Source: Sphaerolaimus hirsutus
Taxonomy: Eukaryota > Nematoda > Chromadorea > Monhysterida > Sphaerolaimidae
DNA length: 64,000 bases
NCBI GenBank assembly: GCA_964036195.1
Contig: OZ038450.1
Coordinates: 17,052,701 to 17,116,700 of the forward strand
Reading direction: 5' to 3'
The position numbers and the translations under genes were made by a program. Shown here in pieces: positions 1-64,000 of this stretch. Position 1 is the stretch's first letter. Each line of letters opens with the position of its first letter. Below the pieces are notes generated by a model. That model was not told where the DNA came from. It did not search any database and saw nothing but the letters and a program-made list of their open reading frames with translations.

Positions 1-2
1 AC

Positions 3-2129
3 TGCGAATGTCATCCGGACACGAGGGACGTGCTGGCGGCGATCGGCTTGCCGCCGGGCAGGAAGTGCTCCCCGCTGGTGAACGAGTGCTCGCACGTGCT
101 GTTGAACGATTGCGACAAGGTCCAGGCGCGCTGCATCGACCTGCTCGATGGATACACGTGCGAGTGTAATGAGGTGAGATGTTTCAGCCGATTTGCGTTA
201 AAAATACCTAGTGTATATTTGGATGTGTGCGCTGGCTGCTCACCGATTCAAGGCATCTGTTCACGTTCTACTATATTTGCCCTATATTTTTTATATCTGT
301 GACGGTCTGAGAAATGAATGCATGAATTATCTAACTTGGGTTATGCTAGTGCAGAATAATGGCAAGCATTCACTAAATGAGCTACACTTACGAATGCTCC
401 GCTACAGTATCTATCATCCGTCAACCAACAAAAAATACAGCCCCATTTTTCTCAGGGTTCGCAAGACCTCTCACCAAATGTCTCGTCTCTTCCCGGCCGC
501 AAGTGCGCGCCCCGACTGAACGAGTGCGAGACGCAGTTGAACGACTGTTCCGCGTTCGCGGACTGCATCAATACAATCGATGGACACATTTGCCGGTGCA
601 AAGAGAACTATCATGATCACGATCCGCATAACCCTGGCAGGAGATGCTCGCTAAGTTCGTTTTGGGTTGAGTGCAAATGTGGAGAGTATTTAGTTACCTA
701 TGCATTTGTAAAATGAATGGAAATAATAATGGTATCGTGGCTAGTCGCTAATCTTGTCTTCTGTTCTCTTCTACTGCCAAAGTCTGCCCATCATTTCCTG
801 CTGTACCAGATAAATCCAATTTTTACCACAAAAAGCGCATAAACAATAAAACAACGCTAAACCCTCAGTAATCGACGAGTGCGCGGCTTCAAATTTGAAC
901 GACTGCTCGCGGTACGCCGACTGCATAGACACGCCGGGCGGCTACGAGTGCAGGTGCCGCCTGCCCTATTACGACGTGTCTCCGGATGCGACTAAGACCG
1001 GCCGCATGTGCAGGTAACAGTTGCCAGGTGCCACTTTCAAGTCCTGTAAAATGTAAAATGTCATGTAAACTGTTCAAAGTCATATAATGACAAACGAGTT
1101 TACTATTTTCCAGGCATTTTGACACTTTGCATGGCAATTGACATTTTTGCAGTGTCTGGGTGGGAGTGCCCCAATGTGCCATGTAAAATAACCAAAAAAT
1201 TTGGAATGAATGTAGGTTCAACGAGTGCACAAGGCCGGATATGAATACGTGTCTTGGGCGATTCGGTCAGCGTTGCGTAGACACCGATCAGGGATACGTT
1301 TGCGTTTGCGCCACTGGTTTTTATGACGCTGCTCCAGGTCAAGGGGTCGACAGAAATTGCCTCCGTTCGTTTAACTGGTGATAGAAATGTTGTGCCAGCT
1401 ATTGAATTTATCCGGTTATATCTCTCTGGAATCATCCAAATATTGCGTCCTGTCAAGTAACACATTTGACTAAATAATGTTAGATGATACATAGACCTAA
1501 TCGGTAAACTCTTTACAGGACATAAGAACATTTTCCATAGTATAGTAGCTTACAGGGTATTCAACTAACGTATTTTCTTGAATAATTCGCCTAAGCGGAA
1601 AAATTTTTCGTCAGACATTTTAAAGGGGACTATTCTTGTGGGGAATTATTCAAGGGGGTGAATTATTTTTCCTCTAAATAGTCAAGACTGTTCCTATCAA
1701 GGCGCTTCAAGAAAAATGCATTATTCCCTAAATAACAGGTCGTTTCTGTTCAAATTGGACAAAAGGAAATAAATGATATTTTATGTCTTAAAGGGGACTT
1801 ATTCAGGGGGATTTTTTTCCTCACTAGTCTACCGGGGGACTATTCAGGAGTGGAAATGTTTCAAGGGGGAATTATTCAGGCCAATATGGTAGTTATTTAT
1901 CTGAAATTGGTTTATCCATCTCCTTTTTATCCCACAGCACTGAGCACCTCAACCAGAGCGCCGCCCACCACGAGCACAACCAGGTTACCATCCCACTTGT
2001 TGCCGTGCGGCGCGGCGCTGTTCTGCCGTCGCGACTGGCTGGAAGTGTGCCGTCTCGGTACGACTGGCGCGGCCGAGTGCGTTTGCAGACACGGGTTTGG
2101 TAGACAGGCGAATGAGGGTCCTTGTGTTG
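3..2129 (+). CDS. EGF-module exons (exons 1-5 in window)
   Basis: Five exons (3-173, 456-654, 869-1013, 1216-1364, 1938-2129). They show repeated NEC/DEC...LNDC...C.D...GY.C.C signatures, for example NECSHVLLNDC in the first exon and DECAASNLNDC in the third. The N-D/E-C starts suggest calcium-binding EGF modules. The fifth exon opens with a Ser/Thr/Pro-rich linker and then a cysteine-rich EGF-like unit (FCR...EVC...CVC). Donors of exons 2 and 4 are GTTCGT and that of exon 5 is GTTAGT, unusual in having T at +3, but the phases demand them. Introns: 174-455, 655-868, 1014-1215, 1365-1937. Confidence 0.75.
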
Positions 2130-5100
2130 GTTAGTCATTTGGTCTGTAGACTCAACCCTCAGGAATAAAAAAATGTCCGTTTCGTTTAGAAAAGTCCACT
2201 TTGTTGCCCTTACAGAATCTGGGGCGCCGGTCTGGCTGCCAGTGGTCGTATCGCAGCGCGGCAACACTCCGCTGCTCTATGCGACCAATGTGCACGGAAA
2301 TCCTGAAGACCCTGTGACGCGCGACATCAATGCCGTTTTTATTCAAGGGGTTAGCCGTTTTGCATTTTGCGGGGTGCAGGCATCTGGGAATTGAGATACC
2401 GTATTACCTCGAATTATCCCCCCTTGAATTAACCCCCCCTCGAAATACCCCCCCTAAAATTTGGCTGAGGAAAAAATAAACCCCCCCCTCGAAATACCCC
2501 CCCCTAACATTGAGTGTAAAGAGAACGTACATGACAAATACCGCAGTTTGTGATCTATTTACAATGCAGAACACACGTTAAAACTGAAGATTGAGTGACG
2601 TTAGGGAAGGGTTTATGTGTATATACAGTTATATATACCTATAAAGACATATACATCTATGTAATTGTTCGATTTTTCTTTGTCCAAGTATGGGGAATTT
2701 CCGAAAATTTCTGGCGAAATAATAGACCCCCCCCTCGAATAAACCCCCCCTCGAATTATCCCCCCCCCCCTCAAATTTTGCTGGCGAAATAATAAACCCC
2801 CTGGGGGTATTTCGAGGTAATACGGTAGCTTTGTATCTGTTATACGTACAGTATTCACCATACACATGAGGGTGGTAACTCATATTTTACATGCCATTTG
2901 ACACTTTTCACGGTATGGGACGACCCCAAGCGTAGCACCTATTTTTTGTTTGTCTGGCTTGAATGGGTATCTTTGAATACATTCCCACTTAAAACAGGGG
3001 GATCTATTTAATGGGGAGTTATCATTTCCTCACTCGGCCAAGAGGGGGGAGGTATTAAATGGCAGGACGTATTTGCGTAGTGATTCTATAGGTAGAACTA
3101 GGTATATGTCCTCATTTATTGATGTATTGATAAATCTTCACTCAAATATCATCACATAAATAAATAGATCATCTCTCGCACACATTAAACCTCCCCAAAA
3201 CAGTTTCTGGAGCACATCTCCCGCACTTCACTGTCGCCGCACATGCTCGCCGCGTCGGTGGACTCGATCAAGCCGCCCGCCCTGTACAACTCTGGCACCA
3301 GCGGCGGGCTGCTGTTCAACGTGACTTTCGTGCCCACCGCCGACAGCCCCTATAGAAGTCAGTGCGCGCTGTATGGAGTGCTGCTGCAGAGTTTGAAGCA
3401 GCAGGGCGAGGTGTGTGCTGTGCGGCCTTGTTTTGAGTCTCGGGGGAATTTTTTGGGAGACTTATGTGACGGGGTTTTTTGAATCCAAGATAACTCCTCT
3501 GTCCGCTACAGGGAAACTGCGGGCAACTCAAATACACATCACTTCACTGCTGAGAGTATCTACAATAAGAATGAACTGTAGTTTGTAATTTTGTAATTTA
3601 CTAGCAGGATTCTCTCCGACCTTCGGTCGGGTTTTGTGGTTCTCTACAATTAATACCATTGGAGAAAATATGATACTTTAGTTAAGTTTGCCCACATGCT
3701 AGGCATGTGTTTTGAAATGCGGTATGTAATCTACCAACAATAACAAGACCAATACCAAAGATGCAATGTTTTGGAATGGATTTTTGTAAACTTCTGTAAA
3801 ATGGTTGGGCATGAAACTCGGTAGTAAAATGTAGACAGTTTGCGATTTGGTATGATGGTGTGCAGTGTGCATTCTGTGTGGTATAGGTTTTGTGATATGA
3901 TAGTGTGGTTTTTGCAAGGTGTCAAACTTTGTTGTAATCTTCAATTGGTTACATTTGTGCTTTGCTGTTCTTTTTGTGTTTGTAAATCCTTGTGGTATAA
4001 ATTGTAGAGAACCACAAAACCCAACTGAAGGTTGGAGAGAATCCTGCTATAGGTACCCACTACTCAGAGGCTTGCAAAAACTGACACCCCAATGGGGACC
4101 CCCCTCCAAATGGCACCCCCTGGGGAACCTCCCAAAAGTGGCACCCCCTGGGAACCGCCCAAAAATGGGACCCCCTAGGGCCCCACAAATATGGCACCCC
4201 CTGAGGACCACCAAAAAATGGCACCCCTTAGGGACCCCCCAAAAATGGCACCCCCTTGGGACCCCCCAAAAATAGCACCCCCTGGGGACCCCCCAAACAT
4301 GGCACCCCCTAGGAACCCCCACAAAAATGGCACCCCCTGGGGACCCACCCAAAGTTGGCTCCCCCTGGGGACTCTACAAAACCCAACTGAAGGTTGGAGA
4401 GAATCCTGCTATAGGTACCCACTTCTCAGAGGCTTGCAAAAACTTACACCCCAATGGGGACCCCCCTCCAAATGGCACCCCCCGGGGAACCCCCCAAAAG
4501 TGGCACCCCCTGGGAACCGCCCAAAAATGGGACCCCCTAGGGCCCCAGAAATATGGCACCCCCTGAGGACCACCAAAAAATGGCACCCCTTAGGGACCCC
4601 CCAAAAATGGCACCCCCTTGGGACCCCCCAAAAATAGCACCCCCTGGGGACCCCCCAAACATGGCACCCCCTAGGAACCCCCACAAAAATGGCACCCCCT
4701 GGGGACCCACCCAAAGTTGGCTCCCCCTGGGGACTCTCCAAAAATGGCACCCCCCTGGGGACCCCCCCCCCAAAATGGCACCCCCTATGGACCCCCCCCC
4801 GCAAAAAAAAATATAGCACCCCCTGAGGACCACCAAAAAATGGCACCCCTGGGGACCACCCAAAAAATGGCATCCCATGTGGACCCCCTTGAAATGGCAC
4901 CCCCATATGTACCTCCAGAAAATGGCACCCCCTGGAGACCCCCCAAAAATGGCACCCCATGGGGACCCCCTCTAAATCCTGTAAACATAGCCCCTAGTTT
5001 GGAAACTCCTGTAAACTCAGCCCCTAATTTGGAAAATGGTATGAATATTTCAAAAAATCACTATCATCAATCCACAAATGCATCAATTCACAATTTTCAA

Positions 5101-8100
5101 TTTTTTAGCCCCAGGGGTTAGACTTAAAAAGTTATGGTAATGTAGAGTAGAAATGGAGTGCACATTTCAAATCACTGCAATAAAAAACCCACAAATGCAT
5201 CATTTCACAAATTGAAAGTTTTTGTGCCCAGGGGTTCATTATCAGGGTTTTAGTAATGTGGTGTCAAAATGGAGTGCATATTTGAAATCGCTACAATCAG
5301 AAACCCACAAACACATCATTTCATGATTTGAAAATTTTTGGCCCTGGGGGTTCATTTTCAGGGTTATGGTAATGTAGTGTCAAAATGAAGTGCATATTTC
5401 AAATCAAGGCAATCAAAAAGCCACAAATGCATCATTTCACAATTTCTAATTTATTAGCCCCATGGGTTCAATTTAAGGCTTACAGTAATGTAGAGTTGAA
5501 ATTGAGTCATTTCAAATCAGTGCAATTAGAAACCTGCAAAATGCATCATTTCACAATAAGAAATTTTTGGGTCTAGGGGTTCAATTTCAGGGTTTTAGTA
5601 ATGTAGTGTCAAAATGGAGTGCATATTTGAAATCACTACAATCAGAAACCCACAAATGCATCATTTTATGATTTGAAAGTTTTTGGCTTAGGGGGTTCAT
5701 TTTTATGGTTATGGTAATGTAGTGTCAAAATGAAGTGCATATTTCAAATGAGTGAAATCAGAAACCTGAAAATTTATGATTTCACAAATTGAAAGTTTTT
5801 GGCTCCAGAGGTTCATTTTCAGGGTTATGGTTATGTAGTTTTCAGGGTTATGTAGTGTCAAAATGGATTGCATATTTCAAATCAGTGAAATTAGAAACCC
5901 ACATCAAATCATTTCACAATTTCTAATTTTTTAAGCCCTGGGCATATTTGAAATTGCTACACTCAGAAACCCACAAATCCATCATTTTATGGTTTGAAAG
6001 TTTTTGGCCCAGGGGGTTCATTTTTAGGGTTATGGTAATGTAGTTTCAAAATGAAGTGCATATTTCAAATGAGTGCTATCAGAAACCCGAAAATGCATCA
6101 TTTCTCAAATTGAAAGTATTTGGCCCCATGGGTTCATTTTTAGGGTTATGGTAATGTAGTGTCAAAATGGAGTGCATATATCAAATTGGTGCAATCAGAG
6201 ACCCAAATTTGAAATCAGTGCAATCAGAAACCCAAAAATGAATGATTTCACAAATTGAAATTTTTTGGCTCCAGAGGTTCATTTTCAGGGTTTATGGTTA
6301 TGTAGTTTTCAGGGTTATGTAGTGTCAAAACAGAGTGCATATTTCAAATCAGTGCAATTAGAAACCCACATTGGATCATTTCACAATTTCTAATTTTTTA
6401 AGCGCTGGGCATATTTGAAATTGCTACACTCAGAAACCCACAAATCCATCATTTTATGGTTTGAAAGTTTTTGGCTCCAGAGGTTCATTTTCAGGGTTAT
6501 GGTTATGTAGTTTTCAGGGTTATGTAGTGTCAAAACAGAGTGCATATTTCAAATCAGTGCAATTAGAAACCCACATTGAATCATTTCACAATTTCTAATT
6601 TTTTAAGCCCTGGGCATATTTGAAATCACTACACTCAGAAACCCACAAATCCATCATTTTATGGTTTGAAAGTTTTTGGCCCAGGGGGTTCATTTTAGGG
6701 TTATGGTAATGTAGTGTCAAAATGAAGTGCATATTTCAAATGAGTGCAATCAGAAACCTGAAAATGCATCATTTCTCAAATTGAAAGTATTTAACCCCAT
6801 GGGTCCATTTTGAGGGTTATGGTAATGTAGTGTCAAAATGGAGTGCATGTATCAAATCAGTGCAATCAGAAACCCAAATTTGAAATCAGTGCAATCAGAA
6901 ACCCAAAAATGCATCATTTCACAAATTGAAAGTTTTTGGCCCCAGTGGTTCATTTTCAGGGTTATGGTAATGTAGTGTCAAAATGAAGTGCATATTTCAA
7001 ATCAAGGCAATCAAAAAGCCACAAATGCATCATTTCACAATTTCTAATTTATTAGCCCCATGGGTTCAATTTAAGGCTTACAGTAATGTAGAGTTGAAAT
7101 TGAGTCATTTCAAATCAGTGCAATTAGAAACCTGCAAAATGCATCATTTCACAATAAGAAATTTTTGGGTCTAGGGGTTCAATTTCAGGGTTTTAGTAAT
7201 GTAGTGTCAAAATGGAGTGCATATTTGAAATCACTACAATCAGAAACCCACAAATGCATCATTTTATGATTTGAAAGTTTTTGGCTTAGGGGGTTCATTT
7301 TTATGGTTATGGTAATGTAGTGTCAAAATGAAGTGCATATTTCAAATGAGTGAAATCAGAAACCTGAAAATTTATGATTTCACAAATTGAAAGTTTTTGG
7401 CTCCAGAGGTTCATTTTCTGGGTTATGGTTATGTAGTTTTCAGGGTTATGTAGTGTCAAAATGGATTGCATATTTCAAATCAGTGAAATTAGAAACCCAC
7501 ATCAAATCATTTCACAATTTCTAATTTTTTAAGCCCTGGGCATATTTGAAATTGCTACACTCAGAAACCCACAAATCCATCATTTTATGGTTTGAAAGTT
7601 TTTGGCCCAGGGGGTTCATTTTTAGGGTTATGGTAATGTAGTTTCAAAATGAAGTGCATATTTCAAATGAGTGCTATCAGAAACCCGAAAATGCATCATT
7701 TCTCAAATTGAAAGTATTTGGCCCCATGGGTTATTTTTAGGGTTATGGTAATGTAGTGTCAAAATGGAGTGCATATATCAAATTGGTGCAATCAGAGACC
7801 CAAATTTGAAATCAGTGCAATCAGAAACCCAAAAATGAATGATTTCACAAATTGAAATTTTTTGGCTCCAGAGGTTCATTTTCAGGGTTATGGTTATGTA
7901 GTTTTCAGGGTTATGTAGTGTCAAAACAGAGTGCATATTTCAAATCAGTGCAATTAGAAACCCACATTGGATCATTTCACAATTTCTAATTTTTTAAGCC
8001 CTGGGCATATTTGAAATTGCTACACTCAGAAACCCACAAATCCATCATTTTATGGTTTGAAAGTTTTTGGCCCAGGGGGTTCATTTTAGGGTTATGGTAA

Positions 8101-11100
8101 TGTAGTGTCAAAATGAAGTGCATATTTCAAATGAGTGCTATCAGAAACCCGAAAATGCATCATTTCTCAAATTGAAAGTATTTGGCCCCATGGGTTCATT
8201 TTTAGGGTTATGGTAATGTAGTGTCAAAATGGAGTGCATATATCAAATTGGTGCAATCAGAGACCCAAATTTGAAATCAGTGCAATCAGAAACCCAAAAA
8301 TGAATGATTTCACAAATTGAAAGTTTTTGGCTCCAGAGGTTCATTTTCAGGGTTATGGTTATGTAGTTTTCAGGGTTATGTAGTGTCAAAACAGAGTGCA
8401 TATTTCAAATCAGTGCAATTAGAAACCCACATTGAATCATTTCACAATTTCTAATTTTTTAAGCCCTGGGCATATTTGAAATCGCTACACTCAGAAACCC
8501 ACAAATCCATCATTTTATGGTTTGAAAGTTTTTGGCCCAGGGGGTTCATTTTAGGGTTATGGTAATGTAGTGTCAAAATGAAGTGCATATTTCAAATGAG
8601 TGCAATCAGAAACCTGAAAATGCATCATTTCTCAAATTGAAAGTATTTAACCCCATGGGTCCATTTTGAGGGTTATGGTAATGTAGTGTCAAAATGGAGT
8701 GCATGTATCAAATCAGTGCAATCAGAAACCCAAATTTGAAATCAGTGCAATCAGAAACCCAAAAATGCATCATTTCACAAATTGAAAGTTTTTGGCCCCA
8801 GTGGTTCATTTTCAGGGTTATGGTAATGTAGTGTCAAAATGAAGTGCATATTTCAAATGAGTGGAATCAGAAACCCGAATTGCATCATTTCTCAAATTGA
8901 AAGTATTTGGCCCCATGGGTTCATTAACGGGTTATGGTAATGTAATGTAAATGGAGTGCATATATCAAATTGGTGCAATCAGAAACCTAAATTTGAAATC
9001 AGTGCAATCAGAAACCCAAACATGAATGATTTCACAAATTGAAAGTTTTTGGCTCCAGAGGTTCATTTTCAGGGTTATGGTTATGTAGTTTTCAGGGTTA
9101 TGTAGTGTCAAAACAGAGTGCATATTTCAAATCAGTGCAATTAGAAACCCACATTGAATCATTTCACAATTTCTAATTTTTTAAGCCCTGGGCATATTTG
9201 AAATCGCTACACTCAGAAACCCACAAATCCATCATTTTATGGTTTGAAAGTTTTTGGCCCAGGGGGTTCATTTTAGGGTTATGGTAATGTAGTGTCAAAA
9301 TGAAGTGCATATTTCAAATGAGTGCAATCAGAAACCTGAAAATGCATCATTTCTCAAATTGAAAGTATTTAACCCCATGGGTCCATTTTGAGGGTTATGG
9401 TAATGTAGTGTCAAAATGGAGTGCATGTATCAAATCAGTGCAATCAGAAACCCAAATTTGAAATCAGTGCAATCAGAAACCCAAAAATGCATCATTTCAC
9501 AAATTGAAAGTTTTTGGCCCCAGTGGTTCATTTTCAGGGTTATGGTAATGTAGTGTCAAAATGAAGTGCATATTTCAAATGAGTGGAATCAGAAACCCGA
9601 AAATGCATCATTTCTCAAATTGAAAGTATTTGGCCCCATGGGTTCATTAACGGGTTATGGTAATGTAGTGTCAATGGAGTGCATATATCAAATCAGTGCA
9701 ATCAGAAACCTAAATTTGAAATCAGTGCAATCAGAAACCCAAAATTGCATCATTTCACAAATTGAAAGATTTTGGTACCAGTGGTTCATTTTCAGGGTTA
9801 TGGTAATGTAGTGTCAAAATGGAGTGCATTATATATCAAATCAGTGCAATTAGAAACCCACAATGCATCATTTCACAATTTGAAAGTTTTGGCCCCATTT
9901 TGGGTTCAATTTCAGGGTTATTGTAATGTACTGTCAGAATGGAGTGCATATTTCAAATCATTGTAATCAGTAACCCACAAATGCATTATATCACAATTTA
10001 TATTTTTTAGCCCCGGGGGCCTCACTTAAGGATTATGGTAATGTTATTGTTAACTCCCATAAACTCAGCCCCTAATTTGGCAAACACCCATCAACTCAAC
10101 TCCCATAAACTCGGCCTCTAATTTGTGAACTTGTGTCAACAGCCCCTTATTTTTAAACTTCTGTCAACTCAACCCTAATTTATAAACACCCATCAACTCA
10201 ACCCTGAATTGTAAACTCAGCCCCTAAAAACTCAAGTCAACCCCCTATACATGTGCAATTGCATTCTTGGGAAGCAACTTTGCCATCTACTAACCCTGTT
10301 TGTCAAGATTGTGGATCGTGTTTGTAAAGGGCATTTGTACTAATAAATAGTGACTGCATTGTGTGCAAAAACACACACGAATTGGGCACAATGAGGCCTG
10401 CGATTGTGCCTCCTATCTTTTGCATTGAAGCATCCTTAGCGTGCAGTTCTCTCGAAATTGTATAGGTGGAGATATTATATCGGGTTATGGCTTTATGCCT
10501 TGACCTTGACCTTGACAATTAGAACTTTGATCAGCTTGGCGGCAGCGGTCTGCGAGTGGGCGACTGGCAAATGGACGTGTGCGCGCCGCCGCCGCCCAAA
10601 TGCGGCCAGTCGGTGTGCCAGCGCAAGTTGGCAGAAGTGTGCAGCCACGCGGCCGGCGTGTGCATGTGCCCCGGTGGATACAAGCGGAGACACTACGATG
10701 AAGTGTGCAAACGTTGGTGCATTTGCTTGTTGTTTTACTGAATTGTGGTGATTTTGATTGATTGATTGATCCTACTTTGACCATTTTTAACCGATGAGAT
10801 GGTGTCAAAGTTTTTTTTGCATTCATTTGTGGGCACGTTTTCCTCCCAGAGACTCTGTGAAATGCAAAATATCGGACCAATTTGTCAAAAATGTCACATG
10901 AAAATACAGTGAAAAATGAATGAATCGTCAATGTGAAAATGTTTGAAAAATGTATACATCTACCTTTTAGAAAATGTATAAATGTATAAACATTTTACAT
11001 TTTATTGCACATTTTACATAACATTCTTTATGGTCTGGTAAATCCACCCGGGTGTTTTCGAATTTTGAGGTGCAGGTGATATTGGTTTACTCAGCAGAAA

Positions 11101-14100
11101 TTCCAAACGTGGACAAATGAATAGGTGTACGCAAGTGAAATTGCATATAGATGACAAGTTTTGTCCCTTATAAGTTTACTTGTGCAACCAAGTTTTCTCG
11201 TAATTTACAGTTTCCTTGTCACCTAAATATTGTCAACGTGAGTTGATTGTGATCGAAAAATCAAAGAATTTGGCACAGTGATTGAAACTACATTGTCACA
11301 GAAAATGTATGTTTTTGTTTAAGTCATTCAAATCTTCACTTCCAAACGTTCAGGTGCCGTGGGCATCCCCATGTCCATCTTGGTGGAGAGACGGGGCAGC
11401 ACTTCCCTCCAGTTCTACCCGGAGCTGAACGACCCCACCAAATTGGGCAGCAAACAGCTGGCCGACTTGTTCTTGTCCGGCCTGCGCCAGAGTTATGGTG
11501 CCACTCGTTTCGCACCGTCATTTGTCAATGTCGAGGTTGGTATTTTTTATACTAATTTTGTGTGTTTTTTTGTGGAAAATTTTTAAATGGAACTAAAAGT
11601 GTGCTTGTCATTGTGACATTTGAGATCCCAATTAGCTATTTCTATCTGATTGGTTCTGATTCTGATTTTTTCTTCTTCTGATTTTCTTCATTTTCGCAGC
11701 TCAACACAATCGAGGATCCAACGAGCATAAACTCATCCTGGCACGGAGGCGCAGTGTTCACTTTTACCACATATTTTGAGCCGAATGCGGTGCGCCGGCC
11801 TTCTGATGCTTGGGATGAATTAGTCTCTGCTACCGCTGCAAATTCACATGAACTTGGTTCGACCAACTTGTTCCTCAAGCCGGAACAAGTGAGTTCCTTC
11901 AGTGCCTGTTTCCGGACAAATTGCGATGCCACAGCGATCTGTACGCCGTCTAGTGGCAATAGCGGTTCGTTTGACTTTCAGCTACATACCTATCGACTTT
12001 GATTAATTGTGTCAATATACCTTCTACGTCAAGGTTACACATGTACCTGCCCTGATGATTTCACTGATCTCAACCCAGAGTTGCCTGGCACCAAATGTCA
12101 GTCAAAGTATAATGTGAATGAGTGTATAATTGGACCAAATGATTGCGACCCCTCTTTTGCTCGATGTGTTAACTTACCGTATTTGTATGAGTGCCAGTGT
12201 TCACCTGGATTCAAGGTGGGTTGTACTATTTCCCCATTTTTTATGTTTTGAATTTGCCATTTTTGCAATTGGTGCCAATATTTGCAGTGTAACAACTGGT
12301 GAGGTGATCAGTTTTGCCGTGGGTGCTGTTAACTGGCTCCAATCTGGCCATTCTTGCATCATTTCAACTTGTCAAGGTGACAAGAAAAGTGATAAGTGTT
12401 CAGAAAAGTTGTAGGCAGCTTTTAAATTTTAATATCTTTAATTTTAATTTTAAGTGACACATTTAGAAATAAACTGGTCGCTTATAAGCCCACGCGTTTT
12501 CATGCTATTTCACTGAACTGAGCTTTTTGAAACCAGTTATCACTTTTCTTGTCACATGAAATCGCGCGTAGTTGTCCCTCAGTGCACACCAGAAGATAAC
12601 TGACATGATAACATGACACTGCCCAAATAGATCTGTTCACATGCCCCCGCAGGACGCCAACCCAACTGGGCGCAAGGGCACGAGCTGCGTGCGCGACCTG
12701 TGCTACGAGGAACTCACGTGCCCGAAAAATTCCACGTGCAGCACCGGGCTCAATGGCGCTCCCTTCTGCACCTGTTTGGATGGGTTTGTCGACATCAGGA
12801 GGGCTGGAAAAAGCGTACTGCTCACTGCTGGCTTGGAAAATGCATGGTTTGAGTTTTCAACATGATTTTTAAAGAAACTTATTACGATATTATTTTCATG
12901 TCTACCCAGGTGCTTGGCAGCGAGAGATGTGGATGAATGTGCCCTTGGTCTCAATGATTGTTCAGCGGCAGCAGAATGCACCGATCTAGAGTTTGGCTTC
13001 TCATGCCGTTGCCCCTACGGCTTCAGTGACCCACTGCAGGGTGACATTGTATTAGGGGGTCGCTTGTGTTCAGCCCCCCTTTGTGACAGATGCAACGCGA
13101 GGGGTGACTGTGTCACTGACTTGGAAAGTAAAAGGATCGTGTGCAAATGTCACATGGATTTTAGTGGGGATTTTTGCGAAGTTGCCGCTGCTGGTTTGTT
13201 TTTATTGTTAATTTTTCTTTCAAGACAATCGAAATAATGTACCGTACTTCCTCGAAATAAGTGAGTGAAATTTTGAGGTTGGGCGTATTTCGAAGGGGGG
13301 CTTATTCGAGGGGGGTTTATTATTTCGACAAATTCATGCTAACGAATACGCTTTTACATACCCGAAACTAGTAATAAATGTGGGAAAATAGACTACGTAT
13401 ATTGGGAAATATAAACGTAACGTATAAACTTAGAGGGGGTAATTCAAGGGGGGTATTTCGATGAAATACGGAATTTAAAAACTTTTTGAGACATTTGAAC
13501 TGGCAGCCAATTCAAATCATACAAATATCCCTGCACATAACATGAAACCACGGCCACCCGCGCAGGCGCCTTCACCCGCCTCTACGTTCTCATAATCCTG
13601 GCGACAATCTTCCTCCTGTGCGCTCTAACATGCTGCTGTTTTCTGTGCTGCCGCGCCATGTGCATGGTGGACCGCAGGGCCGCCCTGCTGCAATGGTACC
13701 ACCGGCCGTTGCACATGCTGCGCTACGCGGTCGCCAGCAGCGGCATCGTGACCACCAGCGTGGACAACAGCGGCATGTCGTCGCTGGTCACCGCCAGCAC
13801 CGCTGTCACTCCCAGCAGGATGGTGAGTGGCCTTTTTAATTGTGTTTTGGGTATTTGTTTGCACCGTTTTTGGTGATGATGAGGAGATTCCGGTGTTAGG
13901 GCAGGGACCAATCTTAGATCCTGTAAAATGTCAAATGTCATGCAATGTGTCAAGCGTAACGTAAAATGCCCTGTAAGGCCGTTCACGCGTATTTTTCGTG
14001 ACCACAATGACAAAACTTGAAAAGTGAAGTGTAAATTTCCATATTCATGTGAAAATGTTGTGAAGGATAACTATATACCAGAGCAACAGCTGGAAATCGT

Positions 14101-14579
14101 CTGCTCATTACCATACTTGCTTGAATAATTCCCTCGGAAAATTATCTTTTCGTCGGCCTGTTTTAAAGGGGGAACTGTTCCAGAGGGGGAATTATTCAAG
14201 GGGAATTTTTATTTTGTCAAAATTTTCACATGCACTCCTTGTCACAACGCAGAAAATACCTCGACCGCACGTGATAACTCCGCTAAATTACTCCAAGGCG
14301 GGTAGCGTTGCACTGCACGAAGACGTCCAACGTTGGAAGGTAGATTTCATTGTTTTCATAAATCACACTCTCGCATCGTGAAAATATCAAAGACACTGAC
14401 CCCCAAAACAGGACTACCAATTGGCTCAAACAGCGGCCGCACCGCCTCCCGTGCAGTCGGACATGCAGAGCAAGCTGAACGCGAGCTTGGACAACGGCTT
14501 GGACCTGTCCGGCGAAGAAGAGACTGTAGTCCGGCGGGTGGTTACTACTCACGTGGCCAGATCTGTGTCTCGTATTTGA
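3..14579 (+). CDS. EGF/SEA transmembrane receptor, MUA-3/MUP-4-like (5'-partial)
   Basis: Spliced gene entering the window already inside an EGF module. Exons I infer: 3-173, 456-654, 869-1013, 1216-1364, 1938-2129, 2216-2349, 3204-3410, 10535-10712, 11354-11535, 11700-11964, 12034-12215, 12653-12846, 12910-13193, 13566-13822, 14253-14339 and 14412-14579 (TGA). All junctions are GT-AG and codon phase agrees at every join. Module order is EGF repeats, SEA, EGF-like, SEA, several EGF, one transmembrane helix, short cytoplasmic tail. This is the layout of the nematode MUA-3/MUP-4 proteins, which link epidermis (and so muscle) to cuticle; function here is inferred from that. The fit rests on architecture and cysteine spacing, not a search. 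Another EGF/SEA membrane protein is the main alternative. The N-terminal part is outside the window. Confidence 0.75.
1565..1880. repeat. GAATAATTC/GGGGGAATTATTC palindromic repeat
   Basis: A second dispersed family built from GAATAATTCCCC and GGGGAATTATTCAAGG blocks with the phrase TTTTTCGTCAG near one end. It occupies much of intron 1365-1937. Similar copies are at 14111-14222, 54286-54546 and 59055-59420, and fragments near 3000-3060 and 14640-14700. It resembles the TACCGTATT family in its G runs but has different ends. Confidence 0.5.
2216..3410 (+). CDS. First SEA module (two exons)
   Basis: Exons 2216-2349 and 3204-3410 encode the start and body of a SEA-like module (WLPVVVSQRGNTPLLYATN, later LLFNVTFVPTADSPYRSQC). 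SEA modules are extracellular and often autocleaved. No clear G-SVVV cleavage motif is visible, so autocleavage cannot be claimed. The second exon ends in phase 0 at GAG before GTGTGT and joins in frame to 10535 across a 7.1 kb intron, where the module finishes at GDWQMDVCA. The 854-bp intron 2350-3203 holds a palindromic C/G-run element. Confidence 0.7.
2397..2827. mobile_element. Palindromic C/G-run repeat, TACCGTATTACCTCGAA ends
   Basis: Terminal inverted repeats read TACCGTATTACCTCGAA on the left and its complement on the right. Between them are runs of CCCCCC separated by TCGAAATA or TCGAATTA motifs. It sits in the intron after the first SEA exon. Related copies lie at 13240-13471, 59917-60320 and 61258-61662, and fragments near 20640 and 63400. 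No coding capacity, so a MITE-like repeat is the best description. The TA at each edge may be the target duplication. Confidence 0.6.
3602..4053. mobile_element. MITE with ~50-bp terminal inverted repeats
   Basis: The left end (GCAGGATTCTCTCCGACC..., from about 3603) is mirrored near 4001-4051 as an inverted copy ending in GAGAATCCTGC. TA flanks both ends, as expected of a TA-duplicating element. The inside is AT-rich and has no convincing coding frame. The right end of this element is itself repeated once more at about 4376-4412 inside the neighbouring array. Confidence 0.6.
4014..4980 (+). repeat. CCCC-rich tandem array, ~27-bp unit within ~362-bp units
   Basis: Short units of the form GGGGACCCCCCAAAAATGGC are repeated across this stretch. 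The segment starting CAAAACCCAACTGAAGG at 4014 recurs at 4376, giving a ~362-bp higher-order unit. Open frames here on both strands are repeat artefacts (GVPRGCHFWGV-type reads) and are not annotated as genes. The array lies inside the 7.1 kb intron 3411-10534. Confidence 0.8.
5000..10030 (+). repeat. ~115-bp satellite array with ~1.6 kb higher-order repeat
   Basis: Units contain TGGAGTGCATATTTCAAATC, AATCAGAAACCCACAAATGC, ATCATTTCACAATTTGAAAG and TTCATTTTCAGGGTTATGG in order, with a spacing near 115 bp. A long block repeats almost unchanged after 1,598 bp: the sequence starting at 5385 recurs at 6983. Shorter higher-order copies follow, for example 8332 and 9058. It is all intronic. No gene is seen within it. 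Confidence 0.85.
10031..10534 (+). other. Intron 3' part, degenerate CCCTAATTT repeats
   Basis: End of the large intron. The first 200 bp carry degenerate AACTCAGCCCCTAATTT units; the rest is unique sequence leading to the TGATCAG acceptor. Nothing else was recognised. Confidence 0.5.
10535..10712 (+). CDS. End of SEA module plus EGF-like exon
   Basis: This exon follows a TGATCAG acceptor, and its phase matches the exon ending at 3410. It encodes the SEA tail (LGGSGLRVGDWQMDVC), a proline run, then an EGF-like unit with cysteines in CGQSVC, VCSHAAGVCMC and EVC. The donor is GTTGGT in phase 1, joining to 11354. Confidence 0.7.
11354..11964 (+). CDS. Second SEA module (two exons)
   Basis: Exons 11354-11535 and 11700-11964. 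The first begins VGIPMSILVERRGSTSLQF, closely parallel to the first SEA start, so the two SEA units look like paralogous copies. The second continues through GGAVFTFTTYFEP and ends with cysteines (SACFRTNC, AIC) leading into an EGF module. The donor of the second exon is again GTTCGT, phase 1, joining to GT TAC ACA at 12034. Confidence 0.7.
12034..13193 (+). CDS. Juxtamembrane EGF modules (three exons)
   Basis: Exons 12034-12215, 12653-12846 and 12910-13193. They contain clear EGF units, including VNECIIGPNDCDPSFARC and DVDECALGLNDCSAAAEC, the latter a calcium-binding type, and a final compact EGF with LCDRCNARGDC and GDFCEV before the membrane. The exon ending at 12846 uses donor GTTTGA; phase 2 there is needed to rejoin the cysteine in the next exon, which supports this choice over the upstream GTACTG. 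Confidence 0.7.
13240..13471. mobile_element. Palindromic C/G-run repeat (TACCGTACTTCCTCGAA end)
   Basis: A shorter copy of the family seen at 2397-2827. Left end TACCGTACTTCCTCGAAATAA, right end ATTTCGATGAAATACGG. It lies in intron 13194-13565 of the receptor gene. Confidence 0.55.
13566..14579 (+). CDS. Transmembrane helix and cytoplasmic tail exons
   Basis: Exon 13566-13822 encodes a hydrophobic helix (YVLIILATIFLLCAL) followed by a cysteine cluster (TCCCFLCCRAMC) and a basic/aromatic juxtamembrane stretch. The cysteines suggest palmitoylation (inference). Exons 14253-14339 and 14412-14579 give about 85 more tail residues, ending in an acidic patch (DLSGEEETVV) and a basic terminus before TGA at 14577-14579. 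The tail contains no domain I recognise. Confidence 0.72.
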
Positions 14580-14895
14580 CTGTGGGATTGTGTGATTTTT
14601 TTGTGATTATCGTGAATATTTCCTCGAAAGAATCAAAGGGGGGGCTATTTTTTACCCAGCAAATTAATTAAGGTATTAAGTAAGGATTATTCGAGTTGGC
14701 GGAAATATTTGACATTATTTTTCGTCATCAATTTCCTCGATTCACTAGAATAGAAATACACTTAGTACATTGTGCATGGTGAACAATACGCTCGCTGCCT
14801 TTGACTTCCGTATTTGCATTTCTATTGGTAATCCATTAATCAGTTCCGTCCAGGGTCCAGGTGAGCTTCATTGTTTTCTTCACGCATGTCGCGAT

Positions 14896-16031
14896 TAGCA
14901 TTGAAAAAATCTCTGGGAGATTTATATTGAAAAAATCTCAGAAAATCTCAGAAAATATAAGATTTTCTGAGATTTATATTTTTTCCATGATTTTCCAGAG
15001 AGATTTAATTATATTTTCTTCTGATTGAGAAAATCTCTCGAGAAAATCTCTCTATATTTGCCCATTTTCACCTCAAATTCACTACTTCATGTGCTTTTTT
15101 GCTAATTTTCATCTATTTTAACTACCAGATTATCTCGAAATTCCCTCATGGGGGTATATGATTTTGCCAGCAAAATTTGAGGGGGGTTCATTCAAGGGGT
15201 GGGGTAAATTCAAGGGGGGGTAATTCCTCATACTACAATATATATTTTCTTATATACCCATGTTTGGCTATTTTCACCCTATTTGTCGAGTTAAAGTCCT
15301 TCAAACAAAAGACACAAACTATTATACACAAAAGAGAATACTGGTACTTTTTCAGAGAAAATTTAGATGTATTTACTTAGTACTCAAGTATATGTATTGT
15401 TGTGTAAACGTAAATATGTTTTAAACCCTCCTGAACCATACTGAACCCCTGCAGTCCCATGAAGACCCAGTACTCAAAAGTACGGGGGCTGTATCGGAGG
15501 TCTACATTGGCACTGGAGGTTGCTGTTTACTTGTGCACTGGGTTCTAACTATTTTCACAACTAAAGAGTTGACAGCATGCTTTGGAAATATAGTTATCAA
15601 ATTTTGGTGAAAAGGTTGTCTGATAAATTCTGTGGGGATTGTCACACGTGAAAGCAATGTATTCTTCTACGAGGAAAAATGTACCTAAATCATATTTTTG
15701 TTCTGTATTCAGATACTACATAGTAGTACAGAGTATGCTGTCAGTAGACAATATGCTGTTTTCATATGTCATTGTGAATGAAAAGGTTTAACAACACATA
15801 ATGTGCTTAATATCTACTCTCAATGGTTCAAACACCTTGAAATATCGATTAAATCATACTTTAAGTTGAGAGATTTTATGAGATTTTTTTGAACTGCAAG
15901 AGATTTTTTCAGAGATTTAATTATATTTTCAAAAATGACCCAAGAGATTTAATTATATTTTTTTCTTGAGAGATTTTCTGAGATAATATTTAATTATATT
16001 TTCTCAAAATCGGTCGTTTTTTTCAATGCTA
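14896..16031. mobile_element. hAT-type non-autonomous element, GAGATTTT-rich interior
   Basis: Ends are TAGCATTGAAAAAATC and its complement. The exact 8-bp direct repeat GTCGCGAT flanks it (14888-14895 and 16032-16039). Both ends are built of degenerate GAGATTTTCTGAGATTTA units that extend the terminal repeat inward. No transposase frame is visible. Confidence 0.8.
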
Positions 16032-16160
16032 GTCGCGATTCATAATGCGTTGTCCCATGATGGGCAGGGTTGGCAAAATTTCAGAATAATTAAAATAAAA
16101 TAAAATAAAATGGAAAACTAATAAAATAAAAATAAAGTTTTACTAAAATTGATAAGTCTA

Positions 16161-18337
16161 CAGGGGTGGGCATCTTCAGTAACGCTGGAAAAACGCGATA
16201 GCTTGAGCTACAGTTAAGCTATCACAAAGACATTTTAACACAATAGAGTATACTCCATAGGACACCTATTCTAAAGTTTGGGCGAGTTGTGGAACACACA
16301 GTTTTTAGCGTAATTTTGTGACTTGACATCACCCAAAGGATAAATCGAGGTGTGGCATTTTAGTGGGGGGGGGTCACCGATCTTTGGTGTCGTCCCATTC
16401 TGTCGTACATTGGCCGATTTCGATGCCCTTCGAGTATGTTGGGGTTCGGGGTCGGGGCTACGACCAAATGTTTTTGTTTTCTCGAATAGTCCCCCAGTCC
16501 CGAGATAAGGTGGGTCTATAGAAAGATCGTCGTTTTACATAGCCGATCCGGATGATCGAATTTGAAGGTTTATAACTCGGCCATTTCTGGGCTGATTTGG
16601 ACCGTTTAACACTTAAAATGATCGGCATAAGCTGTAGATTCCATTTTTGCAGTCGCATTAGATATGTCTAAATTCCTAATGCCGATTTGACCCGGTTTTC
16701 AAAGGCGAAAAATAAATTTTTCTTAAATCGGTTTCTTTTCTTTAATAAATAAATAGACTTGCTATCGTATACTTTAGACCACGAGAAGTCGTATACCAAA
16801 AGAATGAATTCAATATCTCTTTCCAATCAATAATTAAAGCACTTCTAACTTTTCCCTCCCATCCAGGGTTGGCAAAATCTCTGAAAAAAATAAAAATAAA
16901 ATAAAAATAAAATGGAATATTCAAGAATAAAATAAAATAAAATAAAATGGAAAATTTAAGAATAAAAATAAAAATTGTATAAAAATTCGAATTTTTGTAA
17001 ATTTTTTGTAAAATTGTATAAAAATTCATATTTTTGTAAAATTGTATAAAAATTCATATTTTTTGTAAAATTTTGTCTCATTGCTTGAGTCTCTACCTAT
17101 TTATTCATGGATCTGGGGGCAGTCCCAAGCATTGTAAAGTGTCAAATGTCATGTAAAATGTCATGCAAAGTGTCAATGGTCATGACAAATGTAAAGTAAA
17201 GTGTAAATTGTCATGACATGAAAATTAAAGTATCAATTGTCAAGCAAATTGTGTTCAAATCTCATGTTTTTTTTCCAAATCTTATGTTTTGTATCCAAAT
17301 TATGTTTTTGTTGACTCCAAATCTTATATGAACATTTGGATACAAAAACACAAGATTTGGATATAAAACAACTATGGATACAAAAACACAAGATTTGGAT
17401 ACACAATTTACACTTTGCATGACAGTTGTCATGACAATTGCCACTTTGCTTGAAATTTTACATAACACTTGACATTTTGCATGACAATTGATACTTTACT
17501 TTACATTTGTCATGACAATTGACACATTGCATGACATTTTACAAATGTGCCCAGCACACTCCAGTAGTCCTTCTACTGAAAATGCAAACCATTCTTATCA
17601 ATAATTATAACTTTACACTTGCAGCTAGCTAACAATACATACTGCATGCAACTTTTGAAAAGTAAGGGAAAAATTTGTCACAGGTTTTTCATGTATAGGT
17701 CTAATTATAACATTTTTCTGGCCTTGCATGCATGTTTCTGACTTTTTGTAAAATTTCTGTACAATTTTTGTAAAATTTTTGTAAAATGTGTCATTTTATT
17801 TTATTTATGACTTTATGGAATAAAATAAAATAAAATAAAATGAAACAAGAATAAAATAAAAATAAAATAAAATTTTTATACAATTTTTATACAATTTTAC
17901 TAAAATGAATTTTTATAAAACCAACCCTGCTCCCATCCACATAAATCACCGCATGAAGAACGATGCACGCAAATTCAAAAGTCCATATCTCGATCATTTC
18001 TGGGCCGATTTTCATCAATGAACACTTAAAATGATCAGAATAACCTGAAGATTTCATTTTCATTGTCATCCTTTTGTTTTCGAGGATTCCATTTTCTCAA
18101 TATATTCAATCATATTTCACATACAGTACAAAATTTGGGAATTCTTGTGTGTACTAATTATCATGATGAAATAATATATCAACTGGGCCGTTTGGCCGTT
18201 TGGGCCGTTTGGGCTGCAAAGCTCAGAATAGGTGTCCTATGGAGTCTACTCTATTGTGTTTAATTTTCATTGTGATAGCTCAACCATAGCTCAATCAATC
18301 GCGTTTTTCCAGCGTTAACTGAAGATGCCCACCCCTG
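16161..18337. mobile_element. Long inverted-repeat element inside the outer hAT element
   Basis: Left end CAGGGGTGGGCATCTTCAGT is mirrored at 18318-18337. The inverted arms run over roughly 150 bp, including the AGCTATCACA and ATAGGACACCTATTC segments. The 8-bp flanks do not match; only TA is shared. No transposase frame. Confidence 0.6.
16864..17929. mobile_element. hAT-type element (inner), exact 8-bp TSD CTCCCATC
   Basis: A second copy of the CAGGGTTGG...CCAACCCTG family, flanked by exact CTCCCATC at 16856-16863 and 17930-17937. The subterminal zones are (AAAATAAAAT)n. A further palindromic repeat of the CTGTAAAATGTCAAATGTCATG family occupies its centre (about 17105-17550). Confidence 0.85.
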
Positions 18338-18623
18338 TACATTAAATTTTTTTGTATTCATCTGGATGCTTCTAGTGTGGACATTGTTTTATGGCCTTGA
18401 TTCAGATTCACAGACAAGATTCAGATTTTTTTTGTAAAATATTTGTAAATGTTTTGTAAAATGGTTTCATTTTATTTTATTAATGACATTTTAGAATATA
18501 AAAATATAAAAAATAATAAAATGATACACAAAAAAATAAAAATAAAAATAAAGTACAATTTTAATAAAAATAAAATACAATTTTAGTAAAAAGAATTTTA
18601 CTAAAACCAACCCTGCTGATGGG

Positions 18624-19212
18624 ATTCGGGGGATGGTAACGATTACAGACCCTTTGGAAACATGTATTTAAATTTTTTTGTGTTAATTTTAAAATGTTTT
18701 TGACTCCTTTCTAATTTTCAAAACTTTCTGCCTACTTTTCGAATTTGTTGCTGTATTTTGATTGCATCTTTATGTTTTGTGGCTTTCAATCTGTTACCGC
18801 AGACATATTTGCACAGTCATGTTCTGCCGTTATGAATAGATGTGAAATTTATGTTCTGAGTTGTGTATGAGTTGTGTAATTTTATTTTATTTGCAATTTC
18901 AACCAAAAATAGTGAAAATTCGAAAATTGAAAAAAGTTTTCAAATTTTTGAATTTCTCTAAAAAGTGTTTTTTCTCGTTGTGTAATGAAAATTTGAAAAG
19001 TCGTAAAATATCCGAACATGAATTTTTGTTTGCCATGTTAGGGAAGGGATAATTTCGAGGAAATAGGTAGTCAGGGTTTGATTCGCGGATTTGGGTGCTT
19101 TTCTAGTGATTGTGTCATTTTGTTGTAATAATGTATAATGTATAAATCTCTAATTTTTATTTATATAAAATAAATGTTGAGTGATCTTGTCCACTTGAAG
19201 TGTTTTTTGTTG
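18624..19212. other. No gene seen
   Basis: AT-rich unique-looking sequence between transposons. Short open frames have no recognisable features. Confidence 0.5.
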
Positions 19213-19220
19213 CTCACATG

Positions 19221-20111
19221 TAGTGATGGAAAAGCGCCAGAAAAAAAGGGCGCCAGGCGCCAATGGCGCCATGGCGCCATTCGGAAACTGTGCGCCAAGC
19301 GCCAAGGGCGCCACGGAAAGAGGGCGCCAAGCGCCAAGGGCGCCATGGCGCCAATTGAAAAGAAGGGCGCCAGGCGCCAATGGCGCCAGGATAAAAAAGC
19401 GAGTAGAATACCCTGCGTGTGCTAAAAATGCTTCTCCAGCACTGTAGTGCACACATTCACTTCTTTATTCATGTTCTCCAGGATGTAATCAGCAAAAATG
19501 AGACTAGCAACAAACTTTTGTGCAAAAACCGCACTCACACGTGAAATTCAATTCAAACACTTTGAAAATTCTCATTCGACAAAACAATGAATGCACATCA
19601 AATAGATTTTCCAATTTATGTTTTCTTGAAGCGGACGACAACGGAATTCCGATAATTTCAATCCGTTGATTTACGAGTTTGCAAGTTCACCGGTCTATCA
19701 TGCTCAGCTTCTGATCCGTTACACGCATCTGATAAAAATTGGATGAAACATATACATCCACTCACACCACTTTGTCTATTTTCCAGTGAATTTTGATCAT
19801 TCACAGACCTGTTTTTCCTTTTTTTATCATACACGCAGCACTCACCTTGAAACCATGCTGGCGCCATTTTGGCGCCCTTTTAGGGCAGGGCGCCAGGCGC
19901 CAAGGGCGCCACGGAGAAAGGGCGCCAAGCGCCAAGGGCGCCATGGCGCCTTTCAGAAAGTGGGCGCCAGGCGCCATGGCGCCTTTCAGAAAGTGGGCGC
20001 CAGGCGCCAAGGGCGCCACAGAAAAAGGGCGCCAAGCGCCAATGGCGCCATGGCGCGGCGCCCTTTGGCGCCCTCAAATGGCGCCAGCGCCATGGCGCCA
20101 TTCCATCACTA
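19221..20111. mobile_element. hAT-type element with GGCGCC palindromic interior
   Basis: Ends TAGTGATGG...CCATCACTA with exact 8-bp flanking repeats CTCACATG at 19213-19220 and 20112-20119. Near both ends are dense GGCGCCA/TGGCGCC units, themselves palindromic; the centre is unique sequence. A related copy is at 56547-56860 and similar GGCGCC-rich material lies at 48150-48240, 56320-56400 and 63150-63375. Confidence 0.85.
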
Positions 20112-20119
20112 CTCACATG

Positions 20120-21769
20120 GCTGATGTGTAACATGAATTCGCAATAAGTCATACCGATTGACTATTTTTTACTCCGAATCCCGACGCATACCATGTTTAT
20201 AGGCGAAAATAGTGATAATGAAGGTGAAAATGGGCAAAATTGAGCTAATTTTGGCGATTTTGATCACGTTGTCCGCTTTCACTGTCATTCGTACGAGACG
20301 CAACGGATAACTTGGACGTGGGCCAAGTTTTCATACGTAGCTCGCTCCGTTCCTAACTCCGCATTGTACGAAAAAAAAGTATGTGCGCGCACTGTGTGCA
20401 ACAGACGACATTATCACAAATAACTCATCAAATGCAACATGAAAAATGCAACAGAAAAATGCAACAATACCCACCATGTATAAGAGTTTATAGACTTATA
20501 TGAAACTTTTATGTAGATGGTAAAAACCCTGTTCTAACATAACAAAGTTATTGTTTTTAACGTGTGTTCTGTGTTTCCCGGATCACAACCCACAGCTTTT
20601 GTCATTTACGTTCACTATACACTATATTGGGAAGGTATTTCGAGGGGGGTTATAAATTAGTAGTGTCCATTTTGAGGCGGGTATTTCGAGGAAATATGGT
20701 AATAGCAATGATAAATAATATCCCGCACCACCAGGGGTTGAAAGGGGGGGGGGGGTTGGGGGGTTACCAGCCGTCCCAAACAGCCCAGCTGTTTATCTAT
20801 CCCGGAGGCCGCTCAGCTATCTATTTCTCCCAGATGCAAAGTTTTTGGCTACTATCCCCTAACCCCCCCCCCCCTCCCTCAATCGGCCAGCTATCTACCT
20901 ATCTAGAGCGATTTTTGAGAAACTATACCCCAATTTTCCCTTGAAATCGCTATTTTTCATACTTTTTTTATAGATTTTCACCTCTAAAATCACTAGTTCA
21001 TGTGTCTAACTGCCCATTTTCAGCTATTTTTAGTACACTATGTGCTTATATACCCATTTTCACCATTTAAACCATTTTCACTTACTTTTAGCAATTTTTC
21101 TCCCTTTTCTTCCTTCTATATTTCGAAAAAGCGTATATATTGCACCCCGGCGAACCCCCCCTCCCCCCAAAAAAAGTTTTTTCAGCTATCTATCCCTCCA
21201 GAGGAGCTATTTGCTATCTAAGCTGATAAATGCTATATATCGAACCCCCGCAGGGTCAAAATCTAGAAGACGCCTGCGGTAGCTTTTTTGATTTACACTA
21301 AATATTTTGCACTAAACACGGTAGACTATTTTGCTTTGTTTGACTGTGTGGGTTTTGTGATTTTTCTATTCTGTATGATGCACTGGTTCCATTTTTGAGT
21401 CTGAGTTTACGCTTTCCATTTACCGGCAGCTGTAAATTTTTACATTTTCCATTTTCCAGCTGATAAATTTCTTACCCTTTCCATTTTCAATTTTCCAGCA
21501 GATGAAAAATTGTACCCTTTCCATTTCCCAGCAGATAACATTTTCAGCTTCAATTTTCCAGCTGATAAGCTGATAAAACTCAAATTTTCAGTGTGCGGTG
21601 CATCATAGGGTGAGTCATACTTACAACTCCTGCGGTGAGTCCATTGAATGTTTTTTTAAATAAGAGTAAGATTAATGTTGACCATTTGAATATTGTTTAT
21701 AAAGATATTATTTTTCCAACGAGCTCTCTTCCGTAAACGTGTGTGACCCGCACAGCGCTGATTACAGTG
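20120..21769. other. Intergenic, repeat debris
   Basis: No gene seen. Contents include a fragment of the C/G-run family near 20640-20700, and from about 20727 to 21260 a copy of the family with CTATCTATCC...GGAGG blocks and long C runs that recurs at 52619-52991 and 54668-55950. At 21420-21600 there is a short tandem with CATTTTCCAGCTGATAA units. The last four bases, AGTG, are the target-site duplication of the LTR element. Confidence 0.5.
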
Positions 21770-22397
21770 TGATACAAAATAGAGGATAAGCTTTGCTACC
21801 TAACGCCCTGTGCCCTTTGATGTTGACGCCGTAGACCAGATAGCGAACCAAAGCCACTAGGTTAGAGCCCAGAAGTTAGATGGTAAATACGTGCACGTGG
21901 GGGAGCTCCAATAGATGCTTGATGTTCCTATTCTGTAGCCTAAGGGTAGGACTTGGGTTTCAGGATTACTTAGGTTCAGATAAATCTCAACTGCCGTTGC
22001 CCAGGAACTATTCATTCGCTGTCACTCAGAACGAATACAGAAGTAATGGTACTTGATCACACAGCAAGCTACCAGGACTGGATATGAAGCTTCAATCTTG
22101 TTTTGCTCTTTTAGCACTAAATCTCACCGGTCCCGATAGCTAGCCAGCGGCTCCTATTTATACGATGCTTGTAGGCACAACAAAGAAACATTTCACTAAT
22201 GTAGGTCATTTACAACCAAATCGCCTACACACTTTACAGATTATATCAAAGCTGGACTGGTCATTTGCTGTCTGCAAGTCACCAGATGGGTGCTAAACTG
22301 AATCACGCGTTGATACGCTCCAGATGACAGCTGAACGTGAACATGCAGGTAGGTGTGATCCAAAAGTAGTAGGACAGCTGCGTGTAAGAACACAACA
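21770..22397 (-). repeat. 3' LTR
   Basis: 628 bp, identical by eye to the 5' LTR. It would supply the polyadenylation function. I saw no perfect AATAAA in the minus-strand reading. A purine-rich stretch (AGGGAGAA, then one C) lies just upstream on the minus strand and may be the polypurine tract. Confidence 0.95.
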
Positions 22398-24017
22398 GTT
22401 CTCCCTATACTTTTCGACCACTGCCACCTGGCAGTCTATACTGATACAAAAATACCTGGGACTTATTTACTTAGATGGTGAATAAATTTTACAGAGAATC
22501 TTTTTGGTTGATGGAATGAATGAATACTGCCTAAACTTAATATTTGTCAGATCTTGAGAATAATATGGGTATGGGAGAGGCACTTGAATCAAAATCAAAT
22601 CTAAGGAACCAGTAACCATACTTTCCTAAAACACTGGTGAGATTCAGGAAAATAACTTTACACAGTCTTTGGTTATAGCTGGCAAAATAAGGCGAGTCCT
22701 AAATAAACACAATTCCTCTACAAGGCACATTCTTACACAAGATATAATAAGGCACAACACTAAACACAGGTGCAAACATCATCAAGGCACCATAATTGTT
22801 AATGTTTTCAGCATTTTGTTTTTGTAGATTTTTTTTGGATTTTTGGATTTTTTTGTAGAATTTTGAAAATAGTAAAACACTGCAAACTGTAACTTAGCAA
22901 ATAATGATTAAACTATTGTCAAGATGATTTTATGTGATGCTTCCCCTAAAAAAAAACTAGAGCTTTTCCTAAAGCGAACACAAGTAAACTATAATGGACT
23001 TTGACCACACAACTACAACTAATACGGAACTGTGAAGATCAGGTTATCACTACACAAGTCAGCCCTCCTTTTGAAGGCTGCAGCAGATGGGGGTGCCAAA
23101 GGAGTAGTGCTGATTGGCAGGTTCAGATGCTCTTGTCTGGCCATGATGATGGTTTCTGGATCCAACACTTCACCCCGGTTCCTGTCCATTTTGGGTATGG
23201 GGCATGGTGGTTTATGTCCCAAGGGCACTGGTGCAATGTGAACAGTCATTCTGGTGGTCTTGTGAGTTTTGCCACGCGACTTCCTGCTTGTTTCATAGTG
23301 CACCTTGGAAGCAGCCTCACTGAGATAGATAATAAATAAGTGTCAGTTCAAGCCAGACAGCATTGTCAATGATGAAGTTGATGGTGTAGATGGTCGTCCA
23401 GTTGTGGTGTAGTGTAGTTGTTTTGTGCAGAGTGTATGCTGATGGAGTGTGGTAGATTGATAGTGGTCAAATAGTTTACATAGTAGTGTATTAGCATCAT
23501 CATCCTAACTAGTGAAATAAATAAAGGGACACAGAGAAAATAATAATTTTTTTATAAAGCAAAAGGAATACTAAAAAAAAACTGTACACATTGTACTTAA
23601 TAATCATTTTCCAAAAATATGTGGTAAAATTTACCCACACATTTATTGTATTATGAATGGATTTGATGTTTTATTATAAACACCCTTGTTGTTTATAATA
23701 AAATATATTTTTATAAAGTAAAAGTGTATATATTGTGTTTTGTATATAAAAAAATATAAGCAGTGGAAGTACTATTGAGCACAAAGGTTTTTGACCTAGT
23801 CAAATACCTTTGTCCTCCCCAAGGGTTAACTAAAATGCAACAAAATTTTGCATGCACAAAACCAAATTGAACACCACAAAGCAACTCGACGACTATCTAT
23901 CCCATAAATAATACGAACAAAAAGCAAGTGTCGTGCCTCGCACCATTTCCCATCAGGCAAATGTCACAAGTGATGCCATGGATGTAGTCCGGGTGCCACA
24001 TGCCTGCACAGAGGTTC
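22398..24017 (-). other. 3' untranslated region of the retroelement
   Basis: Mostly AT-rich, noncoding in appearance. It contains one minus-strand frame of 94 codons (23303-23019, basic N-terminus, PPCPIPKMDRN) that might be a small accessory protein; evidence is weak. The 3' LTR follows. Confidence 0.5.
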
Positions 24018-24479
24018 TCAAAAACTATTGCCTCCACGTCTTGCCCTGCGCGATGAGCCCACTCCCTGAGGATTCTGAGAGGGGTTGGAAGTATTTCCTA
24101 ACTGCGCTAACACCACATTCATTACATCAGTTTTTATTTCTTGTGCTAACTGTTGGACATTGTTTTTGGCACGTGAATGAGCAGTTTCACGGTGATAGGA
24201 ATCATTTACGCCCAAAATACAATTTCCAGCTTTGTGACTATGAACTTTACACCTAGGACAATACTTTGCATTAGGACAGGCATGCTGTTTATGCCCAGCC
24301 TGACCACACTTATAACAAATGTTCTTAGCATCCAACCTGTATCTCCGCCCCTCTGTGCGAACTGGCGTGCTGCAGTAGGTCGATGGCAAGCGACCCTGCA
24401 TCAGTGTGACATTTGTGTGAATTTTACCTAAGTTTACTTTGTTTACAGGCAAGTATACAGACAACCATCTAAAATGTAC
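24018..24479 (-). CDS. In-frame double CCHC segment past the polyprotein stop
   Basis: Immediately after the TAA (24482-24480) the same frame stays open for about 153 codons to a TGA at 24020-24018. It contains two knuckles, CYKCGQAGHKQHAC and CPRCKVHSHKAGNC (both C-x2-C-x4-H-x4-C), then a basic tail. The segment between the stop and the first Met (24464) also reads as protein-like. It could be reached by stop readthrough, by splicing or from its own start. It may be a second nucleic-acid-binding protein. Confidence 0.7.
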   Translation of the reverse strand, partial: VHFRWLSVYLPVNKVNLGKIHTNVTLMQGRLPSTYCSTPVRTEGRRYRLDAKNICYKCGQAGHKQHACPNAKYCPRCKVHSHKAGNCILGVNDSYHRETAHSRAKNNVQQLAQEIKTDVMNVVLAQLGNTSNPSQNPQGVGSSRRARRGGNSF

Positions 24480-27400
24480 TTAGTCAAATTTGCTCACCAC
24501 AACACGGCGGCCGTGGTGCACCGAGCGAATGAACTGTTCGTGCCTATTGTCCAGTCCACCCACCAGCTCGTCACTGGCCACACCAGTCACAGGCCAGGGC
24601 CTGATGATGGCAGCCGGAGGCTCTATCGGCACCTCGACCGTGGGATGTTCACCCGGGAGCCGATGCACACCGTCCCTGCCCATCCTAGGGTCCAGGCTGA
24701 AATTTTTGTTTTTATTAGAATCTTTCCTACTCAAATGTTTACTTTCAAATTGATCTTTCCTACTCAATTTTCTAACTTCCTCAACAAACCTAATGGAAGG
24801 CGTCTTGAGTGCAATGCACGGCTCCGAATAGAAGTTATCAGACACCGCCTGAAGAAAATTTCTGCCCTTGTGCTCAGTCCAGGGCCTGCCCAAATACAAC
24901 CAATCTGGGCGGTTGTCAAGAGGCGCCACACCAGTGCTAGTGCGTATCCACTGGTGCCTCATGTAGTCGTACTCGTGCGGTAGAAGACAGTGCTGGTGCT
25001 CTAGAGTGTGGTTGGCAAGCTGGGGAACACGGTCCCACTCGGGCACGCCTATCAGAGTGCCATCCCGAGCCACCTGCAAGGGCACAGCCTGGATCACGGC
25101 CAGACCCAAGAACGGCTGAAAAATGTGTGTAGTTTTGTGTGTGATACTATTCAAAACTTCGGTAATTTCTTGTTTACTTTTCTTAGCTTCTTCATCACTC
25201 ATAACTTTGCATATGCGTCTCAAAGGGATGAGTTTTGAAGGCCTGTGTGGCTCCCCTATAGACCCTACATACGCGGCACTGTCTAATACTCGTCGCACCA
25301 CCAATGGACCTATCAGTTTTGGTAAAAATTTTGCGGTCTGTCCTGGTCTAGGTACGATGGGTTGTTTAACATATACTGCGTCGCCTACTTCTAACTTATT
25401 TCGTGGAAATTCTCCCTTTTTCGCTGTTTGTTGTTCATATGTTAATTTATTTCGTTGCGCTAGTTTCCAACTTTGGTAAATAGCTTCTCGCACGTAAGCG
25501 ATCGGACTACCGGAACTACGTAAAGCTAAACTTGGTCTTTGCAAAGCTTCGGGTAGAAACCACAGGAACGGTTTGAACCCGAACACCACCTCGTAACTGC
25601 TCAAACCAAGACTTGCGGAGTACGCAGTGCGTAAAGCTAGCATCATTGTCTGAAGCATGTCCGGCCAATCTTCATGTGCTTTAGCGAACTGGTTTATCAT
25701 AATTCCTAGACTTGTCTTGAAGCGATGGAACTGTTCTACCTTATTTGCTTGCGGATTCGCCAGCAAACATTGCTGATGACCTACTCGAAGAAACTTGAAA
25801 CATTCCTTCAAAGCCAAGAGATTTGAGCCTTGGTCAGAAATGCACATTCTTGGGAATCCGGTGAATGAGAAAACGTGAGTCATCAATGCTTGAGCAATTG
25901 TTGTTGCCTGCAGATCTCTTAACGGAGCTGCGAACGGGTAGTTGGAAAAGGGGCACAAAGCTGTCACCACAGCCTTGTAATCAGCTGTTGAAGAGTTATG
26001 CATGATATTGGAAATGTCAAAATAAAGAACATCAAAGGGGCGCCTTGATTCTGGCAGCTTCCTTTGTTCAGGGACCACCTGTCCCGTTTGTGCTTTATGC
26101 GCGAAGCACCTGGGGCACTTCCTAATGTAATCTACCATGTCTTTGTATGCGTTATGCCAAGTAAAACAGTTCGTCATGCGTTTGTATGATCTCAAGGCGC
26201 CTTGATGGCCTCCCCACCCAGACGCGTGGTGGAGAGCCAGCACGGCTTGTCTCATTTCTTCTGGAACATACAGTAAAAGTGCTTGATCATTTGTCTGCTT
26301 CTTGTCAAAGAAATACAGTAAATTGTCTTCTACTACATACTGTGGTGCTGAAAGAACAACACGTCGAGCCAAATTCGAATCTGTCGGAACTGTACCGTCG
26401 TCTAAGAACTTCATCATGGAGGAACAGAATGGGTTCTCAGCCTGTCCTTTCTTGAATTTTTCTACGACACCATCTTGCTCAAGGAAATCTGAATAATTTT
26501 CCTTATCATAGTCAGAATCTTGTGGCAACTGACTCCTAGCAATTTGATCAGGAGTCAAATTTTTGTTTGGGTCATTTGGAATTATAGTTTTATGGATGTT
26601 TCGTTCTGTATCAGTCACAGTGACTTCAGGGATCATGGTTGAAGGAACAAGATGATCAAAAGAGTCTAGTGTGTCTGAATCGGTGGCGTTGGGCGCACTA
26701 GGCCCAGGGGTATCTGGCACAGTAGGCCACGGTTTTTGACGGTATGTCTTGCTGCGTGTTTCCATAGCCTGCAGCAAATGCTTTTCTACATGAGATTCCA
26801 TTTTCTTTTGTAATTCACAGTTGTCCTTACAATCTTCTCCACATATCTCCATTCTTTCATCATTTAAAACTTCATCAGCTGGATCAGGACGAGTTTCAGG
26901 CTGCTCACTGATGTCTTGATCACAGAAATCACGTGACAAGACATCTGCAGGATTTGTCTTACCAGGGGTGTATTTTATTGTCACGCCTGGGAAAGCGGAT
27001 ATAACAAGTGCCCATCGAGCGATTCTAGGGTTCTGTGCAGTGCTTCTGTCTCTGAGCAGATAACATGCTGCTGCGCAATCTGTGTGAACATCCACCTTGT
27101 AGAAATGAATAATGCTGCGCCAATGGATCAAAGAAGAAACAATGGCCAACATTTCAAAGTCATACGAGGCAAACTTGGATTCACTCTTACTTAGAGTCCG
27201 AGAGTAATAGCCAATGATGTTGTGGCGTTTTTCACAGTCAGCCTTTTGCGACAGAATGCCAGAGATTCCCTTCTTGGAACCGTCTGTGCATAAATCAAAT
27301 TTCTTTTCATAATTTGGTGCAGCTAGGATAGGTGCTTCCATTAACTTTTCTTTCATTAACCGCCATTCCTTATCTGCCTCAGGGGTCCAGACAAATGGTG

Positions 27401-30400
27401 CGTTGTCTTTTGTGGTAAGTAACTTGTTCAAGCTTCTAGTATTGGCTGCGAAATTGTGTATCCAGCTACGGTGCCAATTGCACAGGCCTAAGAAGGAACG
27501 AACTCCACTCTTGTCCTTGGGTGGTGGTAACTTACATATTGCTTCGATTTTTGACTTGTCAACTTCTCTACCTTCGGCGCTTATGTACTGGCCTAACATT
27601 TTTATTCTTCTGGCTGCGAATACAGTTTTTCTGAGGGCAATCCTGAAGCGATATTTTTGAAAACGGGCAAGTACTTCCTGGACATCATGTACATGTTGTG
27701 GGATGGTGGCAGAGACCGTGCAAATATCGTCAACGTAACATAGCGTATGGTCGATGCCCAACAGCATTACGGTCATGGCTAACGAAAATATGCCGGTACT
27801 CGTGGCGGCACCCTGTGGGAGGGACTTGAACCTTAAAATACCCCTTGCGGTTGAGATGGCAAACAGATCTCTGCTATTTGAGGACAAACTGATCATATCG
27901 TACGCCGAAAGTCCGTCAAATGAGCTCCATACAACTCCTAAGAGAAGTCTTTCAAGCAACTGTTTTAACGGGGCGACGGTCCCCTGTTCTAACTTACAGA
28001 GGCTATTTATCTTCCTTAAATCAAACACTGTACGCCAGTTCTTAATTGACGGAATTTCTTCGGGTTCGGCTGACGGCTTTCGTACGAGGAAAACGGGACT
28101 TGAGAAACGACTTACTCCAAACTCAGCCAAACCAAGTGATATCTGCCGAACAATCCAGTGATCGATCACCTGTTGCTCAAAATGACTTACTGGATATGGT
28201 CGAGCGATGAAACCTGGGTGTGACTCATCCTTAAGCCGAATGTCTGCAGTGAGAGCGGAGCATTCACCTCTGTCTGCTAATTCCAGCACGAAAACGGAGT
28301 GATACTTTAGCAACATGTCAAGAAATTCTTCCTTTTGACTAGGTGACAATACTGTGTCCTTGAAGTTTGCATCACGTCTGATGATCTCGTGTCTTTCCTG
28401 TATTGTCAATTGCGGCACTAATGGTTTTGCCATGTTTGGCAAACCCAATCTGTTCTCGGGTTCACCCTTTGGCATTACAGTTACTGTTGCTACAGCATTT
28501 GGAGTGTCTCGTTTTGCGGCTGTTTCGTCAGCCTCCTTTTTCAGGGAACATAATCTTTCCTTACCTGACCCTGGTGGAGCATCAGCTGCTGCTTCAGGAA
28601 ACAGTGTTAGCAAACTCTTTTCATTTATGTGCATATGAGACCAATTTTCTTTAGGACGGATGGTTTTCATACTATCTAACCAGCCGCCTATTCTTTCTTG
28701 GCATTCCTTTCCAGAAATCACTAATTTCTTCAAATGTGATCCGTATTGGGGTGTGAGAATTACAGGTATTTGGTTTCCGTCTTGGGTTGTATGTCCAGTC
28801 AAATACATAGGCGTTGGATCCTTGCCCAGGTTATTTGGTTTTGCTGGAGCAGATAGTAAAACTTCTTTATCTGGTAGGATTCCTAGAGCACGATGCATTG
28901 GTGCGCCTATTTGTTTTACTTTTGCTAGTGGTCTGTCACTAGGGATGGTGATGTCAGATCTATTTGGGTTGAACACTGGGATACTACCAGACAGAACATA
29001 ACTCTTTCTTTCTTGGTCAAACGATCGTTCTATATCAATCAGCGTTGGATAAATCTTCACTCTGTAAACACGCATCATCTTCTCAATTGGTGCGCAAACA
29101 TAGTTCTTTTCTAGTTTCTTGTCCTTCAGAACTAGTGCGAGAAAATCTGGGGTGATGTCAGGTGCGAAAATCTTTACTGACGTGAAGCTAAGTGGACTTA
29201 TCTTGTATCTGTTTCCTGTATACATTATTAATGTGTGTTGAACTGCTGAATCTTGTGGTATATTGAAACGAATAGTCTTGCCACTGAGGAACTTTATTTC
29301 TCCAATATTTAGGTTTTTATTCTCATTATCTCTATAGAAGGTGACTCGAAAATCTCCCCATTGTCTGAGAGTTTTGAAGCCTATATACATGTCGCATGAA
29401 ATTCCATCCAAAATCAGTGCACTGACGGCAAAGGGTACTCCGTCCAAGTGTACAGATATGTTACACACTCCTACTGGCGTCAAATCGGTTCCATCTGCTA
29501 CTGAAATAGAAATTGCTGTGGATTTGTAAACTAAATTTAAAGCATCAACTACTCTCTTGTGGATGCAAGAAATTGATGCACCAGTGTCGATAATACACTT
29601 AATTTGTTTTCCTTTTACAGATCCTGGTACTGTCATAGTAATTCCTGGATCACCGTGGTCGGTTCTAACTTGTGTCATAGCGAACAATTTCTCATGATTA
29701 AATTTTGTGGTTTCTGTGGTGGTTTCAATTTCTGCAGGAAAGGTTCCAATACCATATTCTGACAAAGGTAAATTTGTAATAGAGTATTCCTGAAGATCTT
29801 GAACTTCCCCTAAAGAAGGTTCTGCTGTCTCAGCAGTAGTGGAGTTGGAAAAACAGCGTTGAATGAGCTGGAATCCAATTACACAGAGTAACGAAAATCC
29901 TAGATTAGTCATATATGACCAAATTCTCATACAGATGGAAAGGTTCCATTTCCAATGGTTTGCGTTGGTTTCTTGTGCGCTGGCACCACTAATCATCAGT
30001 GCTAGCACAGCCAAAATGATCGGTGCGGTACGTATGCGTCCACGCATGGATGCTAAAACTTCTCTTTCAGGGTCATGGTCTATATTTCCATCTATTTCTC
30101 GCAACAACTCTGGTGAGAAACGAATGCTGGGGAAACGTTGAAGACCGGAATATTTTACTCTAGGTGGAAGGTCTAGTGTGTTCGGTCGTTGGACTTCTGA
30201 ATGATCTGGTTCTGGTATTTCATCTTGGCTTACAAATGTTTGTACAGTTCTCCAGGTGTTGAGTGCAGTAGCTTTTACTCGCAACACCATATGGAGTATC
30301 CACCTACAAATTTGTCCGATAACATCTCGTACCCATTGATATCTGATGAAAAGATAGCATCCTCCTAAGATTGCTATGAAACCTACAATAATCCACATTA

Positions 30401-33400
30401 GATTCAAAAGGAACTGAATTGGTCCACGAATTGTGCGTGGTACAGCACTAGATGTGATCATGTGAATCATGTCATACTCAGTATTTATTGCTCGACCAGA
30501 GGCATTTAGCAATAACTCACCTGCATGAGTCACTACTTGTTCCAGACCATGCCCATGCAACATAGATGCTGTGCGGTCATTGTTTACTGAAAACAGGCTA
30601 GTATAGTGAATTAAACGGTCTATTTTCTTAGTTGCATCAATCTGTTGCATGTGCAAGTATTGAAGGTTAGAGTAAATGATGGCATTATCCATTTCTAGGC
30701 CTGACAGGCCTAATGACTTGTTGAAAACAACCTGCTGTTGGATGAATTGTGGATTAACAAAAGCTGGAGTATGATGTACTTGCACTCCAACCATACTTCC
30801 ATCTTTAAGTGCAAAATATGTTCCATTATTATTTCGATAAACGGGCGGACGAATAGACGAACATGCCACTCTACTGGCCATTTCGACTAAGTCGGGGGAT
30901 GCTGGCATTTTAAAATATGTGCGGTTGTTGACTCGGACTGGCAGGAGGTTATAACAGGTGTCTCCTATTCGATGTGACAGGTACACATGGTCTGCTAAAA
31001 TCGTGTGACAGTGTGACAGAGACAACACATCACCGGCAAATTCCGCATTCACTGCCCAATCTCCAACAATGATGCGAGCAGCAGCTATGGGTGACAAATG
31101 CGCAATTGCTCTAACCATAAGTGCGTCATTTCGAGTCAAAGCACAAATTTGTTGTCGTAAAGTCTCAAAATTTTCATGCGCTTGGTGTGATAGAACTTGG
31201 TAAATATACTGATGTTGTGTTGCTGTGTTGGGATTCATCTTTCCTTGCCAAAATTCAGGATCAGTAACTTTAGTGAATTTTGAACATTCAGCGTCAAACA
31301 TCATTTTACATAATGCTTGCGTAGAATCGTTGCTTTGTAAAATGGCAATCAATGGACCTTGGTTTGTCAAATAGACAGCTTGAGAAACACAGTGCAAATT
31401 TACTGGACCACCTTTTATTGTGAAAGCTGACTGTTCAGTTGGTAACAGGATTGTTTTGTTATGCATTTTACCAATGTAAGTGCCGACAAACTCGTAAGGA
31501 CATGATGCAGCGGAAAGCGAATCAGGGTTCCATATTAGAGTTCCCTTTTTACTAGTGCAGACACCTGTGCTGGCCAAACACGCTGGCGAACTCTCTAAGT
31601 CTGTCATTATTTGTTGATGATTGAAAGTTGAAACTGTACCGAAAGTAACAATGTAATTATCCGTGTGTTGACTTGTACAATCATTCCAGGTGGGGAAGAC
31701 AATGTTTATCGGTATCATCGTTGACCACACTTGTGGTTGCAACTGTTGGAACTGATATTCATTGAATTTTTGGTCAAGAACAGCTTGTATCAACTTGGTA
31801 CATATTACCATAGGTGTTTCGATGAATTCGTCATGATATTCGTAAATGTATTCAGAAAAGAGCATGTTTGTGCATGCCGTAATCTCATGTCGCCTAGTCT
31901 GACAAAAGGTTGCGTTAGATGTTAGTGGTTTCCTTCTAGTTGTGTATACGTTTACAGCAACATCTACTACTGGGTGTTGTCTTGTTGCTGGCAATGCCGT
32001 TGTTGTCAGTATATTACATTGCGGAACTTCTGGCAATGCTATATACCAGGCTCCTATTGGTCTAGGACACATTTGTACTTTTAGAGGTTCCGCAAGCGCG
32101 TTGCCTATAGTGGTAAGTGTTAGCAACCCGAAAAGAATTGTCAACACTGTACTTCCCTTTGGAAACGCATATGCAAAGACTAATACTATGGTTATTAAAC
32201 TGACCCTATTCTGAATTGGACTGGTCTCGACAACTGGCTGTGGGGCCAGATACTCATCAGGCATGTCCTGAAGTGCAGAGCGGATGTGGAACTCGTTGTT
32301 CATGACCACCACACGTCTGTGGGCAGTGGCCAAATCTTTCAAGTGGTCAACGGTGAGACCCTCGTCAGGTGTTGGATCGACTGGGATCCCCTCATAGTAA
32401 ACCATGCTGATGGCCCTGTCGACCCGCCAGCGCAGCTCTCTAGCAATCATCTCAGCACACATCTCAATCTTTAGGCGGTTCACTGTGACTGTGACCGCAT
32501 CAGGCACGAACTCGCTGTCCATCAAGCCTGTGTTTTTTTTGTGGATATAAGTGATAACTTGTGACTTGAACCTGTGTTTTGAGTGATTCTTTATTTCGTC
32601 AGATAATTTCCTGTACAAACTGTGTTTTGAGTGACTCTTTATTTCGTCAGATAATTTCCCGTACAAACTGTGTTTTGAGCGATTCTTTATTTCGTCAGAA
32701 TATTGTTGTTTTAAAGCAAGACTGACCCAAACTTCGTTGAGTGATTCAAACAACTCACGCATGAGTGCGTCGTACGCCAATGCCTTGTTCACTGGGCACA
32801 TGCGCAAAACGTGAACCTTGGTGATGAATTCCACCACATCAAGCATGGTGAAGGCGAAGACTGCCGAGACTTCGGTGCAGCACCTGATATCTTCGGGCCG
32901 GGCCAAGAAGAAATACTGGTGGCGCGTGCACACCATCAACAGACGCCCTTGGAAGACCGGGGCATGCGCGATGAGATCTGTTGGGGACAGTAAAATCAAT
33001 AATACTTGGATAGGTGGATACCTAAACATATTTTTGACAAAACTGAACCCACCAGCCAACAGTGCATCATTGCCCTTGGCCATCGCGTTCATGATGCCAA
33101 AAGCCCAGTAGTAGCAATCGGCAGCCACCGTGGAACTCAAGCGGTTTTCAGCGTTGAGCATGTTGACAGAAAACTCTCTGATGGGAAAGCCATGCAGAGG
33201 GCGCCGAACAACAGTGTTGTCGAGGTTTGACGTAGCCACGCGGATGGTGTTGATGTAGCATCCACCCAGCTGGCATGCTATTTCAGTGTACTGTTGCCCG
33301 TAGTAGTGCTCGGCCAGACCCACCACCTTGTGGTATACTGGCGCTTTTGTCCCAAACACTGGTGGAACGGCCGCCAGGGAAGTGACTGCAATTTTTACTT

Positions 33401-36400
33401 TAGTTAATTTATTTTTGTTCTCCACCAACTGTCCTATAGACAGTGACCTATATGCCCACTCTACATTTCTGGGACATCCGTGTGGGGATGCCGCAGAAAT
33501 GAGCCCGTGCATACTGAGTGTCCACTGTCTACAAGGCAGCAGCAAAGACACCAGAGTTTTACACCATGATTTTATCAGATTTTTACACCATAACTTTATC
33601 TCAAACTGACCATCAGGGTAGCCAATCTGGTGCTCAAACTGCAAAGCAGGGTGGGTCATAGTGGAAGTCACCTTGCGTGGGCTGTCTGCAGGATAGCTCT
33701 TCAGTGAGGTGTCGATGTTCTTGCGACAATCGTAACTTGGTGGGTTGCGGAAGGGATCAGTCGAAAATGGCATAACTCGATCCTCTGGCTTGCCCTTCTC
33801 TCTGCGCTTTTTTTCAATGTTCTTCTGTCGCCTGAGACGAACTACTTGCTGCCTGTACATCTTGGCCCTCAAAGTTCTGGGTGGACACATGCGCTTCTGT
33901 CTGGCTTTAGCAGCTTTGAGTCTTTTCTTGTCATCAGTTTTGTCAGATGTGAAGTCTGAGATTGAATTATCATTTGTTTTATACTGTGTTAAAATGTTGT
34001 TTACATTGTGGCTTATTCTGTTACTTGTCATGTTACTTGTCAAATTAGATATGTCCATAGACAAGTCATTTTCTTTTTTGCTTTTGTCGCTGATTTTACT
34101 TGTCATTACCCGAGACACTTTACAAAACGGCATAAATTCTGCACTCCTCCATAACAGATAATTCGTATAATTCGATTTTTTATCTTTTCCATGTAATAAG
34201 TCAATAGAGTGGTGTTTTACCCACACAGATGTCTGATGCGCCAACCGAGGTCTAATGGCACATTTACACACGCCCGACGACAGTCTCACATCACACCAGG
34301 AGTTTTCCCGGCACCCTAGAAAGACTATAGTCCTATTTCTACATTGATGTCTAATGATACCGCGGGCAACGGCCGGTAGATGTCTATTGACACGGATATG
34401 TCTAGTGGCAAACTGGGAAAGTGTGCCCATAGCGTTCATCAGACTTGTATCCATTCTTCCGAAAAATTTATCTCTGAATTCCGGCTCGTTATCTAATTTT
34501 GTGAAAATTTGATGTCTAGGGCACAATTTTATTTCCAAAAGTTGCCGTAGACATTTCTGTTTCAATAGACACCTTACAAAATGCCTAGCGATACCCTGGA
34601 GCTCAGCAGATGGATGTCTGCTGATACACTGTGAAATTGTGGACAGATGTCTAGTGATACTCTGGAGATTTGCAGGCGGATGTCTAATGATACTGGCGTG
34701 TTCAGTGGCATGATGTGAATTTTGATGCTCAAAAGCGTGTTTCCTATTGTGTTCTTGAAACAGTATTTTCTCATCTAAATTTGACAGAAAACTGTTGTTT
34801 TTACACTTTAGATGTCCTTTGGGACTTTTGTGACACTGAACATGTCGTGTCATTAGACATCTTGTTGTGCACTGCAATAACTTTCCATATAAATATTTGA
34901 AAGCTTTAAGATTTTGGAATTTCAAATTTTTGCGCACATTTTTGTTCAGTGAGTTGACAAAAACAAAATGATTTTGATATGTCAATTGAATTATCCATTT
35001 CATATGGATCTTTATCGCAGGTTCGATTTCCGGTTTCCGGCTCATCTCATGTTTACATTTTGGTGTCAACTGGGCTGTCGATTGATCAAAATTGTCAGTT
35101 GACGTTGAATTTTCATTATCTGAAGTACTTCCAACTATTTGCACCTGTCCCATTTTTGGGTTTACACTCTTTTCTGAGAGCGTACCGGTGCGATTCCAGC
35201 CTCTGGCACGAGTGCGTACTTCTTTGAAACTTATGTGCTGGCACGTGGCCAATTGTTGGAATGATTCCAAATTTACTATTAAGTCCCGATGACCCGTGCC
35301 AGGGGTTAGATTGCACCGGCCCACTTTACAAAGTTCAAAAGAAGTTTCGGGGATGCCCAATGCATTGGGCAAGTACAAAGTGCCAGAATCTTCACTTTGT
35401 TTCTGGTTTTCTGGCGCTTCATAAGCGCCAGATTTTTTTGGTCCGAAGATTTTCCTTTTTATCTCCGGATCAAAGGCTTTTACCGCACTTTGCGGTACGC
35501 CGCACTCAATTAAGAGTTCATTTGCGACATTGATCGTCGCTTTCTTATTTTCCCTTTTCACACCTATCCTTTTCCACTTTTTCCTACATAATCTTTTTCC
35601 CACACAGGTTTTCACGTGGAAAAACGTGCGACAACACATTTCCACACTATCTACATGGTTTTCACCGGAACTCGTGGCGGTTTGGCCACTTTGACGTCTA
35701 TTTCCGATGGTTCGACTTCGGCGACTCTTGGCACCGTTCCAAATTTGTATTTCTACCAAATTTTGCCAATCAGGAGGAGATGTGGACCAGATCCGAGTCG
35801 GGCAGCATGGCGAGCGGGGAATTTTTTTGGGTTTTGAGTTGAAATTTTTGGATTTTGTAAGTGAGGGGGGGGAGAGGGTGGAGAAGGGGGGGAAGCGTGG
35901 CGTCAGTGCAAACTTTTGTATCTCAATACGACACTTTACGTTAAGTGTACTTTCGGTGTCAGTTTTTATAATCAGATAGTTATTTTCAGTAAATTTCAAA
36001 TTTTTCTGAAAATGGGGGGTTGCGAATAGGGGGGAAGGGTGGAGATGAGGCGTCAGAATCTTTAGTTGTATTCTGGCGCGACACTTTACAACTTCGGACT
36101 TGCTCGATTTAAATATTTGAAAATCTGAATATTTATTTGCATTTTCACTCAAATATTCCTTATTTTTGGGGGGGAATAGTGGCGTCAAAATTTCACCTGG
36201 CGTCAGACTTTTCAATTGTGTCCTGACGCGACAACTTACATTTACTTCATTAAATTGTGTACTTGATCGGAATTTTCTGTCGAAATTTTTATTAAAATTT
36301 TTCTCAATCTGGGGGGGGATTTTTGGGGGGAGTATTGGCGTCAATCTTCCTAAAACTTTTGTGACACAATACTTTACGTGGCTATTTCCAGTAATTTTAT

Positions 36401-39400
36401 AGTGTACAAAGTTAGACAAAACTATTTCACAAAATTCTATTTCTAAATTTTCCCTGTCTTGGGGGGTTGAAACTGGGGGGACTTTTGGCGTCAAATAGTT
36501 TCCTAATTCGTTTTCCCGACCCTTTTCATAAGTGATTCTCAACGTTGAAAATTGTAAGTCTTGTATATTAATCTCAGTATTTTCCAAATTTTTCTCAAAT
36601 TGGGGGGTTGGGAATGGGGGGCCTGTTGGCGTCACGTTATTTAATCTCTCTCGATCAAACTTATCTATCCCGTGATTATTTATCAACGGAATATAGTGTT
36701 TTATTGACTCGTCGTCGCTTTTGTACACATTACAGATCTTTCGCTGTGTTTTTGGGGTGAATATTTTGTACTTTCGGAAATTTATCCATCTGACTGTGAG
36801 AAGGTGAATACATGAAAACTTGAGAGCGTTTTGGTGCCATTTGGAGGCATATTTTTCAGGTTCTTTGATATTTATCCATTTTACTAAGAGTGAATAAACA
36901 CGTGGAGATTTGTAAGTATTTAGTTTTACAAAGTCTTTACTTTCTGAAATTGTATGATGTAAACTCATGTTTTCTGACATTTTACAGTAGGAATGTTTAT
37001 TTTCTGACACTTTACAGTGGGAAATGGGGGGGTTTCGATTTAGTTTCACATTTTCCATTTTACTAATATTTTCATCGTCACAGAGATCACCGTGACGCGC
37101 CTTTTGACTGTTGCCGGCCCGTGTCAGTACCGGGCATAGGGGGCAGCCATGGTGACGTGGGGCGGGGGGCAGTTTGGCAAAATATTGCCTTTTTCCCGGA
37201 AAGATTTCGGTTTTTTGGGTTTTGGGGGGGAAGTGGTTAGAGGGGGGGGCGCTTTCGCTCGCCATGCGTCCCTCCTCACGTTGCAACTCATGCCGGCGGT
37301 CCAGCTTGTCGCCCGACCGGCCATTTAACTCCATATTTTCAAAATTTATTTTTAAATTTATCAATTCGGTAAATTTAAAATATCTCCTAATTTGACAGCA
37401 CGAATTTTTATCAAAATTTTGCTTTAATCTTAGGGCTATTTTGAGTAAATTATTTTCTAACACTTTTAACCTATTTTTATCTATTTTTACCCACAAACGC
37501 GGGCACCAGGCCTCCCGGAAATTATTAAATGAATTTTCGAAAAGATATTCTTTAAAATGTTGAATATTCTCATTTCTGGTATTATCTTGGCTATTTTCAT
37601 ACACATTTTCCATATTTTCATTTATTTTTTTCCAAAAGTTTGGGCATAAAGTTTCCTGTAAATTTGTGTATAAATTTGCAAATAAATTTTTATATTTCAA
37701 ATTTTTATTTTCTTCGTGACTGGTATTTATTTTATTTATATTATTCATATTTTCCACAATTTTACCCACTTTTACCCATAAAGTCGGGTGGAAACTTTCC
37801 CGGAAATTTGTAAATAAACTTGTAAATAAATTTTTATCTTTCAAACTTTTATTTTCTTCGTAAGTGGTATTTATCTTATTTTTATTACTCATATTTATCA
37901 TAATTTTGTCTATTTTTACCCATAAAGTCGGGTGCAAACTTTCCCGGAAATTTGTAAATAAATTTTCAACTAAATGCTTTTCTTTGAGATATTTATTTAC
38001 TTTATGGCTGGTATTTATTTGTGTAATATCAGTCATATTTATCCTAAATTTCTCTATTTTTGCCCACAGTTTTGGGCAGTAAGTTTCCCGAAAGTTTGTG
38101 AACAATTTTTCAGTTAAATATTTATTTCTTAAATATTTATTTTCTTGGTGAATAATTTTTGATAAATTATTTTCCTTTAATTTCTCTATATTTGTATCTA
38201 CCTTTACCCAAAATATCGGGCAAAAATATTTCCGGAAATTTGTAAATACATTCGGAAATAAATATTTATCTTCTAATTTACTTTCTTGGTGACTGGTATT
38301 TATCTTGATAATATCAGTCGTTGTCATCATTTTTATTTTTATCTGTACCCAGGGAATCGGGCAAGGGTGTCCCTGGAAATTTGTAAATAGATATTCAATT
38401 AAATATCTTTCTTTGAAATTTTTATTTTCTTTATAATTGATATTTGTTTTATTTGTATCAATCATTTTTATCATTTTTCTCTCTACTCTTACCCGGAAAA
38501 TCGGGCAAAAATATTCCCGGAGATTTGTAAATAAATTTTCGAATAAATATTTTTCTAGCAAATCTCTGTTTTTGTCGCTGATATTTATTTGATTAATATC
38601 AGTCATATTTATGATATTTTTATTTATTTTTTTCCAGAATATCGGGTAGAAAATTTCCCGGGGATAAAATACATTTTTAAATGAAAGTTTTTCCTTGCAA
38701 TATTTTTCCTTGCAATTTATGTTTTCTTTGTGAGTGATTTTTGATTCACTATTTTCATAGAATTCTATCACATTTTCAGTTTTATTTTTCCAATAAATCG
38801 GGCAAAAGGTTAACATACTTTTGCTTTTTAAATTTTTCTTTTGGAGAAGATTTTCGGAAGTATCTGGAGTAATTTTTTGTTTTTCGATGTTCAAGAGAAT
38901 TTCTTGAAAATATTTTTGTTTCTCAATTTTATATAATTTCCAAGTATTTATTATTTTATTTTTTGTAAATACTTGGTGTAATATTTTTGTTTCAATATTT
39001 TGTTTTCCGAATAGTTTTCGGTAGATGTCAGACATTTTATTTGACTGTTTATTTTTATTTAAATTATCGATATTATTCTTTATAATTGTTTTCATCGGTA
39101 TTTTCAAAATTTGGTCCCTTAAATCTTTATTTTGGACAAAGTGAAATAAATATTTATTTTCTATCAACTTTTCTTCGGAAAAGTTTAATTTTCGAGGCGT
39201 CCGGTTTACTTTAAATTTAACCGGAGTCTCGCTGTAAATATTTACGGTATATTTTTCAGATTTAGACATTTCTTGCATTATCTTTCCGTTTTTGATCGAT
39301 TTTCGATCAAAATTTTTTGTTCCATTTAACACTGGCTGGTCGAGTGACAAGCTTGGCCTTGATTTACCCCCCCCTGGTTTGTTTGGGTAACTATTTATTT

Positions 39401-42400
39401 GTAAATACTTGTACATATTTAGGTAGGCATTTGTACATAAATATTTACGTATATATATTCTATTTATTGCACTTGTCCCGTAGGAAATTTTTATATAGGT
39501 ATCCCCATAGGGCCATGTGTTGTCGCACATTTTACTCATGGCCGCTGTTGGCATCCTGCCAACATTGCACGTCGGCCCCTTACCTACTCGCGACAACCAT
39601 GGGGAGGTGGAAAGAGACTGTCGGGGGGCGGGCATAAATTTTCGCACGCGCACGCGGCCGATTTTTCTAGTCACAAAATTTTTATTTTCACATTCTATTG
39701 ACTTGTTACATAAGTCATTCCCACACAACCCAGCACACCTGTGCCCTCTTCTTGGCCTTCCTGTTGGTCGGCTAGTTCGTCCAACTCCTCGAGACTGTCT
39801 GACTCGGCGGCGGAGTCGCCCGCGTTGGGCTGTTGCGTCTCGCTCAGTTGTGCGACTGAAATATACAGTAGTCATTTGGTGAGGCGAAAAATTTGAAAAA
39901 TTATTTATTTTATATTTTGCCGTCTCTATTTGCACATTTTCTTCCGTATTTAATTTTTCTTTATCAACTTCCATGTAAATTTCAAATTCAAAATTTATAG
40001 TATCCTTTTCCAATAGTAAAACACAAAATTTTTCGCCTAACCAAATCTCTGTGCGAGCAAGGCTGGCTGTGTGCTGGCCGGCTGGCTGCTCTCCAGCATC
40101 GTCCTGTCGCTCGTGATGGTCGAGCTGCTCGACCCCGTCTCCGTCGGCCTCTTGTGGGTCGAAGTAGGTGGAGTTTTCTTCACGAATTCTGCGTGAGTGG
40201 GTTTCCCATTCATCAATTTTTTTCATGCATAAGGATTGAGCCTTATCCATTTCCCTTTCAGCAGCGCCCTGTTCTTTATCTATTTTTATTAACAAATCTG
40301 TCGTTTTCGACAGTGTTGCTTGTGCTTTAGGTAGTTTTCTTTCTAGCAAACTTCTTTTTACATTTACTAGTAGTTCGGTAGCTCTTTGTAAGTTTTTTTG
40401 CATTCTAGTCACATGCGCTTCTATTCTAGCTATACTTTCTGTGATACGCCGCTCATATTTATTCATTTTCATTTCGAAAGGCGTAGGGCAGGTGTGACAG
40501 ATCGCCGAACTTCTTGCTGTAGAGCAAGTCGGCTGCTCGCAATAAGAAAACCCTGTTTCGGGTTCACATGCACTTTCCATGTGATTAGTGTCTTCAGTAG
40601 GTGTACTGGACGTAGAAGACTTCTCAGAGAGCTGCATTTCTTCCGTTTTTATATTTTCTGGGTTCTGATCTTTTCCACATGTTATAAATTTATTTTTTTG
40701 CTCTTTGAGAAGTTTTATACGGTTATTTTGCCCTTCCCACTTACTCATGCCTTGCGGTAACGCAGTGCCGATGTGTGGATCGGCGCGTACGCGTTTCCGG
40801 CCATGCTCGTGCTGCACGACTTGCTGCAGGTTCGGCATGTCGCTGCTCGAGCCCATTGTAGGTTCTGTATGAGCATACGTGTACACAGGGAATACATTTA
40901 TTTTCTCTGTGTACGAACGCAGCTCACCTTTCTCGCTGTACATGGTGTCGCCGCGCGGCATGGGCGTCCGCATGAAGGGCGAGCCCATGTTCCCGAACGC
41001 GTCGGCGATCTCTGGCATGGGCGAAGCCACGTATTGCGTGTGATATTCTGCGCATTTCACATGAGTAAGTATTTCGAAATATTTTTTTGCCTTGTAACCA
41101 TGGCAACAACTTCCTACTATCTTCCCACCTGGCAATAGTTCAGGCACTGGGTATGGCTCCATGAAGGGCGGCCGTGCGTCGGGTTTGCGCTGGGCGGGCT
41201 TCCCGCTGTACGCGCAGCTCGTCAGCTCGTACACGGGCCTGGAGCCGTTGCCGACGCCCGCCTCGTGTATTGCAGTTGCGTCTGTGAGCGTCATCGAACA
41301 AAAAATGGTAGAATTATTTTTCAATTTTTTTAAGTTCGAAAACACCCACTTTTCCCACTGGTGTAGGTAGCGGAAGCGTGCTGCGCGTACTGTGTGTCCA
41401 GCGGCGTGTACACCGGCCAGTCTATAGGTGTGGTTAGAGATTGAAAGGTTGTAAAAACTTTTTATCAATCTCCAAATACACCTACTTTTTCCTGTCGCGT
41501 GCGCAGCGGCTGCGCGCGACTGCTCAACCGGTTGCGACCCGGGCGGGGGCCACTCTTTGCCGATGGACTGCCTCGTTGGCGGCAGATGCCGCGATGGCGC
41601 CTGGCCTTTGTCCGCCGCCTGCGGCTTGCTCATCATCTTTGCGCCCATCTTGGGCACTGCTGGTCGCTTCTGCACTGCCAGCATCTTCGGCTTTGCAGGG
41701 ACTGCCATTTGTGCAACGGGTATGCCAGTGGCGACATTTGTGCCGCCGCTGACAACTTTTCCAATCCTTGCGGCGAAACTGACGTCATCTGTTTCATTGT
41801 CGTTGACGCCGGCCGCAGCGGCGTTCACATGCTGGGCGCCCTCGTGTCGCACCTCATTAAGGATGGCGAGAAAATCTGCGAAAATGTTGTCTGTTTCATT
41901 TCGCGATTTTGTCAATAGACTTTCTAAAATGTTGTCAGTTTTATTGCATAATTTTGTCAATTGACTTTCCTTTTTATTATGAAAGGTATTATAATCTTTG
42001 CAGAACATGCGCGGCAGTGTGAATAACAAATACTTACGCGGATCTCTTTCGTAATCCGCTTCTAAATACGCTTCCAAGTCAGCAAGTTCTGGAAGCCCTG
42101 GAAGTTCTTCGGCCATGTTTATGATGTCGTGAAACTTATTTGTAAGATAATCTTGTGATTTACTGCGGCTAATTGATAGGCTTAGCGCGAAGTGTGGTAA
42201 TAATATCGTTAAAGTAGCTACCAGTGCAATAGCCGCGCTGCGTGAATGGGCTTGTTTTGTAAGTGACTTTCGGTATATTTTTGCGCTCTTTTTTTTGTGC
42301 GCAGACTCGATATCGCTTTGCGCGATCATCTGTGGCTTTTCAACCGCGCTCGTTGCTTTTTCGTGTTTTGAGACTCTGGTTTTTTTATACGCTCGGGTAG

Positions 42401-44897
42401 GTGTGTTTCGATCATGGCTATGTAGCGGCTCGCCCGCCCATATTTCTCCATTTTCGAACATATTCCTATTCCTGTTTACAGGGCGGAGCGATAGCGTTGC
42501 ACTGCGCCATTCTTTGGCGCAGTGCGCCTGTGCAGAGCGGTCCCATGGCGCTTGACGTTTTCCATGTCGAGCGACAAGGGAAAATAAATGCTGCACGGAC
42601 ATATCATTTTTTTCTTCACTCACTTCTATTCCAGTATTCATTGCCGATAGAGTGTGTGAAATCGCGTTGACGCGTTCTCTATTATTTTGTGTGGCGCCAT
42701 TAGTTCTGGCGCCAGCGCCACACGCTCTGGCGACATGTCCAGTTTGACCGCAATTGTAACATACTCGCGGCGCGGGCGTTGCACTGTTAGCTGATTGTGA
42801 TTGATAAACTTGTGCATTTGCACCGTTAAATTTATTATAGGGCGGGCGCGGGGAATTTGGATTAAATGAACTTCCGTTATAATTGGAAGTTTGGTTTACG
42901 TTTTGGGGTGCCCCCCTTCGGAAAGACGATCCACGCCCCTGTGTGGATATCGAGTTGCCTACCTGTAAGAGGGCCCGACGAAGCTCTGAAGCTTCGTCTC
43001 TAAACTTACTTTCAATTTTATCAATACGTTCCCCACCCCGTTTTACTTCACTTTTTATTTCTTCCAACTTTTCCGCCAAATCAACTTGATTTTGGCGCGT
43101 TTCTTCGCGTTTTTGTGGCATTACAGCGTTTGAAGCTTGTAAAACTTCATGTGGACGCTCTAGTTGACTGAGGGGATCGGGTGCGGCCGTGTTTGTGGGG
43201 CGGCTTTCAGAAAAAGGGCGCCTATCAAATCGCCGTCTACCAACAGGGAAACGGCCGCGGGGCACAAATGTACCTCTTCGATTAATATTGTCCTGCATGC
43301 TAGGACGGCCCTCTGTCACGCCCAGTGTGCGCGCATTTTCTGGGGTAATTTGTACTTCATAAGTACTTAACCGATCCAACAATGTTTCCATTGGTTGGGT
43401 TTGATCGGCTGGCGACAAAGTCCTATAAAACGCTTGTAATTGTGCCGAAATTGAATTTGAAAATAAAATTTTAAAATCTTTTTCGAGCGCCTCTTGGCTT
43501 AGATGAGCAAATGCGGCGGCATGGGTATCTTTTAGGATGTAGTAAAATTCTTTTACAGACTGGTATTTTCCTTGTTTCATACGGGAAACTTGTTCTCGGG
43601 CAGTAAATTGAACGGCTGGATTTTGATAGGTTTGTAAAAATTTCCATTTTAATTTTTCGTAATCAGTCCTAATTTCTATGGGCTGAGTCGAAATCCACCT
43701 AGCACTTTCTCGAGACAATCGGTATGAAAATGCTAGACAATATTTTCTGCGTGGAATAGCTAGCGTGCAGAGGGCCACTTCTAATGTTTTGATCCATACA
43801 GAGGGATTTTGTGTGCCCTGCGACCTGTCCCCTGAAAATAATGGTACTTTTTCAGCTAATGCAGCGAAATATGGCGCTGAAAACGCAATGTCACGTGTAG
43901 AATATGGATTTTCACCCTCCGCAAGTGCCATACTTTTTGCATGCCTAATTTCGATTTCTAGATTTTTTAAACGATGATCTGTTGCGTCGCGAAAATATTC
44001 TATGTGATAATCTCGGTCTTTCATAAATTTTCGCAACAGTGGTCTTTCAGCAAACACCGGGTCTTCATAATCATACGGTTGCATGCACTCTTGATTTTGA
44101 TCAGAGTTTACTAAATCTACATATGGTTCAGTTGGTGCAGAACCGTCTACATTCGTATTTTGGCTTGGTATATCACTAGCGGGCGCGGGCAAATGTGAAA
44201 AGGGGGGTGAGTTGCTAGGGACTGTAATTTGCAGCCCACCTGTATTTTGTTGCGCCTGTGGATCGGCTGATTTTCCTCCTGTTGTCCCAGAATGCGCTGG
44301 GCTCGATTGTGTTTGCTGTGGCGTCATCACTGACGCTGTTGGCGGCGTGCCAGGTGGTGGATTCGCATTTGGTGCTGTCGTAGTGACTGGCGGGGGTGCG
44401 GTACCCGCCGGCGGTGCCGTACCTGTTGGCGGTGACGTGACTGGCGCGGCTGCCGCGCTTCCATCGCCCACCTGTATATTTTGCACAGATGAGTCCGTAT
44501 TTGGAATTTGTAGCGTGGACGTGGTAGGGGGCGCGGTACCATCTGTACCATTTTTTGCTTCTTTCTGTTTGCGTAAAAGTGCCTTTTTTTGGGACTGTAG
44601 GGACTGTATAGTGTAATTTAAGTATCCAAGATGTTCAGACACTTGATTTCTAGTGTCTCGATCAACTTTCCAGCTAGCGACAAGATCCCTTTGATCGGTC
44701 AGTGCCTTTAAGTGATCGTCAATTTGTTCTAAGGTTTTTATTTCGAGTGGGGGTTGTGGTGCATCAGGTATAATTATTCTACCATCTGCATCTAATGGCG
44801 GTGGTACCGGGCCCCCTTGATACTCAGTGTCAGCTGGGGAATGTTCACGCCCAGTAGTCGGTTTTGTCGTGCCTTTTCCAATTGGTTTTGGAGGCAT
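24480..44897 (-). CDS. Giant Gag-X-Env-Pol polyprotein, 6,805 aa
   Basis: One uninterrupted frame from ATG 44897-44895 to TAA at 24482-24480. Order by residue: Pro/Thr-rich N-terminus (1-270), capsid-like region (about 330-510), CCHC knuckle (713-726), about 3,500 residues of unknown and repeat-rich protein, signal-like segment (4232-4268), glycoprotein-like ectodomain, transmembrane helix (4827-4851), a second signal-like segment (4958-4974), protease (DTGAS at 5104), reverse transcriptase (YVDD at 5721), RNase H (TDGS near 5872), integrase (about 6200-6480). No frameshift separates Gag from Pol. A stop-free frame through more than 20 kb, including very AT-rich stretches, is strong evidence of selection for translation. 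Cleavage by its own protease is expected from the class but no sites are identified. Confidence 0.93.
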   Translation of the reverse strand: MPPKPIGKGTTKPTTGREHSPADTEYQGGPVPPPLDADGRIIIPDAPQPPLEIKTLEQIDDHLKALTDQRDLVASWKVDRDTRNQVSEHLGYLNYTIQSLQSQKKALLRKQKEAKNGTDGTAPPTTSTLQIPNTDSSVQNIQVGDGSAAAAPVTSPPTGTAPPAGTAPPPVTTTAPNANPPPGTPPTASVMTPQQTQSSPAHSGTTGGKSADPQAQQNTGGLQITVPSNSPPFSHLPAPASDIPSQNTNVDGSAPTEPYVDLVNSDQNQECMQPYDYEDPVFAERPLLRKFMKDRDYHIEYFRDATDHRLKNLEIEIRHAKSMALAEGENPYSTRDIAFSAPYFAALAEKVPLFSGDRSQGTQNPSVWIKTLEVALCTLAIPRRKYCLAFSYRLSRESARWISTQPIEIRTDYEKLKWKFLQTYQNPAVQFTAREQVSRMKQGKYQSVKEFYYILKDTHAAAFAHLSQEALEKDFKILFSNSISAQLQAFYRTLSPADQTQPMETLLDRLSTYEVQITPENARTLGVTEGRPSMQDNINRRGTFVPRGRFPVGRRRFDRRPFSESRPTNTAAPDPLSQLERPHEVLQASNAVMPQKREETRQNQVDLAEKLEEIKSEVKRGGERIDKIESKFRDEASELRRALLQVGNSISTQGRGSSFRRGAPQNVNQTSNYNGSSFNPNSPRPPYNKFNGANAQVYQSQSANSATPAPRVCYNCGQTGHVARACGAGARTNGATQNNRERVNAISHTLSAMNTGIEVSEEKNDMSVQHLFSLVARHGKRQAPWDRSAQAHCAKEWRSATLSLRPVNRNRNMFENGEIWAGEPLHSHDRNTPTRAYKKTRVSKHEKATSAVEKPQMIAQSDIESAHKKKSAKIYRKSLTKQAHSRSAAIALVATLTILLPHFALSLSISRSKSQDYLTNKFHDIINMAEELPGLPELADLEAYLEADYERDPRKYLLFTLPRMFCKDYNTFHNKKESQLTKLCNKTDNILESLLTKSRNETDNIFADFLAILNEVRHEGAQHVNAAAAGVNDNETDDVSFAARIGKVVSGGTNVATGIPVAQMAVPAKPKMLAVQKRPAVPKMGAKMMSKPQAADKGQAPSRHLPPTRQSIGKEWPPPGSQPVEQSRAAAAHATGKSRCIWRLIKSFYNLSISNHTYRLAGVHAAGHTVRAARFRYLHQWEKWVFSNLKKLKNNSTIFCSMTLTDATAIHEAGVGNGSRPVYELTSCAYSGKPAQRKPDARPPFMEPYPVPELLPGGKIVGSCCHGYKAKKYFEILTHVKCAEYHTQYVASPMPEIADAFGNMGSPFMRTPMPRGDTMYSEKGELRSYTEKINVFPVYTYAHTEPTMGSSSDMPNLQQVVQHEHGRKRVRADPHIGTALPQGMSKWEGQNNRIKLLKEQKNKFITCGKDQNPENIKTEEMQLSEKSSTSSTPTEDTNHMESACEPETGFSYCEQPTCSTARSSAICHTCPTPFEMKMNKYERRITESIARIEAHVTRMQKNLQRATELLVNVKRSLLERKLPKAQATLSKTTDLLIKIDKEQGAAEREMDKAQSLCMKKIDEWETHSRRIREENSTYFDPQEADGDGVEQLDHHERQDDAGEQPAGQHTASLARTEIWLGEKFCVLLLEKDTINFEFEIYMEVDKEKLNTEENVQIETAKYKINNFSNFSPHQMTTVYFSRTTERDATAQRGRLRRRVRQSRGVGRTSRPTGRPRRGHRCAGLCGNDLCNKSIECENKNFVTRKIGRVRVRKFMPAPRQSLSTSPWLSRVGKGPTCNVGRMPTAAMSKMCDNTWPYGDTYIKISYGTSAINRIYIRKYLCTNAYLNMYKYLQINSYPNKPGGGKSRPSLSLDQPVLNGTKNFDRKSIKNGKIMQEMSKSEKYTVNIYSETPVKFKVNRTPRKLNFSEEKLIENKYLFHFVQNKDLRDQILKIPMKTIIKNNIDNLNKNKQSNKMSDIYRKLFGKQNIETKILHQVFTKNKIINTWKLYKIEKQKYFQEILLNIEKQKITPDTSENLLQKKNLKSKSMLTFCPIYWKNKTENVIEFYENSESKITHKENINCKEKYCKEKLSFKNVFYPREIFYPIFWKKINKNIINMTDINQINISDKNRDLLEKYLFENLFTNLREYFCPIFRVRVERKMIKMIDTNKTNINYKENKNFKERYLIEYLFTNFQGHPCPIPWVQIKIKMMTTTDIIKINTSHQESKLEDKYLFPNVFTNFRKYFCPIFWVKVDTNIEKLKENNLSKIIHQENKYLRNKYLTEKLFTNFRETYCPKLWAKIEKFRINMTDITQINTSHKVNKYLKEKHLVENLFTNFRESLHPTLWVKIDKIMINMSNKNKINTTYEENKSLKDKNLFTSLFTNFRESFHPTLWVKVGKIVENMNNINKINTSHEENKNLKYKNLFANLYTNLQETLCPNFWKKINENMENVYENSQDNTRNENIQHFKEYLFENSFNNFREAWCPRLWVKIDKNRLKVLENNLLKIALRLKQNFDKNSCCQIRRYFKFTELINLKINFENMELNGRSGDKLDRRHELQREEGRMASESAPPSNHFPPKTQKTEIFPGKRQYFAKLPPAPRHHGCPLCPVLTRAGNSQKARHGDLCDDENISKMENVKLNRNPPISHCKVSENKHSYCKMSENMSLHHTISESKDFVKLNTYKSPRVYSLLVKWINIKEPEKYASKWHQNALKFSCIHLLTVRWINFRKYKIFTPKTQRKICNVYKSDDESIKHYIPLINNHGIDKFDRERLNNVTPTGPPFPTPQFEKNLENTEINIQDLQFSTLRITYEKGRENELGNYLTPKVPPVSTPQDRENLEIEFCEIVLSNFVHYKITGNSHVKYCVTKVLGRLTPILPPKIPPQIEKNFNKNFDRKFRSSTQFNEVNVSCRVRTQLKSLTPGEILTPLFPPKNKEYLSENANKYSDFQIFKSSKSEVVKCRARIQLKILTPHLHPSPLFATPHFQKNLKFTENNYLIIKTDTESTLNVKCRIEIQKFALTPRFPPFSTLSPPSLTKSKNFNSKPKKIPRSPCCPTRIWSTSPPDWQNLVEIQIWNGAKSRRSRTIGNRRQSGQTATSSGENHVDSVEMCCRTFFHVKTCVGKRLCRKKWKRIGVKRENKKATINVANELLIECGVPQSAVKAFDPEIKRKIFGPKKSGAYEAPENQKQSEDSGTLYLPNALGIPETSFELCKVGRCNLTPGTGHRDLIVNLESFQQLATCQHISFKEVRTRARGWNRTGTLSEKSVNPKMGQVQIVGSTSDNENSTSTDNFDQSTAQLTPKCKHEMSRKPEIEPAIKIHMKWIIQLTYQNHFVFVNSLNKNVRKNLKFQNLKAFKYLYGKLLQCTTRCLMTRHVQCHKSPKGHLKCKNNSFLSNLDEKILFQEHNRKHAFEHQNSHHATEHASIIRHPPANLQSITRHLSTISQCISRHPSAELQGIARHFVRCLLKQKCLRQLLEIKLCPRHQIFTKLDNEPEFRDKFFGRMDTSLMNAMGTLSQFATRHIRVNRHLPAVARGIIRHQCRNRTIVFLGCRENSWCDVRLSSGVCKCAIRPRLAHQTSVWVKHHSIDLLHGKDKKSNYTNYLLWRSAEFMPFCKVSRVMTSKISDKSKKENDLSMDISNLTSNMTSNRISHNVNNILTQYKTNDNSISDFTSDKTDDKKRLKAAKARQKRMCPPRTLRAKMYRQQVVRLRRQKNIEKKRREKGKPEDRVMPFSTDPFRNPPSYDCRKNIDTSLKSYPADSPRKVTSTMTHPALQFEHQIGYPDGQFEIKLWCKNLIKSWCKTLVSLLLPCRQWTLSMHGLISAASPHGCPRNVEWAYRSLSIGQLVENKNKLTKVKIAVTSLAAVPPVFGTKAPVYHKVVGLAEHYYGQQYTEIACQLGGCYINTIRVATSNLDNTVVRRPLHGFPIREFSVNMLNAENRLSSTVAADCYYWAFGIMNAMAKGNDALLAGGFSFVKNMFRYPPIQVLLILLSPTDLIAHAPVFQGRLLMVCTRHQYFFLARPEDIRCCTEVSAVFAFTMLDVVEFITKVHVLRMCPVNKALAYDALMRELFESLNEVWVSLALKQQYSDEIKNRSKHSLYGKLSDEIKSHSKHSLYRKLSDEIKNHSKHRFKSQVITYIHKKNTGLMDSEFVPDAVTVTVNRLKIEMCAEMIARELRWRVDRAISMVYYEGIPVDPTPDEGLTVDHLKDLATAHRRVVVMNNEFHIRSALQDMPDEYLAPQPVVETSPIQNRVSLITIVLVFAYAFPKGSTVLTILFGLLTLTTIGNALAEPLKVQMCPRPIGAWYIALPEVPQCNILTTTALPATRQHPVVDVAVNVYTTRRKPLTSNATFCQTRRHEITACTNMLFSEYIYEYHDEFIETPMVICTKLIQAVLDQKFNEYQFQQLQPQVWSTMIPINIVFPTWNDCTSQHTDNYIVTFGTVSTFNHQQIMTDLESSPACLASTGVCTSKKGTLIWNPDSLSAASCPYEFVGTYIGKMHNKTILLPTEQSAFTIKGGPVNLHCVSQAVYLTNQGPLIAILQSNDSTQALCKMMFDAECSKFTKVTDPEFWQGKMNPNTATQHQYIYQVLSHQAHENFETLRQQICALTRNDALMVRAIAHLSPIAAARIIVGDWAVNAEFAGDVLSLSHCHTILADHVYLSHRIGDTCYNLLPVRVNNRTYFKMPASPDLVEMASRVACSSIRPPVYRNNNGTYFALKDGSMVGVQVHHTPAFVNPQFIQQQVVFNKSLGLSGLEMDNAIIYSNLQYLHMQQIDATKKIDRLIHYTSLFSVNNDRTASMLHGHGLEQVVTHAGELLLNASGRAINTEYDMIHMITSSAVPRTIRGPIQFLLNLMWIIVGFIAILGGCYLFIRYQWVRDVIGQICRWILHMVLRVKATALNTWRTVQTFVSQDEIPEPDHSEVQRPNTLDLPPRVKYSGLQRFPSIRFSPELLREIDGNIDHDPEREVLASMRGRIRTAPIILAVLALMISGASAQETNANHWKWNLSICMRIWSYMTNLGFSLLCVIGFQLIQRCFSNSTTAETAEPSLGEVQDLQEYSITNLPLSEYGIGTFPAEIETTTETTKFNHEKLFAMTQVRTDHGDPGITMTVPGSVKGKQIKCIIDTGASISCIHKRVVDALNLVYKSTAISISVADGTDLTPVGVCNISVHLDGVPFAVSALILDGISCDMYIGFKTLRQWGDFRVTFYRDNENKNLNIGEIKFLSGKTIRFNIPQDSAVQHTLIMYTGNRYKISPLSFTSVKIFAPDITPDFLALVLKDKKLEKNYVCAPIEKMMRVYRVKIYPTLIDIERSFDQERKSYVLSGSIPVFNPNRSDITIPSDRPLAKVKQIGAPMHRALGILPDKEVLLSAPAKPNNLGKDPTPMYLTGHTTQDGNQIPVILTPQYGSHLKKLVISGKECQERIGGWLDSMKTIRPKENWSHMHINEKSLLTLFPEAAADAPPGSGKERLCSLKKEADETAAKRDTPNAVATVTVMPKGEPENRLGLPNMAKPLVPQLTIQERHEIIRRDANFKDTVLSPSQKEEFLDMLLKYHSVFVLELADRGECSALTADIRLKDESHPGFIARPYPVSHFEQQVIDHWIVRQISLGLAEFGVSRFSSPVFLVRKPSAEPEEIPSIKNWRTVFDLRKINSLCKLEQGTVAPLKQLLERLLLGVVWSSFDGLSAYDMISLSSNSRDLFAISTARGILRFKSLPQGAATSTGIFSLAMTVMLLGIDHTLCYVDDICTVSATIPQHVHDVQEVLARFQKYRFRIALRKTVFAARRIKMLGQYISAEGREVDKSKIEAICKLPPPKDKSGVRSFLGLCNWHRSWIHNFAANTRSLNKLLTTKDNAPFVWTPEADKEWRLMKEKLMEAPILAAPNYEKKFDLCTDGSKKGISGILSQKADCEKRHNIIGYYSRTLSKSESKFASYDFEMLAIVSSLIHWRSIIHFYKVDVHTDCAAACYLLRDRSTAQNPRIARWALVISAFPGVTIKYTPGKTNPADVLSRDFCDQDISEQPETRPDPADEVLNDERMEICGEDCKDNCELQKKMESHVEKHLLQAMETRSKTYRQKPWPTVPDTPGPSAPNATDSDTLDSFDHLVPSTMIPEVTVTDTERNIHKTIIPNDPNKNLTPDQIARSQLPQDSDYDKENYSDFLEQDGVVEKFKKGQAENPFCSSMMKFLDDGTVPTDSNLARRVVLSAPQYVVEDNLLYFFDKKQTNDQALLLYVPEEMRQAVLALHHASGWGGHQGALRSYKRMTNCFTWHNAYKDMVDYIRKCPRCFAHKAQTGQVVPEQRKLPESRRPFDVLYFDISNIMHNSSTADYKAVVTALCPFSNYPFAAPLRDLQATTIAQALMTHVFSFTGFPRMCISDQGSNLLALKECFKFLRVGHQQCLLANPQANKVEQFHRFKTSLGIMINQFAKAHEDWPDMLQTMMLALRTAYSASLGLSSYEVVFGFKPFLWFLPEALQRPSLALRSSGSPIAYVREAIYQSWKLAQRNKLTYEQQTAKKGEFPRNKLEVGDAVYVKQPIVPRPGQTAKFLPKLIGPLVVRRVLDSAAYVGSIGEPHRPSKLIPLRRICKVMSDEEAKKSKQEITEVLNSITHKTTHIFQPFLGLAVIQAVPLQVARDGTLIGVPEWDRVPQLANHTLEHQHCLLPHEYDYMRHQWIRTSTGVAPLDNRPDWLYLGRPWTEHKGRNFLQAVSDNFYSEPCIALKTPSIRFVEEVRKLSRKDQFESKHLSRKDSNKNKNFSLDPRMGRDGVHRLPGEHPTVEVPIEPPAAIIRPWPVTGVASDELVGGLDNRHEQFIRSVHHGRRVVVSKFD
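25300..26300 (-). CDS. Integrase domain
   Basis: Residues about 6200-6535. The zinc-binding HHCC part starts at HHASGWGGHQG (6223) and ends CPRCFAHK. The catalytic triad is Asp 6294 (YFDIS), Asp 6355 (ISDQGSN) and Glu 6388 (KVEQFH). The second spacing is 32 residues, a little shorter than the usual 35. A GPY/F-like module (LPKLIGPLVVRRVL) follows near 6529. All required residues are present. Confidence 0.9.
26930..27305 (-). CDS. RNase H domain
   Basis: Residues about 5865-5990. FDLCTDGSKKGISGILSQ supplies the first Asp, YDFEMLAIVSSL the Glu, and VHTDCAAACYLL the next Asp. It closes with KTNPADVLSRD. This is the usual Ty3/gypsy RNase H placed directly after the polymerase. Confidence 0.9.
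27440..28250 (-). CDS. Reverse transcriptase domain
   Basis: Residues about 5550-5820. It contains NWRTVFDLRKINSLCK, the LPQGAATSTGIF motif (family LPQG) and LCYVDDICTV with the YVDD catalytic pair at 5721-5724. It continues through RIKMLGQYISAEG and the VRSFLGLCNWHRSWI connector. All are standard for Ty3/gypsy polymerases, and no damage is seen. Confidence 0.95.
29328..29660 (-). CDS. Retroelement aspartic protease
   Basis: Residues about 5080-5190. The active-site motif CIIDTGASISCI has Asp 5104. The family dimerises and cuts the polyprotein. A conserved hydrophobic-Gly segment follows (DMYIGFKTLRQWG). No missing residue noticed. Confidence 0.88.
29920..30026 (-). other. Second signal-like segment followed by a membrane helix
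   Basis: Residues 4958-4974 (PIILAVLALMISGASAQ) look like a cleavable signal with ASA^Q. About 16 residues later a second hydrophobic stretch (4990-5011, LGFSLLCVIGFQLI) follows. This small hairpin sits between the Env-like part and the protease and might separate lumenal from cytosolic parts of the polyprotein. Confidence 0.5.
30300..32204 (-). CDS. Env-like glycoprotein region
   Basis: Residues about 4232-4865. A hydrophobic signal-like stretch ends in GNALAEP, a plausible signal-peptidase site. It is followed by about 560 residues with many Cys and at least seven N-x-S/T sites, then a helix IQFLLNLMWIIVGFIAILGG (4827-4846) and a basic tail. This is the layout of a class of retroelement envelope proteins; no family was assigned. 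Unusually it lies between Gag and Pol instead of after Pol. It could be made by cleavage of the polyprotein or from a spliced RNA; neither is shown by the sequence. Confidence 0.65.
32220..33385 (-). CDS. Second nested exon cluster, unknown folded domain
   Basis: Exon-like segments 33385-33053, 32977-32759 and 32527 onward, all with phase-1 junctions (acceptor TTGCAG before 33385; donor GTGGGT after 33053; acceptor AACAG before 32977; donor GTGAGT after 32759; acceptor CACAG before 32527). The two introns are 75 and 231 nt, both multiples of three. The exons are GC-richer and look like a compact protein of roughly 280 residues with aromatic and Cys residues (GLAEHYYGQQYTEIACQLG; TMLDVVEFITKVHVLRMC). 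The polyprotein frame and the spliced frame are the same here, so splicing would only delete the intron-encoded residues. Upstream, a basic segment (KKRLKAAKARQKRM) near 33930 may be an earlier exon. Confidence 0.55.
32565..32710 (-). repeat. Tandem repeat D, 3 x 48 bp (16 aa)
   Basis: Three nearly identical units reading SDEIKNHSKHSLYRKL, residues about 4063-4111. They fall entirely inside a predicted 231-nt (3 x 77) intron running from 32758 to 32528. Confidence 0.85.
34300..34870 (-). repeat. Tandem protein repeat C, I-x-RH motif
   Basis: Residues about 3343-3533. Short units carry SIIRHPPANLQSITRH-type motifs with recurring Arg-His pairs, about 10-17 residues apart, and several Cys. The DNA core is GATGTCTA-type on the plus strand. 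The His/Cys content hints at metal binding but the spacing fits no finger I know. Confidence 0.6.
35830..36660 (-). repeat. Tandem protein repeat B, proline-rich, ~45-60 aa
   Basis: Residues about 2747-3023. Copies contain LTP-x-x-PP-x-STP, a KNLE-like linker and a VKCR-x-RIQLK core. At DNA level each unit pairs GGCGTCAGA with a nearby complementary TCTGGCGCGAC, so each copy can form a hairpin, and each carries a G run on the plus strand. No known domain. Confidence 0.7.
37440..38830 (-). repeat. Tandem protein repeat A, ~55-60 aa, AT-rich
   Basis: Residues about 2023-2487. Around ten diverged copies share the core LFTNFRES-x-x-P-x-LWVK, a hydrophobic segment, and a Lys/Asn-rich linker with INKINTSHEENK. 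A cysteine-proline pair (CPIFW, CPKLW) occurs in many copies. Base composition is very AT-rich, yet no stop occurs in this frame. No known repeat family is recognised. Confidence 0.75.
39695..42116 (-). CDS. Nested spliced reading frame inside the polyprotein (accessory protein, unknown)
   Basis: Exon-like segments on the minus strand: 42116-42038 (starts ATG, residue 928 of the polyprotein), 41875-41486, 41421-41359, 41281-41129, 41047-40928, 40864-40745, and a later one 39855-39695. The donors include two perfect GTAAGT sites (42037 and 40744). All introns are phase 1 and the chain keeps its phase through six exons. Intron lengths are 162, 64, 77, 81 and 63. The 64- and 77-nt introns sit either side of an exon read in a different frame from the polyprotein, and together they restore it. 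The acceptor before 39855 also opens an acidic frame differing from the polyprotein frame. GC content of the exons is far above that of the introns. Product: no domain recognised; proline-rich, with an acidic C-terminal part. How the exon ending at 40745 connects to 39855 is unresolved. Confidence 0.6.
42170..42243 (-). other. Hydrophobic segment between Gag and the nested frame
   Basis: Residues about 885-908 (IALVATLTILLPHFALSLSI) form a membrane- or signal-like helix just upstream of the nested ATG at 42116. It could anchor the following part of the polyprotein or act as an internal signal. Confidence 0.45.
42618..44897 (-). CDS. Gag region of the polyprotein
   Basis: Residues 1 to about 760. 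A low-complexity Pro/Thr/Ala N-terminus is followed by a helical capsid-like domain around residues 330-510 with the retrotransposon-Gag pattern (PLFSGDRSQ, then SVWIKTLE, then TAREQVSRMKQGKYQSVKEF). Next is a basic, Gly/Arg-rich linker and a coiled-coil-prone segment (QVDLAEKLEEIKSEVKRGGE). It ends in the knuckle CYNCGQTGHVARAC (C-x2-C-x4-H-x4-C, residues 713-726), which binds RNA in this family. Confidence 0.88.
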
Positions 44898-45288
44898 TTT
44901 TCAAAATTTTATTTTTTCAAAATAAATCAGTATATTTGCACTTGCGTCACAGCAGTGGGTGCAATCTATACTTTTTCTGTGTTCAATTTCTTTTTTCTAT
45001 TGCAAAGCAATCAGCCCTGCTAAAAGCAGTCTCACCGTAAGTGTACGGATTTTTCCTACTGCGTAAACGCAGTCTGCCCAGAACCTTTATTTCAAGGTCT
45101 GTAAAGGGATTGTATACCCTCTGCTGTCACGCAAATGCGTTCCGAGCCTTTTCCAGCGCTCAAATTCAAATAAAAAAATGAAAAAAATAAAAAAATTTTT
45201 TACGCGAAACTCACTTTTTCAGCGCTCCTGGCTGTTTTTGAAAAACGTACCTGGCGATAGCGGCAGTGGGATTTCGCACGATCACCAC
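44898..45288 (-). other. 5' leader of the retroelement
   Basis: 391 bp between the 5' LTR and the first ATG of the polyprotein. It holds the candidate primer-binding site and presumably packaging signals. No open frame noted. Repeated AAACGCA/TTTGCG motifs are present. Confidence 0.5.
45270..45287 (-). promoter_or_regulatory. Candidate tRNA primer-binding site
   Basis: One base after the 5' LTR, the minus strand reads TGGTGATCGTGCGAAATC. It starts with the TGG expected opposite a tRNA CCA end. I could not assign the tRNA. Confidence 0.4.
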
Positions 45289-45916
45289 TGATACAAAATA
45301 GAGGATAAGCTTTGCTACCTAACGCCCTGTGCCCTTTGATGTTGACGCCGTAGACCAGATAGCGAACCAAAGCCACTAGGTTAGAGCCCAGAAGTTAGAT
45401 GGTAAATACGTGCACGTGGGGGAGCTCCAATAGATGCTTGATGTTCCTATTCTGTAGCCTAAGGGTAGGACTTGGGTTTCAGGATTACTTAGGTTCAGAT
45501 AAATCTCAACTGCCGTTGCCCAGGAACTATTCATTCGCTGTCACTCAGAACGAATACAGAAGTAATGGTACTTGATCACACAGCAAGCTACCAGGACTGG
45601 ATATGAAGCTTCAATCTTGTTTTGCTCTTTTAGCACTAAATCTCACCGGTCCCGATAGCTAGCCAGCGGCTCCTATTTATACGATGCTTGTAGGCACAAC
45701 AAAGAAACATTTCACTAATGTAGGTCATTTACAACCAAATCGCCTACACACTTTACAGATTATATCAAAGCTGGACTGGTCATTTGCTGTCTGCAAGTCA
45801 CCAGATGGGTGCTAAACTGAATCACGCGTTGATACGCTCCAGATGACAGCTGAACGTGAACATGCAGGTAGGTGTGATCCAAAAGTAGTAGGACAGCTGC
45901 GTGTAAGAACACAACA
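45289..45916 (-). repeat. 5' LTR
   Basis: 628 bp, beginning TGTTGTGTTCTTACACGC and ending in ATTTTGTATCA on the minus strand, so the canonical TG...CA termini are present. A line-by-line comparison with 21770-22397 found no mismatch. It should supply the promoter for the minus-strand transcript. Confidence 0.95.
45673..45681 (-). promoter_or_regulatory. TATA box in the 5' LTR
   Basis: On the minus strand the LTR reads CGTATAAATAGGAGCC, a consensus TATA element. It lies about 235 bp from the start of the LTR. It predicts transcription starting about 30 bp downstream, near 45650. The same box exists in the 3' LTR at 22154-22162. Confidence 0.6.
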
Positions 45917-45920
45917 AGTG

Positions 45921-46961
45921 CGCGCAGAAATACTTGTGCGTCATGGCACCGAGCCATGTGCCACTGACTCCGCGCACTCGCGCCAGTCCACATCATCAAA
46001 CTACGCGAATTTTGCTCGGCGCGTCGTTTTCCCTATACAAACTCGTGATGTTTACGAACTTTTTGAGGCCCATCACGCGCTTGAAAATGGGAATTGTGGG
46101 TCGAGCATATGCACAGGGCGCTAAAATTACATGCGTTCTCTGTCAAATGTAAGAAAATTCAGAGATTCGACTGTCATTATTGAGCCCACACACACAAATA
46201 GAGGAGCCTGATGGAAAATCCGCAATTTTCGAGGGACGTCCTGCACGTGCGAAAACACAAAAGTGGGCGGAGCCAACTCATAGCGGCGATGCAAAGCAAA
46301 ATATCTGCGCGCACTGTAGTGGGTGACGTGATACGCGTTTACTGTAGTGCGGGAAAAGAACCGCGGTTGACAGTTAGCTACCACTTAGTATCCAAATCGA
46401 ATGACTTTCGACTATATTTAGATTGAGGATTTAGGCCTTCGACTTTTTACGAAACGCTCGTAAATAAATATTTGTGCGTCGCTAGTGTGCGAACGAAGAT
46501 TGCGCGCGAATTGATAGGGGAGCGGACTGATGCAAATCAAAATATGCGCTTGCGCTGTAGTTCTCGTAGTAGCGGAGTCCATGGCTTTGTTTTCGTCTAA
46601 TATCCCCGCGCATAAATACTGGCGTAATGTCCGTTGGAGTACCATGGATTCCAACCTAACGCTGTTCCGGATACGATCCCCTCGGTATCATAAACGCATT
46701 CCAGGGAATTTTGTAGGAGCTGGCAAAGTTCCAAAAAAATTTTTTTTGTTTATCTTGAGCGTTCCAACGGGTGAGTAGGTTTTCTGGTGTGCGCTGAGTG
46801 TGTTTAGCCCCGCATAGAAAACTCTAGCCATTTTTATCCTCACACCCTTTTCCCCATTTGACAGTCATATTTAAATCTACACAAAAGTTTATTTCTATTA
46901 CGCAGACGGTCGGTTCTACGCAACTTCCAGCGTCCCTAGAGACTAGCTCAATTTCCGCAAA
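45921..46961 (+). other. Upstream region of the DXO-like gene
   Basis: About 1 kb between the 5' LTR and the ATG at 46962. No convincing gene; a 82-codon plus-strand frame at 46530-46778 starts with a hydrophobic stretch (CACAVVLVVAESMALF) but has no other support. It probably includes the promoter of the downstream gene. The retroelement therefore sits head-to-head with it. Confidence 0.4.
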
Positions 46962-49900
46962 ATGTCTTCTGATCTTGAAAAAATTTATTCGGTGTCCTGC
47001 GACCCCGATCTTTACAGCGATCGGGCGACTCAAATTTCGCAGCCAAGTTTTATCGACGAATTTTCCGTTGATCAATCTGGCAAGGTATGTTGCATGTGTA
47101 CTTTTTTCTTTCTTAATGTTGCTCGCGTGAAGCTGCCGGTGTGTCACTTCGGGTGTCTCGAGGATAGGGGCCGCGGGAGGGCTGAACAGGGGTCTCCTAG
47201 ATTTTGACCCTCCGGGGAGTTGGATGCAGCAAATCGCTCCTCCGGATGGATAGATAGCTGAAAAATTTTCTGGGGTAGGGGGGTTCGCGGGGGTTCAATA
47301 TATAGGTAGGCTTTTTCGGGGTGTAGATAGGGTTGGCCGATGTTTTTTTTAAAACGTTTTTAAAAAAAACACGTTTTTTTTTAAAAAAAACATGACGTCC
47401 GAAATGTTTTTTTTTTAAAAAAAACATCGGCCAAAATTTTTAGTACTGAGCACTAGGTATTTTGCAAAATTTTTGCGCGCAAGCGCGCAATTTCACACAC
47501 AAATTGACATTGGTGGTTGTTTTCATTGGTTTTGTTGCATTTTTAGTATCAAAACATCCATTTCTATGTGCTACCATGGGTGAATAAGCCGACATATGTT
47601 GCTGTAATATATAATATTGAGGTAATGTGCTTCCATGTACCTCCACAGTGTGTAACTTCACTCCCAAAGTAACAACCTCCTTTTATAACCTTGTTTGATC
47701 ACCATTCCGTGCCAAACTTTACCTGAAGTCACGAACATTCGACTATAAGGCGATATACGAACGATATGTCGACGAAAAATGGATATTTTTGACACAAATC
47801 ACCACTTATAATGTTATCCCATGGCTCCACAGCCATTATATAGTCATATTTATCATCACAGAGTATTGCCAGTGTCTGATATACCTATATATGTTGACAC
47901 TAGGTCATATCTGGGAGCTTTTAAAAAAAAACGTTTTTTTTATTTAAAAAACATCGAGTTAAAAAAAAACGTTTTTTTATTTAAAAAACATCGAGTTAAA
48001 AAAAAACGTTTTTTTCCAACCCTAGGTGTAGAAGAAAGAAAAGGGAGAAAAATCACTAAACGTAGGCAGGGGCGTATCCAGAATTTTTGAGCGGGGGGGC
48101 TGCTTGTTTACGGAGCCCGGCGAACGGGGGGGCCCTAAAATTTTGCCTGTATAGCGACGGAATGGCGCCATGGCGCTGGCGTCATTCGTAGGCGCCACGC
48201 CATGGCGCCATTGGCGTTGGCGCCAGCGCCAGAAAGCGCTGTAAATGTATGTAAATATACGTACATTCACAGCTAAAGCTACATTATTGGGTGCATTTTT
48301 CTTTCTGGTATATGTTCCACGTAGGGTTGGCCGATGTTTTTTTTAAACGTTTTTTTTAAAAAAAAAACGTTTTTTTTTTTAAAAACATGACGTCCGAAAT
48401 GTTTTTTTTTTTTAAAAAAACATCGGCCGAAATTTTTAGTACTAAGCACTAGGTATTTTGCAAAATTTTTGCGCGCAAGCGCGCAATTTCACACACAAAT
48501 TGACATTGGTGGTTGTTTTCATTGGTTTTGTTGCATTTTTAGTATCAAAACATCCATTTCTATGTACTACCATGGGTGAATATAGGGTTCAAACGGGATT
48601 GACTTTTCGGGATCGGGATTGGGATTCACTTTTTGAGATTTCGGGATCGGGATCGGGATCGGGATTGGGGTTTCGGGATCGGGATCGGGATCGGGATTGG
48701 TTTTTTGAGATTTCGGGATCGGGATCGGGATTGGCCGGGATTGGGGTCACGGGATCGGGATCGGGATTGGGATAGGCATTTTTCCGGGATCGGGATTGGG
48801 TTCTAGGGATAGAGACTTTGGCCATTTTTCTGGCATTCACTGTTGTTCATAAAGGTCTCAAAACACTGTTGGATGCCAGAAAAGTGGCATAAAATTGACG
48901 CTGCGGGTTTGCATCCACTTTTTTTGCATGCAAAAACGTCATTATTTCACTTCTTATAATTTCCACTAATTTTTCCGGGATCGGGATCCCGGACTTGGGA
49001 GTTTCTCGGGATCGGGATCGGGATTTGAAAATTTTCGGGATCGGGATCGGGATTGGTATTTTTGAGATTTCAGGATCGGGATTGGGATTGGGGTTTCGGG
49101 ATCGGGATCGGGACTGGTAAATCCCGGAATTTCACGGGATCCGGGATCGGGATCGGGATCCCGTTTGAACCCTAGGTGAATAAGATGACATATGTTGCTG
49201 TAATATATAATATTGAGGTAATGTGCTTCCATGTACCTCCACAGTGTGTAACTTCACTCCCAAAGTAACAACCTCCTTTTATAACCTTGTTTGATCACCA
49301 TTCCGTGCCAAACTTTACCTGAAGTCACGAACATTCGACTATAAGGCGATATACGAACGATATGTCGACGAAAAATGGATATTTTTGACACAAATCACCA
49401 CTTATAATGCTATCCCATGGCTCCACAGCCATTATATGGTCATATTTAACATCACAGAGTATTGCCACTGTCTGATATACCTATATATGTTGACACTAGG
49501 TCATATCTGGGAGCTTTTAAAAAAAACACGTTTTTTTAAATAAAAAAAACGTTTTTTTTAAAAAAAACATCGAGTTAAAAAAAACGTTTTTTTTCCAACC
49601 CTAGTTCCACGGGATATGCTGAAAATAGCGTGTGTTTAGGGGGCAAATGCGCGCTTGCGCGCCAAATTTTGCATACACCGTCGAAAATTTGTACTAAAAG
49701 TTGCATTTTTCGGTGGGTTTTCATGTCTTGGGTTGCAGCCCCCCCCCCCCCCGCCCCCCCTGGATACGTCCTTAAACGTAGTTGAAAAATGGCTAAAAAT
49801 AGGTAAATAAGCATATATAGCCAAAATAGCTGAAAATATATAGCCAAAATAGCTGAAAATAGGCAATAATGAACATGTACTGGCGATTTTGGAGGTGAAA

Positions 49901-52900
49901 ATCTATAAAATGCCTGAAAAGTAGTGATCTTGAGCAACAATTTGGGTAAAACTTTCTCAAAAAGGTTCAGGGGATAGATATATAGCTAAGCGGCCTCCGG
50001 GATAGATAGCTGAGCGGTGACCCCCCCCCCCCCATTGGAGACAACTGGGGCTGAAGCAGCATGGGGGGAGCTGAAATGCTACCACAAATGTCCGCTATGT
50101 ATCCCCAGTGGCGTAGCCCCCCTTCCCGAGTCAGGTAGAAAATTTGCCACTTTTCTATAACGATTTTGTAGGTAGTTTGAAAAAAATTGCACCTCACAAT
50201 CCCTCTTATTCTTACGGACGTCTCAGCAGATAATTACCGCTACAAATTACTAGACGCGGTTTTTAAAAATTTTCGTACATTTGGGCATATAATTTTGCAT
50301 ATTTGCAGCCATTGGCGCCAAAGCCGTGGCGCGGCGCTTACAAATGGCGTCAGCACCATAACTGCATTGGGATATTATGAGGACCAAATGTGGGGGGTGG
50401 GGGTGCCGCCCCCCACCGTTCGCCGGCCTCCGTATGCAATCCGCCACCCCCGCTCAAAAATCCTGGCTACGCCACTGTGTATCCCCACCACCAAAATGCC
50501 ACCCTCGATTTTGTTTACTCCCAAAAAAAGTCCATAAACTGTTTTATTTTTACGTACACTGCCGGCGGCCTGATCTGGCACGCTGTCTACGTAATCGCCG
50601 CGTAGCTCCTAATCTTAGAGGAACGTGATCAATTTAATCAAATCAGAAAAAATGTGATCAATTTTTTTTAAATCACGTCATTGTGTATAAATATGCAGAT
50701 GCATTTGGATGATCGAAATAAGTACATCCTGCGCTCGGGCATAAGCATCGAGAAGCCCTCCAGGTGCCACTCCCAGACTCTGTAAAATGTTGAATGTCAT
50801 GCAAAGTGTTAAAGGTTAGGTGAAATGCGCTGCAAAATGGCAAACGTACCATTTTGCAGGGCATTATTTTTGACACTCTACATGACATTTGACATTTTAC
50901 ATGGTGTGGGAGTGTCTCCAGGCAAAACGCAAGCCTAACAGAAGGCATGTACGGCTATCAGTGCGGGCGCCCTGAGACGAAACTGGACAATTTCAACAAT
51001 TGGCTTCTGGAGCGGTACAACGAGACAAAGCCGGGAACTGGCATGGAAAAGTGTAAGTGGCGAATTTTTTGGCTTTTAACTTTTTTTGTCTGTGGTGCAA
51101 AATCATTCATAGAAAAAAGAAAAAACGTTTTTTTGGAGAACACAGAAACATGAAAACATAGAAAAGTTTTTTTTGTTGAGTTTTGAAAACATGTGCGAAA
51201 CCAAGATTTGAAAAGAAAACCGCTGTTTCCACATCGGAATGCTGTAAATCAGAATTTTTGTGGAAAACCTGAGTTTTTTTAGAAAACTACTCAAAATAAA
51301 TAGGAAAAAGCTAGTTTCAACCCATTTTGCTATACTAGCACTGAGCTGGATCATCATCAGTAGCAACTCAGTAAAAAACTTACACTCCAACCCTCAAACT
51401 TTACTTTACTTAACACCACTGCCGAAACTTACACACAGCGGAACTTTTCCGCTCTCAAAGGAACCAACCAAACACTCACCTTATTGTTAATTCGAGTTTT
51501 TACAACAAAACAAAAAACAGAAATAAAAACAGAGCTACTCAGTTTTTTTTTTCGAGAAAAAACTCAAAACACAGGTAATCATTTTTGAAAAACTCAAAAC
51601 ACAGAAGTGTTTTTTGGAGAACTTACCCATCGTTGGGTATGGTAGCTGGCTTGTTGGTGCGGAATCTACTTTTGCAGTAAGCTGGATTAGTTTTGAGTTA
51701 CAGTTAGGATGGCCGGCGTTTTTGCAAAGGTTTTTTTAAACAACCTTTTTTAAATAAGAAAACGTATCTCCAGTATCTAAAATGTATCTCCAGTTGTGGG
51801 GGTAGTAGAAAGCTTAAAATTTTAGGGGTATCTTGGCAACACCCACCCCTACTATACGCGAGTGGGGCAGCTCCCGACGACCCACTACAGTTTGTGCCGC
51901 ACTGTATTTTTTTTTTTTTTAATGAAGTAAGTAAGAAAAAGTAAGTTCACCACCTAAAGGAATTAAAAATTTTTTTGAGAACATACCTTATATAAAAACT
52001 GAATCAGGTTTTCACCCTAGTTCTGCTGATTAAATTTTTTTCCTTTGTTTAGCCAATTTTATGCCACTTTTCTGGCATCCAACAGTGTTTTGAGACCTTT
52101 ATGAACAACTGTGAATGCCAGAAAAATGGCCAAAATCTCTATCCCTAGAACCCAATCCCGATCCCGGAAAAATGCCAATCCCGATCCCGTGACCCCAATC
52201 CCGGCCAATCCCGATCCCGAAATCTCAAAAAACCAATCCCGATCCCGAAACCCCAATCCCGATCCCGATCCCGAAATCTCCTAAAGTGAATCCCGATCCC
52301 GAAAAGCCAATCCCGTGTAAACCCTATACATGGCCATCCATATCTGGGAGCTTTTGAAAAAAAACACGGTTTTATTTTAAAATATAACCCTGTTTTTGAA
52401 AAAACCCGGTTGTTTAAAAAAAAACCTGTCGTTGAAAAAACTTTTTTGGCCATCCCTAATCCCCAGTGCCGATAAGTCATACACTAGATCTTTCGCAGTT
52501 TTTGCACACTTGAGGTTTTTTAAAGATCATTCACTTACCGCGCGTTGTTTGCGATTCCATTTCATATTTCCAATTATGACTTGTGGATAGCGATAATATT
52601 TAAGTCTGCTAGAAAACCAGGGGTATCTTGAATTTCGACCCTCTGAGTGGTTGGATAGATAGCAAATCGCTCCTCCGGAGGGATAGATAGCTGAAAATTT
52701 TTCTGGGGGAGGGTTTGGGGGGGGGGGGGTTGTGGTTGGTTCGACATATAGGCTTTTTCGGGGCATAGAAGGAAGAAAAGGGAGAAAAATTTCTAAAATT
52801 TCGCTCCAGATAGGTAGATAGCTAGGTGATTTGGGGGGGGGGGGGGGTGTTTAGGGGGTAGTAGCCCAAAATTTTGCCTCCGGGATAGATAGATAGCTGA

Positions 52901-55900
52901 GCGGCCTCCGGGATAAATAGATAGCTGAACGGTTTTGGGGGGGGGTAACCCCCCCCCCCCCCCCCAACCCCCCCCCCCCCCCATTCGAGACCCCTGTAGC
53001 CAACGTATGATTATCACATCATTGTGTCCAAATCTCTGTCCATTTCAGTTCTTCCCGAGACCGATTTTATCTGCCAGCGTGGGCGTCTAACGAAGATAAT
53101 GCTCATGCCATACCGAAAGCAGTCGAATGATATCGCATGGGACTGCTATTCGTGGCAATTCGTCGCTCGTAAAGTTACTTTGGAGACGGTACAAACGGAG
53201 ACAATTTTTTTGTGCGAATTCGACACCGAGGAAGGGAAGGAGGCCCGGGGCAAGGACGTAGACAATGTGTTCCCCAGTTTTTTGGGTCACAAATTTAGAA
53301 ACGTAGTGGCGGAGAGGATGGTACGTTTTTTTAACGTTTATCGGTATGTTCGTGTTTGGCGTACCACTCAAATTACATGGCTGTTAATTTGCAATTTTTT
53401 TAATAAAGTACCATTTTGAATATGGTGCCATGCCATTATCATTGTGGATACTGTAAATTCTGTAAGTCCCCGGGGGACAATTTTTTGTCCATTTTGTTTC
53501 GCTTCAGATTTCAGCAGCATGTAGGATCACACGAAAAAGGCACTAGAAATTCAGTTCCATCCCTAGTTCTTAAAACCAGTCCCATTGAATGCTCATTACA
53601 ACTGTTCCCACTGTGTAGTATTAAGTTTCGGTATTAGACGCCGTTGGAAATTTAAAAAAAAACATTTCAGAACGGCACCGATGATTTGAAGTCAGACACT
53701 TCGCACCATGGCGAGCTGTTGTCGTTGAAAGTTGATGAAACAGCCGTCATGTTCCTGCACGAAACGTCTTGTTTCACTTCTGATGGGCAGAGGGTCCGCA
53801 CCAAAACGATCAATAGGCGAAGGCCACTGGTTAGAGTTTTGTGTCTGATATTCATGTGAATGAATGAAATGTAAATCGGATGTACACTTAGTGTTCGGAA
53901 TGCCGCGGCCATCCAAGTTGAAATTGTTTTGACTATATAGGCCCGGGTGCGCGCTTTACAGATAACGTTACCGCATTTTTAATGAATTCAGAAATTATGT
54001 GCCAAAATATCCGTAATTGAAAGTAGGGTCCATACGGGATACCGATTCCGAATTCCGGGTCCCAATGCCGAAATCTGATTAACGCAATCCCGATCCCGAA
54101 ATTTTGAAAATCCCGATCCCGGAAAATATCATCGCCCCCGACCAGACATAAAAGATCCAGGGAATGGCAACTTTATATGACAATTTTGCTTGCAGTTTGC
54201 AAAAATCATTCGCGCAAGCGCGCAATCCCCCACCTCACAGTATTTATATCTCTGCTATATGGGCATAGAGACCCTATAAATGTAGCGTATATACTCGAAT
54301 AATCCCCCTGGGAAATTATTTTTTCGTCAGGATTTTTTTGAAGGGGGACTTTTCGATGGGGAATTATTCAAAGGTGGGTTATTATTTCATAAAAAAATTT
54401 TAAGCATGTTTCTGTGAACTGAATTCATGGAATTATGCTAAATCATATGCCTAAGGGGGGGATTATTCGAGGGGAATACTTTTTTCCTCACTCGTCTAAG
54501 AGGGGGAACTATTCAAGGTGGGGGAATTATTCGAGTATATACGGTATTCAATGCAGTGCCCATTACCATGATTTTAGTATAAATATATATATGTATATGT
54601 ATAGTCCCCATAGAGGCGCCAGACCGGTGCACAAGTACAACCGGTGCCCATTTATAATACCCGGTGCCAGGGGTATCTTGAATTTTGACCCTACGAGTGG
54701 TTGGATAGATAGCAAATCGCTCCTCCGGAGGGATAGATTGCTGAAAAATTTTCTGGGGGGGGTTGTGGTTAGGGTTCAAACGATATATCGTATCGAATAT
54801 CGAATATCGGATATCGACCATTTTTTAATATCGAATATCGAATATCGATATCGAAAATTTTGAAAAAATATCGAATATCGAATATCGATATCGAAAATTT
54901 TGAGAAAATATCGAATATCGATATCGAATATCGACCATTTTTTCGATATATCGAACCTGTGTTGTGTCCCCAAATTTACTTTTCATTTTCATTTTGAGAT
55001 GTTTATGGTTGATCTGATGTGCTTATAGTATTGTATTTGATGAGTAAAAGTACAGTATTTATAATGTCATTGTTGTTGGAGTGCTAAATTTGAAGCCAGA
55101 AAACGTAGATATACTTTTTTTTGCAACATGCCCTTAAGCAATTAGGTTATAAGGATGAACTGTAATATCTACCAATTGTTTTTTGTCTGATACACTTTGA
55201 TTCATCATGTTTTTCTTCTATTTTCTACCATTAACTGATGTAAAGCTTGTTAAAATCACTTGTACCATTCACATTTCAGTAAAGAGATGATTAAACATGT
55301 GTGCAACCACATGAAAATACAATATGCCACTTGAAATATGCCTTGCTATACCAAAAGCATATCGCAATATCGAATATCGAAATTATCGAATATCGAATAT
55401 CGACCATTTTTCAATATTGAATATCGAATATCGATATCGAGGTTCCATATCGTATCGATATCGAATATCGAGTTTCAGAAAAAAATATCGAATATTGAAT
55501 ATCGATATCGAAAATTTTGAAAAAAATATCGAATATCGATATCGAAAAGTCATATCGTTTGAACCCTAGTTGTGGTGGTTCGATATATAGGCTTTCTCGG
55601 GGCATAGAAGGAAGAAAATGGAGAAAAATCGCTAAAAGTAGGTGTAAAATAGCTCAAAATGGGTATACAAGAGCATATAGTATTTAGAATAGCTGAAAAT
55701 AGGCAGTTAGACGCATGAACTAGTGATTTTGGTGGTGAAAATCTATATATAGGTATGAAAAATAGCGATTTTGAGTGAAAATTGGGGTATAGTTTCTGAA
55801 AAATCGCTCCAGATAGGTAGATAGCTGGGAGATTTGGGGGGGGGTTAGGGGGTAGTAGCCCAAAATTTTGCCTCCGGGATAGATAGATAGCTGAGCGGCC

Positions 55901-58393
55901 TCCGGGATAGATAGATAGCTGCCAACCCCCCATCCCATTCGAGACCCCTGCCCGGTGCCCAAGTAAAATGCACCGGCCCTGGCATTTACTTGGGCACCGG
56001 GCGGCTGTTTACTTGTGCACTAGGCAGGTGCAAGCGCCCCGCCTGGTGCACAAGAATGGGTGCCATACAAGGAGGGGGCGGGGGGGGCGACCGCCCCCCC
56101 CCTTTCCGGGCCGGACCAGAAAATGTGCCAGAAATGGCACCTTCAGTAGACGATTTTGTCGACAGTTTGAAAAAATTTTGCGCGCAAGCGCGCATTTTTC
56201 CCTTCACGACATATATTTTCGGTTGACGAGTCTCAGCGGCCTCAAAGGCAGTTAAAATGGACTCAATTTCTGTCCACATCGCAGTATATGCCTGTAAAAT
56301 CCGGCTGTATACTGCTGTTTTGGCGCCAATGCCAACGCCAGTGGCGCCATAGCGTGGCGCCAACGAATGGCGCCAGCGCCATGGCGTCATTCCCCTACTA
56401 CAGAGGTAACATTTTAGGGGGGGGGGCGGGCTCTGTATACAATCGGCCCCCCCCGCTCAAAAATCCTGGCTACGTCCCTGGTGCCATACTTGTGCACTGG
56501 GTGGTGCCGATCACAGAAACGTCAAGCATTGCTATTCTCATACAACTACTGATGAAAAAGCGCCAGGAAAAATGGCACCATTCAAAATAATGGCGCCGTG
56601 CGGCAGATGGTGCCAGAGAAAAGGGCGCCAGTAACAATGGTGCCAGGAGCCAAAATGGCGCCAACAATTAAATGCCATGATTTCATATGTTTATCTATAC
56701 TGAACTGTTTATGCAGCAGCAACGGTATGCATTACATTTCTTTGATAGTGAATGGCCAAATACACTGCATCTATCCATTAACAAAAATCTGAAAAACATG
56801 GCGCTCGCGCCCTTTGGCACCATTAAAGGGCGCCAGTGCCATGGCGCCATTCCATCACTACATACAATGCTGCGGGGGTGTGCAAATCCTGGATGCTCAA
56901 GTAATCCCAGCCTGACGCAAGGTGCACAAGTGCTGCCAAAGTAATGCGCAAGTGGTGCCCAAGCAATGCACGTGTATGCTCAAGTAAAAAGCCGCCCGGT
57001 GCCCAAGTACGGGCACTTGACTTGGGCACCGGGCCTACTTGGGCAACGGGTATTACAACTTGTGCACCGGCCCACTTGGCCACCGGGTTTACTTGTGCAC
57101 CGACCTGGCCCCATAGTAGACACTGGTGTCAATACCAACACCAGCCGTCCATTGTGCAGTGCCTACAAATGGAGTCAGTGCCATGAATCCATTCTGTTGA
57201 TATTATCGCACTTATCTGACATCATGTTTAGACATGTGTTTAGACAATTTTATAAAAGATTATCCCTTAAGAACCAAATTTTTTGGCCAATATCCAGATC
57301 CCGAAAGAATGCCTATCCCGGTCCCGAAACCCTAATCCCTATCCCGAAATCTAAAACAAAAACAAAAACAATCCCGATCCCGAAAAGTCAATCCCGTTTG
57401 AACACTAATAGAAATCAGAATATTTTTAATCAGTGTTTTTTTTTTTTTTTTTTTCAGATGGAATATGGTAGATTTTTAAGTGTGTTGTTCGTGTCGGACG
57501 CATGTCTTTACATGCCATCTATGTCAAAAACGGAATCGAACATTCAGGTGCTCATTGCAGGTTGACGTAGGTGGGGGGGTTACCCAGCTCAGCCATCTAT
57601 CCCGGTAACAATTTTTGGATACTACCCCTGAACCCCCAAATCGGCCGGCTATACTTATTGCCTATTTTCAGCTATTTTTGACGAATTTTCCTATTGATAT
57701 ACATTTTTTACTATTGATATACCTTTTTTCTTTTTGATATACCTTTTTCACCTATTTGTAGCGATTTTTCCCCATTTTGTACCTTCTACACCTAGAAAAA
57801 GCCTATTTATATACTTAACCCGCGACCCCCCCGGCAAAATTTGTTTTCAGCTATCTATGCCTCGGGAGGAGCGATTTGCTATCTATCCAACCCCAAGGAT
57901 CTCTGTCTAGGCTACCCCTGGTCTGATCAAGAGTAACCCTGGTCTATGTAGACTGTGTCTATGTAAATACATTTTAAACATTGGACACAAGGTTTTAGTG
58001 AATTCGGCATTTGAGACAAAAAATATTCAAATGTGCACCCCCTCCCCCCAGGACGCGCAGAAAATGCTGCAAATGTGGGGCCAATGTGCGCTCACAAAAG
58101 AGGTCCTTCTTTGGGGCCTTCACGCTTTCGCAATTACGGACCAGGTAGAGCCGTACAAAGTGGAGCAGCTGGAATCCTTTTTGCTGCCTCAGTACAAGCC
58201 CAATGTTTGCAAGGGTCTTTTGGCGAATGTTCTGGAGTTAATTCAGAGCCTGTTAGGTGAGGCTGAATCGAAGGCGATTTTGGTGAAAAATAGTCCCGGT
58301 ACCATCGATTTTTTCGCTCTGCCCACTGAGTTGGTTGTTGGCGAATTTGAAATGTTTTCCAAGGAGTTTTACGATGTTTTTAATGTTGAGTGA
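46962..58393 (+). CDS. DXO/RAI1-family decapping-exonuclease homologue, possibly inactive
   Basis: Seven inferred exons: 46962-47084, 50699-50763, 50922-51052, 53049-53320, 53671-53829, 57458-57547, 58052-58393 (TGA). Phases agree at all joins. Family signs: QPSFIDEFSVD near the N-terminus (compare GEFSLD), then GYQCGRPETKLDNFNNWL, then the hallmark ETDFICQRGRLTKIM, IFLCEFDTEE, and GHKFRNVV (GYKFEQ in active members). The C-terminal exon has KMLQMWGQCALTKEVLLWG, matching the KLLKWWAQSFL...GF block. DXO/RAI1 enzymes remove incomplete or NAD caps and degrade RNA 5'-3' using Glu and Asp residues that bind metal. Here GYKFE is GHKFR and the EVD and VELKT motifs look like KVD and VRTKT, so several acidic residues seem lost. 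Exons 5 and 6 are the least certain. Confidence 0.75.
47328..48024. mobile_element. hAT-type element, TTTTTTAAAAAACG ends, TSD GGTGTAGA
   Basis: Ends TAGGGTTGG...CCAACCCTA, 697 bp, with exact 8-bp repeats GGTGTAGA at 47320-47327 and 48025-48032. Subterminal zones are T/A homopolymer blocks joined by ACG. It lies in intron 1 of the DXO-like gene and is inserted in an older repeat. The centre is unique and shared with 48322-49603. Confidence 0.88.
48322..49603. mobile_element. hAT-type element, second copy, TSD GTTCCACG
   Basis: Same family as 47328-48024 (TAGGGTTGG...CCAACCCTA) with exact GTTCCACG at 48314-48321 and 49604-49611. Its total of 1,282 bp includes a 592-bp element and its duplicated site; the original was 682 bp. 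Confidence 0.88.
48583..49174. mobile_element. hAT-type element with (GGGATC)n interior, TSD GGTGAATA
   Basis: Ends TAGGGTTCAAACGGGAT and its complement, exact GGTGAATA at 48575-48582 and 49175-49182. The sister repeat near 47578-47600 has the uninterrupted site (CATGGGTGAATAAG), direct evidence of insertion. The outer parts are GGGATCGGGATC arrays in inverted orientation; the middle is unique. Confidence 0.9.
50106..50477. mobile_element. hAT-type element, CAGTGGCGTAGCC ends, TSD TGTATCCC
   Basis: 372 bp with ends CAGTGGCGTAGCC...GGCTACGCCACTG and exact TGTATCCC at 50098-50105 and 50478-50485. These termini are typical of hAT transposons. No transposase frame. In intron 1 of the DXO-like gene. 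Confidence 0.85.
50699..51052 (+). CDS. DXO-like exons 2 and 3 with a short repeat-derived intron
   Basis: Exon 50699-50763 follows the acceptor ATATGCAG and ends in phase 2. The 158-bp intron 50764-50921 is a palindrome of the CACTCCCA...CTGTAAAATG family. Exon 50922-51052 carries the GYQCGR...NNWLLERYNE segment and ends at a strong GTAAGT donor. The frame is open across both exons once the intron is removed. Confidence 0.65.
50764..50921 (+). mobile_element. Palindromic repeat that forms a whole intron (introner-like)
   Basis: The intron is almost exactly one copy of a dispersed palindrome (CACTCCCAGACTCTGTAAAATG and its mirror). The 7-mer CTCCAGG occurs at both junctions (50758-50764 and 50916-50922), with AG in each supplying the splice boundary, so splicing removes the repeat and one 7-mer copy. 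Relatives lie at about 1035-1195, 13900-14050, 17105-17550 and 62008-62135. Confidence 0.6.
52050..52460. repeat. Inverted relative of the GGGATC/TTTAAAA repeats
   Basis: An opposite-orientation, degraded version of material in 48322-49603: AATCCCGATCCCG arrays at 52150-52320 and homopolymer A/T-ACG blocks at 52355-52455. No clean ends found. Confidence 0.5.
52619..52991. mobile_element. CAGGGGTATCTTGAAT...GAGACCCCTG repeat element
   Basis: Ends CAGGGGT...ACCCCTG. Inside are GGATAGATAGCTGA blocks and long G and C runs. Flanks TAGAAAAC and TAGCCAAC match at 6 of 8. Same family as 54668-55950, with fragments at 47187-47327, 49970-50035 and 57572-57910. Confidence 0.6.
53049..53320 (+). CDS. 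DXO-like core exon 4
   Basis: The best-conserved exon. DFICQRGRLTKIMLMPY is the cap/RNA-binding RG motif block, followed by WQFVARKVTLETVQTETIFL and CEFDTEEGKEARG, then GHKFRNVVAERM. Acceptor TTTCAG, donor GTACGT. At the last motif, active family members have Glu where Arg is read here. Confidence 0.85.
54286..54546. repeat. GAATAATCCCC palindromic repeat
   Basis: Ends GTATATACTCGAATAATCCCC and its mirror GAATTATTCGAGTATATACGG. In intron 5 of the DXO-like gene. Confidence 0.55.
54668..55950. mobile_element. CAGGGGTATC family element, exact TSD CCCGGTGC, with nested insert
   Basis: Exact 8-bp repeats CCCGGTGC at 54660-54667 and 55951-55958. Contains a younger element at 54770-55568; without it the length is about 476 bp. 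Confidence 0.82.
54770..55568. mobile_element. hAT-type element with (ATATCGA)n interior, TSD GTTGTGGT
   Basis: Ends TAGGGTTCAAACGATAT and its complement, exact GTTGTGGT at 54762-54769 and 55569-55576. The outer parts are ATCGAATATCGA arrays. The unoccupied site is seen in the sister repeat near 52730. It shares the first 13 terminal bases with 48583-49174 but has a different interior. Confidence 0.9.
56070..56480. repeat. Likely hAT-type relative of 48066-49773
   Basis: Bounded by GGTGCCATAC on both sides (about 56059-56068 and 56480-56489), right end GGCTACGTCCCT, with GGCGCC blocks inside. The left end is degraded. Confidence 0.45.
56547..56860. mobile_element. GGCGCC-rich hAT-type element (short copy)
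   Basis: Ends TACTGATGA...TTCCATCACTA, flanked by CATACAAC (56539-56546) and CATACAAT (56861-56868), 7 of 8. A 314-bp relative of 19221-20111. Confidence 0.7.
56900..57120. repeat. GGTGCACAAGT/CCGGGC repeat tract
   Basis: Degenerate units of TTGTGCACCGG and GCCCAAGTA, also seen at 54620-54670 and 55950-56060. No ends resolved. In intron 5 of the DXO-like gene. Confidence 0.5.
58052..58393 (+). CDS. DXO-like C-terminal exon
   Basis: Acceptor CCCCCCAG, 114 codons to TGA. It contains MLQMWGQCALTKEVLLWGL, a linker ending KPNVCKGLLANVLELIQSLL (compare NPTVCMNFCNAFLTFL in the family), and an acidic end. No AATAAA polyadenylation signal was seen shortly downstream. Confidence 0.75.
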   Translation, partial: DAQKMLQMWGQCALTKEVLLWGLHAFAITDQVEPYKVEQLESFLLPQYKPNVCKGLLANVLELIQSLLGEAESKAILVKNSPGTIDFFALPTELVVGEFEMFSKEFYDVFNVE

Positions 58394-59050
58394 ACATGGG
58401 TTTTTTTGTTCGTGTTTGGTCATTTTTACCTGGTATAGTGAAACCAAAGCAAAATGAGGAAACTGAAACCTTACCCGCTGAGATTCCTTAAGCCAGAGTC
58501 CTACAAATTTTGTCATCCATTTAGTTGTACAGTAATCACACAATTGAAGTAGAAATTTCTGCGATACGTTCAGTTTCAGCTTGTCGCACTCAACACTATG
58601 ATTCGCTCTCGGCTCAGTGCGTTTTGCTTGGTATATCACTATTTTTGTGTGGATCGTTGAATCTCTTCGGTTACATTCTTGTTCTTACATTCTTCTTTGG
58701 TTACATTCTTGTCCGGTTACATTCTTGTTCTTACATTTTTCGGTTACATTATTTACATTCTTGTCCGTTGATGTTTTTTAATGTGTCTCTGATATCGATT
58801 CCTTCCATAGAGAATGTGTTTGTTTTTTCATTGAAATGTTTCTGGTTTATTGCCTCAATTCGCGTTAGCAGTGTTGGAACGATATGATGTTATACAATCG
58901 ATTTTCGACATTAGAAAAATTTTGTAAATTGAATTTTGATATTCAACATAAATAGTTGGGTATTCTGTATTCGATATTGATCAAACATATCGCTCCAACC
59001 CTAGTCGGTTTCTTACGAAATGCCTTGTTGTCGTCTATCACTTGATACAA
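58394..59050. other. Downstream flank, TTACATTCTTG microrepeat
   Basis: No gene seen. A short degenerate tandem of GGTTACATTCTTGTTC occupies about 58660-58770. Confidence 0.5.
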
Positions 59051-59054
59051 ATAT

Positions 59055-59420
59055 ACTGTATTTGCTCGAATAATTCCCATCGGGAATAATATTTAGTCGT
59101 CTGACTTTTTTGAGGGGGGAACTATTCAACAGGGAATTATTACTTTGTCAGATTTCTTAGGTGATCTATTTATGGGGGAATTTTTATTTCGTCAGAATTC
59201 TCAAGCAAGTTTATATAAACTCATTTAACAAAATATGGTTCATTGACAAGTTAACATGTTATTGTTGTACAAATTGGTGACAACAAATTGGTTGTCACCA
59301 ATTTGAATTATTATTTGGGGGAATTATTTAATTATTATCCAAGTGGGGGAATTATTTCCTCCTCACTCGTCTAACAGGGAGATTTTCAAGAGGGGGATTT
59401 TTCAAGCAATTACAGTATCT
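59055..59420. repeat. GAATAATTCCC palindromic repeat
   Basis: Copy of the family at 1565-1880, with CGAATAATTCCC at the left and TTTTTCAAGCAATTACAG at the right. Confidence 0.5.
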
Positions 59421-59589
59421 GTATAAAAAAGTACTGCGTATACGTGAAATACGTGCTAAAGCAGGGTGCATGCTTTATAGATAGTGTTGCAATTTTTCAT
59501 CAGTGAAGTCAACGTAGAAATTTTGCCTAAAAAGTCGCGGAGAGCGAAAACAATGTCATATGACGAGAAAAAATCAAAACTTTGTCTCA

Positions 59590-59835
59590 TTGTGCCTACA
59601 CACACTAGTTTTCTCCGTGACTTCGTGGGAAAACTGAAATTTTTTCAAATGCAAATTAATGAACACGGTTGAATGATTTTATTTTATTTAAATTAGAATT
59701 TAAATTTATGAAAGTTAAAATTTGAAAATTTGAAAACTAAAACACATAAAGCATACAAAAAGAGTAGGCTGAATGTTGCCATGTCGCCATTTCAGTTTTC
59801 ACATCGGTCACGGTGAAAACTAGTGTGTGTAGGGC
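59590..59835. repeat. Palindromic repeat, CACACACTAGTTTTC ends
   Basis: Left CTACACACACTAGTTTTC and right GAAAACTAGTGTGTGTAG are complementary. MITE-like; no coding frame supported. Confidence 0.55.
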
Positions 59836-59916
59836 CATTGATTCAGATGGATTATAGTAGATTTTTTTCACTATTAAGTGCGCAGTTATCTGTTGCTTTG
59901 ACACTCGTAAATAGTG

Positions 59917-60320
59917 TACAGTATTTCCTCGAAATACCCCCCGGGGGGTGATTGTTTCATAGTGGTCCCGAGAGGGGGGGGGTTAAACGAGGGGGGGGTT
60001 ATTATTTCACAAGAAAATTTTTGAAAACCAAGTACGAAATTGTCGTCTGAAACGTACGCAGACGTCGAAAAATGCAACAAAAACCGCCATTTATAAGGTT
60101 CTGTAGACTAATATTAGTACGTAGATGGTATAAACACTGTTCTAACATGATTCCGACATTGTTTTAACGTGTGTTCTGCACTACGCAGAACACAAATTGC
60201 AGTATTTGTCATGTACATTCTCTTTACACTCAATTTGGGGGGGGGTATTTCGAGGGGGGGGGGGGTTATTGTTTCATAGTGGTCTCGAGAGGGGGGGGGG
60301 TATTTCGAGGAAATACGGTA
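59917..60320. mobile_element. Palindromic C/G-run repeat
   Basis: Family of 2397-2827: TACAGTATTTCCTCGAAATA...ATTTCGAGGAAATACGGTA with long G runs between. Confidence 0.6.
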
Positions 60321-60488
60321 TAGGCCCGACACACATTAGTTGATAACAACACCAAGTGTCAACTGGATCCGATCGCAATTCAAAGCATTCTGACGAGTGA
60401 CGCCACGCATTATTATTTACGATAATTGTATACACATTCTTTTACTTCATGCGGCCTTGTATTCATTACATTTCACATGCCGCACTAT

Positions 60489-60653
60489 TGGCCCCACAAA
60501 CGCTAGTTGACATCGACACCAAATGTCAACGGGTTCCGTTCCCAATTCAAAGCTTGCGTTTGAATGTCGTTCGTCGACTCGTCAGCAAGCTTTGAATCGG
60601 GATCTGCACCAGTTGACATTTGGTGTCGATGTCAACTAGCGTGTGGGGCCCAA
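60489..60653. repeat. Long near-perfect hairpin
   Basis: GGCCCCACAAACGCTAGTTG with ACATCGACACCAAATGTCAAC is mirrored 100 bp further on. Degenerate copies flank it at 60325-60400 and 60700-60800. MITE-like; no gene. Confidence 0.65.
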
Positions 60654-61257
60654 TCATTGTCAAACCTACAGCTCAATTTTGCAACGTGATTCAACACATT
60701 TGCATTTGAACGTCGTTCGTCGACTCATCAGCAAGCTTTGAATTGGGATGGGAACCAATTGACATTTGGTGTTGTTGTCAACTAGTCTGTGTAGGGTTGT
60801 GTCATAGCTGTGCGGTGCTTGGATACCGGTCAAAAGATGCGTGGTGCTTAGACACTGGTAATTTGTGAACGCGCAATCATTTGGTTCATTTTTTAGGCAG
60901 ACTCTGGTGCCATTTGCGCGAAGTTCCTTTTAAATTGAAGAATAATACCGCTTTGCCCCTTTGTATGCCTTACCGTAAATACTCTAATATGTAGTTTCCC
61001 TGAAGAAATATTGTTACCGATTATATTTGATGGTGGACTATCTATGAGGGATATTATGTCCGTTTTATGTCCGTTTTCGCATCATGATTTCAGTTTTCTA
61101 GTGTTTGCCATCTTTGCTGTAGCTGTGGCTTTGTTTGGAGGATATTGAGTAATTATGAAGTTGTTTATGCCATGCAGGCTTTTAATGGATTTTTCAGTTG
61201 AAATCTTTTTGTAGTGTATCGACTCCCTGTCATCTATCTGTTCGATCCAATCATAGT

Positions 61258-61662
61258 TACCGTATTACCTCGAAATACCCCCATGGGGGTTTATTATTTC
61301 GCCAGCAAAATTTGAGGGGGGGTTAATTCGAGGGGGGGGTTTATTCGAGGGGGGGGGTTTATTATTTCGCCAGAAAATTTCGTGGAATTCGTAGTAAAGG
61401 ATACGCTTTTTCTTACACAAAAACGGTAATAAATGTGAGAATATAGGTTATATTGGGGCTATAGATGTACATCTGTACCCAAATGAGCGTATAAGAGTAG
61501 CTGCGATGCAAATAAGTAGTAATAAATACATCATGTACATTGCATACATGGTGTACATCATTCCGGAGGGGGGGTATTTCGAGGGGGGGTTTATTATTTC
61601 CCCAGCCCATTTTGAGGGGGGGTTAGTTCGAGGGGGGGGGGATAATTCGAGGTAATACGGTA
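61258..61662. mobile_element. Palindromic C/G-run repeat
   Basis: Ends TACCGTATTACCTCGAAATA and its mirror; G runs inside. Same family as 2397-2827. Confidence 0.62.
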
Positions 61663-62135
61663 GATTCTTTCTAAGATGTAATTTTTCCAGAGTGTTTTGC
61701 TATGTAACTGGAAAAGCTCGGAAGTATATTCCCTGATCTCGTTTTTAGTAAATATGAAATCGCCTTTAATGTTGCATTACGAGTACGTGTTCATTTTGTG
61801 GTGATTTGAAAAGCGTGGAACATCCTTGAATGGTCAGTTGGTAACGCTACTTTTCATAGCGGAGGTGTTTTCCGTAAATCTGCTGAGATGTTCCATTTTG
61901 ATCAAATGACGCCAACATGTAAATGTTCCTATGCACATGACAAAATCTAGTAAAGTCTAAGCCACACAAATATCTGGAATGTGGAAACTTCTGAAACACT
62001 AAATCGGGGGCACTCCCAGACCCTGTCAAATATCAACTGTCGTGTAAAGAAGTAAACGAACGTCTGTCATTTTACATGACTTTTAACACTTGCATGACTT
62101 TTGACAGGGCATTTCACAAGGTTTGGGAATGGCGC

Positions 62136-62950
62136 AGCGCACGTCCGCAATACACTTTGTCGTCGCCGTACACTTTACAGTGCGCTCGAAGGTGTGCTCA
62201 GTTGGCACGGGGGAAGCGCGGCAACGATCGATCACTCGGCTGCCGCCCGGCAGGTGGGCCGGCGTCCGCGCTCAAAGTTGAGCTGCCAGATCTCGCTGTG
62301 GTAATCGGTCATCTCCTTGTCCACCATCTAGTCTTTGTGGAACGGCGAGGCCGTGCGTCGATTCTGTAATTGGAGGTTTCGGTTTACCGTTTTTCCTGTG
62401 TGGACCTTCGCACATCCCGAACCCTTTATTGGTTAGATGATGCGTTGGGCATGACATATTATATAAATATTCTGTATTCAACATGGTACTGGCGCTGGTG
62501 CGTTTTTTATGTTCGAGTGGGGTATTGCGTTAAATATTCATATGCTGTACATTTCTAGATCTATGCTAGACCCTTGGTCAGGTGAGTGAGGTTATTCCGT
62601 TCGCGTGCGCCAAGAATGCATCAATAACTTCCGATACTCCGTGCCATCACATCACTAATTATCACACACAGTCACCAAACGCCCGCGCGCTACAACATTA
62701 TACAACACATTACCATTTTAACATCTTCATTACAACTTCGCGCTGGAACGGCGGCGTCCGCAGGAAATTGATGGCGTCGCAGCGGCAGGCGGCACATTTG
62801 GAGGTGCCGCGGCGGCGCGCATCAGCGCACGCCTCGCAGCCACTGCGGACAAGTACTGCGACTGGCGCTGGGAACGTGACCCGACTCGACTCGAATCCTT
62901 ATAGAACTCGACGAATTGGCGCTGCACACACTAGTTTACTAACGGTAAAC
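62136..62950 (-). pseudogene. Unidentified minus-strand gene fragment with an in-frame TAG
   Basis: Two GC-rich exon-like segments. The first (about 62905-62735) reads, in one frame, a Cys-rich stretch (GCEACADARRRGTSKCAACR) and then FLRTPPFQREV before a possible donor GTAATG. The second begins after TTACAG at 62363 and continues in the same phase with RTASPFHKD, then TAG, then MVDKEMTDYHSEIWQLNFER before a TGA. The protein-like reading on both sides of the TAG suggests a nonsense mutation or a broken copy. I do not recognise the family. Confidence 0.35.
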
Positions 62951-63125
62951 TAAGTATTTGGTGAACTCATTTTTCGGCTTCTGAGTTTACCGAAATGAGC
63001 TGTACGTCAACTACAGTTGACTGAGATTGAAAATAACACATTCCAGTAAACTCAGATGCGCTAAGAAACTAAAAAATGATATTACCAAATTCTTAGTTTT
63101 CCGTTAGTAAACTAGCGTGTGCAGC
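62922..63125. repeat. Palindromic repeat, CTGCACACACTAGTTTACTAACGG ends
   Basis: Left GCTGCACACACTAGTTTACT, right AGTAAACTAGCGTGTGCAGC. MITE-like. Its left edge supplies a TGTGCAG that would be the acceptor of the minus-strand exon-like segment. Confidence 0.55.
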
Positions 63126-63139
63126 GGCAATGTAAACTC

Positions 63140-63376
63140 GTGATGTAAAAACGCCATGGCGCTGGCGATATTTTGCTGCGGCGCCATGCGATTGAAAAGC
63201 TCCATGGCGCTTTTGGCGCTTGGCAATCTGTTTGCCCGCCGCCAGGAACAAAATTCCTGGCGCTTGCGCTTGGCCTTAGCGCCAAAGCAAAAAGCGCCAT
63301 GACGTTTGGCGCTGGGGGTCAGAAAAGCGCCGTGGTGCGTTTGGCGCTTGTGGCCACAGTCCTGCCGCTTTTTACA
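63140..63376. repeat. GGCGC-rich repeat
   Basis: GTGATGTAAAAACGCC...GCTTTTTACATCAC ends with CGCC/GGCGCTT blocks between; relative of 19221-20111. Flanks match poorly. Confidence 0.5.
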
Positions 63377-63466
63377 TCACTAATAAAAACACACAGAATT
63401 AACCCTCCTCAAATTTTGCTGGCAAAATAATAACCCCCATGGGGGTATATCCAGGAAATACGGTAT

Positions 63467-64000
63467 GTGGCCACGCGTTTGACACTTCTTGGACTTGTGT
63501 ACCGGTGTGGAACTGTAGTTCCCTCCCGGGTTATCGGAACCTGCACCAGTAGTTCTCGGGTCGGGTTCCGAACCCTAGAATAAAACCTATGTGTCTGCAG
63601 GCATGTCAAACTCGACGGCCAATCAGCAAATCGCAATGGGATTCGTTACGGCTGCCAGTTACTTTCGCAGTGATGCGTTGAATTTTGGCCGCACCCGCTG
63701 GCACACTGTACCTGGTTTGTGAGCGAAAATCTGTGCACTTTTCAGATGGAATTTCATACTTTACTATCGGCTACAGATAACGGATCAGTTCCGGAAATAG
63801 TGCGACTATAAAAATTAAATCCTTTCGCTTTTTACGTGGCAGTGAAGCTGATTTGTGCATTTGTCGCGGCTGTATATTTACTTGCTGGTGACTGCGCTGT
63901 AGGGATTTGATACCCAACCATTTATACTCTTCGGTGTTCTGATCTATTTATTTTCTGACACAAATGACTTTGACTTAAAAATCTCAAGTGGCATTTTTAT
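63467..64000. other. No gene seen
   Basis: Unique-looking sequence with no recognised feature. Confidence 0.4.

Follow-up and report, generated by a model that had tools for sequence, protein, structure and literature searches.

The closest described systems to the element analysed here are the Burro elements of planarians, giant Gypsy-like elements with an internal region of over 20 kb, present in thousands of copies and carrying ORFs of 4,873 and 5,140 aa together with accessory frames (PMC6431247). In the available part of their description, a mononegavirus-like Env lies in frame between Gag and PR, HHpred identified a dUTPase-like domain between PR and RT, and extra domains of MATH, BIR, BCL2, ankyrin and SUMO-like type are reported (PMC6431247). 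Ogre of plants is likewise a giant LTR element, its size being mostly LTR length, and, unlike the element described here, no in-frame Env is mentioned for it in that part of the source (PMC6431247).

In the window (the whole stretch of DNA analysed, 64,000 nucleotides), an element of ~24 kb carries 20.4 kb of open frame between paired LTRs with Gag and Pol at opposite ends, and all coordinates, including those of the 6,805-codon polyprotein frame running from ATG to stop, agree with the original prediction (Table 1). This ORF is the sole frame of at least 200 aa with an ATG, GTG or TTG start in the whole window, and Pfam matches place Gag, a long middle, a class III fusion-glycoprotein Env, PR, RT, RNase H and IN in that order within it. 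The two LTRs of the window copy are of equal length with 0 differences between them, and have the TG...CA ends of Ty3/gypsy elements; the 4-bp target duplication AGTG found on either side of the element falls within the 4-6 bp typical of that class. A possible primer site (TGG, read by eye with no tRNA assigned) lies one base past the LTR.

Table 1. Features of the element in 5' to 3' order of its coding strand, with positions in the window
Feature	Position	Strand	Details
5' LTR	45289..45916	-	628 bp
Leader	44898..45288	-	391 nt, without ATG; donor-like AAAGTGAGT (motif by eye)
Single open frame	24480..44897	-	6,805 codons/aa, ATG to stop
Gag	42720..43727	-	weak, sub-threshold Retrotrans_gag match aa 391-463; zinc knuckle (CCHC) aa 711-726
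Hydrophobic segment aa 887-910	42168..42239	-	signal-peptide-like, directly past Gag; cleavage read by eye
aa 905-1300	40998..42185	-	periodicity of coding type (z 6.3); nothing matched above cut-off
Open spacer aa 1801-3540	34278..39497	-	hypervariable, sequence-neutral
48-aa repeats aa 2013-2492	37422..38861	-	about ten, diverged, in frame
'LTP' repeats aa 2752-3022	35832..36644	-	about six, diverged; unit length 46-50 aa in five, 25 aa in the other
aa 3831-4228	32214..33407	-	periodicity of coding type (z 15.8); GC3 0.59; nothing matched above cut-off
Hydrophobic hairpin / Env signal peptide aa 4234-4269	32091..32198	-	end NALA/EP (slash marks cleavage, by eye)
Env, Monjiviricetes_fusion (PF24664) aa 4432-4698	30804..31604	-	E 4.1e-16
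Env transmembrane segment aa 4825-4854	30336..30425	-	from hydrophobicity
Hydrophobic segments aa 4955-4973 and 4994-5017	29847..30035	-	4994-5017 at looser threshold only
Aspartic protease aa 5090-5174	29376..29630	-	DTG; E 8.2e-9
Reverse transcriptase aa 5609-5771	27585..28073	-	YVDD; E 8.1e-18
RNase H aa 5837-5969	26991..27389	-	E 9.7e-25
Integrase aa 6211-6369	25791..26267	-	H2C2 zinc-binding domain; rve core weak, below cut-off
153-codon frame directly past ORF stop	24018..24479	-	two CCHC-type knuckles, one by Pfam, second by eye
Second small 3' frame, 107 codons	23019..23342	-	putative; acceptor-like tctatctcag
3' LTR	21770..22397	-	628 bp; TG start and CA end on minus strand; TATAAA at LTR position 236

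The order PR-RT-RNase H-IN is that of Ty3/gypsy LTR elements (Metaviridae), the best solved relative of the RT is Ty3 (E 1e-46) ahead of retroviral RTs, and the named database matches to Pol are largely Gypsy-type Pols among the 120 listed of 511 found. Together with the LTRs and target duplication this upholds the claim of a giant Ty3/gypsy element, with a frame ~4.4 times the 1,547-residue Ty3 chain and, unlike Ty3, an Env within it. On sequence grounds the element is of giant Ty3/gypsy type with a Pol distant from the relatives found, the best identity being 30% to the 115 relatives in the tree and at most 34% over shorter local stretches among the matches listed. In that tree, made by a quick method from 115 of the 120 listed matches (length filter) of 511 found, the window Pol is the longest end branch of 116 rows and joins P0110, a pairing flagged as two long branches meeting. 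Given the low identity and the long branch, the placement of Pol in the tree is unsure. One protein-database search, in which only the 2,261 candidates sharing most words were scored, found no giant relatives within length limits of ~1,900-6,000 aa, such that a protein this long would be missed; P0127, the only giant candidate, looks to us like three ordinary Pols fused in annotation. No relatives were found in viral and prokaryote contigs.

In architecture the element resembles Burro, judged from the published description, sharing an N-terminal Gag, an extra region, an in-frame Env, PR-RT-RH-IN, accessory frames and one giant ORF (PMC6431247), and its internal region too exceeds 20 kb. An in-frame Env ahead of Pol is already known from Burro (PMC6431247), and no second report of the architecture appears in titles and abstract openings among the matches listed. 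In contrast to the Burro of that description, the ORF here is longer, the LTRs are short, the spacer looks neutral and the copies are few (PMC6431247). It is rather unlikely that the element truly belongs to the Burro lineage of planarians and sits in a flatworm-like host, as the shared order in one frame and mononegavirus-like Env might suggest. Pfam detected none of the Burro-type apoptosis or ubiquitin extra domains in the middle, nor a dUTPase between PR and RT (aa 5100-5500, E<=5), in a search less sensitive than the HHpred of the Burro paper.

The Env assignment is carried by the PF24664 match, which scores 58.5 bits against a curated cut-off of 27 and covers 267 of the ~555 residues of the ectodomain ahead of Pol. 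An overlapping Glycoprotein_B match stays below its cut-off (34.5 against 43), and among solved structures the gB chains of herpesviruses give only weak matches (E 0.08 to 0.8). None of 3,887 candidates passed in a protein-database search with aa 4201-5100, and a single-sequence structure model was poor (pLDDT 36). The original prediction had no Env domain between the middle and Pol.

Cer1 of C. elegans is much smaller than this element and is not known to have a giant spacer. In the available part of its description, Cer1 is an LTR retrotransposon whose extra protein serves the export of unspliced RNA (PMC10309623). The 3' knuckle frame could be a counterpart of that protein and, from motifs read by eye, may be an accessory exon joined by splicing. 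Among 117 listed frames, nine in the flanks gave no Pfam match, while a tenth, the knuckle frame behind the ORF stop codon, matched.

In the assembly containing the window (348 Mb, 762 contigs), two copies are full-length and some eight further LTR loci were found, a lower bound. The second full-length copy (G000:C1:28182755-28206664) lies on the same contig and is equally young, with identical LTRs and a target duplication in each copy. Across 6,699 aligned codons its frame is free of stops (106 window codons in gaps and 22 codons inserted in copy 2 stand outside this count), and all 9 indels within the ORF are multiples of three compared with 0 of 8 outside. These values describe one pair of full-length copies, in which the alignment over repeats may in places be out of register and a 144-nt indel lies at the seam of two separately aligned pieces. 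Neither stops throughout the middle of other copies nor an assembly error, either of which the original prediction took as fatal to itself, has so far come to light.

The order of parts is intact, and between the two copies Gag, Env and the enzymes are strongly constrained at the amino-acid level, with pN/pS of 0.02 in Gag (aa 1-880), 0.08 in Env (aa 4229-4900), 0.03 in PR-RT-RH and 0.02 in IN (aa 6051-6560). The ratio rises to 0.31 in aa 881-1300 and to 0.69 in the spacer. Between aa ~1801 and 3540 the frame stays open while amino acids change as if neutral: a neutral simulation with stops removed, its figures applying outside aa 1301-1800 and 3831-4228, gave a spacer ratio of 0.73 (0.63-0.87) and discarded ~30 nonsense changes along the way, compared with none observed, while Env and IN fall below their simulated ranges. 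Six sub-stretches of the spacer lie within the simulated ranges, yet at or under the means, and weak constraint is possible. Aa ~1801-3540 seem to be open, amino-acid-neutral filler and not conserved protein.

On balance we consider it somewhat probable that this is a recently active, Env-bearing Ty3/gypsy-type element whose Gag, Env and Pol are made, together with a neutral spacer kept open, in a single chain of 6,805 residues. Openness of the spacer would be maintained only since ribosomes must cross it to reach Env and Pol on its downstream side. The middle may have grown through in-frame duplication and insertion; tandem-repeat periods are multiples of three in 12 of 16 ORF arrays compared with 22 of 67 flank arrays (p 0.0026), and pN/pS among the units of two repeats is 0.86 (0.68-1.10) and 0.98 (0.81-1.14). 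Self-BLAST of the middle at the protein level gave no off-diagonal match; separate offset scores did place repeats above shuffles.

The strong difference between the spacers of the two copies may stem from recombinational exchange in which that of a diverged relative was swapped in. Locally raised mutation or repeat turnover would be a doubtful substitute for exchange between lineages. It draws on the tandem repeats of the spacer, on indels of 144 and 48 nt each equal to one repeat unit, and on the rather gradual fading of divergence on the Gag side (14, 9, 7, 3, 8, 7, 7, 7, 5, 4, 3 and 0 per 100). However, divergence is also high outside repeats (pS 0.25 in aa 3023-3390, for example), it jumps from 4-5% to 16-28% towards Env, a smaller raised block occurs in IN (pS 0.08), and the substitution spectrum is unbiased with 63% transitions, a result by which hypermutation of the spacer was also rejected.

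We regard it as unlikely that genuine proteins are encoded in the middle, evolving fast under weak constraint in the manner of the Burro extra domains, such as disordered proteins or ones that interact with the host. In keeping with it, Burro extra domains occupy the same place in the available description (PMC6431247), the spacer ratio is a little under 1, and sequons are enriched in aa 911-1800 (12 compared with 5.8, sd 2.2, in shuffles), hinting at a real luminal domain there. Below-cut-off matches occur at aa 1465-1532 (Fib_alpha E 5e-4 with overlapping DUF7203 E 6e-4) and ~aa 2175-2207 (TusA, E 8e-4). The spacer ratio, however, equals that of the simulation neutral except for stops, and spacer changes are near-equal across codon positions (211/221/239). 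Codon periodicity (z>3) was detected in 4/4 Gag windows, 7/10 Env-Pol windows and 2/19 flank windows compared with 0/12 in aa 1301-3830; 8 of 34 ORF windows, crossing borders or in other parts, stand outside this tally (z 0.0, 5.2, 3.3, 3.9, 10.7, 3.9, 1.8 and 10.4). Counting the other way, against a neutral spacer, three of four stretches of the middle slightly exceed a stop-purged null (z 1.9, 2.8 and 2.1). No Pfam match above curated cut-offs was found in aa 890-1666 and 2523-4228 (E<=5) or in aa 1667-2522 (E<=0.1), and captured genes in the spacer were rejected on these searches, which gave weak matches only. Periodicity of coding type does favour protein in aa 905-1300 and 3831-4228, stretches with no match above a cut-off which may be new protein. 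A structure model of aa 3832-4196 was poor (pLDDT 33). The original claim that the bulk between Gag and Pol is new protein may hold for these two stretches; it gives way over the Env ectodomain, which is of known class, and over the filler. An origin of the giant frame by misassembly or by chance has a negligible probability. It is ruled out within this assembly by the open second copy with its in-frame indels, and by the stop counts of aa 1301-3830, which are 0 in the reading frame compared with 199 and 213 in the remaining forward frames, expected by chance at ~10^-93 at the stop rate of those frames.

For the single chain with a neutral spacer, the hydrophobic segments suggest a topology, with less support than the readings on the spacer, in which they would thread the chain through the ER membrane. 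Host signal peptidase would then release Gag and Env, and the element's protease would mature Pol. The flavivirus polyprotein, which passes through the ER membrane as a single chain and is processed by both signal peptidase and a protease of the virus, may serve as a model for this topology only, without a claim of homology. The two hydrophobic segments of aa 4955-5017 could bring Pol back to the cytosol. The model uses five of eleven hydrophobic stretches, and the unused aa 3963-3983 and 4004-4031, if membrane-spanning, would alter it, which slightly lowers our confidence in the overall reading. Also with less support, loss of ribosomes along the spacer might reduce Env and Pol relative to Gag. 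Tentatively, and a little short of an even chance, 1,740 codons or more, up to perhaps 2,500, would be translated neutral spacer in which openness alone is selected, which grows by in-frame duplication, passes between lineages through recombination and may set the ratio of Gag to Env-Pol.

The usual explanation of giant retroelements is captured genes, while in this one a large share of the extra length looks like translated filler, the only selected property of which seems to be the absence of stops and frameshifts. The element adds a further case of Env within a Gag-Pol frame, for which models of topology and stoichiometry are testable. If more copies agree, it would be a natural case of well over 1,000 codons selected for openness alone, bearing on the birth of new proteins and on the tolerance of polyproteins for inserts. 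If true, the spacer would be a natural nursery of random-like protein.

The element, a giant LTR retroelement with a reverse transcriptase (RT) of the Ty3/gypsy type, carries one giant frame between paired LTRs with Gag first and Pol last, and here its coordinates, LTR identity and Pfam order agree with the original prediction. The LTRs, 628 bp each, are identical, with a 4-bp duplication (AGTG) around the insertion. Pfam searches of overlapping pieces identified a weak Gag core, zinc knuckle, aspartic protease (PR), RT, RNase H (RH) and integrase (IN) in N- to C-terminal order. The integrase core gave a weak rve match, its last catalytic spacing (window 25791-26033) resembling D-32-E by eye, the usual spacing being D-35-E. 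Absent from the original prediction was a Pfam match to a viral fusion glycoprotein at residues (aa) 4432-4698 (PF24664; E 4.1e-16; score 58.5 bits, cut-off 27), with a signal-like segment upstream and a transmembrane segment downstream. Herpesvirus glycoprotein B also matched in Pfam at this Env, under its cut-off, and solved herpesvirus gB chains matched weakly (E 0.08 to 0.8). The one-frame layout is Gag, a long middle, Env, PR, RT, RH and IN. Elsewhere in the window lie a C-rich 27-bp minisatellite (4075-4970) of about 26 plus 6 copies, with a 362-bp duplication, and a 5-kb satellite-like array (5033-10044) of units of about 116 bp with higher-order repeats of 145, 205, 257 and 465 bp.

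Window coordinates of the element and its frame
Feature	Position	Length	Strand	Remark
Whole element	21770-45916	24,147 bp	minus	
Single frame	24480-44897	6,805 codons	minus	most of element interior

An LTR search of the assembly that contains the window gave at least 17 matches, four being the LTRs of two full-length copies, with match and locus counts both lower bounds. The search for further full-length copies yielded one, copy 2 (G000:C1:28182755-28206664), 23,910 bp long and located on the same contig at a distance of 11 Mb, with identical LTRs of its own and a TTTC duplication. Since neither copy has any difference between its LTRs, both are young. The other loci comprise three single LTRs (97, 89 and 86%), a split LTR on contig C3, a partial LTR each on C15 and C6, and two remnants of like make-up on C16 (L024 and L026, G000:C16 near 11.37 and 11.09 Mb). 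Each of these C16 remnants combines an LTR with roughly 1.06 kb of the 3′ region and with LTR fragments; the two lie 277 kb apart and are perhaps one duplicated locus. No internal coding pieces matched around these eight loci (16 stretches of 10 kb, two with 200 masked bases).

The giant frame is real. Stops through the middle of other copies had been named as evidence against it, and copy 2 stays free of in-frame stops across 6,699 aligned codons (106 gapped window codons and 22 codons inserted in copy 2 set aside). Indels between the copies are multiples of three in 9/9 cases inside the frame (48, 15, 6, 12, 90, 51, 3, 6 and 144 nt, the last at the seam of two separately aligned pieces) and 0/8 outside. 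At aa 1301-3830 there are no stops in frame against 199 and 213 in the other two forward frames.

Comparison of the copies indicates strong amino-acid constraint on Gag (1 nonsynonymous and 13 synonymous changes, pN/pS 0.02), PR-RT-RH (2 and 19, 0.03), IN (2 and 29, 0.02) and Env (4 and 16, 0.08), with Env and IN, the two of these covered by simulation, falling under their simulated neutral ranges. Change counts are too low for judging selection at aa 881-1300 (0.31), 1301-1800 (0.50), 3541-3830 (0.28), 3831-4228 (0.46) and the C-terminal tail (4 and 1, 1.15), and aa 4901-5079 has zero changes. The spacer proper (aa 1801-3540) holds 671 differences, with pS 0.18 against 0 to 0.08 in other parts, a pN/pS of 0.69 and near-equal changes by codon position (211, 221 and 239). 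A simulation in which the window sequence mutates under the observed spectrum and only stops are rejected gave 0.73 (0.63-0.87) for this stretch, with about 30 nonsense hits rejected in the process against none observed; six sub-stretches all lay within their simulated ranges, at or under the means. Unit against unit within the window copy, two diverged spacer repeat families gave 0.86 (0.68-1.10) and 0.98 (0.81-1.14), the second weak through near saturation; frame-shifted controls of the first (1.02 and 0.90) were near its in-frame value of 0.87.

The middle has no clear coding signature. Against a stop-purged random model, position-dependent base composition showed strong excess in Gag (z 29), Env (9), Pol (15), the tail (10), aa 905-1300 (6) and aa 3831-4228 (16), with weak or no excess in four stretches of aa 1301-3830 (1.9, 2.8, 0.6 and 2.1). 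Windows of 200 codons exceeded z 3 in 4/4 cases in Gag, 7/10 in Env-Pol, 0/12 in the middle and 2/19 in the flanks, a tally covering all but 8 of the 34 ORF windows. Tandem-repeat periods are multiples of three in 12/16 cases in frame against 22/67 in the flanks (p 0.0026), and in 7/7 in-frame repeats scoring at least 50, while copy 2 has one 144-nt unit fewer and one 48-nt unit more than the window copy; the middle therefore seems to gain and shed length in in-frame units.

Synonymous divergence in the spacer is several times that of neighbouring parts, with an unbiased mutation spectrum. Per 100 bases, divergence steps from 4-5% to 16-28% at the Env-side border and declines more gradually at the Gag side (14, 9, 7, 3, 8, 7, 7, 7, 5, 4, 3, 0). 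The preferred reading is exchange with a diverged relative, which may involve more than one tract; the rival is a local rate increase in the spacer. A smaller block of raised divergence at the integrase (25270-26269; 25 differences in 1,000 bases, IN pS 0.08) is perhaps another exchange tract.

Directly behind the stop codon lies a 153-codon frame with two CCHC-type knuckles, one matching Pfam at 20.0 bits, 0.8 under the cut-off, and the other seen by eye; another small frame follows. Judged by eye, an acceptor-like site lies at each of these frames and a donor-like one in the leader; the two frames may be spliced accessory exons. Around the knuckle frame (23770-24769) the copies agree at every base over 1,000 bp save for 1 nt inserted at 24421, before the presumed acceptor.

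Hydrophobic segments at aa 887-910, 4234-4269, 4825-4854, 4955-4973 and 4994-5017, the last detected only at a looser threshold that also detected six further stretches, would fit a chain threaded through the ER. Gag would start in the cytosol, with the chain entering the ER after Gag, returning, and re-entering before Env, leaving Pol cytosolic; were aa 3963-3983 and 4004-4031 (looser threshold) membrane-spanning, the model would change. Three segments end in signal-peptidase-like motifs (ALS, ALA and ASA, by eye), and sequons are enriched at aa 911-1800 (12 against 5.8, sd 2.2), as expected of a luminal part. As no frameshift or stop separates Gag from Pol, the product ratio could be set by loss of ribosomes between Gag and Env (about 3,300 codons) or between Gag and RT (4,700).

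Pol is at most 30% identical to its 115 tree relatives and has the longest end branch, so that its tree position is unsure. The planarian Burro elements (PMC6431247) also have an in-frame Env before Pol, but Pfam found none of their reported extra domains (MATH, BIR, BCL2, ankyrin and SUMO-like) here, and the element is not classed as Burro, though the two may be related. A 2,967-aa Cordylochernes protein (P0127) was set aside as seemingly an annotation fusing three ordinary Gypsy Pols. New here are the length of the frame, the fact that copy 2 is open as well and, most of all, a spacer that stays open yet looks neutral.
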